Source of the DNA: Ascidia mentula
Taxonomy: Eukaryota; Chordata; Ascidiacea; Phlebobranchia; Ascidiidae
Assembly (NCBI GenBank): GCA_947561715.1
Contig: OX387198.1
Location: forward strand, 2,418,001 to 2,482,000
Direction of reading: 5' to 3'
DNA length: 64,000 nucleotides
The notes under the pieces were generated by a model. It was given only the letters and a program-made list of their open reading frames with translations, was not told where the DNA came from and did no database searches. The position numbers were made by a program, and so were the translations under genes. Below, piece by piece: positions 1-64,000 of the stretch. The stretch's first letter is position 1. Each line of letters opens with the position of its first letter.

Positions 1-607
1 AAAAAAGTTAGGCAGCTTTTTTTAGACGGGATTTTTGATTTTGGCCGAAACATTACGGAAAAGGCTTTTGTTTATTATCTATGACACCCAGTCTTAGCGT
101 TGATCGAAAGCATCCTGTCGCAATCACCGTAGACGAAGTTATGCCTCTTTGTAACGAAAATTCAAACTAAATCTGCAAGAAGTTGTGTTAGCTTTTCAGA
201 AACATGTCAGGCACAGAATTATTGCAGTTTTTCGCTGCTACGTTTTTTTCAACCCTGAGAAAAATCAGCGAAGAACCGCGGTCTATATAGCCTACTGAGC
301 TATCAAACATACATTGCGTTTTGTTCTCCAGTGAAATTTTTGTGTCCATTTCGTACAATACCATTTTTCACCTTCTCCTCCACCCTCGAAAAAAGCAACT
401 TTAAACTATCCTTTGCAAGGATATGCATTGGAACCGCAGTTTCTATGAACGTAAAGTCCATCTCCGTGGCGCGATTTGTTGCAGTTTCCTGTTTAAAAAA
501 CCCTCGTCTTCCAGCAAGAGGCATCAGTATACCGCTGTGTGTGAACCTGCAAAATGCACATAAATAATTAAAACCCCAACCAATCCGGTCAATGCGTGAT
601 AAATGAA

Positions 608-760
608 GCTCTCGGTGAGGTTTAAACTCACGACCCTGGGCTAACCAGGCCCAACGCTCTACCAACTGAGCTCTCAGTGGTTTCACGGGGTATATTGTGG
701 CCAAAGTACACTGATGTGCAAGCGCACAACTTGTCAGGTAACCTTCACATATACGTAGGA
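608..760 (-). repeat. tRNA-containing interspersed repeat, copy 1 (damaged)
   Basis: The - strand carries a tRNA-like sequence (608-674) with A box TAGCTCAGTTGG-like and B box GAGTTTAAACC-like elements. Part of the 5' acceptor strand is deleted. About 85 bp beyond the tRNA (CAGTGGTTTCACGGGGTATA onward) are shared with the second copy at 48,890-49,049. A shared flank points to a SINE-like or duplicated tRNA unit, not an independent gene. Confidence 0.6.
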
Positions 761-1673
761 AAACCTGTGCAGTGGGGCAATCACGCCATTCAAATCTCAC
801 TCCGACTTTCCAGGAAAAGTTGCTGGAACATTAGCCTACTGCATTATATTATGCAATGATGGTTGAATATTAACATTAATTTGTTTGATTCTTATAATCC
901 GGGCATCACTTTCTGCCTTTTTCACCATTCTAAGTGTTCAAAATATGGCGCCACTGTTCGATACAGGCGGTGTAAAGAAGTGTTTAGTTACCGCGTTAAC
1001 GGTATGCAGTACCACAAACATGTTATTAACCAAAGTCCACAAACTAAATTACTACTGTATATTCTTCTACACAATAATTGTGAATTTATGGAGCCTAACA
1101 TATCCGTCATACAAATCCTGCTTCGTCAACACTGATCTTCTCAGTTTGAATTTTTTTCAGGTTTAGCACCAATATGCTTAAACTGACCATTGTTTCCAAA
1201 CATGGAGCATTGTTTACGAACACACGGTATTGTGACCGAACATTTGCCACTAATACCGTTTTTCATTCAATCTGAAGAGAAATAGCAAGCTACTTTTTTG
1301 TCTGTTTTTGATTTAACATGTATTTTAAACTTATGTAGGACTATTATGAAGAAATATAGCATGTTTAAGTACAAAAAACGTGTAATAAATAGTAGTATTA
1401 TTATTTATCTACTTTTATCAAACGTTTTTGTAGCGCAAAAGAACTTGCGATCACTTGTTGGCGTTTCCTTTCCAAGTTTCACGCTTTCGTTGTGTCACGT
1501 ATTCTTTTACGCCACGTTCTTTTTCACCTTTTGTTTTTTCACCTTCCACCTGCTTAGTTAAATGTTTTGTGTCAATTTATATTTTTTTCACGAATTGTCT
1601 CGAACGCACCAGTCACCGCACGTTGATTTTATATCGCAGCGCTCCCTTCCTCTCACGTGACACCGTTGGGCCA

Positions 1674-1745
1674 ATGACTGGCGAGATCAAAGATAAAACC
1701 GGACTAACACGAGACGCTAAGAGAAATCGAGAGACGTTTTTGCAG
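1674..1745 (+). other. Candidate orphan first exon (unit 1)
   Basis: A 24-codon reading frame beginning MTGEIKDKTGLTRDAK and ending in GCAG before GTTGTG. The 72 nt differ from the unit 2 copy (17511-17582) by two changes, both synonymous. A CACGTG E-box lies just upstream (about 1653). It may be the first exon of the decayed upstream gene copy. No domain is recognised and there are too few differences to prove selection. The surrounding 105-codon frame (1455-1772) shows both synonymous and non-synonymous changes. Confidence 0.3.
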
Positions 1746-1784
1746 GTTGTGATTCGTCTGTGGTATTTTTAAAGGTTTTATGAA

Positions 1785-2062
1785 CACTTCAATCTGGCCG
1801 CAATATTACAGTGTTAAGGGGCTCATTGTATGAATACTGATGAATTCACTTTCAGGTATGTAAGATTGCTTTTTTAAATATTGATAAAGAAGCACTTTGT
1901 ATCAAATATCTTTGTGTAAAAGTGTTTTGTAAGGGTGTAACATAAACACTTTTTGCTACAATGTTATTAACAGCTTCAGTTATAGTTTATATAGCAGTGT
2001 TTCCCAACCGGTGGCACGCGGCGGCATTCCAGGTGGTATGAAATTATTGAAGGCAACAAACA
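1785..2062 (+). pseudogene. Relic exons 5 and 7 of an extra MADF-TPR copy (unit 1)
   Basis: The 3' part of exon 5 (about 1785-1855, matching the TILQCLGAHCMN-coding segment, now interrupted) is followed by a truncated hAT MITE end (about 1999-2035) and the last bases of exon 7 (to 2062), which still end in the CAACAAACAG donor motif. It lies 5 kb upstream of the intact gene and in the same orientation, so it is a remnant of a neighbouring gene copy. It is more eroded than the equivalent relic in unit 2. Confidence 0.7.
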
Positions 2063-2121
2063 GGTATTTTAAAAGTTGAAAATAGTATTGTGAAGTTGGG
2101 ACACTGTTAAGTCATGTAAGA

Positions 2122-2214
2122 TTTGTTGACCTCCGGACGGTCATGTTGGGAGGTGGATTTCAAAAGTTACCGATAAACTGTAGATAAAATCTGCCATGCA
2201 TTTGGGAACAACAG
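2122..2214. repeat. Dispersed ~95-bp repeat
   Basis: The segment containing ATGTTGGGAGGTGGATTTCA and ending GGGAACAACAG recurs at 18,493-18,595 and, outside the duplicated block, at about 45,556-45,649. Nature unknown. Confidence 0.6.
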
Positions 2215-2631
2215 TGTTTGGAGTCGATCCGATATCGAGCCTCCTACTGGGCTGTGATTGCCCTCCAAGGAACTACGCAGTGGGGCGACCCTGTGTTGCG
2301 AAAGCATGAAAAACTTCTTCGTCGTGACAGATAAGCCCAGATGTCAAGGCTGTAAAAGCACTGCATGAATCTTTGCACGTGTAAGCTTACACAGATTTGG
2401 CTTCGTAAGCATTTAGACAGGCGCACGCACTCGGTCTGTTTTGGTTGGTCACTGCAACATGAACTATTTGAATTTAAATCACAGATACTGCTTGATCAAC
2501 ATGGTTCCTGGCGCAGCACTACCATAAAAAATGTACGAATTGAAACAGGATGGGTCAACCAATAAATAATTTATAAATTAATAAGAATCTTTCTTTTGGC
2601 ACTTAAGTTACGAGAGATTTTCATTGTCATC

Positions 2632-2668
2632 AACGTTTCGTTCACCATCCGGTGAGACTTCCTCAGGG
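2632..2668 (-). other. Hammerhead-like core fragment (unit 1)
   Basis: The - strand reads CTGAGGA, a stem with CACC/GGTG, then GAAACG, matching the CUGANGA...GAAA core order. No convincing stem I or U-H cleavage position was found, so only a decayed or partial motif is claimed. Unit 2 has the same at 18,978-19,013. Confidence 0.3.
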
Positions 2669-3265
2669 TTATGTCACAACGATAATGAATCAAACGATAA
2701 TGTTTTAATGTCGAGATGTTGTTTTTCAGGATATGTTGGAAGACGGTGAACTATACGACACTTGCATGTTGATATATACGGTGAATGGAGGATGCTAGTT
2801 TTCAAAATACCTTTGTGTGCTGCATTGTGGACTATTATAGTTTAAACAGTATTTACAACAAACATGTCCGAAAACGCTGGTTCGGCGTACCAGCTCTATT
2901 TCAATGCAGCAGCGACATCATGCGGAAAATGATCCACTATATGCACGGTATAGTAATGAGAGACGAAATGTCAGGAATTTTAAGGACAACAGTTACAATG
3001 GGTTCGTAGATAAAGTTACTTCAAGCCACTTTTATAGTAAAAAAATCAATTCAACATCAGCGCGAAGTTGAAGTGCTTCAAAAGTATAACCGGATTCGAA
3101 TAAAAAAGGTACAAAGAACTTACGTAAAATAAATTTACATCGAAGAGCACAACTTTTCGGTTAACGTTACAGTTTTACAATGGTGATTACGAGTAAAAAG
3201 CTGAAGAACTGTTGACAAAGTTTGTTTATGGATTTTGTTGGGTTAGTGGAGGAACTGTTGCCATG

Positions 3266-3451
3266 TTAGCCATCATCGTCAGTGTCCATATCAGATTCTA
3301 GGTGTGCAATGGGATTCCCAGCGTATGTTGTAAGTTCGACGAAGGCGCGCAACTCCTCGTATCTGAAGATCAGACTTCCACGTTCGTCTCTAATATCCAC
3401 AACCAGATAGGTTTCTTGATCGCGAGCAACGTAATACGTGCGTACAGGCAT
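3266..3451 (-). other. Conserved short ORF, possible relic (unit 1)
   Basis: A 61-codon reading frame with a protein-like composition (VVDIRDERGSL, FRYEELRAFVEL, ending DMDTDDDG). The unit 2 copy at 19613-19798 is also open but differs at eight residues, with mostly non-synonymous changes, which argues against current constraint. It could be a fragment of a decayed transposon protein; the family is not recognised. Confidence 0.25.
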
Positions 3452-5393
3452 ATTAAAGCTTTGTTGTTACAGCGGTTTAAGAACCTGAAAAAATCAAAGT
3501 TTTACTTGTTGAATCTGGAAGAAATCACTCAAAGTTGGATATTGAGAGGTAAAAAGTTTCGTGCTCAGTGATTTTGAAAATTCCGTGACTTGGCATAACT
3601 TATGGGAATAATTCTGCATTATTCCACCTCCAGGAAAAGAATAAACAAACAATAGAAACAAGCCCTCGTAAACCACGTGACTTAAATAGCCAACCCCCTT
3701 ACAATATTCTTGTATCCTAAACCGGTCGTAGAATTAGTGGCCAAAGCGAAACGTCCGACTGGCAATAATTGCCTTCAAATACCACAAACCTATTTCATTC
3801 TCTCATATTCGCGTCATTAATTTCGTACTCTTCAACACATGCGCAGGAGGTGTTAAAATCATCCAACAGCGAAGAGCAAAGCGCTAGTTTGATCGTGACG
3901 TCATTAAGGGTACTATTCAACTCCAACAGTTCGCTTCGAAACGACTTCCTACAACATACAATAAAACTGAAAAATCTGCTGCCTTCTTGTGGAGAACTTT
4001 ATGTCAACGAATTCACAATAAACAAATTTTACAATTAGCGACTCCTAAAGTTGCTTTGTTTCGTCTGCTCAAATAAAACACGTTCTTAAACTGCTACAGT
4101 TCTGTAGTAGCATATCCTTAACCGGCACCCACTATATACTAAGCGACTCAGCCCGGATTCCCTTTTTCGGTTTATATCAAATACGCGATGCGGCGAAATC
4201 CGCCAGTTAGCAAATTCGTGTCAAGCGTCGAAAGACACATTACTGAAACGTTTTGGGTTCTGGTTCAACATACAGGCCCCAATTACAACTCTATACTAGA
4301 ATCTAACTATGAATTCAAAACATGTGCTGAAAGCAACTCCGTATCTAATTCGCTGCTGTAATCCACATTCAAACAATCTACCAGTAGTGGCGCAGTGACC
4401 AATCACAAAACATTTCAACAAGTGTTTCCCTATCGTTATTTTGTCAACTTGCCAATGCGTTACAACCCGACGACCGCAACAATGAAATGTCTGCTATTTG
4501 ATGCAGAACGTTACAACACCTCGCTTGTATATTAGCAATAAATATCCTGGTGATAACAACTTAATTTAAGTTATTTCATCTACACTCACAACACGCTGTT
4601 GGATAGTTTTGGTTCGCATCGAAAGCAGGCAGGTATATATACACCGCCACAGCGCAGGTCGGCCTTCTTTTTGCGGTTTTCGCCAAACACAAGACACAGC
4701 GCGCTAAGCGTCAAGAGCGCGACTTCGTGTCGCAAATATCAGTTTCGCATGAACCTCACGACTAAGAGGCCAAACTTTCATCTCCTATTTTTTTTGAATT
4801 TATTGATGAGGGTACTGGGAAGGAATTTGCGGCATTATGTATAAATATATGCACAAAACAGGTGTGATGCTGGACATAAAGCACACAGGACCCGGGTACG
4901 TTTCGAACAAGGTTCAAAAATGTCAGCGACACGAGCAGAGTCGATACGAGCATATGCGAGAGGCTGTAATCCAAACGCATGGCGTTTGACGCGTTGTTTC
5001 ATGGTTAGTGTAATTCGGCGACCAAGTCTACCGACGTTGAGTAAACACATTGATCACGTGACGTGCTGGGGTGGAGTCCATCACACGGGGTCGTCGGTTA
5101 TGTGCTCTTCCGTTATTTTTTATTATTTTTAGATGTTTTGAGGTCTCGTGTTTGCAAGATTCTTTTCACTAAAGTTTGTAATGTTCTGCTTGTTTGTAGA
5201 TGGGTTTTACCCGCTCAGTGTATTTGGCCACTCATAACTGGAAGTTCAATTTGTCAAAAGTGAATGGAAAAACTTTCCAGGTCAAGTCCTTATTCAAGTG
5301 TTTCCAAAATTTCATGAGTAGTATAAAATAACTTTGGACAGGTGTAGATTGCTGCAACTTCTTTTTCCAAGACGTTTGCTTTTCACCGTAAAT

Positions 5394-5628
5394 CAGTGAT
5401 TCCCAACCTTTTTGTGGTTGCGTGCCACATGGAGGTAAACAACTTCGACGACGCGTATTACCTAATTGAGAAAGTAACCTAGGGGATGACGTAACAAACA
5501 TTAAGTGATCCCTTACGGTTTTTTTAAATTCAAACTATATCCGCTAAATACGGAAAGGTTGTCGCGTACCACCTGGAATGCCGTCGCATACCACTAGTAG
5601 TGCGCGTACCACCGGTTGGGAAACACTG
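5394..5628. mobile_element. hAT-type MITE, 235 bp (unit 1)
   Basis: Terminal inverted repeats CAGTGATTCCCAACC and GGTTGGGAAACACTG. Flanking 8-bp target duplication CCGTAAAT / CCATAAAT (one mismatch). No coding capacity. The TIR sequence and 8-bp duplication are typical of hAT non-autonomous elements. Confidence 0.8.
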
Positions 5629-6712
5629 CCATAAATCAAACCATTCCAAACCATATTCCTTGAGCTAATGCATTGCCGACTGTTACATCTCCAGACTATC
5701 ACTGCACCTCCTTGACTGCGACGCAACAATGGTCACTGTGCGTAATAATCCATTTGTAAAATCATTGTTGTGGTTGTTGCTAAGTTCTATTCATTTTCGT
5801 TCGCAACGTGAGAGTATGAGGTGATCAATGTGACTGAATGAAATTGTTGTATTTACACCTTAATGCAAAAAGGTATTTGATAAATTGTGAAAATAAAGAA
5901 CTAATTCACAAAAGTAAACAACATTGTGGTTGTTAGAATACAATATTGTGGTTTTTGTGACCTTGATATACCGTGGTTAGGAATTGTTGAATAGGGCGGG
6001 ACGGTTTGTTTTGACGAAATATATCCGTTACTATAGCCTTTAGCTCTTGTAGGCCTGGCGCATAAGAGTCTACACTTACGTATATAACTTAATGTGACAG
6101 ATATGGGTAATTGTTTTTTGAAGGCCACGAAAATAATACTATCTGTAACGTTTGTGGGTACATAGATTTGGGCGATTCTGTTGTTTTGTGCCACGAATTT
6201 TTCGCAAGACTTGTACAATCCAGCAGCAAGAAGTAAACTCCAATGCCGCAAGTTTAATTGCCGAGTAACACTTGACGTTCGACGCGGCGTACCATGTGGT
6301 AATAGCAGGAAGAAATACAAAAATACCCGACCTTTGCTTCAGCTTCTTTTGGTGTAGGCGGGGTGTGACGAAGCAGCGGGCGAAGAACGCTGTCTGACCT
6401 GACATCATTTATATGTGTTTGTATTTGACTGCACGCAGTGCTGATGCCATTTTTTTTCTTGACAACACAATACAATATTGTTACGTAAGTCACTGATAAA
6501 AAAAGAATCACATTGATGGGCAAAATTTTGTTGACAGCGATATGTTGCCGGAATGAAAAGATGATGTTGACTCAAATCGTTTTTATTTTGCATGAAACTT
6601 TAATGAAGTTACAAAAAGTTTCGGCATCAAAAATGTTGGTCTTTTGTACAAAATTAGAAAACTACCGGTAAGGAATGTATTCTCCACGTCGAGTGAACAA
6701 TTGCCACGCCAT

Positions 6713-7075
6713 CACGTGTAAAACAGTTTCCCAAGAAAGGCCCTGCGAGCGACGTCATTCCCGTTGGTTGGTTTGTGTGGCGTCAGAAGTCAACCTTGTG
6801 TAGAAGAAAACATGTCGCCAGACGTTCGATTGCGAAATTCAAGGCACAACAACAAAACACTGGAAGGTAACAACAACAAAAAATGGCGAAAATATTCCGG
6901 ACTTTTCCATTATGTACATTGATCTGTTCCTAATAGTATAATGTGACAAATATCTAATGGTGACCATGCCAACCAAGCAAAGACCTCCTCTTTTTCGTGA
7001 CATTCTTGTGTTTACCGTTTAGCTGTTTTACCTTAGGTTTCCTATCGGCTTAACACAAACATTTGCCTGACGTCA
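6713..7075 (+). promoter_or_regulatory. Candidate promoter of copy A: E-box, CRE half and full CRE
   Basis: CACGTG lies at 6713-6718, GACGTCAT at 6751-6758 and the palindromic CRE TGACGTCA at 7068-7075, about 205 bp before the start codon. The same three sites, in the same order, occur upstream of copies B and C. A short ATG reading frame (ATGTCGCCAGAC) near 6,812 could be a 5' exon but is disrupted in B. Promoter activity is inferred. Confidence 0.4.
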
Positions 7076-7279
7076 ACCAAAGCTCGTGAGGTTTTAGGAT
7101 GGAGACTTGGAGAGTTTCAGTTCCTTTGTGTAGTAAAACATATAGAGTGTGTTCAATATATCATTTGATTTGATACAGTTTTGTTTGCTATTACCGTCCA
7201 TTTGTGCTTTTTATATTTTATAAAAATAGGCTACAGTATTTCAAATAACAAAATTTTTGTTAAGGCCAAGTTGTTTATA

Positions 7280-10200
7280 ATGGAGCTTGCTAAGGTATTG
7301 ATACCAATGGTTCGCCGTGAGCCATGCTTGTATGATTCTAAACACAAAGATTACAAAGATAAGGAATTCAAAGAAAATGTATGGCTAGGAATTAGTCAAA
7401 AAACGCATCAACCAGGTTAATTCTTTTGTTGCATTGGCTACTGCATTTGTGTTCCCAACAATTATGCAAGATGTTAATTTTTTTTAAAATATTCAGTGGA
7501 TGACTGCAAGGAAAGGTGGAAAAGTCTGCGTGATCGATTTTCAAAAGTAAAAAATGCTATGGATAGAAATAAAAAAAGTGCTAAAGGTAAAACAAGAGTT
7601 TGGAAGTACTACACAGATCTACAGTTCTTACAGGGTCATTTACGACTACCAATGTAAGCTATTTAAAATTCTATTATGTTTTGTGAGTGTATAAAATTAT
7701 GTCTGTTCACAGTATTGTTGATAACCCTGATTCAGACACAATTGAATTTCCTGAAAATGGTATGTTATATCATGTGTTCAGTGACCAGATTTCGATATTT
7801 TTGCTGTGCGACGCACACGATAATTTTTCTCTCCATGTTCAATCGCAATTACAAAGCAACACCCTGTGCACAATATTAAAGATAATTTAATTACTTTTGA
7901 AATGTTTTGTAGAATCTCATGGAAATGAAATGGAAGAGGCAGATATTTCGTGTACATCAACTACTACAAACTCCTCACCGCTTTGTAAGAAACGAAAACT
8001 GTCAACCTCAGAGTCGCAGGTAAAAAAAATTTGCTTTATTTCATGTATGTATGTTTTTATTAAACTATTTGCCCTTTTACTAGGAAAACTTTGATCACAA
8101 CAATACACATTCAAAGGAATCAAAAACTCAGTCACAATCTCATTATAACTTTTCAAACTTTGGCAATTTTGTGGCAGATACACTTCAATCTATGCCTCTT
8201 AATTCTGCCTATAAAGCAATGGCCACAATATTACAGTGTTTAGGTGCTCATTGTATGAATACTGATGAAGTTTCAGGTATGTAAGATTGTTTTTTTTTAA
8301 TATTGATAAAGAAGCACTTTGTATAAATTTCTCTGTATAAGAGTGTTTTGTAAATGTGTAACATAATACACTTTTTGGTACAATGTTATTAACAGCTTCA
8401 GTTAGTTTAGTGTTTCCCAACCGGTAGTACCACTAGTGATACGCAAAAGCATTCCAGGTCGTATGCGAGCGCCTTTCCGTAATTTGCAGATTTAGTTCCA
8501 ATTTAAAAAATCGCAAGTGATCTAAAAATGTTTGTTACTTCATCCCCTAGGTTATTTTGTAATTTTGACAAAGCCAAACTTAAACGTTCAAGAAAAACAT
8601 TAAAACATTAAACGTTTTTCTTGAGAGTTAAATTTGGCCCAAAAAAACGAACTTTATACGTTCATGAAAATGTTATGAGATACCAACAATAGCATGTGAC
8701 ATGTATTAATAATTTCCAATACTTTGAAAGATGATAATATTTTGGGCGCAAATCTTTTCTTTTCCGTGTAATTGTGTATCACACAAATTTACAGTCTTAG
8801 CATGTACGCTCTCTAACAACATAACCTTAAAGAAATGGAAGCGATGGTGTTCAATGAAGTATTATTGTATTACCCATGCCCGGTACAGGATCGTTAATAT
8901 AACTTAAAAACTACCACAAAAACTCCTGAATATTTGGTTTCGGCCAGAACCGAACTTAGGACGATTCTGTACATCACCAGTGTAGAATGTCAGATTAAGG
9001 GAATTTTTAATATTCTAATGCGTTTTTTTTGTTTAAGGAAACACAACATCCGCTGAGGTTAACACGGATGGTGCAAAAGAAGAACATGCAGCCACCAGAC
9101 TCAATCAGCAACATTATGAAGGTACAAACAACATAAACACATATTTTCGTGACTAGTGTATAAAGATACTGATATATAAAGTTACAAAAATACTGTGCAA
9201 CCCACAATAGCTTCAACATCCACCTAAGACAACACAGAAATCATGTATTTTCTTTTAAATGGTAAGGTAGGACTGCTTGCAGCAAAGTCTTAAGTTTGGC
9301 GATTTAAAAAAATAAGCATGTTTAGTATAAAATAAGCTCTTTCTTATTTTTGTAAGACTTACTCACAAAACTAAACAAGTGTTTTTGATGATGGTAAATA
9401 AATGTGGTCGTCTGGCAATTTGTTTATATTAATGTAACTTGCCTAGGATCTTAAGTTCACAGTTCACTGAGATCTAGATAATTGTCATTTCTTAATTAGA
9501 CTTTAAAGCTACTTTTGCAAAGCTTGGTTGTAACATAGATAACATTAATTTATAGGGCTCAGAAAATAATTTGCTTTGCCAAAAAAATTCGGATGCTGTA
9601 TATGTTTTTTCTTTATATTTTTTGATTTTGTAATGTTTAGATTATTTGAATAATGGTGAAAGCATTCAACGTCCTTGGAATGACCTAGAATAATAGTTAT
9701 GCAAGCGTTTCTTTTCTTATCATAATCAATATAATAATTGTTGTTTAGTGTTAGTTTGCCTCTAAATATTTGTTTGTTGTATACTTTTGCCTCTAAATAT
9801 TTGCTTCTCAAATGTAGACACTGCTTTGAACACTGGTAAACCTGAAAGTTACCATAATTTTGTCAGCAATGCTACAGAAAACTTCATGCCAGCAAATCAA
9901 TCTTCAGTTAATGCTAATGTTTTACCACCACAAACAGGTATTTCACATTGCTACAGTTCTGTATGTACAGAAAGGACATTTTGTATCATAAGCCAAATTG
10001 AACAACGTTAAACCTTACAGTTGGTTAACATTGAAAATCATGCCAGCATAAACAAGACATGCAAACCGGCTCATTTCGATCTGTGCTTGTTTTTTTTTGT
10101 TTTTGTGTTCACACACACAGATAATATTCCAAACAAGGAAATTAGCTTTTAGGTTTGTCTGCAAATACAGCTATGTAATTTTTCTAAAGTGTAAGATTCA

Positions 10201-13200
10201 TCTCGATGTTAAATTTGAGTTTTTTTTTTATGTTTAATGCAGGTTTTACTTCAGTGGGCGGAAATTTAAATCTCTTGACTGGAAACGATGCCTTTACTGC
10301 AAACAACTCAACACAGCAACCACAACTTATGCAATTTCTTCCATCAACAACAGGTATTTCAAAAAAATCTTGGAAATTTGGCTAGGTGGTAGAAGAAGAA
10401 ATGAACAATTAAGGCCCAATTTTTGCCTTTTTTGCCATTCTAAGTTTTCGATATGCGAAGCCACTGTCGACACGCGTGGCGTGAAACAATGTTGAGTTAC
10501 CGATATTCAGTAACATGAACAGACCAATGCCATTGTCTTTAAAGACCATAAATTGAATTACTTTAATAACTCAATTATCGGTCATGCCAATCTTGCAGCA
10601 TTCACATCGATCTTACTAGATTTGTTTTTTCAATGATTGGCATATAGATGCTGGTGGCAAAGTGGTTCAAAAAAATTGGTGCCAGTAGAAGTCATTTAAT
10701 TGCAAACTGCAAATGATTATTTCGGGAGAAATTTGTATTTTGAGTCACTATTAAACATCAGTATGTAACTGAATGGTTATATAGTGTTGAAAACTTAATG
10801 CGGTCATCGTTTGCTATGCTGGGATCCTCATCCAAATTAATTTTGTCTCTTTAGATGGCTAAGTAAGTGCAACCGCAAATAAATTTTTGAACAAAATCCA
10901 TGCAAACATCAGCCAACACTTGCTTTAACGTTCAGCGAATAAGCGCGTTATGTTTAAAACTAACCATTTACCAAACACGTGGCATGGTTGCCAAACATGT
11001 TGCTTTGTTTCGAAACAAAGACCGTTTTTTTGTTCAATTGGACCTATTTAAAGAGACATCTCAGCCTACAACATGCAGGTTATTCGTTTGTTTTGTCGCT
11101 ATTTCAATGTATTTTATGTATTTTTGTATTTTAAACTTATGTAAGTACAAGAATCCTATAATGGAAATAAGCCTGGTCGTTCTCATACGTTAGTTACCAG
11201 ACGACATTTTGCTATTCAACACGCACAACAATAAAGAAAATAATCTGCATTATTCAAAGCCTTAACTTTCAAGTTCCTTATCGCCAATTTAAACCACATG
11301 CTAGATATGTATATTTTTTGCGAGCCTCGTCAGAGCACTTAATCTACAAGTTAATTTTTTGGTAAAGCTTAAATTATGTCATTGTACACATATTGGAAGT
11401 GTTATAAATTTCTGTTTTGTGTAGATTCTACTTTCTGTAATGGTGGAAGTTCCTATAATACTGTCACCAGTGTCCCACCCAGAAATGGTTCTTTGATTAC
11501 CGCTAACCCAACACAACAACATCGGAATACGGTGCAAACTTTACAAACAGGTATTAACTTGAAATTAATAAGCTTTAAGCCAAAAGTCACACAGAAATGC
11601 AAGGAAGAAATTTTCTCCAAAATGGTAAAATATGCAGTGAATTCATTGCAACTTTGTGACATGAAAAAATCTTTATGTTAATTCATGTGTGCAACACCTT
11701 TTTCTCATGTCTTTTTTTCGTGTCATGCAATGAGGCCATCAGTCCATCCTAGCAAATTTGTTAATATCAAAAACTACGCGAAGAGTATTGACATAGAAAG
11801 ATGTTTTTAGTCCCTGTTCACCATCTTTTTTTATTTTGATATGATGTAACATTTATTATGTTTCCGAATACAGAATTCAGTGCAAACCATGTTGAAATTG
11901 CCAATAACCCAACAAGCTTTGGTGAATACAAAACAAGCGGTGATATTTCTACGAGGCAGTCAGATGCTGCAATAGTATTGATGCAACTTTCAGGTACGTT
12001 TTCTTGTAAATTAGTAAATGTGACAAAATTTAACGTTGTTTTTTTTTTTTTTGCACATGAATCTTTATGTGACCCTACCTAGGCCTAATTCTTTTCATTT
12101 TTTTTGAAAATCTGTAAAGTCTTGTACCGTATTTACTTGATTGTAAGCCACAGCTTGTAAAGTTTTTGAACCTACTGTTTCTGCGGTGTTCAATCGAGGG
12201 CAGCTTATATTCGTGGGTGGCTGTGGCTCTCAGTTTCAATGAAATTCATGTTTAACTTGCTCTGCCTTACCAGTACGTTTTATCAAACACAGTTATCAGC
12301 GTACCTGACAATTTCAATGGACAGATTTGTTGACAATTATTGTTATAGGGCACCTAAGGTTCCCTATGACATTTACATGTGGCTTAAATTCGAAGGCGGC
12401 TTATATTAACTTTTGAACACCGTCACAATTGAATAAATAAGGTTGTACATTCTCAAGTTTATTTGCACTATTTTTTTCACAAAATCACCAACTTGCTTAA
12501 CACTAACATGACAAAAGTATGAAAATATATTTTTGTAAAACCTATTCAAGGTATTGAAGAGCCTGCAACTACTCCTTATAGCCCAAGGTTCACTGAACTA
12601 TTAAATAGTCAACGAGTATATACTGGGAATATTATCCAGGGAGCAATACAACAAACAGGTAATTTCATTGTTTATTACAAGCCCATTGATTTACATAACA
12701 CATATGCAAAGTTATATTTTTTCAAATTACAAAACATCACCAAAGGTGTAGCTTAGATTTAGTTTTGTTTAATCACTTTCAAGGCACTGAACAGCATCCA
12801 ATCACCTCTTATGATGTAACCCATGATCCTTTTTCAAGTGATGAACAGATGAATGCAGGAAAACTTGTGCAGGAACAGCAGCAAACAGGTAATAAACACA
12901 ATTTGAAAAAAACTGTATCTGTTGTTGGTAACCCCTAGGAACAGACTGCTAGCACCCCCTTTTTGACAACTACTAGTATTGAAACATGAATAAACTTTTA
13001 TGTAAGAGGAATGTAGGAATACCATTTAACAGAAATGCAAGCAATGCGAATGCTTCAAAGAGAGCTGTTGATTATACAGTAAATACAACATTTCATAATT
13101 AAATACCACTGTATCGGGAAAGTTCGGGAAAAATGAACATTTTGTACTTTCAAATATCACATATATCGTGACAAAAACATACATGGTTTTACAGCACATT

Positions 13201-14231
13201 TGTTGTTTTATGACATCACAAATAACGGCATTGACGTGTATATTCTGTGATTTTTTACTAAACCTAATCAAAATTCCTTTTCTGATAAATTGTAAAACAT
13301 TAAAAGTACGAAATCTTGAATTTCTTTTTCCATTATGTCCCCTTTTTAAAAAAATACACGTTTACCACTCTTTAGCGCCACCAAAAAAAATTCCTCCGAA
13401 ACACTGACACTTTGAATAGACCGCCAGGGTATGTGATGGCGGGAGGTTGGATTTATTTATGTTTAAATTAAATAAATTGTTTTTATTTCAGATGGAAACA
13501 TCGATCCAACTTTTTTGATCCAAACTTACGTGAATTTGTTGGAAAAACATAAATATTCTGAAGCAAATGAAACAAGAAACCAACTTTCAAGGTCACTTGA
13601 AGGTCTTGGGGAAACTGCGGAAGATTTGGAAAAAACTGGAGGTAAAAAGAGAGAAGAGGGAAAATATTTGGAATCGATTTTATTTCGCGATGTTGCGTCT
13701 AAACTTTATGTCAAACGTGATGGAGATGAAGCGGTGGAAAGTGTGAAGGATTGTGTTGGGGGTTTGTATCTGACATGCGAAGATTTGATGAAAACATCGG
13801 ATTCGAATCAAGAACTTGAATACAAACGAATAATTCGAGATCATGTGATCCCACTCATGGAAACGATGAGACTCAAAATACAAAATATTGAAAACGTGGA
13901 AGAAGGTATTAAATGCGAGAATCAAGTGTGGTGTTTGCACTGGATTGGGTCGAGTCAACGTTTAATCGGAGAATATTTGTCGAGGGAATCAACAATTAAA
14001 CTTGGACTTGAAATGATGAGGAAACAGTTTGGTGAAAACTCAGCAAAGCATCGAGTTTTCGGACATTTGTTACACAACCTTGGTTTTGTTTGCGAGAAAA
14101 CAAATCGACTGAATGAAAGCGTGGATTTGTTCAAAAAAGCAATCCAAGCTTACAGAATGGCAACAGACATAACTGAAGAGAGAAGGGAGGAGTTCATTGA
14201 AAAAAGTAAAAACAATTTGAGTGAAATTTAA
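7280..14231 (+). CDS. MADF/BESS-like and TPR protein, tandem copy A (13 exons, 717 aa)
   Basis: Predicted nuclear, DNA-binding adaptor-type protein; its role is unknown. Coding exons: 7280-7415, 7497-7653, 7713-7759, 7913-8019, 8084-8276, 9038-9121, 9818-9937, 10243-10353, 11425-11550, 11874-11993, 12551-12658, 12784-12888 and 13492-14231. All have GT-AG borders and the frame stays open for 718 codons including the stop. Residues 1-98 form a MADF (Myb/SANT-like) domain, with REPCLYD, DDCKERWKSLRDRF and WKYYTDLQFL. KKRK at 139-142 is NLS-like. Residues 175-202 resemble a BESS helix. Residues 214-471 are a Ser/Thr/Gln/Asn-rich linker of small phase 1-1 exons. Residues 472-717 are helical with TPR-like repeats, for example HNLGFVCEK followed by AIQAYR. 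Compared with copies B and C it lacks linker exon 7 and ends eight residues early. MADF assignment is strong, TPR good, BESS tentative. A further 5' exon near 6.8 kb is possible. Confidence 0.85.
8409..8575. mobile_element. hAT-type MITE, 3'-truncated, intron 5 of copy A
   Basis: Starts AGTGTTTCCCAACC and is related to the 235-bp family in inverted orientation. The right end is deleted together with the left end of the following element. Confidence 0.7.
9641..9682 (+). pseudogene. Truncated linker exon 7 in copy A
   Basis: After a TTTAG acceptor the sequence matches the first part of exon 7 of B and C (coding LNNGES), then jumps directly to sequence that lies about 230 bp downstream of that exon in B. 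The deletion removed the exon's 3' half and its donor. Because the exon is symmetric (phase 1-1, 114 nt), skipping it keeps the frame. Confidence 0.75.
12125..12410. repeat. MITE-like repeat in the intron before exon 11 (GTATTGAAG exon), copy A
   Basis: Starts TACCGTATTTACTTGATTGTAAGCC and contains recurrent GGC(A/G)GCTTATATT motifs at both ends. Orthologous segments lie at about 29,153-29,436 and 42,261-42,546. The composition resembles common animal MITEs with GCTTATATTCGA motifs; no clear target duplication was found. Confidence 0.35.
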
Positions 14232-14403
14232 TCAAAACTTGCACAAAGAAAATAATTGTGACATCACAAACACAAAATGTGTTTTGTTAAATATGTTTGA
14301 ATTACATTGTTTAGGTAATTTGTATCAAAATGGAAGGTAGCTACCATGCACTTAATGAATTTTGTGATTATTATTTTCATGTCGTTAGTGATGTGTAGCT
14401 GAT

Positions 14404-14409
14404 AATAAA
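14404..14409 (+). terminator. Polyadenylation signal of copy A
   Basis: AATAAA lies about 175 nt after the stop codon, in a 3' flank conserved in all three units. The equivalent hexamer appears as AATCAA in B and AACAAA in C, so those copies may use another site. Confidence 0.45.
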
Positions 14410-16255
14410 GAGTAAGTAAATTATGTTGACTTCAAGACTAAACTTTGGTAAAGTCAATGCAAGGTTTTAGGTAAAAATGCAGAATATTATATTTCAGCTT
14501 AAAAGAGAAACCAACTTTAGCCAAAGAAAATTAGTGTCCTGGTAAGAGTTTGCTTTTATCTTTAATGAAAGTGCGTAACAGCAGAAAAAAAAACTATTCA
14601 AGTATGGAAAACTTACCAATATATTGGGTAATTCTGTTTGATAAATACGTCATTCGAATGTGCCATAGTTTTTAAGTAGCTTATTTCACATTACTAGCTT
14701 TTAGCACATGCATTTGGTGCACCCAATGATAGGTATTATAAAAAAAAAACTTTAAACAGTGCTAAAAACTGTGCAAAGTAATACAATGGCTAACCTCCTG
14801 CAAAGGACCAAATGTGGCACATTATGTCTTTGTATCTGGCCTGCTAGGAGTTTGTACAAATGAGACACTTTACAAACAAGGTTTATACTGCAGTTTGATG
14901 TAATTTTTGTACATGTCACTTACCTAGGCCACATTTTAAAGCATTGTTGTAAATAGGTTATAGTTTACCTCTAATTGTCCGCTTTATAATGGTTACAAAA
15001 GCTGCATGTCAAATTTTTGATTATTTCCCGTCTGGTAATAGAAAAGTGTGCCCAACCCTTTCAGGACAGAATAACCTTACCAACCATTCCACATGTGCAA
15101 GGTAAAAAACTTTTCTGTACGCTATGCAACCAATAGTTCAAATTACAACTGGTTACTATAGTCGATTCCGCTATGAATGCATGTTGATTAAAAGAATGCA
15201 TTTCCATCATGGGTACTGCATATATCAACCCAACTTTTTGGAATGGGAATCTGTTGAAGCTTTTTGTAATAAATCTACTGATATCAATCAGAGGCCTTTT
15301 GCTTCTGACTAATTAATACAAATCTTGGTTGTGTTGGTTAAACAAATACCTGACAAAGGTTTGAGGACATGGTCATCTATATTCTAGTAAGTTCCAGTGT
15401 TTACGTTCTAACAAGCCAATTTTCTCATTTTGGGATTTTGACATCCAGCACCATATTTGCAGTTTGCACCAGAAGGTCCTGAAACCTTTCAAAAAACTTA
15501 ATACACATCTGAGACTTTTTTGGTGAATATATTGTGGATTGAATCAGTACGATAAATCGAGCATACATTTGAGATGACAGCAGTGCAGAGTTAGTGAGAT
15601 TTGCTGGGGTGAGAGTAAGGAGAAATTTTCATGTTTCTATTTCTACTACTGGTCCTTGCTACAATTCCTTAATTGAAGTCAATTTATTTTACAAAGGTAT
15701 AATTTGCACAACAATAAATGGCCAAAACGCAGCACAGTAAAACTTGATTTGCAGTGACAATTCTGGTGTGACAAGTTTGTCTTTTTGTAAAACAGTTGCA
15801 CGTTCTTGTTTTACAAGTTACAACTGCAAACGTCACTAAACCACAATGGCTCATGACGTCACTGTTTATGTTACGGATGAGTAATTTTCTGTGCAGGGAC
15901 CCGGGTTTGCAGAGAGAAAACACGCCGTGTATCTGACTCCTATGACTTTGAAAAAAAAACACCCGCGCGGGCTACCTTTACGAACTTTTAATTAGCGCAA
16001 AAACAAACGACAACACATACCTTAGATAACTACGCGTAAGCACTCAATGCAGCCTTCACCCCACGGTTTTTCTTACAGTGCGCGTAACTTGGGCCTCTTC
16101 GCTCAGTGAGTTCTCTATATTCCTTCTTCGTTTTTTTCGCTTAGTTTCTTTGTGGCTTACGGCCATCGATATATATACGGTTATTGAGATTACATTAAAT
16201 AATGAATTCGACAGGATTAATAAAAATGTCGATGTGAAATCAAAACGCTCGCGAA
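14410..16255. other. Intergenic, no gene seen
   Basis: 14,410-15,345 is shared in part with units 2 and 3. 15,345-16,255 is unique in the window. No exon-like frame with supporting splice sites was found. A 37-codon frame end (GKGFCLLSMTPSLS to PLCNENSN) near 16,330-16,446 is nearly identical in unit 1 (about 60-170) but is unrecognised. Confidence 0.5.
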
Positions 16256-17510
16256 AAAAAGTTAGACAGCGCGCGAAACCCATTGTGTCATCTTTGTTCA
16301 TTCTGCGACGGGATTTTGGCCGAAAACATGACGGAAAGGGCTTTTGTTTATTATCTATGACACCAAGTCTTAGTGTTGATCGAAAGCATCCTGTCGTAAT
16401 CACCGTAGACGAAGTTATGCCTCTTTGTAACGAAAATTCAAACTAAATCTGCAAGATGAAGTGTTGGCTTTTCAGAAACATGCCAGGCACAGAATTATTG
16501 CAGTTTTTCGCTGCTACGTTTTTTTAACCCTGAGAAAAATCACCGAAGAACCGCGGTCTATAGCCTACTGAGCTATCAAACATACATTGCGTTTTGTTCT
16601 CCAGTGAAAATTTTGTGTCCATTTCGTACAATACCATTTTTCACCTTCTCCTCCACCTTCGAAAAAAGCAACTTCAATTATCCTTTGCAAGGATATGCAT
16701 TGCAACCGCAGTTTCTATGAACGTAAAGTCCATCTTCGCGGCGCGATTTGTTGCAGTTTCCTGTTTAAAAAACCCTCGCCTTCCAGCAAGAGGCACCAGT
16801 ATACCGCTGTGTGAAAACCTGCAAAATGCCAAACTTGCCAACTCTATTGTTATTAACCAAAGTCCATAAATTGAACTACTGCTGTATATTCTTCTACACA
16901 ATAATTGTGAATTTATGGAGCCTAACATATCCGTTATACAAATCCTGCTTCTTCAACACTGATCTTCTCAGTTTAAATTTTTTGAAGGTTTAGCACCAAT
17001 ATGCTTAAACTGACCATTGTTTCCAAACATGGAGCATTGTTAACGAACACATGGTATTGTTACCGAACATTGCCCTGTTACGAAACTAATACCATTTTTC
17101 ATGCAATCTGAAAGGATATGGCAGGCTACTTTTTTTATCTGTTTTTAATTTAACATGTATTCTAAACTTGTGTAGGACTATTATGAAGAAATATACTATG
17201 TTTAAGTACAAGAAACGTGTAATAAATATTAGTATTATTATTTATCTACTTTTATCAAACGTTTTTGTAGCGCAAAAGAACTTGCGATCGCTTGTTGGCG
17301 TTTCCTTTCCAAGTTTCACGCTTTCGTTGTGTCACGTATTCATTTACGCCACGTTCTTTTTCACCTTTTGTTGTTTCACCTTCCACCTGCTTAGTTAAAT
17401 GTTTTGTGTCAATTTATATTTTTTTCACGAATTGTCTCGAACGCACCAGTCACCGCACGTTGATTTTATATCGCAGCGCTCGCTTCCTCTCACGTGACAC
17501 GGTTGGGCCA

Positions 17511-17582
17511 ATGACTGGCGAGATAAAAGATAAAACCGGACTAACACGAGACGCTAAGAGAAACCGAGAGACGTTTTTGCAG
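17511..17582 (+). other. Candidate orphan first exon (unit 2)
   Basis: Counterpart of 1674-1745, with the same peptide and two synonymous differences. It lies about 210 bp upstream of the relic exon 4 at 17795, consistent with being the 5' end of that dead gene. Confidence 0.3.
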
Positions 17583-17794
17583 GTTGTGATTCGTCTGTGG
17601 TATTTTTAAAGTTTTTATGAACAAGATATGATCTAAACGGTTGTGCTGGAACAGACTTGTGGTTAGCCGTGAATGCAGCGTCCTGAGAACCAAGGAAAGC
17701 GTTTATTTAAGAAGCTTAACATTTTGGTTGAAAAATATGTCAGGCCTTTCGCATGCGTTAGTCATCAAACTTCGAGATTTTTTCTTTTCCATAG

Positions 17795-18433
17795 AACTGA
17801 AATGGAAGAGGCAGATATTTCGTGTACATCAACAACTACAAACTCCTCATCGCCTTGCAAGAAACGAAAACTGTCACCCTCAGTGTCTTAGGTAACAACA
17901 TTTTGCTTTAATTTCATGTATGTATGTTATTAATCAACTCAATTTGCCCTTTGTCAGGAAAGCATTGTCCACAACAATACACATTCAAAGGTATTAAAAA
18001 CTCAGTCACAATCTCAAAATTTTTTAAACTTTGGCAATTTTGTGGAAGATACACTTGAATCTATGCCCGTTAGTTCTTCTTATAAAGCAATGGCCGCAAT
18101 AATTACAGTGTTTAGGGGCTCAATGTATGAATACTGATGAAGTTTAAGGTACGTAAGATTGTTTTTTTAAATTTTGATAAAGAAGCACTTTGTATCAAAT
18201 ACCTCTGTATAAGAGTGTTTTGTAAGTGTGTAACATAAACACTTTGTGCCAAATTGTTATTGACAGCTTCAGTTATAGTTTATAGCAGTGTTTCCCAACC
18301 GGTGGCACGCGGCGGCATTCCAGGTGGTGCGAAATTATTGAAAGCATTCAACATTCTTGGAATAATGACAATGGTCATGTTTTGCATATCACTACAGCAC
18401 AGCAATGTGCACAAACCACAGAAGCAACAAACA
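17795..18433 (+). pseudogene. Relic exons 4, 5 and 7 of an extra MADF-TPR copy (unit 2)
   Basis: 17795-17891 matches exon 4 (MEEADISCTSTTTNSS is still readable), but the final CAG codon has become TAG. 17958-18148 matches exon 5, with several substitutions and a one-base insertion in the ATILQ-coding part. 18331-18433 matches exon 7, with a deleted start, and ends QKQQTG. A truncated MITE end (18,288-18,330) separates exons 5 and 7. The stop and frameshift make it non-functional. Its presence shows the family once had more tandem members. Confidence 0.75.
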
Positions 18434-18492
18434 GGTATCTTAAAAGTTGAAAATAGTATTGTGAAGTTGGGACACTGTTAAATCATGTAAGT

Positions 18493-18595
18493 TTTGTTGA
18501 CCTCCGGACGTTCATGTTGGGAGGTGGATTTCAAAAGTTACCGATAAACTGTAGATAAAATCTGCCATGCATATGGGAACAACAGTGTTTTGTAT
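18493..18595. repeat. Dispersed ~95-bp repeat
   Basis: Unit 2 counterpart of 2122-2214, directly after relic exon 7. Confidence 0.6.
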
Positions 18596-18977
18596 CGGTC
18601 TGATATCGAGCCTCCTACTGGGCTGTGATTGCCCTGTAAGGAACTACGCAGTGTGGCGACCCTGTGTTGCGAAAGCATGAAAAACTTCTTCGTCGTGACA
18701 GATAAGCCCAGATGTCAAGCCTGTAAAAGCACTGCATGAATCTTTGCACGTGGAAGCTTACACAGATTTCGCTTCGTAAGCATTTAGACAGGCGCACGCA
18801 CTCTGTTGGTCACTGCAACATGAACTATTTGCATTTAAATCACAGATACTGCTTGATCAACATGGTTCCTGGCGCAGCACTACCATAAAAAATGTACGAA
18901 TTGAAACAGTATGGGTCAACCAATTAATAAGAATTGTTCTTTTGGCACTTAAGTTACGAGAGATTTTCATTGCCATC

Positions 18978-19013
18978 AACGTTTCGTTCACCATCCGGTG
19001 AGACTTCCTCAGG
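18978..19013 (-). other. Hammerhead-like core fragment (unit 2)
   Basis: Duplicate of 2632-2668 with the core words unchanged. Confidence 0.3.
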
Positions 19014-19612
19014 GTTATGTCACAACAATAATGAATCAAACGTACAATAAAGTTTTAATGTCGAGATGTTGTTTTTCATGATATGTTGGAAGACGGTGAA
19101 CTACGACACTTGCATGTTGATATATACGGTGAATGGAGGATGCTAGTTTTCAAAATACCGTTGTGCGCTGCATTGCTGACTATTATAGTTTAAACAGTAT
19201 TTACAACAAACATGTCCGAAAACGCTGGTTCGGCGTACCAGCTCCATTTCAATGCAGCAGCGACATCATGCGGAAAATGATCCAATATGCACGGTATAGT
19301 AATGAAAGACGAAATGTAAGGAATTTTAAGGAAAACAGTTACAATGGGTTCGTAGATAAAGTTACTTCAAGCCACTTTTATCGTAAAAAAAATCAATTCA
19401 ACATCGGCGCGAAGTTGAAGTGCTTCAAAAATATTACCGGATTCGAATAAAAAAGGTACAGAGAACTTACGTAAAATAAATTTACATCGAAGAGCACAGC
19501 TTCTTGGTTAACGTTACAGTTTTACAATGGTGATTACGAGTAAAAAGCTGAAGAACTGTTGACGAAGTTTGCATATGGATTTTGTTGGTTTAGTGGAGGA
19601 ACTGTTGCCATG

Positions 19613-19798
19613 TTAGCCATCATCGTCAGTGTCCATATCAGATTCTGGGTTTGCAATGGGATTCCCAGCGTATGTTGTAAGTTCGACGAAGGCGCGCAAC
19701 TCCTTGTATCTGAAGACCAGACTTCCACGTTCGTCTCTGATGTCCACAACCAGATAGATTTCTTGACCGCGAGCAACGTAGTTTGTGCATACAGGCAT
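19613..19798 (-). other. Conserved short ORF, possible relic (unit 2)
   Basis: Counterpart of the unit 1 frame at 3266-3451, with the acidic end DMDTDDDG retained. Unit 3 begins downstream of this position and has no copy. Confidence 0.25.
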
Positions 19799-21216
19799 AT
19801 TAAAGCTTTGTTGTTACGCAGCGGTTTAAGAGCCTGGAAAAAGTTTTGCTTGTTGAATCTGAAAGAAATCACTCAAAGCTGGCTATTAAAAGGTAAAAAG
19901 TTTCGTGCTCAGTGATTTTGAAAATTCCGTGACTTGGCATAACTTATGGGAATAATTCTGCATTATTCGACCTCCAGGAAAAGAATAAACAAACAATAGA
20001 AACAAGCCCTCGTAAACCACGTGACTTAAATAGCCAACCCCCTTACAATATTCTTGTATCCTAAACCGGTCGTAGAATTAGTGGCCAAAGCGAAACGTCC
20101 GACTGGCAATAATTGCCTTCAAATACCACAAACCTATTTCATTCTCTCATATTTGCGTCATTAATTTCGTACTCTTTAACACATGCGCAGGAGGTGTTAA
20201 AATCATCCAACAACGAAGAGCAAAGAGCTAGTTTGATTATGACGTCATTAAGGGCACTATTCAACTCCAACAGTTCGCTTCGAAACGACTTCCTACAACA
20301 TACAATAAAACTGAAAAATCTGCTGCCTTCTTGTGGAGAACTTTATGTCAACGAATTCACAATAAATAAATTTTACAATTAGCGATTCCTAAAGTTGCTT
20401 TGTTTCGTCTGCTCAAACATAACGCGTTCTTAAACTGCTACAGTTCTGTGGTAGCATATCCTTAACCGGCACCCACTATATACTAAGCGACTCAGCCCGG
20501 ATTCCCTTTTTCAGTTTGTATCGAATACGCGATGCGGCGAAATCCGCCAGCCAGCAAGTTTGCGTCAAGCGTCGAAAGACACATTACTGAAACGTTTTTG
20601 GGTTCTGGTCCAACATGCAGGGCTCAATTACAATTCTATACCACAATCTAACTATGAATTCAAAACATGTGCTGAATGCAACTCCGTATCTAATTCGCTG
20701 CTGTAATCCACATTCAAACAATCTACCAGTAGTGGCGCAGTTACAAATCGCAAAGCATTTCAACAAGTGTTTCCCTATTGTTATTTTGTCAACTTGCTAA
20801 TGCGTTACAACCCGACGACCGCAACAATGAAATGTCTGCTATTTGATGCAGAACGTTACAACACCTCGCTTGTATATTAACAATAAATATCCTGGTGATA
20901 ACAACTTAATTTAAGTTATTTCATCTACACTCACAACACGCCGTTGGATAGTTTTGGTTCGCATCGAAAGCAGGCAGGTATATATGCACCGCCACAGCGC
21001 AGGTCGGCATTCTTTTTGCGGTTTTCGCCAAACACAAGACACAGAGCGCTAAGCGTCAAGAGCGCGACTTCGTGTCGCAAATATCAGTTTCGCATGAACC
21101 TCACGACAAAGAGGCCAAACTTTCATCTCCTATTTTTTTGAATTTATTGATGAGGGTACTGGGAAGGAATTTGCGGCATTATGTATAAATATATGCAAAG
21201 TGTGTTTTTATTTTAG

Positions 21217-21275
21217 GTTCAGATCACGGTTTACCACAGGACGTGCCGACAGACCTTACAATGCCGAAACCCATG
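21217..21275 (+). other. Orphan exon-like insertion in unit 2
   Basis: A 59-bp segment with a TTTTATTTTAG acceptor and a GTAAGT donor. In the frame G|GT it encodes SDHGLPQDVPTDLTMPKPM and runs from phase 1 to phase 0. The surrounding about 110 bp replaces unrelated sequence present at the same point in units 1 and 3. It looks like an exon captured from another gene; the source is not recognised. Confidence 0.4.
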
Positions 21276-21795
21276 GTAAGTAAACACTTTCCGCTTTTTG
21301 TTCGGTGCGCTTCATTTCGTAAATGTCAGCGGCAGGAGCGAGTCGATACAAACGTATGCGAGGCTGTAATCCAAACGCATGGCGTTTGACGCGTTGTTTC
21401 ATGGTTTGTGTAATTTAGCGACCAACCAAGTCTACCGACGTTGAGTAAACACATTGATCACGTGACGTACTGGGGTGGAATACATCACACGGGTCGTCGG
21501 TTATGTGCTCTTCCGTTATTTTTTATTATTTTTAGATGTTTTGAGGTCTCGTGTTTGCAAGATTCTTTTCACTAAAGTTTGTAATGTTCTGCTTGTTTGT
21601 AGATGGGTTTTACCCGCTCAGTGTATTTGGCCACTCATAACTGGAAGTTCAATTTGTCAAAAGTGAATGGAAAAACTTTCCAGGTCAAGTCCTTATTCAA
21701 GTGTTTCCAAAATTTCATGAGTAGTATAAAATAACTTTAGACAGGTGTAGATTGCTGCAACTTCTTTTCCAAGACGTTTGCTTTTCACCGTAAAT

Positions 21796-22030
21796 CAGTG
21801 ATTCCCAACCTTTTTGTGGTTGCGTGCCACATGGAGGTAAACAACTTCGACGACGCGTATCACCTAATTGAGAAAGTAACCTAGGGGATGACGTAACAAA
21901 CATTAAGTGATCCCTTACGGTTTTTTTAAATTCAAACTATATCCGCTAAATACGGAAAGGTTGTCGCGTACCACCTGGAATGCCGTCGCATACCACTAGC
22001 AGTGCGCGTACCACCGGTTGGGAAACACTG
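21796..22030. mobile_element. hAT-type MITE, 235 bp (unit 2)
   Basis: Orthologous to 5394-5628: same termini and same 8-bp flanks, so the insertion predates the segmental duplication. Confidence 0.8.
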
Positions 22031-22438
22031 CCATAAATCAAACCATTCCAAACCATATTCCTTGAGCTAATGCATTGCCGACTGTTACATCTCCAGACTA
22101 TCACTGCACCTTCATGACTGCGACGCAACAATGGTCACTGTGCGTAATAATCCATTTGTAAAATCATTGTTGTGGTTGTTGCTAAGTTCTGTTCATTTTC
22201 GTTCGCAACGTGAGAGTATGAGGTGCTCATTGTGACTGAATGAAGTTGTTGTATTTACACCTTAATGCAAAAAGGCATTTGATAAATTGTGAAAATAAAA
22301 AACTAATTCACAAAAGTAAACAACATTGTGGTTGTTAGAATACAACATTGTGGTTGTTGTGACCTTGATATACCGTGGTTAGGAATTGTTGAATAGGGCG
22401 GGGCGGTACGTTTTGACGAAATATATCCGTTACTAGCC

Positions 22439-22579
22439 TTAGGCCGGGTCCACACTCACGCTTTACGCCGGCGGATTCTTTGTTTATTTCATTATACGCC
22501 AGCGTGCGGGCGTACGCTCGGGACATTAAAACAAACAAAGAATCCGCCGGCGCAAAGCGTGAGTGTGGACCCGGCCTAA
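22439..22579. mobile_element. 141-bp MITE specific to unit 2
   Basis: Near-perfect inverted arms of about 44 bp (TTAGGCCGGGTCCACACTCA at the left end and its complement at the right) around a short loop. Units 1 and 3 have an empty site (TATAGCC...). TA or TWA-type target choice is possible; the superfamily is unresolved. Confidence 0.8.
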
Positions 22580-23252
22580 GCCCTTGTAGGCCTGGCGTAT
22601 AAGAGTCTACACTTACGTATATAACTTAATGTGACATATATGGGTAATTGTAAAAGGCCACGAAAATAATGCTATCTGTAACGTTTGTGGGTACATAGAT
22701 TTGGGCGATTCTGTTGTTTTGTGCCACGAATTTTTCGCAAGACTTGTACAATCCAGCAGCAAGAAGTAAACTCCAATGCCGCAAGTTTAATTGCCGAGTA
22801 ACACTTGACGTTCGACGCGACGTACCATTGGGTAATAGCAGGAAGAAATACAAAAAGACACGACCTTAGGTTCAGCCTCTTTTGGTGTAGGCGGGGCGTG
22901 ACGAAGCAGCGGGCGAAGAACGCTGTCTGACCTGACATCATTTATAGGTGTTTGTATTTGACTGCACGCAGTGCTGATGCCATTTTCCTTTCTTTGCAAC
23001 ACAAAACAATATTGTTACGTAAGTCATTGATAAAAAAGAATCACATTGATCGGCAAAATTTTGTTGACAGCAATATGTTGTCGGAATAAAAATATGGTGT
23101 TGACTCTAATCGTTTTTATTTTGCATGAAACTTTAATAAGTACAGTCTGCAAAAAATGTTTCGGCATAAAAAATGTTGGTCTTTTATACAAAATTTGAAA
23201 ACCACCGGTAAGGAATGTATTCTCCACGTCCAGTGAACAATTGCCACGGGAT

Positions 23253-23618
23253 CACGTGTAAAATAGTTTCCCAGGAAAGGCCCTGCGACGTCATTCCCGT
23301 TGGTTGGTTTGTGTGGCGTCAGAAGTCAACCTTGTGTAGAAGAAAACATGTCGCCAGACGTTCGATTGCGAAATAAGGCAACAAATAAGGTACAACAATA
23401 AAACACTGGAAGGTTACAACAACAAAAATGGCGAAAATATTCCGGACTTTTCCATAATATACATTTAACTGTTCTCAATTAATATGTGACAAATATCTAA
23501 TGGTGATCATGCCAATCAAGCAAAGACTTCCTCTTTTTCGCGACATTCTTGTGTTTACCGTTTAGCTGTTTTACCTAAGGTTTTCTGTTAGCCTAACACA
23601 AACATTTGTCTGACGTCA
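23253..23618 (+). promoter_or_regulatory. Candidate promoter of copy B
   Basis: CACGTG is at 23253-23258, GACGTCAT at 23287-23294 and TGACGTCA at 23611-23618. Order and spacing match the upstream region of copy A, apart from a small palindromic insertion just downstream (23,646-23,672). Confidence 0.4.
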
Positions 23619-23647
23619 ACCAAAGCTCGTGACTCGTGAGGTTTTAC

Positions 23648-23670
23648 CATAGTATACTAAACATACTATG
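23648..23670. repeat. 23-bp palindrome insertion specific to unit 2
   Basis: CATAGTAT, a 7-nt loop and ATACTATG, flanked on both sides by GTTTTAC. Units 1 and 3 have a single uninterrupted site here. It is either the footprint of a tiny element or a template-switch product. Confidence 0.6.
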
Positions 23671-23860
23671 GTTTTACGATGGAAAGTTTCAGTTCCTCTG
23701 TGAGATGAAACATGTAAAGTGTGTTCAATCTGCATAAATATCATTGAGGATTGATACAATTGCTAGCAGCGTGAATTTGTGGTTTGAGTGGATTGCTTAA
23801 TTTATAGTTTACAGTATTTCAAATAACAAAATTTTTGTTTAGACCTCAAAGTTGTTTATA

Positions 23861-26800
23861 ATGGAGCTTGCTAAGGTGTTGATACCAATGGTTCACCGTG
23901 AGCCATGTCTGTATGATTCTAAACACAAAGATTACAAAGATAAGGAATTCAAAGAAAATGTATGGCTACGAATTAGTCAAAAAACGCACCAATCAGGTTA
24001 ATTCTTTTGTTACATTGGCTACTGCTTTTGTGTTCCCAACAATTATGCAAGATGTTAATTTTTTAAAAAATATTCAGTGGATGACTGCAAGGAAAGGTGG
24101 AAAAGTCTGCGTGATCGATTTTCAAAAGTAAAAAAAACTATGGATAGAAATAAAAAAAGTGCTAAAGGTAAAACAAGAGTTTGGAAGTACTACAAGGATC
24201 TACAGTTCTTACAGGGTCATTTACGGCTACCGATGTAAGCTATTTATAAATTCTATTATGTTTTGTGAGTGTATAAAATTATGTCTGTTTACAGTATTGT
24301 TGACAACCTTGATTCAGACACAACTGAATTTCCTGAAAAAGGTATGTTATATTATGTTTTAGGTTTACAGGTTTTGCAGCCTATAGCTGTATCAGCCACT
24401 TTTTCCTGAAAACTCCGAGCGAGATTTAAAAAATCAGTCACCAGACTTCGATATTTTTGCTGTTCGACGCACACGATAATTTTTTTCCCCATGTTCAATC
24501 GCAATTACAAAGCAACACCCTGTGTATAATGTTGAAGATAATTTAATTACTTTTGAAATGTTTTGTAGAATCTCATGGAAATGAAATGGAAGAGGCAGAT
24601 ATTTCATGTACATCAACAACTACAAACTCCTCATCGCTTTGCAAGAAACGAAAACTGTCAACCTCAGAGTCGCAGGTAACAAAATTTTGCTTTATTTCAT
24701 GTATGTATATTATTATTCAACTATTTGCCCTTTTACCAGGAAAACTTTGATTACAACAATACACATTCAAAGGAATCAAAAACTTATAACTTTTCAAACT
24801 TTGGCAATTTTGTGGCAGATACACTTCAATCTATGCCCCTTAATTCTGCCTACAAAGCAATGGCCACAATATTACAGTGTTTAGGTGCTCATTGTATGAA
24901 TACTGAGGAAGTTTCAGGTATGTAAGATTGTTTTTTTTTAATATTGATAAAAAAGCACTTTGTATTAAATATCTCTGTATAAGAGTGTTTTGTAAGTGTG
25001 TAACATAATACACTTTTTGGTACAATGTTATTAACAGCTTCAGTTAGTTTAGTGTTTCCCAACCGGTAGTACCACTAGTGGTACGCAAAAGCATTCCAGG
25101 TCGTATGTGAGCGCCTTTCCGTAATTTGTGGATATAGTTCAAATTTAAAAAATCGCAAGTGATCTAAAAATGTTTGTTACTTCATCCCCTAGGTTACTTT
25201 GTAATTTTGTTTTACCTCCAAGTGGTACGCAACCACAAAAATGTTGGAAACCACTGGTTTATAGTGTAGAGTAGTGATGTAATGAAGCTTCGGTTTGCCA
25301 AATTTATTCGGCCGAATCTGCGATTTTGATGAAGATTCAGTTTTGGCTGAATAATTTGTTCTGATTCGGACAAAACCAAACTTATATGCTCATGAAAACG
25401 TTATGAGATACCAACAATAGCATGTGAACTGTATTAATAATTTCCAATACTTTGAAAGATGATAATATTTTGGGCGCAAATCTTATCTTTTCTGCGTAAT
25501 TGTGCATCACACAAATTTATGAACTGGTCGAAAACTAACGCAGAATCAACAACTCATTTGTATTGTTCAGTGACATGACAATAAAACTGTTACAGCGGCG
25601 GATTGCTATTGTGTTCTTAGCATGTACGCTCGCTAACAACATAACCTTTAAGAAATGGGAGTCTATAGTGTTCAATGAAGTATTATTGTATTACCCATGC
25701 CCGGTACAGGATCGTTAATACAACTTGAAAACTACAGCAAAAACTGAATATTTGGTTTCGACCAGAACCAAATTTGGACAATTCCATGCATCACTAGTGT
25801 AGAATGTCAGATTATGGAAATTTTTAAAATTGTGATGTGTTTATTTTATTTAAGGAAACACAACATCAGCTGAGGTTAACACGGATGGTGCAAAAGAAGA
25901 ACATGCAGCCACCAGACACAGTCAGCAACATTATGAAGGTACAAACAACATAAACACATATTTTCGTGACCAGTGTATGATCATACTGATATCAAGTTGC
26001 AAAAATGCTGTGCAACCCACAATAGCTTCAACATCCACCTAAGACAACACAGAAATCATGTATATATACTTTTATGTGGTAAGGTAGGATTGCTTGCGGC
26101 AAAGACTTCTGTTTGGGGATGTAAAAAATAAGCATGTTTAGTGTGAACTAAACAAGTGTTTTTGATGATGGCAAATAAATGTGGTCGCCTGGCAATTTGT
26201 TTGTATTAATGTAACTTGCCTAGGATCTTAAGTTCACACTTCACTGAGATCTAGAATTGTCATTTCTTATTTAGACTTTAAAGCTAATTTTACAAAGCTT
26301 AGTTTTAACATGTATATATGTAGATTATACATTGATTGATAGGGCCCAGAAAATAGTTTGCATTGCCCCAAAAAATGGACACTGTATAGGTTTTTCCCTT
26401 TATATTTTTTTGATCTTGTAATGTTTAGATTGCTTGAATAATGGCGAAAGCCTTCAACATCCTTTGAATGGGAATGATCATGTTTTGCATATCACTACAG
26501 CACAGCAACGTGCACAAACCATACCACAGAAGCAACAAACAGGTATTTTGAAAGCTGAAAATACTATTGTGAAGTTGGCACACTGTTAAATCGTGTAAGT
26601 CTGTCCATTTAGCTGGAAACTGTGGGTAGTAGTTCAGTGTGGATGGGGCCTGTCGATCAAAAAATGTTACTTTCTGCAACTCGATTATCATGGTTGCATT
26701 CTCTTTTTTTGCATTACAATACGAGTTTCATTAAAATAATAGTTATGCAAGTGTATTTCTTATCATAATCAATATAATAATTATTGTTTTGTGTTAGTTT

Positions 26801-29800
26801 GCCTCTAAATATTTGTTTGTTGTTTGTATACTTTTGCCTCTAATTATTTGCTTCTCAAATGTAGACACTGCTTTGAACACTGGTGAACCTGAAAGTTACC
26901 ACAATCCTGCAGAAAACCTTATGCCAGCAAATCAATCTTCAGTTAATGCTAATGTTTTACCACCACAAACAGGTATTTCACATTGCTGCATTTCCGTATG
27001 TACAGATTTCCGTATGTCATAAGTCAAATTGAACAACGTTGAACCTTTTGGTTAACATTGAAAATCATGCCAGCATAAACAAGACATGCAAACCAGCTCA
27101 TTTCGATCTGTGCTTGTTTTTTTTGTGTTCACACACACAGATAATATTCTGAAAAAGGAAATTAGCTTTTAGGTTTGTCTGCAAATACAGCTATGTAATT
27201 TTTAAGTAAGATCCATCTCGATTTTAAATTTGAGTTGTTTTTTATTGATGTTTTAATGCAGGTTTTACTTCAGTGGGCGGAAATTTAAATCTCTTGACTG
27301 GAAACGATGCCTTTACTGCAAACAACTTAACACAGCAACAACAACATATGCAATTTCTTCCATCAACAACAGGTATTTCAAAAAATCTTGGAAATTTGGC
27401 TAGGTGGAAGAAGAAGAAATGAACAATTAAGGCTCAATTTTTGCCTTTTTTGCCATTCTAAGTTTTCGACATGCAAAGCCACTGTTCGACATGGGCGGCG
27501 TGAAACAATGTTGTGTTACTGATATTCAGTGGCATGAACAGACCAACGCCATTGTCTTTAAAGACCATAAATTGAATTACTGGTCATGCCAATCTTGCAG
27601 CATTGACATCGATCTTACTAGTTTTCTTTTTTCAATGATTGGCATATAGATACTGGTGGCAAAGTGGTTCAAAAAATTGGTGCCAGTAGAAGTCATTTAA
27701 TTGCAAGTTGCAAATAATTATTTTGGGAGAAATTTGTATTTTGAGTCACTATTAAACAACAGCATTTACCTGAATAGTTACGTAGTGTTGAAAACTTAAT
27801 GGCATCATCGTTTGCTATGCTGGGATCCTCAGCCAAATTAATTTTGTCTCTTTAGATGGCTAAATAAATGCAACCGCATTAAATTTTGGACAAAATCCAT
27901 GCAAACACCAGTCAACACTGGCTTTGACGTTCAGCGAATAAGCGCGTTATGTTTAAAACTAACCATTTACCAAACACCTGGCATGGTTGCCAAACATGTT
28001 GCATTGTTACGAAACAAGTACCGTTTTTCGTTCAAATGGACCTATTTAAAGAGACATATCAGCCAACAACATACAAGTTTTTCTTTTGTTTTGTCACTAT
28101 TTCAACATGTATTCTAAACTTATTTAAGTACAAGACCCCTATGGTGGAAATAAGCCTGATAGTTCTCATACGTTAGTTACCAGATACGGCATTTTTACTA
28201 TTCCACATGCACAACAATTTTTTTCTCAAGAAAAAAATTTTCTTTTTTCTCATTATACAAAGCCTTAACTTTCAAGTTCCTTATCACCAATTTTTACCAC
28301 ATGCTAAATGTGTGTAATTTTTGCGAGCCTCATCAGAGCACTTAATCTACAAATTAATTTTTGGCATAAGCTTAAATTATAAAAACTACTTCTATCCGCA
28401 TGTCATTGTATAATATTTGAAGAGTTATAAATTTCTTTTTTGTGTAGATTCTACTTTCTGTAATGGTGGAAGTTCCTATGTTCCACCCGGAAATGGTTCT
28501 TTGATTACCGCTAACCCAACACAACAACATCGGAATACTGTGCAAACTTTACAAACAGGTATTAACTTGAAATTATTAAGCTTAAAGCCAAGAGTCACAC
28601 AGAAATGCAAGGAAGAAATTTTCTCCAAAATGGTATAAAAATATGCAGGGAATTCATTGCAACTTTGTGACACCAAAAAATCTTTATGTTAATTCATTTG
28701 TGCAACACCTTTTTCTCATGTCTTTTTTTTCATGTCATGCAATGAGGCCATCAGTGCATCCTAGCAAATTTGTTAATATCAAAAACTACGCGAAGAGTAT
28801 TGACATAGAAAGAAGTTTTTAGTCCCTGTTCACCATCTTTTTTTGTATTGATATGATGTAACATTTATTATGTTTCCAAATACAGAATTCAGTGCAAACC
28901 ATGTTGAAATTGCCAATATCCCAACAAGCTTTGGTGAATACAAAACAAGCAGTGATATTTCTACGAGGCAGTCGGATGCTGCAATAGTGTTGATGCAACT
29001 TTCTGGTAAGTTTTCTTGCAAAAAACACTGATTAGTAAATGTGACAAAATTTAACGTTCTTTTGTTTCTTTGTTTTTTTTGCACATGACTCTTTATGTGA
29101 CCCTACCTAGGCCTAAATCTTTCCATTTTTTTAAAAATCTGTAAAGTCTTGTACTGTATTTACTTAATTGTAAGCCACAGCTTGTAAAGTTTTTTAACCT
29201 ACTGTTTCTGCGGCGTTTAATCGAGGGCAGCTTATATTCGAGGGTGGCTGTGGCTCTGAGTTTCAAAAATATCAAGTTTAACTTGCTCTGCCTTACCAGC
29301 ACGTTTCATCAAACACAGTTATCAGCGTACCTGACAATTTCAATGGACAGATTTGTTGACAATTATTGTTATAGGGCACCTAAGGTTGCCGATGACATTT
29401 ACATGTGGCTTAAATTCGAAGGCGACTTATATTAACTTTTTAATACTGTCACAATTGAATAAATAAGGTTGTACATTCTCAAGTTCATTAGGACTATTTT
29501 TTTCAAAAAGTCACCAACTTGCTTAACACCAACATGACAAAAGTATGAAAATATATTTTTGTAAACCCTGTTCAAGGTATTGAAGAGCCTGCAACTACTC
29601 CCTATAGCCCAAGGTTCACTGAACTATTAAATAGTCAACAAGTATATACTGGGAATAATATCCAGGGAGCAATACAACAAACAGGTAATTTCATTGTTTA
29701 TTACAAGCCCATTGATATACATAACACAAATGCAAAGTTATATTTTTTAAAATTACAAAACGTCACCAAGGGTGTAGCTTAGATTTATTTTTGTGTAATC

Positions 29801-31326
29801 ACTTTCAAGGCACTGAACATCATCCAATCACCTCTTATGATGAAGCCCATGATCGTTTTTCAAGTGATGAACAGATAAATGCAGGAAAAGTTGTGCAGGG
29901 ACAGCAGCAAACAGGTAATAAAAACAATTTGAAAAAACTGTATCTGTTGTTGGTAATCCCTAGGAACAGACTGCTAGCACCCCCATTTTGAAAACTACTA
30001 GTATTGAAACATGAATAAGTTGTCATGTAAGAGAAATATAGGGATACCATTTAACAGAAATGCAAGCAATGTAAAATGCTTCGAAGAAAGCTGTTGATTA
30101 TACAGTGGATACAACATTTTATAAACAAATACCACTATATTTAAATATATCTGTGTAAACCAATGAGCAAGTACCAAAATCTTTCCAAAAACTTTTGGGA
30201 AAAATGAACATTTAGGACTTTCAAATATCACATATATCGTAACAAAAACATACATGGTTTTACAGCACATTTGTTGTTTTATGACATCACAAATAACGGC
30301 ATTGACGTGTATATTCTGTGATTTTTTACTAAACCAAATCAAAATCCCTTTCCGATAAATTGTAAAACATTAAAAGTACAAAATCTTAAATTTCTTTTTC
30401 CAATATGTTCCCCTTTTTAAAATAAATACACGTTTACCACTCTTTAGCGCCACTAAAAAAATTCCCCCGAAACACTGACACTTTGAATAGACCGCCAGGG
30501 TATGTGATGGCGGGAGGTTGGGTTTATTTATGTTTAAATTAAATAAATTGTTTTTATTTCAGATGGAAACATCGATCCAACTTATTTGATCCAAACTTAC
30601 GTGAATTTGTTGGAAAAACATAAATATTTTGAAGCAAATGAAACAAGAAACCAACTTTCAAGGTTGCTTGAAGGTCGTGGGAAAACTGCGGAAGATTTGA
30701 AAACAACTGGACATGAAAAGAGATTAGAGGGAAAATATTTGGAATCGATTTTATTTTTCGATGTTGCGTCTGAACTTTATGTCAAATGTGATGGAGATGA
30801 AGCGGTGGAAGGTGTGGAGGATTGTGTTTGGAGTTTGAGTCTGACATGCGAAGGTTTGATGGAAACATCGGATTCGAATCAAAAACTTGAAAACAAACGA
30901 ATAATTCGTGATCATGTGATCCCACTGATGGAATCGATGAGACCCAAAATACAAAATATTGAAAACGTGGAAGAAGATATTAAATGCGAGAATCAAATGT
31001 GGTGTTTGCACTGGATTGGGTTGAGTCAAGGTTTAATCAGAGATTATTCGTCGAGGGAATCAACAATTAAACTTGGACTTGAAATGATGAGGAAACAGTT
31101 TGGTGAAAACTCAGCAAAGTATGGAGTGTTCGGAGTTTTGTTAAGTGACCTTGGTGTTGTTTACAAGGAAACAAATCAACTGAATGAAAGCGTGGATTTT
31201 TATGAAGAAGCAATCCAAGCTTACAGAATGGCAACAGACATAAGTGAAGATATAAGGGAGGAATGGATTGAAGAAAGTCAAAACGATTTAAGTGTTGTTG
31301 AATCAAAACTTGCACAAAGGAAATAA
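23861..31326 (+). CDS. MADF/BESS-like and TPR protein, tandem copy B (14 exons, 749 aa)
   Basis: This is the second tandem paralogue, with the same domain order as copy A. Coding exons: 23861-23996, 24078-24234, 24295-24341, 24569-24675, 24740-24917, 25855-25938, 26429-26542, 26865-26972, 27262-27372, 28448-28558, 28886-29005, 29577-29684, 29810-29914 and 30563-31326. They sum to 2,250 nt, exactly 750 codons with the stop. It keeps linker exon 7 (26429-26542, starting DCLNNGESLQHP). Exon 5 is 15 nt shorter than in A, exon 8 is 12 nt shorter and exon 10 is 15 nt shorter; all are multiples of three. The C-terminus reads ESKLAQRK. In the MADF domain, R12 of A is H (MVHREPCLYD). Intron 5 carries two hAT-type MITEs. 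The intact frame across 14 exons argues for an expressed gene. Confidence 0.87.
24357..24445. repeat. SINE-body fragment in intron 3 of copy B
   Basis: It matches 48,797-48,888, adjacent to the tRNA-like head, and is absent from intron 3 of copy A. The same insertion is present in copy C at about 37,123-37,201. Confidence 0.5.
25050..25256. mobile_element. hAT-type MITE, intron 5 of copy B
   Basis: Runs from TAGTGTTTCCCAACC to TTGGAAACCACTG. It is orthologous to the copy C element, whose flanks are clearer. Confidence 0.75.
25272..25797. mobile_element. hAT-type element, 526 bp, intron 5 of copy B
   Basis: Ends TAGTGATGTA and TGCATCACTA; flanks GTGTAGAG / GTGTAGAA form an 8-bp duplication with one mismatch. 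Non-coding. Confidence 0.65.
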
Positions 31327-31865
31327 TTATGACATCACAAACACAAAATGTGTTTTGTTAAATATGTTTGAATTATGCATTGTTTACATAATTTGTATGA
31401 AAATGGAAGTTAGCTACCATGCACTTAATGAATTTTGTGATTATTATTTTCATGTCGCTAGTGATTTGTGGCTGATAATCAAGTAAATAAGTGATGTTGA
31501 CTTTAAGACTAAGCTTTGGTAAAGTCAATGCAAGGTTTTTGGTAAAAATGCAGAATATGATATTTCAGCTTAAAAGAGAAACCAACTTTAGCCAAAGAAA
31601 ATTAGTGTCCTGGTGAGAGTTTGCTTTTATCTTTAACGAAAGTGCGTAACATCATAAAAAAAAACTATTCAAGTATGAAAAACTTACCAATATATTGGGT
31701 AATTCTGTTTGATATAAACGTCATTCGAATGTGCCATAGTTTTTAAGTAGCTTATTTCACATTACTAGCTTTTAGCACATGCATTTGGTGCACCCAACAA
31801 TAGGTATTATAAAAAAACTTTAAACAGTGCTAAAAACTTTGCAAAGTAATAAAATGGCCAACATC

Positions 31866-33044
31866 ATGCTAAAGGCTGCAGACTATATTACTGATTTAGC
31901 ATACAGTGGATTCAATAAGTAGTACAAACAGAAAACACACAAAGGTGCCATGTTAGTGCCACGTGGGACAAATTTGGTGCCACGTGGCCCGTGCCACTTT
32001 TTGGTTACAACCCCTGTTGCCAGGGTTGCCAGATTGGCGCTTTCGGCGCCAAATTCCCTGAATTTGGCTTTTTTCCACTTTGTCTGGCGCCCAAAATTTG
32101 GTTTGGCTTATTTGGCCCTTTTCTGGCGTTTTTCCTGTTAGCTTTGCGTTCGGAAGTTGCCCGGGCTCGTTCGTGACGAAACAGGTTCGCGGTATGCTTC
32201 TTTTCGGTAAAAAACGTCACGCATCACAGCCCAAGCTTTTGATTACTTTAACATTAGACGCCCTTGGGTAGCTTTTGGGTTCGCATCCAGGCAGACAGGA
32301 ATAAATACAACAGTACGTTTATAGTTCGGGCAAAACACAAGCTTTAAATGCAAGTTTCGCATGAACTTACGGTAAAGATACCAAACATGTGTCACCAAAC
32401 TTTTTGGAATTTATTGAGGTGGTACCAGGCTGTTAATATATACACATATAAAACATCTGTGACAATGGACATTAAGCACTCACGACACGGTTACGAAAAA
32501 GGCTCCAAAATGTCAGCGAAACGAACACAGCCAATACGACATAATGCGAGATTCCAATCCTTAACGCTCGTCGTTTGACGCCATGTGTCGTCGTACGGGT
32601 TTCAATAAAAGTTTCGCCGCCGAGTGATCATTGTTACGACTTTCTGTGTGTGACGTATAAGTAGAAAAATACTGATCACGTGACTTCAGGTGTGAGAGAT
32701 GTCGGGCGGAGTCAATGTATTAAAATAGGGCTGGGAGTTTGCCTAAATTCATTGCAGGGGGGCGTTTGTGGTCTACACAGGTGTTGTCCAACTGAATTTT
32801 GTCACGGGCCCAAACAAACCGTTAGTTTATCCCGCGGGCCAGTGTAATTATAAAATATCCTCGTTACATCTAATGCAATATTTGCGGAACGTAATTGCTA
32901 TTATACAAATAACACAGCTTAATCTTTATTCAATGCGACATTTGTGGTCGAGCTGCTTCTTTAACGAATGAAGGCGTGCCCACGGGAACTATGGTGGTGA
33001 CCATGGGAAAACAAGCGTACAAAGTTGTATTTCCAAACCAGGAC
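31866..33044. other. Junction between units 2 and 3, no gene seen
   Basis: Mostly unlike the equivalent positions of the other units. 32,270-32,580 is a strongly diverged relative of about 4,600-4,990. Two GTGCCACGTGG-type motifs occur near 31,955-31,997. No coding exon recognised. Confidence 0.5.
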
Positions 33045-34758
33045 ACAATTCGTGAGCCAACGAAAATACAATATTTGTGTGTTGTCTTGAATCATAATCC
33101 GGTCGTCTATTTGGTGGTCAAAGGGAAACTTTCGACTGCCAATAATCGCCTTAAAAACGAATGGAAATACCACAAACCTATTTCATTCTCTCATATTCGC
33201 GTCATTAATTTCGTCATCTTTAACACATGCGCAGGAGGTGTTAAAATCATCCAATAACGAAGAGCAAAGCGCTAGTTTGATTATGACGTCATTAAGGGTA
33301 CTATTCAACTCCAACAGTTCGCTTCGAAACGACTACCTACAACATACAATAAAACTGAAAAATCTGCTGCTTTCTTGTGCAGAACGTTATGTCAACGTAC
33401 GCACAATAAATTTTACAATAAGCGATTCCTAAAGTTGCTTTGTTTCGTCTGCTCAAACATAACACGTTCTTAAACTGCTATAGTTCTGTGGTAGCATATC
33501 CTTAACCGGCACCCACTATATACCAAGCGACTCAGCCCGGATTCCCTTTTTCGGTTCATATCAAATACGCGATGCGGCGAAATCCGCCAGCCAGCAAATT
33601 CGTGTCAAGCGTCGAAAGACACATTACTGAAACGTTTTTGGGTTCTGGTTCAACATACAGGTCCCAATCACAACACTAGAATCTAACCATGAATTAAAAA
33701 CACATGTGCTGAAAGCAACCCCGTATCTAATTCGCTGCTGTCATCCACATTCAAACAATCTACCAGTAGTGGCGCAGTTACAAATCACAAAGCATTTCAA
33801 CAAGTGTTCCCCTATTGTTGTTTCGTCAACTTGCAAAAGCGTTACAACCCGACGACCACAACAATAAAACATCTACTGTCTAAAACAGAACGTGACAACA
33901 CCTCGCTTGTATATTAGCAATAAATATCCTGGTGATAACAACTTAATTTAAGTTATTTCATCTACACTCACAACACGCCGTTGGATGGTTTTGGTTCGCA
34001 TCGAAAGCAGGCAGGTATATATACACCGCCACAGCGCAGGTCGGCCTTCTTTTTGCGGTTTTCGCCCAACACAAGACACAGCGCGCTAAGCGTCAAGAGC
34101 GCGACTTCGTGTCGCAAATATCAGTTTCGCGTGAACCTCACGACAAAGAGACCAAACTTCCGTCTCCTAATTTTTTTGAATTTATTGATGTGATACCAGA
34201 GGGCACTTGGAAGGACTTTGCGGCATTATGTATAAATATATGCACAAAACAGGTGTGATGCTGGACATAAAGCACACAGGACCCGGGCACGTTTCGAATA
34301 AGGTTAAAAATTGTCAGCGACACGAGCAGAGTCAATACGAGTAGGCGCATGGCGTTTGACGCGTTGTTTCATGGTTAGTGTAATTCGGCGACCAAGTCTA
34401 CCGACATTCAGTAAACAAACTGATCACGTGACGTGCTGGGGTGAAGTAATCACATGGGATCGACCGTTATGTGTCCTTCCGTTATTTTTTATTATTTTTA
34501 GATGTTTTGAGGTGTCGTGTTTGCAAGATTCTTTTTACTAAAGTTTGTAATGTTCTGCTTGTTTGTAGATGGGTTTTACCCGCTCAGTGTAATTTGGCCA
34601 CTCATAACTGGAAGTTCAATTTGTCAAAAGTGAATGGAAAAACTTTCCAGGTCCTTATTCAAGTATTTCCAAATTTTAATGTGAAGTGAAAAATAACATT
34701 GGACAGCTGTAGATTGCTGCAACTTCTTTTTCCAAGACGTTTGCTTTTCACCGTAAAT

Positions 34759-34993
34759 CAGTGATTCCCAACCTTTTTGTGGTTGCGTGCCACATGGAGG
34801 TAAACAACTTCGACGACGCGTATCACCTAATTGAGAAAGTAACCTAGGGGATGACGTAACAAACATTAAGTGATCCCTTACGGTTTTTTTAAATTCAAAC
34901 TATATCCGCTAAATACGGAAAGGTTGTCGCGTACCACCTGGAATGCCGTCGCATACCACTAGTAGTGCGCGTACCACCGGTTGGGAAACACTG
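34759..34993. mobile_element. hAT-type MITE, 235 bp (unit 3)
   Basis: Orthologous to 5394-5628 and 21796-22030, with the same flanking CCGTAAAT and CCATAAAT. Confidence 0.8.
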
Positions 34994-36061
34994 CCATAAA
35001 TCAAACCATTCCAAACCATATTCCTTGAGCTAATGCATTGCCGACCGTTACATCTCCAGACTATCACTGCACCTCCTTGACTGCGACGCAACAATGGTCA
35101 CTGTGCGTAATAATCCATTTGTAAAATCATTGTTGTGGTTGTTGCTAAGTTCTGTTCATTTTCGTTCGCAACGTGAGAGTATGAGGTGCTCATTGTGACT
35201 GAATGAAATTGTTGTATTTACACCTTAATGCAAAAAGGCATTTGATAAATTGTGAAAATAAAGAACTAATTCACAAAAGTAAACAACATTGTGGTTGTTG
35301 TGACCTTGATATACCGTGGTTAGGAATTGTTGAATAGGGCGGGACGGTTTGTTTTGACGAAATATATCCGTTACTATAGCCTAGCCCTTGTAGGCCTGGC
35401 GTATAAGAGTCTACACTTACCTATATAACTTAATGTGACATATATGGGTAACTGTTTTTTAAAGGCCACGAAAATGATGTAATCTGTAACGTTTGTGGGT
35501 ACATAGATTTGGGCGATTCTGTTGTTTTGTGCCACGAATTTTTCGTAAGACTTGTACAATCCAGCAGCAAGAAGTAAACTCCAATGCCGCAAGTTTAATT
35601 GCCGAGTAACACTTGACGTTCGACGCGGCGTACCATGTTGGTGATAATAGAAAGAAATACAAAAAGACACGACCTTAGGTTCAGCTTCTTTTGGTGTAGG
35701 CGGGGCGTGACGAAGCAACGGGCGAAGAACGCTGTCTGACCTGACATCATTTATAGGTGTTTGTATTTGACTGCACGCAGTGCTGATGCCATTTTCCTTT
35801 CTTTGCAACACAAAACAATATTGTTACGTAAGTCATTGATAAAAAAGAATCACATTGATCGGCAAAATTTTGTTGACAGCAATATGTTGTCGGAATAAAA
35901 ATATGTTGTTGACTCTAATCGTTTTTATTTTGCATGAAACTTTAATAAGTACAGTCAGCAAAAAATGTTTCGGCATCAAAAATGTTGGTCTTTTATACAA
36001 AATTAGAAAACCACCGGTAAGGAATGTATTCTCCACGTCCAGTGAACAATTGCCACGGGAT

Positions 36062-36396
36062 CACGTGTAAAATAGTTTCCCAGGAAAGGCCCTGCGACGT
36101 CATTCCCGTTGGTTGGTTTGTGTGGCGTCAGAAGTCAAACTTGTGAAGAAGAAAACATGGCGCCAGACGTTCGATTGCGAAATAAGGCAACAAATAAGGT
36201 ACAACAATAAAACACTGGAAGGTTACAACAACAAAAAATGGCGAAAATATTCCGGACTTTTCCATAATATACATTTAACTGTTCTCAATTAATATGTGAC
36301 AAATATCTAATGGTGATCATGCCAACCAAGCAAAGACTTCCTCTTTTTCGTGACATTCTTGTGTTTACCGTTTAGCTGTTTTATTGTCTGACGTCA
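36062..36396 (+). promoter_or_regulatory. Candidate promoter of copy C
   Basis: CACGTG is at 36062-36067, GACGTCAT at 36096-36103 and TGACGTCA at 36389-36396. All three sites are retained although the interval around them has small deletions relative to A and B. Confidence 0.4.
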
Positions 36397-36606
36397 ACCA
36401 AAGCTCGTGAGGTTTTACGATGGAAAGTTTCAGTTCCTCTGTGCGATGAAACATGTAAAGTGTGTTCAATCTGCATAAATATCATTGAGGATTGATACAA
36501 TTGCTAGCAGCGTGAATTTGTGGTTTGAGTGGATTGCTTAATTTATAGTTTACAGTATTTCAAATAACAAAATTTTTGTTTAGATTAGACCCCAAAGTTG
36601 TTTATA

Positions 36607-39600
36607 ATGGAGCTTGCTAAGGTGTTGATACCAATGGTTCGCCGCGAGCCATGCTTGTATGATTCTAAACACAAAGATTACAAAGACAAGGAATTCAAAG
36701 AAAATGTGTGGCTAGAAATTAGTCAAAAAACGCATCAATCAGGTTAATTCTTTTGTTGCATTGGCTACTGCATTTGTATTTCGTTTTAATTTGTTGTTTA
36801 CAAAACATTACGCAATACGTTAATTTTATAAAAAAATATTCAGTGGATGACTGCAAGGAAAGGTGGAAAAGTCTGCGTGATCGATTTTCAAAAGTAAAAA
36901 AAACTATGGACATAAATAAAAAAAGTGGTAAATGTAAAACAAGAGTTTGGAAGTACTACACAGATCTACAGTTCTTACAGGGTCATTTAAGACTGCCGAT
37001 GTAAGCTATGTAAATATTCTATTGTGTTTTGTAAATGTATAAAATTATGTCTGTTTACAGTTATGTTGACAACCTTGATTCGGACAAAACTGGATTTCCT
37101 GAAAAAGGTATGTTATATTATGTGTTAGGTTTACAGGTTTTATAGCCTAGCTGGATCAGCCTATTTTTTTCTGAAAAGTCAGAGCAAGATTTAAAAAATC
37201 AGTCCTCCCATCTTCGATATTTTTGCTGTGCGACGTACACGATAATGTTTTTCTCCATGTTCAATGGCAATTACAAAGCAACACCCTCTGCATAATATCA
37301 AGGATAATTTAATTACTTTTGAAATGTTTTGTAGAATCTCATGGAAATGAAATGGAAGAGGCAGATATTTCGTGTACATCAACTACTACAAACTCCTCAT
37401 CGCTTTGCAAGAAACGAAAACTGTCACCCTCAGAGTCGCAGGTAGCAAAATTTTGCTTTATTTAATGTATGTATGTTATTATTCAACTATTTGCCCTTTT
37501 ACTAGGAAAACTTTGATCACAACAATACACATTCGAAGGAATCAAAAACTTATAAATTTTCAAACTTTGGCAATTTTGTGGCAGATACACTTCAATCTAT
37601 GCCCCTTAATTCTGCCTATAAAGCAATGGCCACAATATTACAGTGTTTAGGTGCTCATTGTATGAATACTGAGGAAGTTTCAGGTATGTAAGATTGTTTT
37701 TTTTAATATTGATAAAGAAGCACTTTGTTTCAATTATCTCTTTATAAGAGTGTTTTGTAAGTGTGTAACATAAACACTTTTTGCTACAATGTTATTAACA
37801 GCTTCAGTTGGTTTGTAGTAGTGTTTCCCAACCGGTAGTACCACTAGTGGTTTGCAAAAGCATTCCAGGTCGTATGCGAGCGTCTTTCCGTAATTTGTGG
37901 ATAAATTTCCAATTTAAAAAATCGCAAGTGATCTAAAAATGTTTGTTGCTTCATCCCCTAGGTTACTTTGTAACTTTGTTTTACCTCCCAAGTGGTACAC
38001 AACCACAAAAAGGTTGGAAATCACTGGTTTATAGTGTATAGTAGTGATGTACTGAAACTTTGGTTTGCCAAATTTATTCTTCAGCCGAATCTGTGATTTT
38101 AATGAAGATTCAGTTTTGGCCGACTTAGACGCTCAAGAAAAACGTTATGAGATAAACAAAAATAGCATGTAAACTGTATTAATAATTTCCAATACTTTAA
38201 AAGATGATAATATTTTGGGCGCAAATCTTATCTTTTCCGTGTAATTGTGTATCACACAAATTTACAGTCTTAGCATGTACGCTCGCTAACAACCACTGGC
38301 GTAGGTGCAGGGGTGCCGTGCGCCCCCGACCTTTTCTAAATTTACAACGTAATTGCATCGTGTCCTTTCGGTTCTCGCCGGTTTAAACCGCAGCAAAAAT
38401 AAAGGCGCATTTCCTTCTGATAGCACTCAAAGTGCTTAACACGCTGTTTTGTTTGTCTCGTATTCGCGAACAACAATTACGCAACAAGCGAAATTACGTT
38501 GGTGATGAACGTGCTTACATGGACGACGCTTTAACTTGTATATTATGGCGTGCAAACGACCTTCTGACGTTAGTATTTTTTATTCGCCGCACCCCCGTTG
38601 ATGAGCAAAACTCTACGCCTATGCTAACAACATTCCCTTTAAAAAATGGAAGCGATGGTGTTCAATGAAGTATTATTGTATTACCCATGTCCGGTACAGA
38701 ATCGTTAATACAACTTGAAAACTACCGCAAAAACTGAAAATTTCGTTTCAAACCAGAACCGAATTTGGACAATTCCATGCATCACTAGTGTAGAATGTCA
38801 GATTATGGAAATTTTTAAAATTGTCATGTGTTTATTTTATTTAAGGAAACACAACATCAGCTGAGGTTAACACGGATGGTGCAAAAGAAGAACATGCAGC
38901 CACCAGACACAATCAGCAACATTATGAAGGTACAAACAACATAAACACATATTTTCGTGACCAGTGTATAAAGATACTGATATCAGGTTGCAAAAATACT
39001 GTGCAACCCACAATAGCTTCAACATCCACCTAAGACAACACAGAAATCATGTATATATGATTTTATATGGGTAGGTAGGATTGCTTGCGGCAAAGACTTC
39101 TGTTTGGCGATGTAAAAAATAAACATGTTTAGTGTGTACTAAACAAGTGTTTTTGATGATGGTAAATAAATGTGGTCGTCTGGCAATTTGTTTGTATTAA
39201 TGTAACTTGCCTTGGATCTTCAGTTCACACTTCACTGAGATCTATAAATATATTTCTTATTTAGACTTTTACAAGGCTTAGTTTTAACATTTATATACAA
39301 TGTACATATGTATATTATACATTGATGATAGGGCCCAGAAAATAATTTGCTTTGCCAAAAAAATTCGGACACTATATGCTTTTCACATTATATTTTTTTG
39401 ATATTGTATTGTTTAGATTGCTTGGATAATGGTGAAAGCCTTCAACATCCTTTGAATGGGAATGGTCATGTTTTGCATTTCACTACAGCACAGCAACGTC
39501 CTCAAACCATACCACAGAAGCAACAAACAGGTATTTCAAAAGGTGAAAATAGTATTGTGAAGTTGGCACACTGTTAAATCGTGTAAGTCTGTCCATTTAG

Positions 39601-42600
39601 CTGGAAACTGTGGGTAGTAGTTCAGTGTGGATGAGGCCTGTAGATCAAAAAAATGTCACTTCCTGCAACTCAATTATCATAAGTGGTTGTATTACTTTTT
39701 TGCATTACAATACGAGTTTCATTAAAATAATAGTTATGCAAGTGTATTTCTTATCATAATCAAAATAATAATTATTGTGTAGTGTTAGTTTGTCTCTAAA
39801 TATTTTCCTTTCAAATGTAGACACTGCTTTGAACACTGGTGAACCTGAAAGTTACCACAATCCTGTCAGCAATGCTACAGAAAACTTCATTCCAGCAAAT
39901 CAATCTTCAGTTAATGGTAATGTTTTACCACCACAAACAGGTATTTCACATTGCTGCATTTCCATATGTACAGAAAGGACATTTTGTATCATAAGCCAAA
40001 TTGAACAATGTTAAACCTTACAGTTGGTTAACATTAAAATTCATGCCGGCATAAACAAGACATGCAAACCAGCTCATTTCGACCTGTGCTTGTTTGTTTT
40101 TTTATTTTTGTGTTCACAGACACAGATAATATTCCAAAAAAGGAAATTAGCTCATAAGTTTGTCTGCAAATACAGCTATGTAATTTTTCTGAAGTGTAAG
40201 ATCCATCTTGATTTTAAATTTGAGTTGTTTTTTATTGATGTTTAATGCAGGTTTTACTTTAGTGGGCAGAAATTTAAATCTCTTGACTGGAAATGATGCC
40301 TTTACTGCAAACAACTTAACACAGCAACCACAACTTATGCAATTTCTTCCATCAACAACAGGTATTTCAAAAAATCTTGGAAATTTGGCTAGGTGGTAGA
40401 AGAAGAAATGAACAATTAAGGCTTAATTTTTGCCTTTTTTGCCATTCTAAGTTTTCGACATGCAAAGCCACTGTTCGACACGGGCTACATGAAACAATGT
40501 TGAGTTACCGATATTCAGTAACATGAACAGACCAACGCCATTGTCTTTAAAGACCATAAATTGAATTACTTTAATAACTTAATTATCGGTCATGCCAATC
40601 TTGCAGCATTCACTCATCAATCTTACTAGTTTTCTTTTTTCAATGATTGGCATATAGATGCTGGTGGCAAAGTGGTTCAAAAAAATTGGTGCCAGTAGAA
40701 GTCATTTAATTGCAAACTGCAAATAACTATTTGGGGAGAAGTTTGTATTTTGAGTCACTATTAAACAACAGCATTTACCTGAATAGTTATGTAGTGTTGA
40801 AAATTTAATGCAATCATCGTTTGCTATGCCGGGATCCTCATCCAAATTGATTTTGTCTCTTTAGATGGCTAAATAAATGCAACCGCAATAAATTTTAGAC
40901 AAAATCCATGTAAACACCAGCCAACACTTGCTTTAACGTTCTGTTATGTTGAAAACTAACCATTTACCAAACACGTGCCATGGTTGCAGAACATGTTGCT
41001 TTGTTACGAAACAAAGACCGTTTTTTGTTCAATTGGACCTATTTAATGAGACCTATCAGCCTACAACATGCAGGTTATTCTTTTGTTTTGTTGCTATTTC
41101 AACATGTATTCTAAACTTATTTAAGTACAAGAATCCTATAATGGAAATAAGCCTGGTCGTTCTCATACGTTAGTTACCACATACGGCATTTTTACTATTC
41201 AACACGCACGACAATTTTTCTCAAGATGTTTGACACGCAATAAAAATCCGATGCCCTGAACAATAAAGAAAATAATCTTCATTATTAAAAGCCTTAACTT
41301 TCAAGTTCCTTATCGCCAATTTAATCCACATGCTAGATATGTATAATTTTTTGTGAGCCTCATCAGAGCACTTAATCTACAAGTTAATTTTTGGTAAAAG
41401 CTTAAATTATAGAAACTACTTCCATCCACATGTCATTGTGTACATATTTGAAGAGTTATAAATTTCTTTTTTGTGTAGATTCTACTTTCTGTAATGGTGG
41501 AAGTTCCTATAATACTGTCACCAGTGTCCCACCTGAAAATGGTTCTTTGATTACCGCTAACCCAACACAACAACATCGGAATACTGTGCAAACTTTACAA
41601 ACAGGTATTAACTTAAAATTATTAAGCTTAAAACATCAGAATACTGTGCAACATCGGAATACTGTGCAAACTTTACAAACAGGTATTAACTTGAAATTAT
41701 TAAGCTTAAAGCCAAAAGTCACACAGAAATGCAAGGAAGAAATTTTCTCCAAAATGATATAAAAATATGCAGTGAATTCATTGCAACTTTGTGACACGAA
41801 AAAAATGTTAATTCATTTGTGCAACACCTTTTTCTCATGTCTCTTTTTTCGTGTCATGCAGTCCATCCTAGCAAATTTGTTAATATCAAAAACTACGCGA
41901 AGAGTATTGACATAGAAAGAAGTTTTTAGTCCCTGTTCACCATCTTTTTTTGTATTGATATGATGTAACATTTATTATGTTTCCAAAAACAGAATTCAGT
42001 GCAAACCATGTTGAAATTGCCAATATCCCAACAAGCTTTGGTGAATACAAAACAAGCAGTGATATTTCTACGAGGCAGTCGGATGCTGCAATGGTGTTGA
42101 TGCAACTTTCCGGTAAGTTTTCTTGCAAACAAACACTGATTAGTAAATGTGACCAAATTTAACGTTCTTTTGTTTCTTTGTTTTTTTTGCACATGAATCT
42201 TTATGTGACCCTACCTAGGCCTAAATCTTTCCATTTTTTTTGAAAATCTGTAAAGTCTCGTACCGTATTTACTTGATTGTAAGCCACTGCTTGTAAAGTT
42301 TTTTAACCTACTGTTTCTGCGGCGTTCAATCGAGGGCAGCTTATATTCGAGGGTGGAGGTGGCTCTGAGTTTCAATAAAATTCATGTTTAACTTGCTCTG
42401 CCTTACCAGTACTTTTTATCAAACACAGTTATCAGCGTACCCGACAATTTCAATGGACAGATTTGTTGACAATTATTGTTATAGGGCACCTAAGGTTGCC
42501 TATGACATTTACATGTGGCTTAAATTCGAAGGCGGCTTATATTAACTTTTGAACACCGTCACAATTGAATAAATAAGGTTGTGCATTATCAAGTTCATTT

Positions 42601-44396
42601 GGACTAGTTTTTTCAAAAATCACCAACTTGCTTAACACTAACATGACAAAAGTATGAAAATATATTTTTGTAAAACCTATTCAAGGTATTGAAGAGCCTG
42701 CAACTACTCCCTATAGCCCAAGGTTCACTGAACTATTAAATAGTCAACAAGTATATACTGGGAATATTATCCAGAGAGCAATACAACAAACAGGTAATTT
42801 CATTGTTTATTAGCCCATTGATTTTACATTATACAAATGCAAAGTTATGTTTTTTCAAAAACAAAACATCACCAAGGGTGTAGCTTAGATTTATTTTTGT
42901 GTAATCACTTTCAAGGCACTGAACATCATCCAATCGCCTCTTATGATGAAACCCATTATCGTTTTTCAAGTGATGAACAGATAAATGCAGGAAAAGTTAT
43001 GCAGGGACGACAACAGCAAACAGGTAATAAAAACAATTTGAAAAAACTATCTGTTGTTGGTAATCCCTAGGAACAGACTGCTAGCACCCCTTTTTTGAAA
43101 ACTACTAGTATTGAAGCATGAATAAGTTGTTATGTAAGAGGAATGTAGGAATACCATTTAACAGAAATGCAACAATGTAAAATGCTTCAAAGGGAGCTGT
43201 TGATTATACAGTAGATACAACATTTTATAATTAAATACGACTATATTTAAATATATCTGTGTAAACCAATGAGCAAGTACCAAAAACTTTCGGGAAAAAT
43301 GAACATTTAGGACTTTCAAATATCACATATATCGTAGCAAAAACATACATGGTTTTACAGTACATTTGTTGTTTTATGACATCACAAATAACGGCATTGA
43401 CGTGTATATTCTGTGATTTTTTTACTAAACATCATCAAAATCCCTTTTCTGATAAATTGTTAAACATTAAAAGTACGAAATCTTAAATTTATTTTTCCAA
43501 TATGTCCCTCTTTCAAAAAAATACACGTTTACCACTCTTTAGCGCCACCAAACAAATTCCCCCGAAACAGTATGTAATGACGGGAGGTTGGGTTTATTTA
43601 TGTTTAAATTAAATAAATTGTTTTTATTTCAGATGGAAACATCGATCCAACTTATTTGATCCAAACTTACGTGAATTTGTTGAAGAAACATAAATATTCT
43701 GAAGCAAATGAAACAAGAAACCAACTTTCAAGGTTGCTTGAAGGTCGTGGGGAAACTGCGGAAGTTTTGAAAACAACTGGATGGGAAAAGAGAAGAGAGG
43801 GAAAATATTTGGAATCGATTTTATTTTACGATGTTGCGTCTGAACTTTATGCCAAACGTGATGGAGATGAAGCGGTGAAAGGTGTGGGGAGTTGTGTTTG
43901 GGGTTTGAGTTGGACATGCGATGAATTGATGAAAACATCGGATTCGAATCAAGAACTTGAAAACAAACGAATAATTCGTGATCATGTGATCCCACTCATG
44001 GAAACGATGAGACTCAAAATACAAAATATTAAAAACGTGGAAGAAGATATTAAATGTGAGAAGCAAATGTGGTGTTTGCACTGGATTGAACGGAGTCAAG
44101 ATTTAATCGGAGATTATTTGTCGAGGGAATCAACAATTAAACGTGGACTTAAAATGATGAGGAAACAGTTTGGTGAAAACTCAGCAAAGCATGAAGTGTT
44201 CGGACATTTGTTAAACAACCTTGGTGCTGTTTGCGAGGAAACAAATCGACTGAATGAAAGCGTGGATTTTTATCAAAAAGCAATTCAAGCTTTCAGAATG
44301 GCAACAGACATGAGTGAAGATATAAGGGAGGTGTGGATTGAAACACGTGAAAACAAATTAAGTGAAGTTGAATCAAAACTTGCACAAAGGAAATAA
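36607..44396 (+). CDS. MADF/BESS-like and TPR protein, tandem copy C (14 exons, 759 aa)
   Basis: This is the third tandem paralogue. Coding exons: 36607-36742, 36844-37000, 37061-37107, 37335-37441, 37506-37683, 38846-38929, 39417-39530, 39821-39940, 40251-40361, 41479-41604, 41993-42112, 42686-42793, 42916-43023 and 43633-44396. They total 2,280 nt, 760 codons with the stop. Exon 10 is followed by a local duplication that creates a second, in-frame donor at 41,682 (+78 nt), so a 785-aa isoform is possible. Exon 13 is one codon longer than in A and B. Intron 5 contains nested hAT-type insertions. Domain assignment is as for copy A: MADF at the N-terminus, NLS-like KKRK, BESS-like helix, modular linker and TPR-like C-terminal exon. 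Confidence 0.87.
37123..37201. repeat. SINE-body fragment in intron 3 of copy C
   Basis: Same insertion as in copy B, at the equivalent position downstream of exon 3. Sharing by B and C but not A suggests either a B-C common ancestor or loss in A. Confidence 0.5.
37819..38026. mobile_element. hAT-type MITE, intron 5 of copy C
   Basis: Runs from TAGTGTTTCCCAACC to TTGGAAATCACTG, flanked by GTTTGTAG / GTTTATAG (8-bp duplication, one mismatch). Confidence 0.75.
38042..38787. mobile_element. hAT-type element interrupted by a second insertion, intron 5 of copy C
   Basis: Orthologue of 25272-25797, beginning TAGTGATGTA after GTGTATAG and ending GCATCACTA. It is split by the 330-bp insertion at 38,294-38,623. 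Confidence 0.65.
38294..38623. mobile_element. Nested hAT-type insertion specific to copy C
   Basis: Perfect 8-bp target duplication CTAACAAC at 38286-38293 and 38624-38631. Ends CACTGGCGTAG and CTACGCCTATG are imperfect inverted repeats. Absent at the same site in A and B, where the empty site reads CTAACAACAT. Non-autonomous. Confidence 0.85.
41605..41682 (+). repeat. 78-bp exon-donor duplication in copy C
   Basis: The end of exon 10 and the start of its intron are repeated, giving two CTTTACAAACAG donors at 41,604 and 41,682. The intervening 78 nt are open (26 codons) in the reading frame. A and B have a single donor. Confidence 0.85.
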
Positions 44397-45555
44397 TTAT
44401 GACATCACAAACACAAAATGTGTTTTGTTAAATATGTTTGAATTATGCATTGTTTACGTAATTTGTATGAAAATGGAAGGTAGCTACCATGCACTTAATG
44501 AATTTTGTGATTATTATTTTCATGTCGCTAGTGATTTGTAGCCGATAACAAAGAGTAAGTAAATTATGTTGACTTCAAGATTAAGCTTCAGTAAAGTCAA
44601 TGCAAGGTGTTATGCAAAAATGCAGAATATTATATTTCAGCTTGAAGAAAAACCAACTTTAGTCAAAGAAAATTAGTGTCCTGGTAAGATTTTGCTTTTA
44701 TCTTTAACGAAAGTGCGTAACACCATAAAAAAAAACTATTTTAGTATGAAAAACTTACCAATATATTGGGTAATTCTGTTCGATAAACATGTGATTCAAA
44801 TGTGCCATAGTTTTTAAGTAGCTTATTTCACATTACTAGCTTTTAGTACATGCATTTGGTGCACCCAATAATAAGTATCATAAAAAAAAAAACTTTAAAC
44901 AGTGCTAAAAACTGTGCAAAGTAATACAATACAATGGCCAACCTCCTGCAAAGGATCAAATGTGGCACATTATGTCTTTGTATCTGGCCTGCTAGGAGTT
45001 TGTACAAATGAGTGACAGGTTTATACTGAAGTTTGATGTAATTTTTGTACACGTCACTTACCTAGGCCACATTTTAAAGCATTGTTGTAAATAGGTTATA
45101 GTTTACCTCTAATTGTCCACTTTATTATGGTTACAAAAGCTGCATGCCAAATTTTTGATTATTTCTTGTCTGGTAATAGAGGAGAGTGCCTAACACTGCC
45201 AGGACAGATAAACGACAAAATAAACCTTACCCACCATTCCACATGGACAAGACAAAAACTTTTCTGTATGCTACACAACCAATAGTTCCAAATTACAACT
45301 GGTTACTATAGTCGATTCCGCTACGAATGCATGTTGATTAAAAGAATGCATTTCCATCATGGGTACTGCATATATCAACCCAACTTTTTGAAATGGGATA
45401 TAATAAATCTACTGATATTAATCAGAGACCTGTCGCTTCTGATCGATTACTAGAGATATTATATGTGTTGGTTAAACAAATACCTTTACATGTTCTGTGT
45501 AAGTGTACACAGGATTTTCAGAGAATGTAAACGTGACGTAACTCTGCAGGTAAGT

Positions 45556-45649
45556 TTTGTTCAACCTTCGGACGCTCATGTTGGGAGGTGGATTTCAAAA
45601 GTTAACGATAAACTGTAGATAAAATCTGCCATGCATTTGGGAACAACAG
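45556..45649. repeat. Dispersed ~95-bp repeat
   Basis: Third copy, just beyond the right edge of unit 3. It may mark the original duplication endpoint, because the same sequence lies near the relic exons of units 1 and 2. Confidence 0.6.
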
Positions 45650-46610
45650 AGATTTAAGTTTGAGTTAACTTAACTAAAACATTTTGAAAAGCTAATTCAT
45701 CTACACTACGAGAATAATATTTATTAGAATGATATGTACATTTGCTGCAGAATATCTCAAAAACGTTGACAATTCTATTTTTGTTGTAAAACTTGTTGTG
45801 ACATCATTCTCGATCGTCCCAAACTATACAAGTAACAATCAAAGCGTTTTTGAAATTTTCCACAATAAGCAAAATTATTACTTGTTTCAACTGATGGTTA
45901 CATCGTATACACGGAGAAATACAAACAGTATCTGCACACAGATGTTATAAAACTTGTTGCGTAACAACAACAACAGTAAACAACAGTTAATAAATTAATA
46001 AACATTTGGTCAATAAAAAGAAGGTTAAAATGAACACGAGAACAGTCTCAACTACAGCATGCATATGAAAGCAAACACACAATTTGTTTGGTGGTGGTTC
46101 AAGAAAACAGAAAACTTATTTTGCGACTGATTTTAAAGAAAACAAAAATCATGGGATTATTTTGAAGCAAAAATTTGAAAACACGCAGGGAAATCCAATT
46201 TGGCCCCAAAAAAATGATTTGGCGGGGTTCCTTAGGTCTTTAAAAAACTGCATTGATGCCAACTATGGCTGTTTTGTTGGAAGGCCTTGCTTATTTGCAT
46301 ACACCAAACTCAGTTAGGTTATGTACAGATTTAGGTCAGCCATGGAAAAGTTGAACTGTTTGTCTAAAATTGTAATCAAAGTGCATTTCTGCAAATCCAG
46401 GGTTCCACAAGTGATCCAAGATGTACAAGAATATAACGAGTATAAATACACAAATTATTCATTTCACTTTTTGTTGATTCTTTAGGAACCATTTCCTTTG
46501 ATTGGACACAAGTTAAAAAAATACAATCTGTTGCCAACATAGTTCATTAATTTTAAAAACATTTTTTTCAGGTTTCTTATTTTTTACACTAAATCATACT
46601 TCATCAAGTT
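45650..46610. other. Intergenic between unit 3 and the SNAP-25-like gene
   Basis: A 77-codon frame at 46,084-46,317 has no recognisable domain and no conserved copy. Otherwise nothing is seen. Confidence 0.4.
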
Positions 46611-46616
46611 TTTATT
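46611..46616 (-). terminator. Polyadenylation signal of the SNAP-25-like gene
   Basis: AATAAA on the - strand, about 230 nt downstream of the stop codon. Confidence 0.5.
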
Positions 46617-46842
46617 TATAAACATGAAAATGAATATGACAGATACACACCCAACATATTTCAACATTTCTGTACACATTTGTGCAAAAAAATCAAAAGG
46701 TCTCTATTATTGCAGAAATTGCAGAAAGATGTAATCCATGGATACTGGTGAAATTAACACTGTATGCTAGGGTGTTGAAGTCACATATTGTAACCATTTT
46801 GTACAATTGTATATGAACTGAGCAAATCAAAGGTGAAGAGTG

Positions 46843-49375
46843 TCAATTTTTCAAGATTTTGGTCGCGCGTTCGTTGGCTTGGCTAATTCTCATGTTGTTC
46901 GATTCAGCCTGCATTAAAAATGAAGATATTGTTGTACGACAGAAGTGCATTTTGTATGTGACTGCTGCAGACGATTCAATAAAAGACATACAATCAATGT
47001 AACAGTAGTTGGGCATATGGGGATGCTGAGCTGTTACAAAAGCTTGCACAACACAGACAGAAATGCTTTTAAACCGCCGAACCAAACACATAATACAAAT
47101 CCTACGCACGTTTATCAACACTTTATGCAAAACCAAACAACCATTTGCCCCTGAATACAATTATATCCTGTATAGAGAACCAAACAAACAATTATATCAA
47201 AGTGATCGTAATCAAAAAAAAGAAAAAACTAGGCAGATTGTTTGTACAAGAAGTGCCAGAAAAATAGAAACCTCAATGTTTAAATCAGAAGGGAAAAACC
47301 AAACACCTACCTTAGTGTTTATTCTGTCAATCTGTTGGTTCTGAGAGTTAATTTTGTTGCCCATGTCGATAGCCATGTGTTTGAGGTTTCCAAGGACTCT
47401 GGCAACTAGGCCGAGGTTTTCTTCCAACTCATCTTCTCTTGCATCATTGGTGACTCTGCATTCATCACATACATATCATATTGATGAATGTTTATAACCA
47501 GGTATGAATATGTATTAAAAATTTAAAACATTCCAAACTTGCAGGTTGGATCATTTTGTGTGCTTTATGACACTTAAGGCCGCATCTCAGAATTAAATCC
47601 TAAAAATTGAGTTTTAGAAGTCATTTGTCATTGTGCACCTGGTTACAGTTTCTCTTGTTTGCCAAAAACAATTGCCGGGTCTGATGCCTCATGAAGGGGG
47701 ACTACTATTGCTGAACAGAAAAAAAATTGATTGCAGCTGCATTAAGACAGCACATTGGGGGGTTTAGCAAAGGCTAACTGCTAAATTGTCAGTCCTAGGG
47801 GGTGTACAAACAGCCCCGGTGGGGCCCCAAGACAGTTGCAAGACATCTAATTCTTAATGAATTGTGTAGAGGAGGGTTGGTGGCTTCACTTAATCGCAAA
47901 TGGAGGGTACTTTCTGTGATTCATTTTTTCACAAAACAAACCTACACTTTTTTCTGCTTTTTTGGCCAAAATAATGGCCAACAGAGGGTCAAAATGCCCC
48001 CGGGGGAGCAGTTAAAGTAGTTATCTCAATTATAAATTTGGCCTGAATTCCTAGTCAAGGGTCGGCACTAACAGAAAATCACAAATTGACCATACTTTCT
48101 GTGATTCATTTTTCCACAAAATCTACCTCAATATTTGGGTAGTTTTTCAGCCACATGTTCAACAGCACCCTCAACCAATTTACTGCCTGACTAATAACCC
48201 TGAAAACCATAGTAAAACTGCCCCAAACACGCTGAAAATCGCCCTGGCAACAGCCTGTTCATCTGCGCTCATTCAACCAAAACACTGGCGCCATGCATGA
48301 CCCATTGCATTGTTACGCATAATTTTACTCTGTTACGCAGAACATAGTTCGAGAAGGGCATTTCCCAACCGGGAAAGTCTTTTCTATAGAAATACAGAGA
48401 TGCGGCCTTAAGGATGAAAGTTTACACAAAAAGTTTATGAGGAAATAATTAGGGAATAGTTTGGTGTCTGAGGTTATTGTCATGTGTGTTTCAGACCCTA
48501 ATTTTCACTTAATTGAATTGTGCATTTTTTGTATTAAACCATTCGGGACAGTTTGGTGAAAGAATTCATGAAAAATTTTACAGACACTTTTCAACGTGTG
48601 TGGTTTTTTTCACACCCAACATTTTATTAAATAGTTTATTGACCAATTTTAACGTTTTCAGAATTTCCTGTAACTGTAGTAGATATGGCCTGACACTGTG
48701 ACACATATGTAAACAGACGAAACATCTTAAATCCCAATTGTTTCGAAAGTACAAATTGATATAAACTGAAGAAAACTATGCATATATTTCAGCCATCATG
48801 AGGTTTTCAGGCTTGGCAGCCCAGGCAATGCAGCCCAGCTGGATCAGCCACTTTTTCCTGACAAGTCGAAGCAAGATTTGAAAAATCAAGCTCCCGGTGA
48901 GGTTTGAACTCACGACCCTGGGCTAACCAGGCCCAATGCTCTACCAACTGAGCTACAGGAGCTCAGTGGTTTCACGGGGTATATTGTGGCCAAGGTACAC
49001 TGGTGCGCAAGCGCACAACTTGCCAGGCAACCTTCACATATACGTAGGGGATCTCTACCACCGTATCAGATGACGCAGTAATATTTCATGCAATGGTCCT
49101 TGCTTGGCAGTGGGGCGATCCTGCCTATCATGCCATTGCATGAAATATTACTGTATATTTCAGCCATTCCTGAATTCGGTGCAGGAGTTTCAAAGGTGAT
49201 TAAGACCAGTTTTAAGGCAATAATTATATTTTTACCTCTGCATGTAAGCGCCACCAACTTGTGCTTGTTCTCGTGGGTCTTGTACACGTAACACGTTGAG
49301 GTTGGTTGCTAACCACCTTTCCATCTTCGTTCGATTGCCACGTTTTCTTGTATTCGTCACCTAAAGTTCTTTGCC
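46843..49375 (-). CDS. SNAP-25-like t-SNARE, C-terminal exons (partial, one frameshift)
   Basis: SNAP-25 family proteins provide Qb and Qc helices to exocytic SNARE complexes at the plasma membrane. Exons on the - strand: 49236-49375 (linker), 47311-47455 and 46843-46908 (stop). The last two join in phase and encode [14 protein letters not shown], then [22 protein letters not shown] and ANERATKIL, which is the Qc SNARE helix with its central Gln and the usual family ending. The linker exon encodes [15 protein letters not shown] and, in the +1 frame, [18 protein letters not shown], both matching the family in order, so one base is inserted near 49,285. No Qb helix exons or cysteine-rich anchor were found upstream, so the gene is partial here, possibly a damaged copy or split by assembly error. 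MSFASAKKIAG followed by a donor near 50,180-50,212 could be a first exon, but this is weak. Confidence 0.8.
47578..48407. mobile_element. 830-bp non-autonomous DNA transposon, TTAA target
   Basis: TTAA flanks both sides (47574-47577 and 48408-48411). The ends GGCCGCATCTCAG and CAGAGATGCGGCC are inverted repeats with one mismatch. No ORF. TTAA targets fit piggyBac, Kolobok or Sola3 elements; the TIR does not decide between them. Both arms share sequence with the foldback element at 54,505-58,712. It sits in an intron of the SNAP-25-like gene. Confidence 0.8.
48797..49049 (-). repeat. tRNA-containing interspersed repeat, copy 2 (full)
   Basis: The tRNA-like core is flanked on the right by sequence shared with 675-760 and on the left by sequence (GGATCAGCCACTTTTTCCTG and surroundings) that also occurs in intron 3 of copies B (about 24,357-24,445) and C (about 37,123-37,201). 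The recurrence of these parts at dispersed sites supports a SINE-type family. It lies in an intron of the SNAP-25-like gene. Confidence 0.55.
48890..48962 (-). tRNA. tRNA-like sequence, Thr(GGT)-like fold, probably a SINE head
   Basis: A 73-nt cloverleaf can be drawn on the - strand: acceptor GCTCCTG/CGGGAGC (one G-T pair), D stem GCTC/GAGC, anticodon stem TGGGC/GCCCA with loop CTGGTTA, and T arm GTGAG-TTCAAAC-CTCAC. The anticodon would be GGT. There are two bases instead of one between the D and anticodon stems, which is atypical. Internal A and B boxes are intact. Because the flanks recur elsewhere in the window, it is more likely part of a tRNA-derived repeat than a dedicated tRNA gene. 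Confidence 0.5.
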
Positions 49376-49676
49376 CTGATGTACAACTGTAGCAAAATAC
49401 AAAAATGTATTACTTTTAGGCTTGTTGATGTACAACTGTAGCAAAATATTGGGAAGCCAAGACACATCAATTACGATGGGTGGGATTTTTTGAGTTGCCT
49501 TCTTCTATGGTGGACATATAAAAAACCTTGGTTACATTTTAAGTAAGGGTCACAGACTTGTCGATCTATAAAAGGAGTAGGTGACCATTAAAAGATTGGA
49601 GAACACAGGCCCTACTTATACTTGTAAGGCTCAGTTAACTTCTATCAAGCAGACAACTTTTATTAGTGTTTAGTGA

Positions 49677-49725
49677 GCTGCAGACAGGGGCACTGTTTCG
49701 ACCTAATAGTTCTCATCAGTGCAGC
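49677..49725 (-). ncRNA. Type I hammerhead ribozyme motif
   Basis: On the - strand the 49 nt read: stem I GCTGCA, core CTGATGA, stem II GAAC-TATTA-GGTC (one A-G mismatch), core GAAA, stem III CAG-TGCCC-CTG, then TC and stem I TGCAGC. Every conserved core base is present, including the A15.1-U16.1 pair and a GUC cleavage site. Stem I can extend by one A-T pair. It lies upstream of the SNAP-25-like exons in the same sense. A decayed second copy at 61,193-61,236 shows it belongs to a dispersed family. Self-cleavage is predicted, not shown. Confidence 0.8.
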
Positions 49726-50347
49726 TATTTTCATTTGGACTGCTGCCGTACGTTTCAGCCATCTTAGTAAAAGATTGTTTACCTGATTGGTGTTGAATAT
49801 GCGGAGTTTACAGAAGAACACGCATTAAACGCAACAGTATCAACAGCAAGAACACGCAAGCAGACTTATCTTCAGCAGTGCAGGCGGCCGAAATGATTTG
49901 GTACGCTGCAGCGTTTACCACCTTTTTTAATTTCTTTTCGACTTCTTCACTGAACGATTAATTTTATTTATAAATGTGTTATGCAGCAAATAATGCCTAA
50001 AGTGCCCACACAGCGAAGTACAAACTCAGCTAGTAGAAATCATTGGCAGCACTGACGCACAACAATAGACTTGATAACCGCTTTTCAAGTTACGGGTTAG
50101 TGTGGTAACCCCGCACCATGTTTCTGCAAATTTTAGCAAAAACAAACGTAAAGTATAATTCAGCTGAATATCTGTCTTACCCGCAATTTTTTTCGCGGAT
50201 GCGAAGGACATTTGGTTACCCTTGAGCGATGGCGCGGGTGGAATCACCCCAAGCAACTCTGTTTGTTGATTTTGTTGGGGTTCCTCCTTTTTTCCTTTGT
50301 TTGGTTCCTGTTCGAAACCAACAGCGCCATTTTGAAAAGGGGAAACA

Positions 50348-50356
50348 AAGAGAAAC
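50348..50356 (+). promoter_or_regulatory. IRF-like site upstream of the kinase
   Basis: AAGAGAAAC fits the AANNGAAA IRF core and lies about 60 bp before the kinase start codon, next to a second GAAAC. Short motif, weak evidence. Confidence 0.2.
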
Positions 50357-50413
50357 AGTTCTTGTGGAATACGTTTGCAGGTGTCCTTTCTGTCCTGATT
50401 AGATGGTGGTAAT

Positions 50414-53400
50414 ATGTCTTCTGTGGAAGAGGTATGTGGAGTTTTAAATTCTAATCATAGTAGTATTTTCCATAAAATTTACTATGCGCCCTTTTCGAAA
50501 TGTTACCAGGTTAGCCTACCCCACATATCCTCATGTTTTTGATCAGCAATATTGGTAATAGTAACCATCTGTTTATATATGTTTTGTAGTTTCATTTAAT
50601 CAAAGCTGAGGATATTTTATGTGACCAATGGAATTTTGTTGCTGGACAAGGTGGATTCAGTGACGTAATAATTGGTTACCATGTTGGTTTGAAGCAATTT
50701 GTTGCGGTCAAAGTAATTAAAGTTGTTGGTCGTCACAGTGAAGAACTCTTTAAAAAAACGTAAATCCAGCATTCATGATACACTACTGCAACTGTTTTTT
50801 TTTTGACAATGATATATTGTTGCAGAATTGGTGAAGAGCTGGAAAACCTGCAAAAACTAAATCATATCAACATAGTGAGTGTTTATGGTTGGACCAAATG
50901 GCCATTTGCCTTAGGGATTGTCATGGAGTTCTGTAAAGGAAGGAGCCTTTTGGAACTGTTGCTGAATACCTCGATCAGTTTGGGATTCCCCTTGCGTGTC
51001 CGGTTTTTACTGGATGCTGCAGAAGGTCTTAAAGCTTGCCACGGTTTACCTCTGAAGAGAATGATTCACGGAGATGTCAAGCCTGAAAATGGGTTGCTTA
51101 CCAAAATTCTGCGCCTCAAATTGTGTGACTTTGGAAATGCGGAACTCGCAACCATAACTGGATCGACGACAAAGAATCCTTCAGCAAGAAGCAAGAAGGA
51201 AAGACCTCAATACACACCGATGTACACAGCACCTGAAAAAATTGAAAAACCTACAATGAAACCAACAAAAGAACTTGATGTTTATGCTTTCGGTGTGATG
51301 ATCTATACTGTCGTGGTTAGGGCATTGCCATACTCCACCGACAACCAGAAAGCTTTACTAGACTCCATTAAGGAAGGGACTAGACCAAACTGTTTAGTAA
51401 TAGAAGAACTGAAGCAAAATCTTAATGAAAGCGACAGAGCAATCGTTGAAAACCTGGAGCAACTAATGAAGCAGTGTTGGGATCAAGATCCATCTAAACG
51501 ACCAACGATGATCGAAATCTGTGAGAAATTGCAGCAACTTCTCAGCCAGCAAGACCCAGAAGTGATCGAGCAACAAGTGGAAGACGTGGTCTGGCAGAAG
51601 AACATGAAAGATCCCTTTCTTGTCAAAGATGAGAAGTTGGTTTCCCTTCAATGGTTTTGCACAAGAACCCGAAGATTCCAAGGTTTGTTCTCAAAATTAC
51701 ACCAACTAGAAAAAATGTCGAATCATTAACTGTATTAACTATCACTTTCACTGATATGTGGTTCTTTCTTTGCACAGTACCTGACAATCCTCCGCCCTCT
51801 AATGATGCCAAGAAAGATCATTCATCTACGGACAAGAAACCAGTTTCAGGTGATTCTGTTCAAAGCCCATCATCTTCTAGATTGGCATCAGAAGTTAATC
51901 GAGATTGTTATTTAAAACCTAATGTCAGACAGAAAAATATATTTTTGCAAGGTACTGGCTTGACTGCTTGCGCCATAGTTTTTTTTACTTTTGCTGTGGA
52001 AAAAATACAAACTATAACAATTACTTCAATACATTGCGTCCTTCTCTGGTCAAGAAATTTGCAGCACCAAATGAAGTTAGATTAGGCTCGCAAAAGCTCA
52101 TGCAAATAAAGTGTTTAGAAGCCACTTTTTCAAAAACAATGCAACAGCAATTACTAAAACTATAACAAGTTCTTGTATAGAACTTATTGTAGACAAATGA
52201 GATGTAGCACTGTGGTAAATACAGATGCCATAGCTCAGGGCTCGCCAACCTTTTAAATGCTGTGGTCAGTTTACAAATTATGTTTAAATTTTGATGACTT
52301 CATGTGCCAACCTATATGTGTACACAAAAGTATCTTGGCCTTTTTTTTAACCATTCTCTGCATAGTGACTGATCATATGGGAATATATGAAGGCAGCACA
52401 CAAGCATGGACATTGGAGTAATGAACTTGTAAAGCACTCACAGTACTATCAAAAATCATCTCAAATTTGTTATGGATACCACATATTGTTGACTCTGCCA
52501 TAATTTACTTGTGCAATGTAAAATTTTAAGAATGTTTGCAATTTTTGCTTTTGACAATTTCACTATGAATTGATCACATTTGTATTTGTCTGCACTTATC
52601 ACAAAAAAAACTAAATCCCTCAAACATTTAGTCCCTGTGTTTTCATCACAGAGACCAATCCAAACTCTGATGCGGGAAACCGATCTCCTGCACTTGGTGA
52701 TGTCACCCTAACTCATTCATCCACAGATCAAGTGGTTTTTGGACAAGCAGGTAATGTTACAAGCTGGTGTATGCAGAGATTATGTGCCTATATTGCGCAA
52801 ACATAAATACTGATCACTTGAGTAAAAACCCGTCTTCACTTTAAAGTGCTGATCCTAAATTTTTTTATAGCAGGTCAAGAATTATCCAATGTGAGGTCAC
52901 AACATTATGACTTGAATGGTGAAGAAATAGTTGAGCAACAACCAGGTATATTCAAAGATGTTGTATGGTTTAGGATAGTTTACTAAAAACAAAAATCACT
53001 CAACATAACATTAAGTGCCTTACACATGACAACAATGAATATACCAATAAACAACAATTAGGTATTTAAAAATACTGTTAAGTTTGCAAGTTTGCTTTAC
53101 ATCTTTTTAATGTTATTATAATATCAAAAGCTCATTGTAAGGCTTTATGCAATTTATATTTCCATAACAAACTGTATGACCTCTCAGCTGTTTCACTGCT
53201 GAAAATCGAGTCATTATATTACCATGTAAATTCGTCTCTAAAAAATATTCATCGCCATAAATACATATTAGTATTACATTTTGTAACAGATGAGTGTTTT
53301 CTCGTTTGGTAAAGTTAGAAACCACGATCTAGTTTGATTTAACTGCTCTATACAAAATTATTCCCCATTACAAAACCTAGTTAATAAATTTGCTCTGTTT

Positions 53401-53660
53401 CCCATCCTGGTTAATTCTCCATGTCTTCATTGTCTATCTATTGACAAAAAAGTATTCATGCCAGGGTTTATTTGTTGCAGTTTTAGCAAACAGTTTAAAA
53501 CCACCTGGAACATTTGACTTCTATGTTTGTATTAAAATAATAGTTGACATTAGCAATCCATTCTCATTCAGCTTTGAAAAGAAAATCAAGCAATGACGTT
53601 CCAAGCGCTTCCAGTGACAGCAAGAAAATTAAAAAAAATACTGAAGATGGAACATCATGA
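50414..53660 (+). CDS. RIPK/IRAK-like (TKL-type) protein kinase with modular tail (7 exons, 492 aa)
   Basis: Predicted cytoplasmic Ser/Thr kinase of signalling type. Exons: 50414-50431, 50590-50759, 50826-51682, 51778-51951, 52652-52750, 52874-52945 and 53572-53660, totalling 1,479 nt with the frame open to TGA. Kinase domain about residues 16-300: glycine loop GQGGFSDV (25-32), VAVK Lys47, helix C Glu near 67, HGDVKPEN (144-151, HRD arginine replaced by Gly, so a non-RD kinase), DFG (164-166) and APE (198-200). All catalytic residues are present. The tail (349-492) is low-complexity, built of phase-1 exons, one ending EEIVEQQPG, and finishes with a basic patch LKRKSS...KKIKK that could be an NLS. 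No death domain or TPR is visible. Family placement within TKL is tentative; catalytic kinase status is well supported. Confidence 0.88.
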
Positions 53661-53680
53661 AAGGAAGAAGCAGGTGAAAA

Positions 53681-53686
53681 AATAAA
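53681..53686 (+). terminator. Polyadenylation signal of the kinase gene
   Basis: AATAAA 20 nt after the stop codon. Another candidate lies near 53,778. The second would include the 15-nt motif at 53,739-53,753 shared with the MADF-TPR 3' flanks. Confidence 0.4.
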
Positions 53687-53699
53687 ACTTACGACCTCC

Positions 53700-54500
53700 G
53701 TCATAAATATTTTGATATTGTTAATGGAGGGCACCTGTTATGACATCACAAACTAGTGATTGTGGTAAACATAATATAAATAAATGTAAATTCATGTTAT
53801 ATCACTTCAGCAGGCATGGTGTCAGACTGAGACTTTTTGACGATAATTTTGGGTCTTCGAGGATGGAAGCCTCCCAAAATCATCGATTCGGGACCCTACA
53901 ACCTGGATAGATTAGGGAACCGTTACCGTAATTTAAAGTCAAATGTATCACTGAAGTATAAAATAAACAGTCCAATGAAATGAGTAAAGATTTATTAAAA
54001 CAAAATTAGTTTTTCATGTATCTGCCAAAGCTGAATCGCGGTCAGAGTAATGTTAGCAACCTTGGATTTTGAAACCGTTTTCACTGCGTATCAGCGATGA
54101 CCTTTATTTTGGGTAATGAGTTAACCGCATATTAGTCCCGGGTTACTTCTGCATGAGAGAAGTTATTGTGTTTCGGGTAATGCGTTGCCAAACCTCGTAA
54201 GTTTGCGAAACAACCTTCTGCCCAGTGAGTTGGCTGCTCGCTATATTTCCCCCGTCGGGCATTGATAAAATAAAATATGACGCAAGTCCATTGCTTTACA
54301 TGACTGAGAATAGTTTGGGATGCAAAAAGACATAGGCTTGATGCTTAATTAGGGGTCGGGAACATTTTTGTCTAAGGTAACAAGGAAAGCTATATATTAA
54401 AAAATAATTTCTGTGTACAGCCATGTAACATTTTTCAACGCTTTAATTGGTTTATACAGTACACACAAGGTGGAACGAAGTCACTCTAGGGGAGGAAAGC
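53700..54500. other. Intergenic, no gene seen
   Basis: Contains TATGACATCACAAAC at 53,739-53,753, also found after the stop codons of copies B and C and nearly identical in A. No exon recognised in the rest. Confidence 0.5.
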
Positions 54501-55415
54501 TATAGGCCGCATATCAGTATTAAATCCCCAAAATCTAGTTTTGAAGGCTATCACCATTAATACCCATACTGAGTGATTTGCTTTTTTGCCAACAACAATT
54601 CCTGTGGTCAGTGACCCATGAAGATCTACTGCTACTATTCATAGAGAAAAAAAATTGATTGCAGCTGTATCCGCCAAAACACAGCAAGGATCTGAGGAGC
54701 CTCCAGGAGGATCTTTTGTCCTATAGGATAGCAAAAACAGTCCCAGGGGGCAACCAAAGCAACTTTCTCGTGACAATTTTTTTTGCCATTGCGTAGAATA
54801 GGGTTAGGGCCAACATTAAATTGCAAATTGGATGAGGTTTTTGTGATTCATTTTTTCGCAAAACCATCTTACATTTTTTTGCAGCCCATTTAGCTAAAAT
54901 AATGGCCGAAATGACCCCTAGGGGGTGCTTTAAGCAACTATCTTGCAACTAATTTTCACCTTACTGCGTAGCCAAGAGGCGGGCCTAACATAAAATCACA
55001 AATTAAGGTATACTTCTGTGATTCAATTTTGAGCTACATCCCCTTGAACATTTTGGTGGTTTTTCAACTAAACTTTTCACAGCACCCTGCACCAAACGTC
55101 TGATTGACTGAGAAGAGCAAAAAATGCACTAAAACTGCACTAAACACGCTGAAAATCGACCACCCTCATTCTGGCAGAATAATTTTGCAAATTTGCCACA
55201 TTTTTAAAGGTACAACAGGCATTTACTCAAAAATTGGTTTCTTTTGGATTAGAATCAAATTGCAGAGATAAGCAAGCAGTTCAAACCTCAAAAAACATTT
55301 AAACAAATTTTTTCGCAGCTGTATCAATCAAAAAAATCGCGAATTAAAAAAATCGCCTGGTTTTGCGATTCAGCATAATGGCGGCATGCAAAAAACTTCC
55401 CTAATACAATGAATT

Positions 55416-56479
55416 CTGCTCGGCGTTCTTGCAATAGGTGCCAATATTGACCAACATCACGAGAACGGAAATTTAATGCTCTACCACATGCAATTAACAA
55501 ATTTGAAATTAAGGTGCCGGATGACCTTCAAATCGCCCATCGAAGACGACCCGCTTTTTGCGAATCAGCAGCATAATGGCGTAATGTCGGCATGCGAAAA
55601 ACTTCCCTATTAAAACAATTCTGCTCGGCGTTCTTGCAATAGGTGCCAATATTGACCAACATCACGAGAACGGAAATTTAATGCTCTACCACATGCAATT
55701 AACAAATTTGAAATTAAGGTGCCGGATGACCTTCAAATCGCCCATCGAAGACGACCCGCTTTTTGCGAATCAGCAGCATAATGGCGTAATGTCGGCATGC
55801 GAAAAACTTTCCTATTAAAACAATTCTGCTCGGCGTTCTTGCAATAGGTGCCAATATTGACCAATATCACGAGAACCGAAATTTAATGCTCTACCACATG
55901 CAATTAACAAATTTGAAATTAAGGTGCCGGATGACCTTCAAATCGCCCATCGAAGACGACCCGCTTTTTGCGAATCAGCAGCATAATGGCGTAATGTCGG
56001 CATGCGAAAAACTTCCCTATTAAAACAATTCTGCTCGGCGTTCTTGCAATAGGTGCCAATATTGACCAACATCACGAGAACGGAAATTTAATGCTATACC
56101 ACATGCAATTAACAAATTTGAAATTAAGGTGCCGGATGACCTTCAAATCGCCCATCGAAGACGACCCGCTTTTTGCGAATCAGCAGCATAATGGCGTAAT
56201 GTCGGCATGCGAAAAACTTCCCTATTAAAACAATTCTGCTCGGCGTTCTTGCAATAGGTGCCAATATTGACCAACATCACGAGAACGGAAATTTAATGCT
56301 CTACCACATGCAATTAACAAATTTGAAATTAAGGTGCCGGATGACCTTCAAATCGCCCATCGAAGACGACCCGCTTTTTGCGAATCAGCAGCATAATGGC
56401 GTAATGTCGGCATGCGAAAAACTTCCCTATTAAAACAATTCTGCTCGGCGTTCTTGCAATAGGTGCCAATATTGACCAA
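55416..56479 (+). repeat. 205-bp tandem array, five units plus a partial
   Basis: CTGCTCGGCGTTCTTGCAAT recurs at 55416, 55621, 55826, 56031, 56236 and 56441, exactly 205 bp apart. Units are almost identical. Each contains TTTTTGCGAATCAGCAGCAT, derived from the adjacent arm sequence. Confidence 0.95.
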
Positions 56480-57644
56480 ATTTGACCATATTGACCAATA
56501 AGCCTTCTAAATTTATAACTTGAGCAGTATGCAAGTACAACATGTGTTCAATCATGTACATTTGCACAAATCAGCAAACTTGGCAATAATACACAACTTT
56601 ATTTGAAAAAAATTGTATTTGTTGACTTCCGGGGCCGGGCCACGTAGCAGCCTTCGACATGCTACAAAATATTGATTTGCGGACTGCAGTTTGTACACCC
56701 TTGGTGTAAACAAATACAAAACATTTTTGCTACATGTTTAGATGATGGATTGCTTTCTACATTTCTTTTTCATGTGCTCTTTGGATAAAATGGCAACAAA
56801 TTTTAGAGATATGTGACATATATAACGCTAAATACTATTTTTTCTAATACACACAAACATATGTATTTACTGTTTATCCTGTGACATGTGTTGCATAATT
56901 GATTTCTGTGACAAAATACTGTAAAAAAAATATGCTCTATTTTCTGTGCAGATCGTATTCAGTTCGAAAAAAAAGGAAAAGTTGAATTGTTATGGTTACT
57001 TTTGAGGAAAAAGAAAATTGAAAATGTAGTGTAGTTCATACTACACCTGACAAATTCCTGCAAATGTGTCATTGGTAGGGGAGTCAGGAGATAATAGGAG
57101 AGGGGTTAATAAAATTTTCATGTTAGGTACCACGAATCCATACGAGTTGATAAACCCTTCGGTATCTGAGATCAAATCCTAATAGAATGCAACAGTACAG
57201 TCAAACGATAACGCGTGAAATATGTCCACATCAACGTCATTGCGTCATAAGGGACAAACAGAAAGAAAGGCAATCTTCGACCAAAACGAATTTCAATGCC
57301 AGGACCAAACTTTATTTTATCAAAATAGGACTAAAGACCGCATATCAGCAACTCTATTAAAATAGTTTTGCCCGCGGGGAATGCCCGTCTTGTACTCCTG
57401 CGTCATAGAGAGTCTTAGTTTTGTCACAAGGCAACCGGTGATGCATTGGGGTCAATTTTCTGTTTAATGAGCAAGAAGTCACGTGGTGTAGCCAGGGCGA
57501 TTTTCAGCGTGTTTGGTGCAGTTTTAGTGCAAATTTTTGCACTTCTCAGTCAGTCAGACGTTTGGTGCAGGGTGCTGTGAAAAGTTTAGTTGAAAAACAA
57601 TCAAAATGTTCAAGGGGGTGAAGCACAAAATTGAATCTTTTATT

Positions 57645-58290
57645 GGCACCTATTGCAAGAACGCCGAGCAGAATTGTTTTAATAGGGAAGTTTTTCGCAT
57701 GCCGACATTACGCCATTATGCTGCTGATTCGCAAAAAGCGGGTCGTCTTCGATTGGCGATTTGAAGGTCATCCGGCACCTTAATTTCAAATTTGTTAATT
57801 GCATGTGGTAGAGCATTAAATTTCCGTTCTCGTGATATTGGTCAATATTGGCACCTATTGCAAGAACGCCGAGCAGAATTGTTTTAATAGGGAAGTTTTT
57901 CGCATGCCGACATTACGCCATTATGCTGCTGATTCGCAAAAAGCGGGTCGTCTTCGATTGGCGATTTGAAGGTCATCCGGCACCTTAATTTCAAATTTGT
58001 TAATTGCATGTGGTAGAGCATTAAATTTCCGTTCTCGTGATATTGGTCAATATTGGCACCTATTGCAAGAACGCCGAGCAGAATTGTTTTAATAGGGAAG
58101 TTTTTCGCATGCCGACATTACGCCATTATGCTGCTGATTCGCAAAAAGCGGGTCGTCTTCGATTGGCGATTTGAAGGTCATCCGGCACCTTAATTTCAAA
58201 TTTGTTAATTGCATGTGGTAGAGCATTAAATTTCCGTTCTCGTGATATTGGTCAATATTGGCACCTATTGCAAGAACGCCGAGCAGAATT
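57645..58290 (-). repeat. 205-bp tandem array, inverted, three units plus a partial
   Basis: GGCACCTATTGCAAGAACGC recurs at 57645, 57850, 58055 and 58260, 205 bp apart, in the opposite orientation to the array at 55,416-56,479. Confidence 0.95.
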
Positions 58291-58716
58291 CTTTGTATTA
58301 TGGAAGTTTTTTGCATGCCGCCATTATGCTGAATCGCAAAACCAGGCGATTTTTTTAATTCGCGATTTTTTTGATTGATACAGCTGCGAAAAAATTTGTT
58401 TAAATGTTTTTTGAGGTTTGAACTGCTTGCTTATCTCTGTAATTTGATTCTAATCCAAAAGAAACCAATTTTTGAGTAAATGCCTGTTGTACCTTTAAAA
58501 ATGTGGCAAATTTGCAAAATTATTCTGCCAGAATGAGGGTGGTGAAAATCGCCCTGGCTTCACCACGTGACTTCTTGCTCATTCAACCAGAAAATTTACC
58601 CCAATGCATCACCGGTTGCCTTGTGACGAAACAGAGACTCTCTATGACGCAGAAGTACAACGGGCATTCCCCGCGGGCAAAACTATTTCAAAAGAATTAC
58701 TGATATGCGGTCTATA

Positions 58717-59757
58717 GGGTGTTTTTTTCCCATGCTGTGTTTTAGGGTGGTCAGTTCCACTTTTTAGGGACCACGGTTTTAGGTGGAAATTACCGCCTAT
58801 AGGGCTGTATTTAAATTTACAGTGTTGGCATTTCGTAGCACGATTGTACGTTATGGTAAATGACAGAAAAAGTTTTATTCGTAACTTTCGTGCTTAGACC
58901 AAGAAATGTCAACTTAGATTTATCTGCGAGCCAGATGCCGTCATCAAAAGAACCACATCTGACTCGCGAGCCATGGGTTCCCGCGGCCAGTGTGCTTTTC
59001 GATTGGGAGACAGGAAAGGGTACTCTTTCCGCTTCTTAAGTATGCATTTTAATTGGTGAAATGTCTTGGGGAGACACTGCAGCGTTCCCAATTGCATCCC
59101 CGGTCGGCTGCTTTGTTGAAGCTATAAAGTCTGCTTGCGTGTTCTTGCTGTATATTACTAAGTTCGACTCCGTGGCAGACTTGTTTATTAATTGAAAGGC
59201 ACGATTGCAATACTAGGTGGCTTAAGTTTAATTTGTTTCAAGCGCGTTTAACACGTGACTGAATTGCAGCGAATTAACTATTAAAAGAACATGCGAACGT
59301 TTACAGCGCGATGGCGAGAATAACGACAGGGCCGAGAGAATACGAGCGACTGAGAGTGTAGAATGGACTAAAGACTGGACTCCGTTCAAAAATTACGAAA
59401 TTGGCGTTTTATAACAAAGTGTCAGAAAAAATGTGTTGTCCAGCAGGATGCCAGAAAGCCTGTGGGAGCTCCGGCAGGAAAGCTTAACACCGTCTGCAGT
59501 CTTCGGTCCGTATGTGTTCCAAATGTGTAAAGAATTAAGTAGGGAAACATGCGTGTTGCTACAACACTCACAGGTTCTCCTTGTTTTCCGGTCTTGTTTT
59601 GGAGTAGGTTACAATTCTCCCTGAACCGGAAAAAGAGCGCAGAGAGAGAGAGAAACTATATTAGTCATTTCCCCTGTCGAGTTTTTAGCTGTTTTTCGTT
59701 TCGGTGTACCTATGATTCGGACGACGTCTAAACGCAATTATGTTCGCCGCTAAGTGG
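58717..59757. other. Intergenic, no gene seen
   Basis: No splice-supported exon, RNA gene or repeat recognised. Confidence 0.4.
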
Positions 59758-60224
59758 TGTAACATACGTCACAGAAACCAGTGCTTGTATTGCGTAATGT
59801 TTGCGCGCAGCTTTGCACATGTACTGCATAATCCCATAATGTGACCCAAATGATTTAGCAATCGAATATTCTCGAGTAAAGTGATTCATTCAACATCCTG
59901 TTTACCACATAAAATGTCCTCCTATGCTTATGTCACATCACACCTATGTTCTTGTGTTATATTACTTCAAGCGCCTCATGATATCACGTGACATTATTGA
60001 CCAATCAGCTCTCAGTATGGAGAGCTTCAAAAAGCCCAGTTTACGCTGTTAAATTCATTCTATTTGATTCCATTCGATTCTACTTGTTTCATAGTATTAC
60101 TGTTACACTTCTATTATTACTGAGACTCTACAAGCTATTCGCCGGCTTGGGATTTATTCCCACAGCCTGATAATAAACTGTTTATTTGGAATCAACGGTT
60201 TGCTGGTGAGGTTCAAACCTTACA
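59758..60224 (+). mobile_element. Candidate solo LTR, 467 bp
   Basis: Begins TGTAACATACG and ends AACCTTACA (TG...CA with TGTAA/TTACA inverted ends), flanked by a 4-bp duplication GTGG at 59754-59757 and 60225-60228. AATAAA lies about 50 bp before the end. No internal retrotransposon sequence follows, so it is a solo LTR if real. Orientation is inferred from the polyadenylation signal. Confidence 0.55.
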
Positions 60225-61192
60225 GTGGCAATGTAATTTCATGTGATTCGTCAATGTTTTATGTTGCATGCGTAAAAAGACGATCTCGGTGTTTTTTTGG
60301 CATTGCGTTTAAAATTCATGTTGGTATAATCTTATTGGACTCAATGACCGATTCGTCGCATTATCAGTTTGGCCTTGTCGTGTGCGGGTTACGAGCGTGA
60401 AATCCCCGACATTCTTCCCAAATCACACACCTCGCGAAACAATTAATCCCCTCTCACGTGAAAGCCGTGCGGGGGGCAAACATGGACGCCACGCGTCGTC
60501 GCCGCCCGGTTATTTAGAATTCGATTGTTGACACGTAACACCTGACGAGCTTCGTGTGCGAGCCGGAGTGTTTCAGAGTGAAAAAAGGAACATAAAAGAT
60601 AAAAGATGAAACAATAAAAAATAAAAAAATGATTCTTTAAGCAACAGAATCCCATCGGAAAGTACGATACGCTTAGCATAGAAGTAATTTAGGCTTGTAC
60701 GTTCCCCACGGCGTGTAATCACGTTTTGATTGACGACTTGAAAATTCACATTGATTCCTTTGCGTCGTCGATCGGTTTCTGATATATGCAGGTAATTACT
60801 CATGTCGAGAGGGTTCTGAGCCTTTTTGGACAAACCCTTGACGGCGCGTTTAAAGTGCATGTGACACGGAAAAAACAAACATGTTAATAATCAAACTAAG
60901 AGATGTTCATAACTTTAAAACATTTTTTGCGAAAAAAATAGCTTGATATGGCGACTGGTTTCTGAGATACAGCTGATCAAAGTCGCACTTTTGCCGCTGC
61001 GAACAAAATCGTGCGAAAGCGAAATTATATTGTTGCGTGACTTCATAGAGGCGCTATAGTCGTGCGAGTGCTGGCAGCAAGCCTTATGCGTAGGAATTGA
61101 AAACATTGTAAAACTGATTTAAGCATAATATTGCATTAAACGGGGGACAAAAAGTGAACAAGTGCAACAAACAGATTTTTATGTTAATTTTA

Positions 61193-61236
61193 GCTGCAGA
61201 CAGAGCTGTTTCGACCTATTATGTCTTATTTAGTTG
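61193..61236 (-). ncRNA. Decayed hammerhead ribozyme copy
   Basis: The - strand retains stem II GAC...GGTC, GAAA, stem III CAG...CTG, the GTC site and TGCAGC of stem I, as at 49,677-49,725, but the CTGATGA core has become CTAAATAA and the other stem I strand is lost. Predicted inactive. Confidence 0.6.
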
Positions 61237-61437
61237 TGTAATAATAAAACAGTTACTGGGACAGGGTGTTCTTGCTGTTACAGCAGTTATGATCGCTAAC
61301 GTGATACATTTGAAAAGCACGACAGAGACAAACCGTTAGTTTAGCATTATCGTTTTGTCCACTTACAGCAAACGATAGAATAAGGTTAATTTAAATTAAA
61401 AATGTACTGCTCTTCTGGCATAAACGTATTGTATTTT

Positions 61438-61475
61438 ACGACGTTTCGTCTGCCATGCGGCGAGACTTCATCAGG
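61438..61475 (-). other. Hammerhead-like core fragment
   Basis: The - strand reads CCTGATGA, a hairpin with GTCT/AGAC ends, then GAAACGTC. Core words are present, but stem I could not be paired. Same motif class as 2632-2668. Confidence 0.3.
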
Positions 61476-64000
61476 TATAACGCAACAATTGAATCACACT
61501 GAAACACGCCGGGGTTAATGCCTGATATGTTAAATGTTAGCCCAAAGCTGGGCCTGAACAATATTATTTATGATCGTTGGGAAATCCTATTTGATTAACG
61601 CATTTGACATAAGATCGCACGTGAGTTCTAATTGTTGTGTTTCCCAACCTTGCTTTAATTGAAAACCCGAAGCAAACACTACATCAACACTTATTATATT
61701 ATGATCGATTTTAAATACATTTTTAACACACGCAAGAACACCTACGCGAAACTAAGTGAATTTGAAGACCCCCAATCGCTCAGACAGAACTGAACAGAAC
61801 CGAATAACAAAACCAAAGAACTGAGGTGAGCTCAGCACCGAGCTGAGATGCCCTGACGCACACGGAAAGTTCAATTCTTTTAAACTGGGAAGAAACAAAG
61901 CAATATGTTTTGGTGACAAGATTTACGTCAAACTAAGGCTACATTTTGAACAAAAAATAAAGGGCAATACTATAATGACATAACCACGAAGGATAGGCGT
62001 ATTACTTGTGTTCAGAGAAATTTGTTTAAAAGAAGGACGATCCAAGAACTAACGGTCAGTGAACAAAAGACGGACACTTACAAAAAACAATGAAAGGACT
62101 TTTCACACGAAAAACCTGACGTTTTTATGGCGACACTATTAGCTGTCTAATAAAATCACATGGGAACAAACTGATAGCCTTTTGAACTTAATATCACACT
62201 ATAAACGAAACCAAATCATGTGAGAAAGCAATCGTTGCTATCCATTTTGAAATGAGATGCTGGACAAAAAGACGTGAATCCGACGTCATATTTATCGTAT
62301 GTTATGTTGTGTTTTTGTGGCATCGACTGTATTTTTATTAACGTCGAATACTAGTCACGCCACGAAACCATATCAACTCATTTACGACGAGCGTGCTATT
62401 CATTTGTTTTGCACGGAAGACAACTAAATATCCGGTCAACCTACTTCGTGACAACTTCCAGCAACAAGCTGTCTTTTCAAATGAGTCACGAATTGGTCCG
62501 AACTCAAACGACCCTGTATGCATTTATTATATAAGCCACACATCTTTAGGTAAAAGATAGAGTCATTCAGAGTTATTACGTCAAGACATTAAGTCGATAA
62601 TTTTCAAGCCTAACAGACAGAGACGTTGGTACGCGCGGTTTGTAACGTTTTATTGCAATACTCGTGCGACTGTTATTTATGTATTAAATTAACAGATTGA
62701 CTTGGGGTTAGAGAGTAGCCTTTTTATCAGGAGTCAGATATACGGCAGTGTTAATATTTTGTATAGACGTTTTAAATAACACCCTACATAAATTTGGTGA
62801 CCCCGACGTGATACTTGGACGGGCATTTAAACCTTCTGATTAATAATCTGCACAAATTATAGAACTAACTGCAAATATGGGTAATTTCTTGTTTCTAAAA
62901 ATTAACATTTGTACGAACCAAAGATTTTTAACCATGTCAAACAAGTTTTTCAGACATTTCTCGTTGTTCTTCACCAAGGACAAAGACCGAAACAAACATT
63001 TCGAACAATAATAAGGTATGACGTTTGTTTTTCTCTTGATTTTATGCGCCTGATTGTGTAAAGAGTGCCAAACTGCTTTTAGGTCAGTTTTGTCAAATGC
63101 GAAACCGTTTTTATAGATTTTAAGCATACGCCTGACTGCAGTGGCTATGTCAATCTCATTTCAGTTGATGCTATAATGTTGTAATAACGCTTGCATCTCA
63201 ATAAGTTTACGTCACACGCGATTTCACTTTGGGGAGTGTTTTTTAGATTTAATTAAATCATGTCCGAAACGTTTTTATTATTTTTTTATTATTTTCTTTA
63301 ACATACGTCACTGCTGGCAACTTAGGGTTGATTGTGGAAAAATGGTCATAACATTGTCTGCTTAGAAAGTCCTAACGGATGCATGACGTCAGCTAAGGGG
63401 CCTGACACGTTATTTCTTACTTTGCGCAAACGAGGTCGCCCAGCTTGCATGCATTTTTTACTCACTTTCTTTTGTCCCTCATTAGGAGAAACCCTTGTGC
63501 TAGTTTAGGGGTTGTTATGGCTATTCGAAGCAAGAGATCGCTGATTAACAGCTTTCATGTATGATTTGTTTGGGCCCATTTAATAATTGACATGAGCTTA
63601 ATGCAGATCTAAATCACCACCTTTTACGTCTGTAAACACAAACACTTCCTTCATGTGGGGTAGCTGTAACGATCAATATTGATTTGCAACGAACCGCCTG
63701 ACTATACCTTATGTCCCTTGTTAGTAACTACCAGGATCGTTCAAGGAAATTGTATAACAGTTATTCTAGATTCGACATGGAAACGTGTTTCCAAAACGTT
63801 AACGTGAAGTTCAAAATGCACTGGCAAAATTAAAAGCGACTTATTTTACAGACCGCAGAAGGCATTCATCGCTCTATAAAAACTGCGTGTCTATACAATG
63901 CATTGTGGGAGATTTGCGTACACGGCCAAGACGCAAGTTACATTTCACATTTGCAAATCCTTTTTAGCCCACACCGACCGTCAAACTTTGCCAAACTATG

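What the first reader, a model, noticed from the sequence alone, without database searches (positions are those of the whole stretch)
7280..44396. Tandem family of MADF plus TPR-like fusion proteins
Three complete paralogues join a MADF DNA-binding domain, an NLS-like patch and a BESS-like helix to a C-terminal TPR-like module through a long modular linker. MADF-BESS proteins are usually short transcription factors; coupling to a TPR-type ligand platform in one polypeptide, in a recently expanded cluster, is unusual and could be a lineage-specific sensor or regulator system.
Basis: partly seen in the sequence, partly recalled or inferred. Interest (0 to 1): 0.75.

Follow-up and report, generated by a model that had tools for sequence, protein, structure and literature searches.

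The report
Diversified MADF/kinase–TPR receptor gene family
A sea squirt carries a large tandem family of genes whose shared C-terminal TPR domain varies most at predicted ligand-binding positions and is attached to either a DNA-binding or a kinase front end, as expected of a fast-evolving recognition receptor that has not yet been tested.

Summary
Three units join MADF exons, an NLS-like exon, a BESS-like helix, 7-8 linker exons and one TPR exon; 8 of 9 units examined splice to one open frame of 684-759 codons with GT-AG sites and compatible phases. The window is chromosome 2 of the sea squirt Ascidia mentula. The TPR exon belongs to a family of at least 147 hits. In the 23 array copies read, dN exceeds dS in 98% of 253 pairs; all 14 sites over 2 bits lie on TPR A helices (p = 4.6e-6), and 7 of the 8 whose register was set sit at known ligand-contact positions. 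The same linker and TPR also follow a RIPK-like kinase (7 of 23 units; 16 are MADF/BESS); the window holds a kinase-type 5' end at 50.6-53.7 kb. Best reading: a lineage-specific family of modular intracellular recognition receptors, NLR-like in logic but without a NOD. Single-gene structure and groove diversification are well supported; an immune role is inferred. Pfam does not confirm BESS. No transcripts were available; public RNA-seq (ERR10378036) would settle the gene model.

The parts
7280..7415 (+). Copy 1 exon 1: start codon and first half of MADF
   Evidence: Pfam PF10545 1-37
7497..7653 (+). Copy 1 exon 2: second half of MADF
   Evidence: Pfam PF10545 40-84
7713..8276 (+). Copy 1 exons 3 (7713-7759), 4 NLS-like (7913-8019), 5 BESS-like helix (8084-8276)
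   Evidence: GT-AG; exons enter/leave in phases 2/1, 1/0, 0/1
9038..12888 (+). Copy 1 linker exons lk1, lk3, lk4, lk5, lkX, lk6, lk7, phase 1 at both ends; lk2 is a remnant without a donor (9641-9684)
13492..14231 (+). Copy 1 TPR exon, stop 8 codons early
23861..24234 (+). Copy 2 MADF exons 1 (23861-23996) and 2 (24078-24234)
24295..24917 (+). Copy 2 exons 3 (24295-24341), 4 NLS-like (24569-24675), 5 BESS-like (24740-24917)
25855..29914 (+). Copy 2 eight linker exons, each a multiple of 3
30563..31326 (+). Copy 2 TPR exon with stop codon
36607..37000 (+). Copy 3 MADF exons 1 (36607-36742) and 2 (36844-37000)
   Evidence: spliced Pfam E 2.2e-22
37061..37683 (+). Copy 3 exons 3 (37061-37107), 4 NLS-like (37335-37441), 5 BESS-like (37506-37683)
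38846..43023 (+). Copy 3 eight linker exons, each a multiple of 3, phase 1 at both ends
43633..44396 (+). Copy 3 TPR exon with stop codon; hypervariable A-helix positions
50599..50757 (+). Kinase-type unit: exon with glycine loop and VAVK lysine
50818..51726 (+). Kinase-type unit: RIPK-like kinase frame (HGD, DFG, APE present); the proposed donor (CCAAG|GT, phase 1) lies shortly before 51726
   Evidence: Pfam PF00069 5.5e-36; the L029 kinase, 82% identical, best matches RIPK1
53571..53681 (+). Kinase-type unit: NLS-like exon, phase 1 at both ends; no TPR hit follows in the window

Best explanation
Each unit is one gene encoding an intracellular protein in which a C-terminal TPR domain reads a ligand in its concave groove and a swappable N-terminal module delivers the output: DNA binding and perhaps self-association by MADF plus a BESS-like helix, or phosphorylation by a RIPK-like kinase. 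Shown by sequence: the continuous spliced frame, the shared linker and TPR behind two kinds of N-terminus, linker junctions in phase 1, purifying selection on MADF, and diversifying selection on the TPR exon concentrated at predicted groove positions. Inferred: that the groove binds a protein or peptide ligand that differs from copy to copy, that the ligand is non-self (pathogen, symbiont or allogeneic), and that ligand binding switches the N-terminal module. The system would work like NLR receptors (variable repeat sensor, interchangeable effector) but without a nucleotide-binding switch.
For: Open spliced frame in 8 of 9 units, exon indels in frame. TPR exon in nine MADF units dN .099, dS .065, dN>dS in 35 of 36 pairs, against MADF dN .018, dS .115. 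Over 23 units dN>dS in 98% of 253 pairs. Sites on A helices: 14 of 14 over 2 bits, 15 of 16 over 1.8, 26 of 37 over 1.2. Of the 14, eight lie in the three repeats whose register was set and 7 of these 8 are at TPR positions 2, 6, 9, 12 or 13, ligand contacts in PMC1261162 (passages). Synonymous change is not raised next to these codons, so selection rather than local hypermutation. A diverged cluster on another chromosome shows overlapping variable positions (p = 1.2e-7). Two N-terminal kinds: 16 MADF/BESS, 7 kinase of 23; kinase and NLS exons also end in phase 1. Kinase closest to RIPK1 in the PDB (E 9.5e-26). TPR near-twins with unlike N-termini: L013/L023, 90% TPR identity, their MADF first halves 98% and 61% identical to copy 3.
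Against: No transcript, protein or ligand data. No NOD domain. BESS not recognised by Pfam. No AATAAA/ATTAAA within 500 bp of the TPR stop in copies 2 and 3 (copy 1 has one at 172). In the C69 cluster dN is not above dS (.071 against .075; 15 of 36 pairs). Five other clusters were sampled for an N-terminus at one locus each: two show a kinase, three no recognised N-terminus. Seven of 37 variable sites over 1.2 bits are on B helices and four in loops. One of the eight registered top sites is at position -2, and the register of two repeats was set by eye. dN/dS was by NG86 counting, not a likelihood site model; gene conversion was not modelled.
Confidence: 0.62

Rival explanations
1. Two neighbouring genes, a MADF-BESS transcription factor and a separate TPR gene, duplicated together as a block.
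For: Tandem duplication alone would keep them paired at 4-15 kb. Three sampled loci of other clusters have TPR exons without a recognised upstream partner. No transcripts were available.
Against: MADF exon 5 ends in a consensus donor in phase 1, and the linker exons and the TPR exon are phase 1; the copy 3 TPR frame has no in-frame ATG before residue 99 of 253; the frame is open end to end in 8 of 9 units; the same linker follows a kinase in other units.
Confidence: 0.1
2. The family serves self/non-self or gamete recognition (self-incompatibility, allorecognition) or a selfish conflict rather than defence against microbes.
For: Tandem, fast-evolving groove as in other recognition systems; ascidians have self-sterility and allorecognition (general knowledge).
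Against: At least 147 exons over several chromosomes is many for a single mating locus; a kinase closest to RIPK1 points to stress or immune signalling.
Confidence: 0.2
3. A genome-defence system: MADF brings the protein to DNA and the TPR groove binds proteins of particular transposons or viruses.
For: DNA-binding domain conserved (dN/dS about 0.15) while the TPR groove varies; NLS-like exons in both types.
Against: Kinase units carry TPR exons intermixed with those of MADF units in the tree, which does not fit a purely DNA-targeted role.
Confidence: 0.07
4. Decaying or transposon-derived repeat array without function.
For: Some copies are broken: L021 has a 1-base deletion in exon 5, L026 lost two linker exons, partial TPR hits exist. 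MADF-like hits are scattered elsewhere in the genome.
Against: Purifying selection on MADF and in-frame indels; variation concentrated on one helix face is not expected from decay.
Confidence: 0.01

Closest known systems
Fungal NLRs with NB-ARC/NACHT and TPR repeats (Podospora and others; PMC4986451, passages read)
   Same: C-terminal TPR under positive selection at sites on the concave side, large families, varied N-terminal effectors; the TPR model there used kinesin light chain 2, and kinesin light chains are among the best fold matches here
   Different: No NOD domain in the spliced copy 3; five unlike repeats in one exon rather than highly alike repeats of varying number; N-terminus is MADF/BESS or a RIPK-like kinase; an animal
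Brown algal NB-ARC-TPR and LRR-ROCO candidate immune receptors (PMC11378527, passages read)
   Same: Exon shuffling of repeats; positive selection on the concave face (shown there for LRR-ROCO)
   Different: Here the whole TPR domain is one exon and the swapped part is the N-terminus; no NB-ARC or ROC-COR in copy 3
MADF-BESS transcription factors (insect Adf-1, Stwl; recalled)
   Same: MADF domain plus NLS-like patch plus a helix of BESS-like kind
   Different: Fused to a long linker and a hypervariable TPR domain; BESS not confirmed
RIP kinases (RIPK1 is the best PDB match)
   Same: Kinase domain with VAVK lysine, HGD, DFG
   Different: C-terminus is linker plus TPR; RIPK C-terminal domains were not searched for in the spliced kinase type

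Membership tests
MADF-BESS proteins | MADF domain over Pfam cut-off | tested here: met
   79.6 bits against cut-off 22 in the spliced copy 3
MADF-BESS proteins | BESS motif | tested here: inconclusive
   No Pfam match for exon 5 at E up to 10; conserved and BESS-like by eye only
TPR domain proteins | Over Pfam gathering score | tested here: not met
   Window copies below cut-off: TPR_12 28.3 against 30.1 (copy 3), TPR_10 26.3 against 27.5 (copy 2); a diverged copy, in L037, reaches 35.4 against 30.1
TPR domain proteins | Helix-pair solenoid of TPR type | tested here: met
   pLDDT 94.2, 11 helices; Foldseek KLC1 TMq 0.53, Pins (LGN) 0.61
NLR receptors | NOD module (NACHT or NB-ARC) | tested here: not met
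   No such match in the spliced copy 3; so it is not filed as an NLR
NLR receptors | Repeat sensor diversifying on its concave face | tested here: met
   the face is inferred from A-helix location and TPR register, not from coordinates
RIP kinases | RIPK-like kinase domain | tested here: met
   RIPK1 best of PDB hits for the L029 kinase; the window kinase is 82% identical to it
RIP kinases | Death domain, CARD, ankyrin or RHIM C-terminus | not tested
   The spliced kinase type was not scanned as a whole; its linker and TPR are homologous to the MADF type

The most novel reading that the evidence does not exclude
A chordate has evolved a NOD-free, germline-diversified receptor system in which one hypervariable TPR groove is wired by phase-1 exon swapping either to a RIPK-like kinase or straight to a DNA-binding MADF module, so that a single protein can be both the non-self receptor and the transcription factor.
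Probability: 0.45. Interest if true: 0.9.

Novelty: new variant of a known kind. Interest (0 to 1): 0.8.

Why it matters
Tunicates are the sister group of vertebrates. A large, rapidly diversifying receptor family there that uses TPR grooves instead of LRRs or immunoglobulin domains, and that may act directly on DNA, would add a new design to the short list of diversified animal recognition systems, parallel to the TPR-bearing NLRs of fungi and brown algae. It gives an immediate set of testable positions (the 14 most variable residues) for a ligand search.

Tried and rejected
Local hypermutation as the source of TPR diversity: synonymous change within two codons of hypervariable ones equals that further off (.033 and .030, p = .50). 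TRADD-like N-terminus in L037: E = .085, below cut-off; the genome search with that family found one match, elsewhere on chromosome 2, and the only PDB hit up to E = 1 was a designed protein at .056; dropped. Screening frames by third-position bias alone was too noisy. Polyadenylation signals were not informative. Paper searches (listings only) showed nothing on this family, on Ascidia mentula with immune and gene family, returned no paper. Other ascidian genomes are not held, so how widely the family occurs is untested.
Full report
What the window is. The genome search places the window at G000:C2:2,418,001-2,482,000 of a 195.8 Mb genome in 79 contigs. The mitochondrial contig is 19,461 bases and contig C1 is 27,920,005; COX1 there reads well under the ascidian code, with AGA/AGG at glycine positions, and two matches to GH6 (E 9.2e-6 and 1.1e-4), which among animals I recall only from tunicates, lie in the genome. 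The Ascidia mentula genome note (PMC11109543, first of three parts read) gives a longest scaffold of 27,920,005 bp, a 19.46 kb mitochondrion and a 19.88 Mb chromosome 2. The species is therefore Ascidia mentula; the summed length printed there differs slightly (196.98 Mb in 95 scaffolds).

The observation. The window has three tandem units about 13-17 kb apart. Each has MADF split over two exons, an exon with KKRK, an exon with a BESS-like helix, linker exons and a TPR exon. Comparing nine MADF units (three of the window, L013, L015, L021, L024, L026, L027) fixed the splice sites: five N-terminal exons ending in phases 1, 2, 1, 0, 1; eight linker exons in copy 3, each a multiple of three and phase 1 at both ends; and the TPR exon entered in phase 1. 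Leaving out exons that lack a splice site, 8 of 9 units are open from MADF to the TPR end (684-759 codons); L021 is broken by a 1-base deletion in exon 5, and copy 1 of the window stops 8 codons early. Exon indels are rarer (4.4 against 28.7 per kb) and in frame in 8 of 10 cases against 32 of 158 in introns. MADF scores E 2.2e-22 on the spliced copy 3; the BESS helix is not recognised by Pfam.

A larger family. The TPR exon finds 147 places in the genome, a lower bound because only 147 of 292 candidates were scored: 27 on the plus strand at 2.26-3.06 Mb of chromosome 2, others in further clusters on chromosome 2 and on other contigs. Of 23 MADF first-half hits on chromosome 2, 19 are followed on their strand by a TPR exon within 20 kb, 18 of them in this array and one, with a diverged TPR, on the minus strand. 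Of 28 first-half hits on other contigs none lies within 20 kb of a listed TPR hit, by my inspection of the coordinates.

Two N-termini, one C-terminus. Of the 27 array hits three are in the window; of the other 24 I read 20 in 10 kb pieces, leaving out four partial TPR hits. With the window's three, 16 of 23 carry MADF/BESS modules (L020 and L022 by the BESS exon only, their MADF hits lying further upstream) and 7 of 23 kinase-type modules (L017 by its NLS exon only, L031 by the end of the kinase frame and the NLS exon). The kinase of L029 is closest to RIPK1 among solved structures; in the window's kinase the lysine, HGD, DFG and APE are present. The kinase exon and its NLS-like exon end in phase 1, so either head fits the same linker. 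Homology between the types begins 85 bases past the BESS exon in five of the seven kinase units (L017, L018, L029, L031, L032), and only in later linker sequence in L016 and L025. The window itself contains the 5' part of a kinase-type unit at 50,599-53,681, with no TPR hit behind it; the next TPR unit has a kinase end of its own. Kinase-linker-TPR also occurs at 1.30 Mb (L035) and on C69 (L038), which suggests that the kinase form is older; that is an inference from two loci.

Selection. Over the nine MADF units mean dN/dS is .018/.115 for MADF.031/.046 for exons 3-5.039/.050 for linkers and .099/.065 for TPR. Over all 23 units TPR dN is .111 and dS .067, dN exceeding dS in 98% of 253 pairs; the 37 codons with entropy over 1.2 bits have dN .545 and dS .171, the other 225 columns .055 and .054. 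AlphaFold2 on the three window copies gives five helix pairs and a cap at pLDDT 94.2, pTM .88; Foldseek matches KLC1, LGN/Pins and NASP TPR domains at modest E (about 4-6e-4), and also 14-3-3 proteins. All 14 sites over 2 bits lie in A helices (109 of 253 residues; p = 4.6e-6); over 1.2 bits it is 26 of 37 (p = 3e-4). Entropy is one-sided in helices 3, 5, 7 and 9 (p .011, under .0002.005.0006), borderline in 11 (.050) and not in helix 1 or the B helices (lowest .09, helix 4). In the last repeat the variable positions are 2, 5, 9, 12 and 33 of the TPR motif, with 25 and -2 besides; in the second 5, 9, 10, 13 and 24; in the fourth 5, 6, 9, 12 with -1 and 20 (the second and fourth registers were set by eye, the third repeat and the cap were not registered). 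Of the 14 top sites eight fall in these repeats, seven at 2, 6, 9, 12 or 13 and one at -2. PMC1261162 (passages read) lists 2, 5, 9, 12, 13, 33, 34 as the most variable TPR positions and 2, 5, 6, 9, 12, 13 as ligand contacts. Raised synonymous change near these codons, which local hypermutation would leave, is not seen. Coordinates of the model were not at hand, so the groove is inferred from helix and register.

Replication. Nine TPR exons of the C69 cluster (14 listed there; eight fetched plus one in L038), about 40% identical to copy 3, show sites over 1.5 bits on the A helices (10 of 12, p = .006), and the array's 14 top sites are more variable there too (p = 1.2e-7), but dN (.071) is not above dS (.075) overall, 15 of 36 pairs.

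Shuffling. The TPR tree of the 23 is nearly a star (2 of 22 inner branches well supported) with kinase and MADF units intermixed, 3 label changes against 6.2 in shuffles, 1 of 500 shuffles as low: heads are partly clustered but not one clade each. L013 and L023 have the most similar TPR exons (90%) but dissimilar MADF first halves (98% and 61% to copy 3). Exchange between heads and TPR exons is the simplest reading; gene conversion is an alternative.

Mechanism and comparison. The anatomy is that of a sensor with exchangeable output. Fungal NLRs show TPR domains selected on the concave side (PMC4986451, passages) and brown algae have NB-ARC-TPR candidates (PMC11378527, passages). This family's spliced copy 3 lacks a NOD and so is not an NLR; it would work like one. 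That the ligand is non-self, and that MADF drives a transcriptional response on ligand binding, are inferences without direct test. Paper searches listed nothing describing this family; only open-licence papers are held and only listings were seen.

Noticed in passing
window 55159-58543: 205-base tandem repeats (90-97% alike) facing an inverted copy (arms 903 bases, 99% complementary), just behind the kinase unit that lacks a TPR exon; possibly the cause of its truncation.
   Followed up: no
L037 gene strand 2068-2562 (C2 2.64 Mb): A 165-codon frame ahead of three TPR exons in a row; no recognised domain, perhaps a third kind of N-terminus.
   Followed up: partly
L014 1299-2282: A 328-codon frame that by eye looks like a multi-pass membrane protein, similar in L019 and L023; no Pfam match.
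   Followed up: partly
G000:C2:2565012 and 2573840 (minus strand): A diverged MADF hit 8.8 kb upstream of a TPR exon 47% identical to copy 3: perhaps an older MADF-TPR gene.
   Followed up: no
L036 4513-5483: Retroelement-like frames (by eye) between two TPR exons.
   Followed up: no
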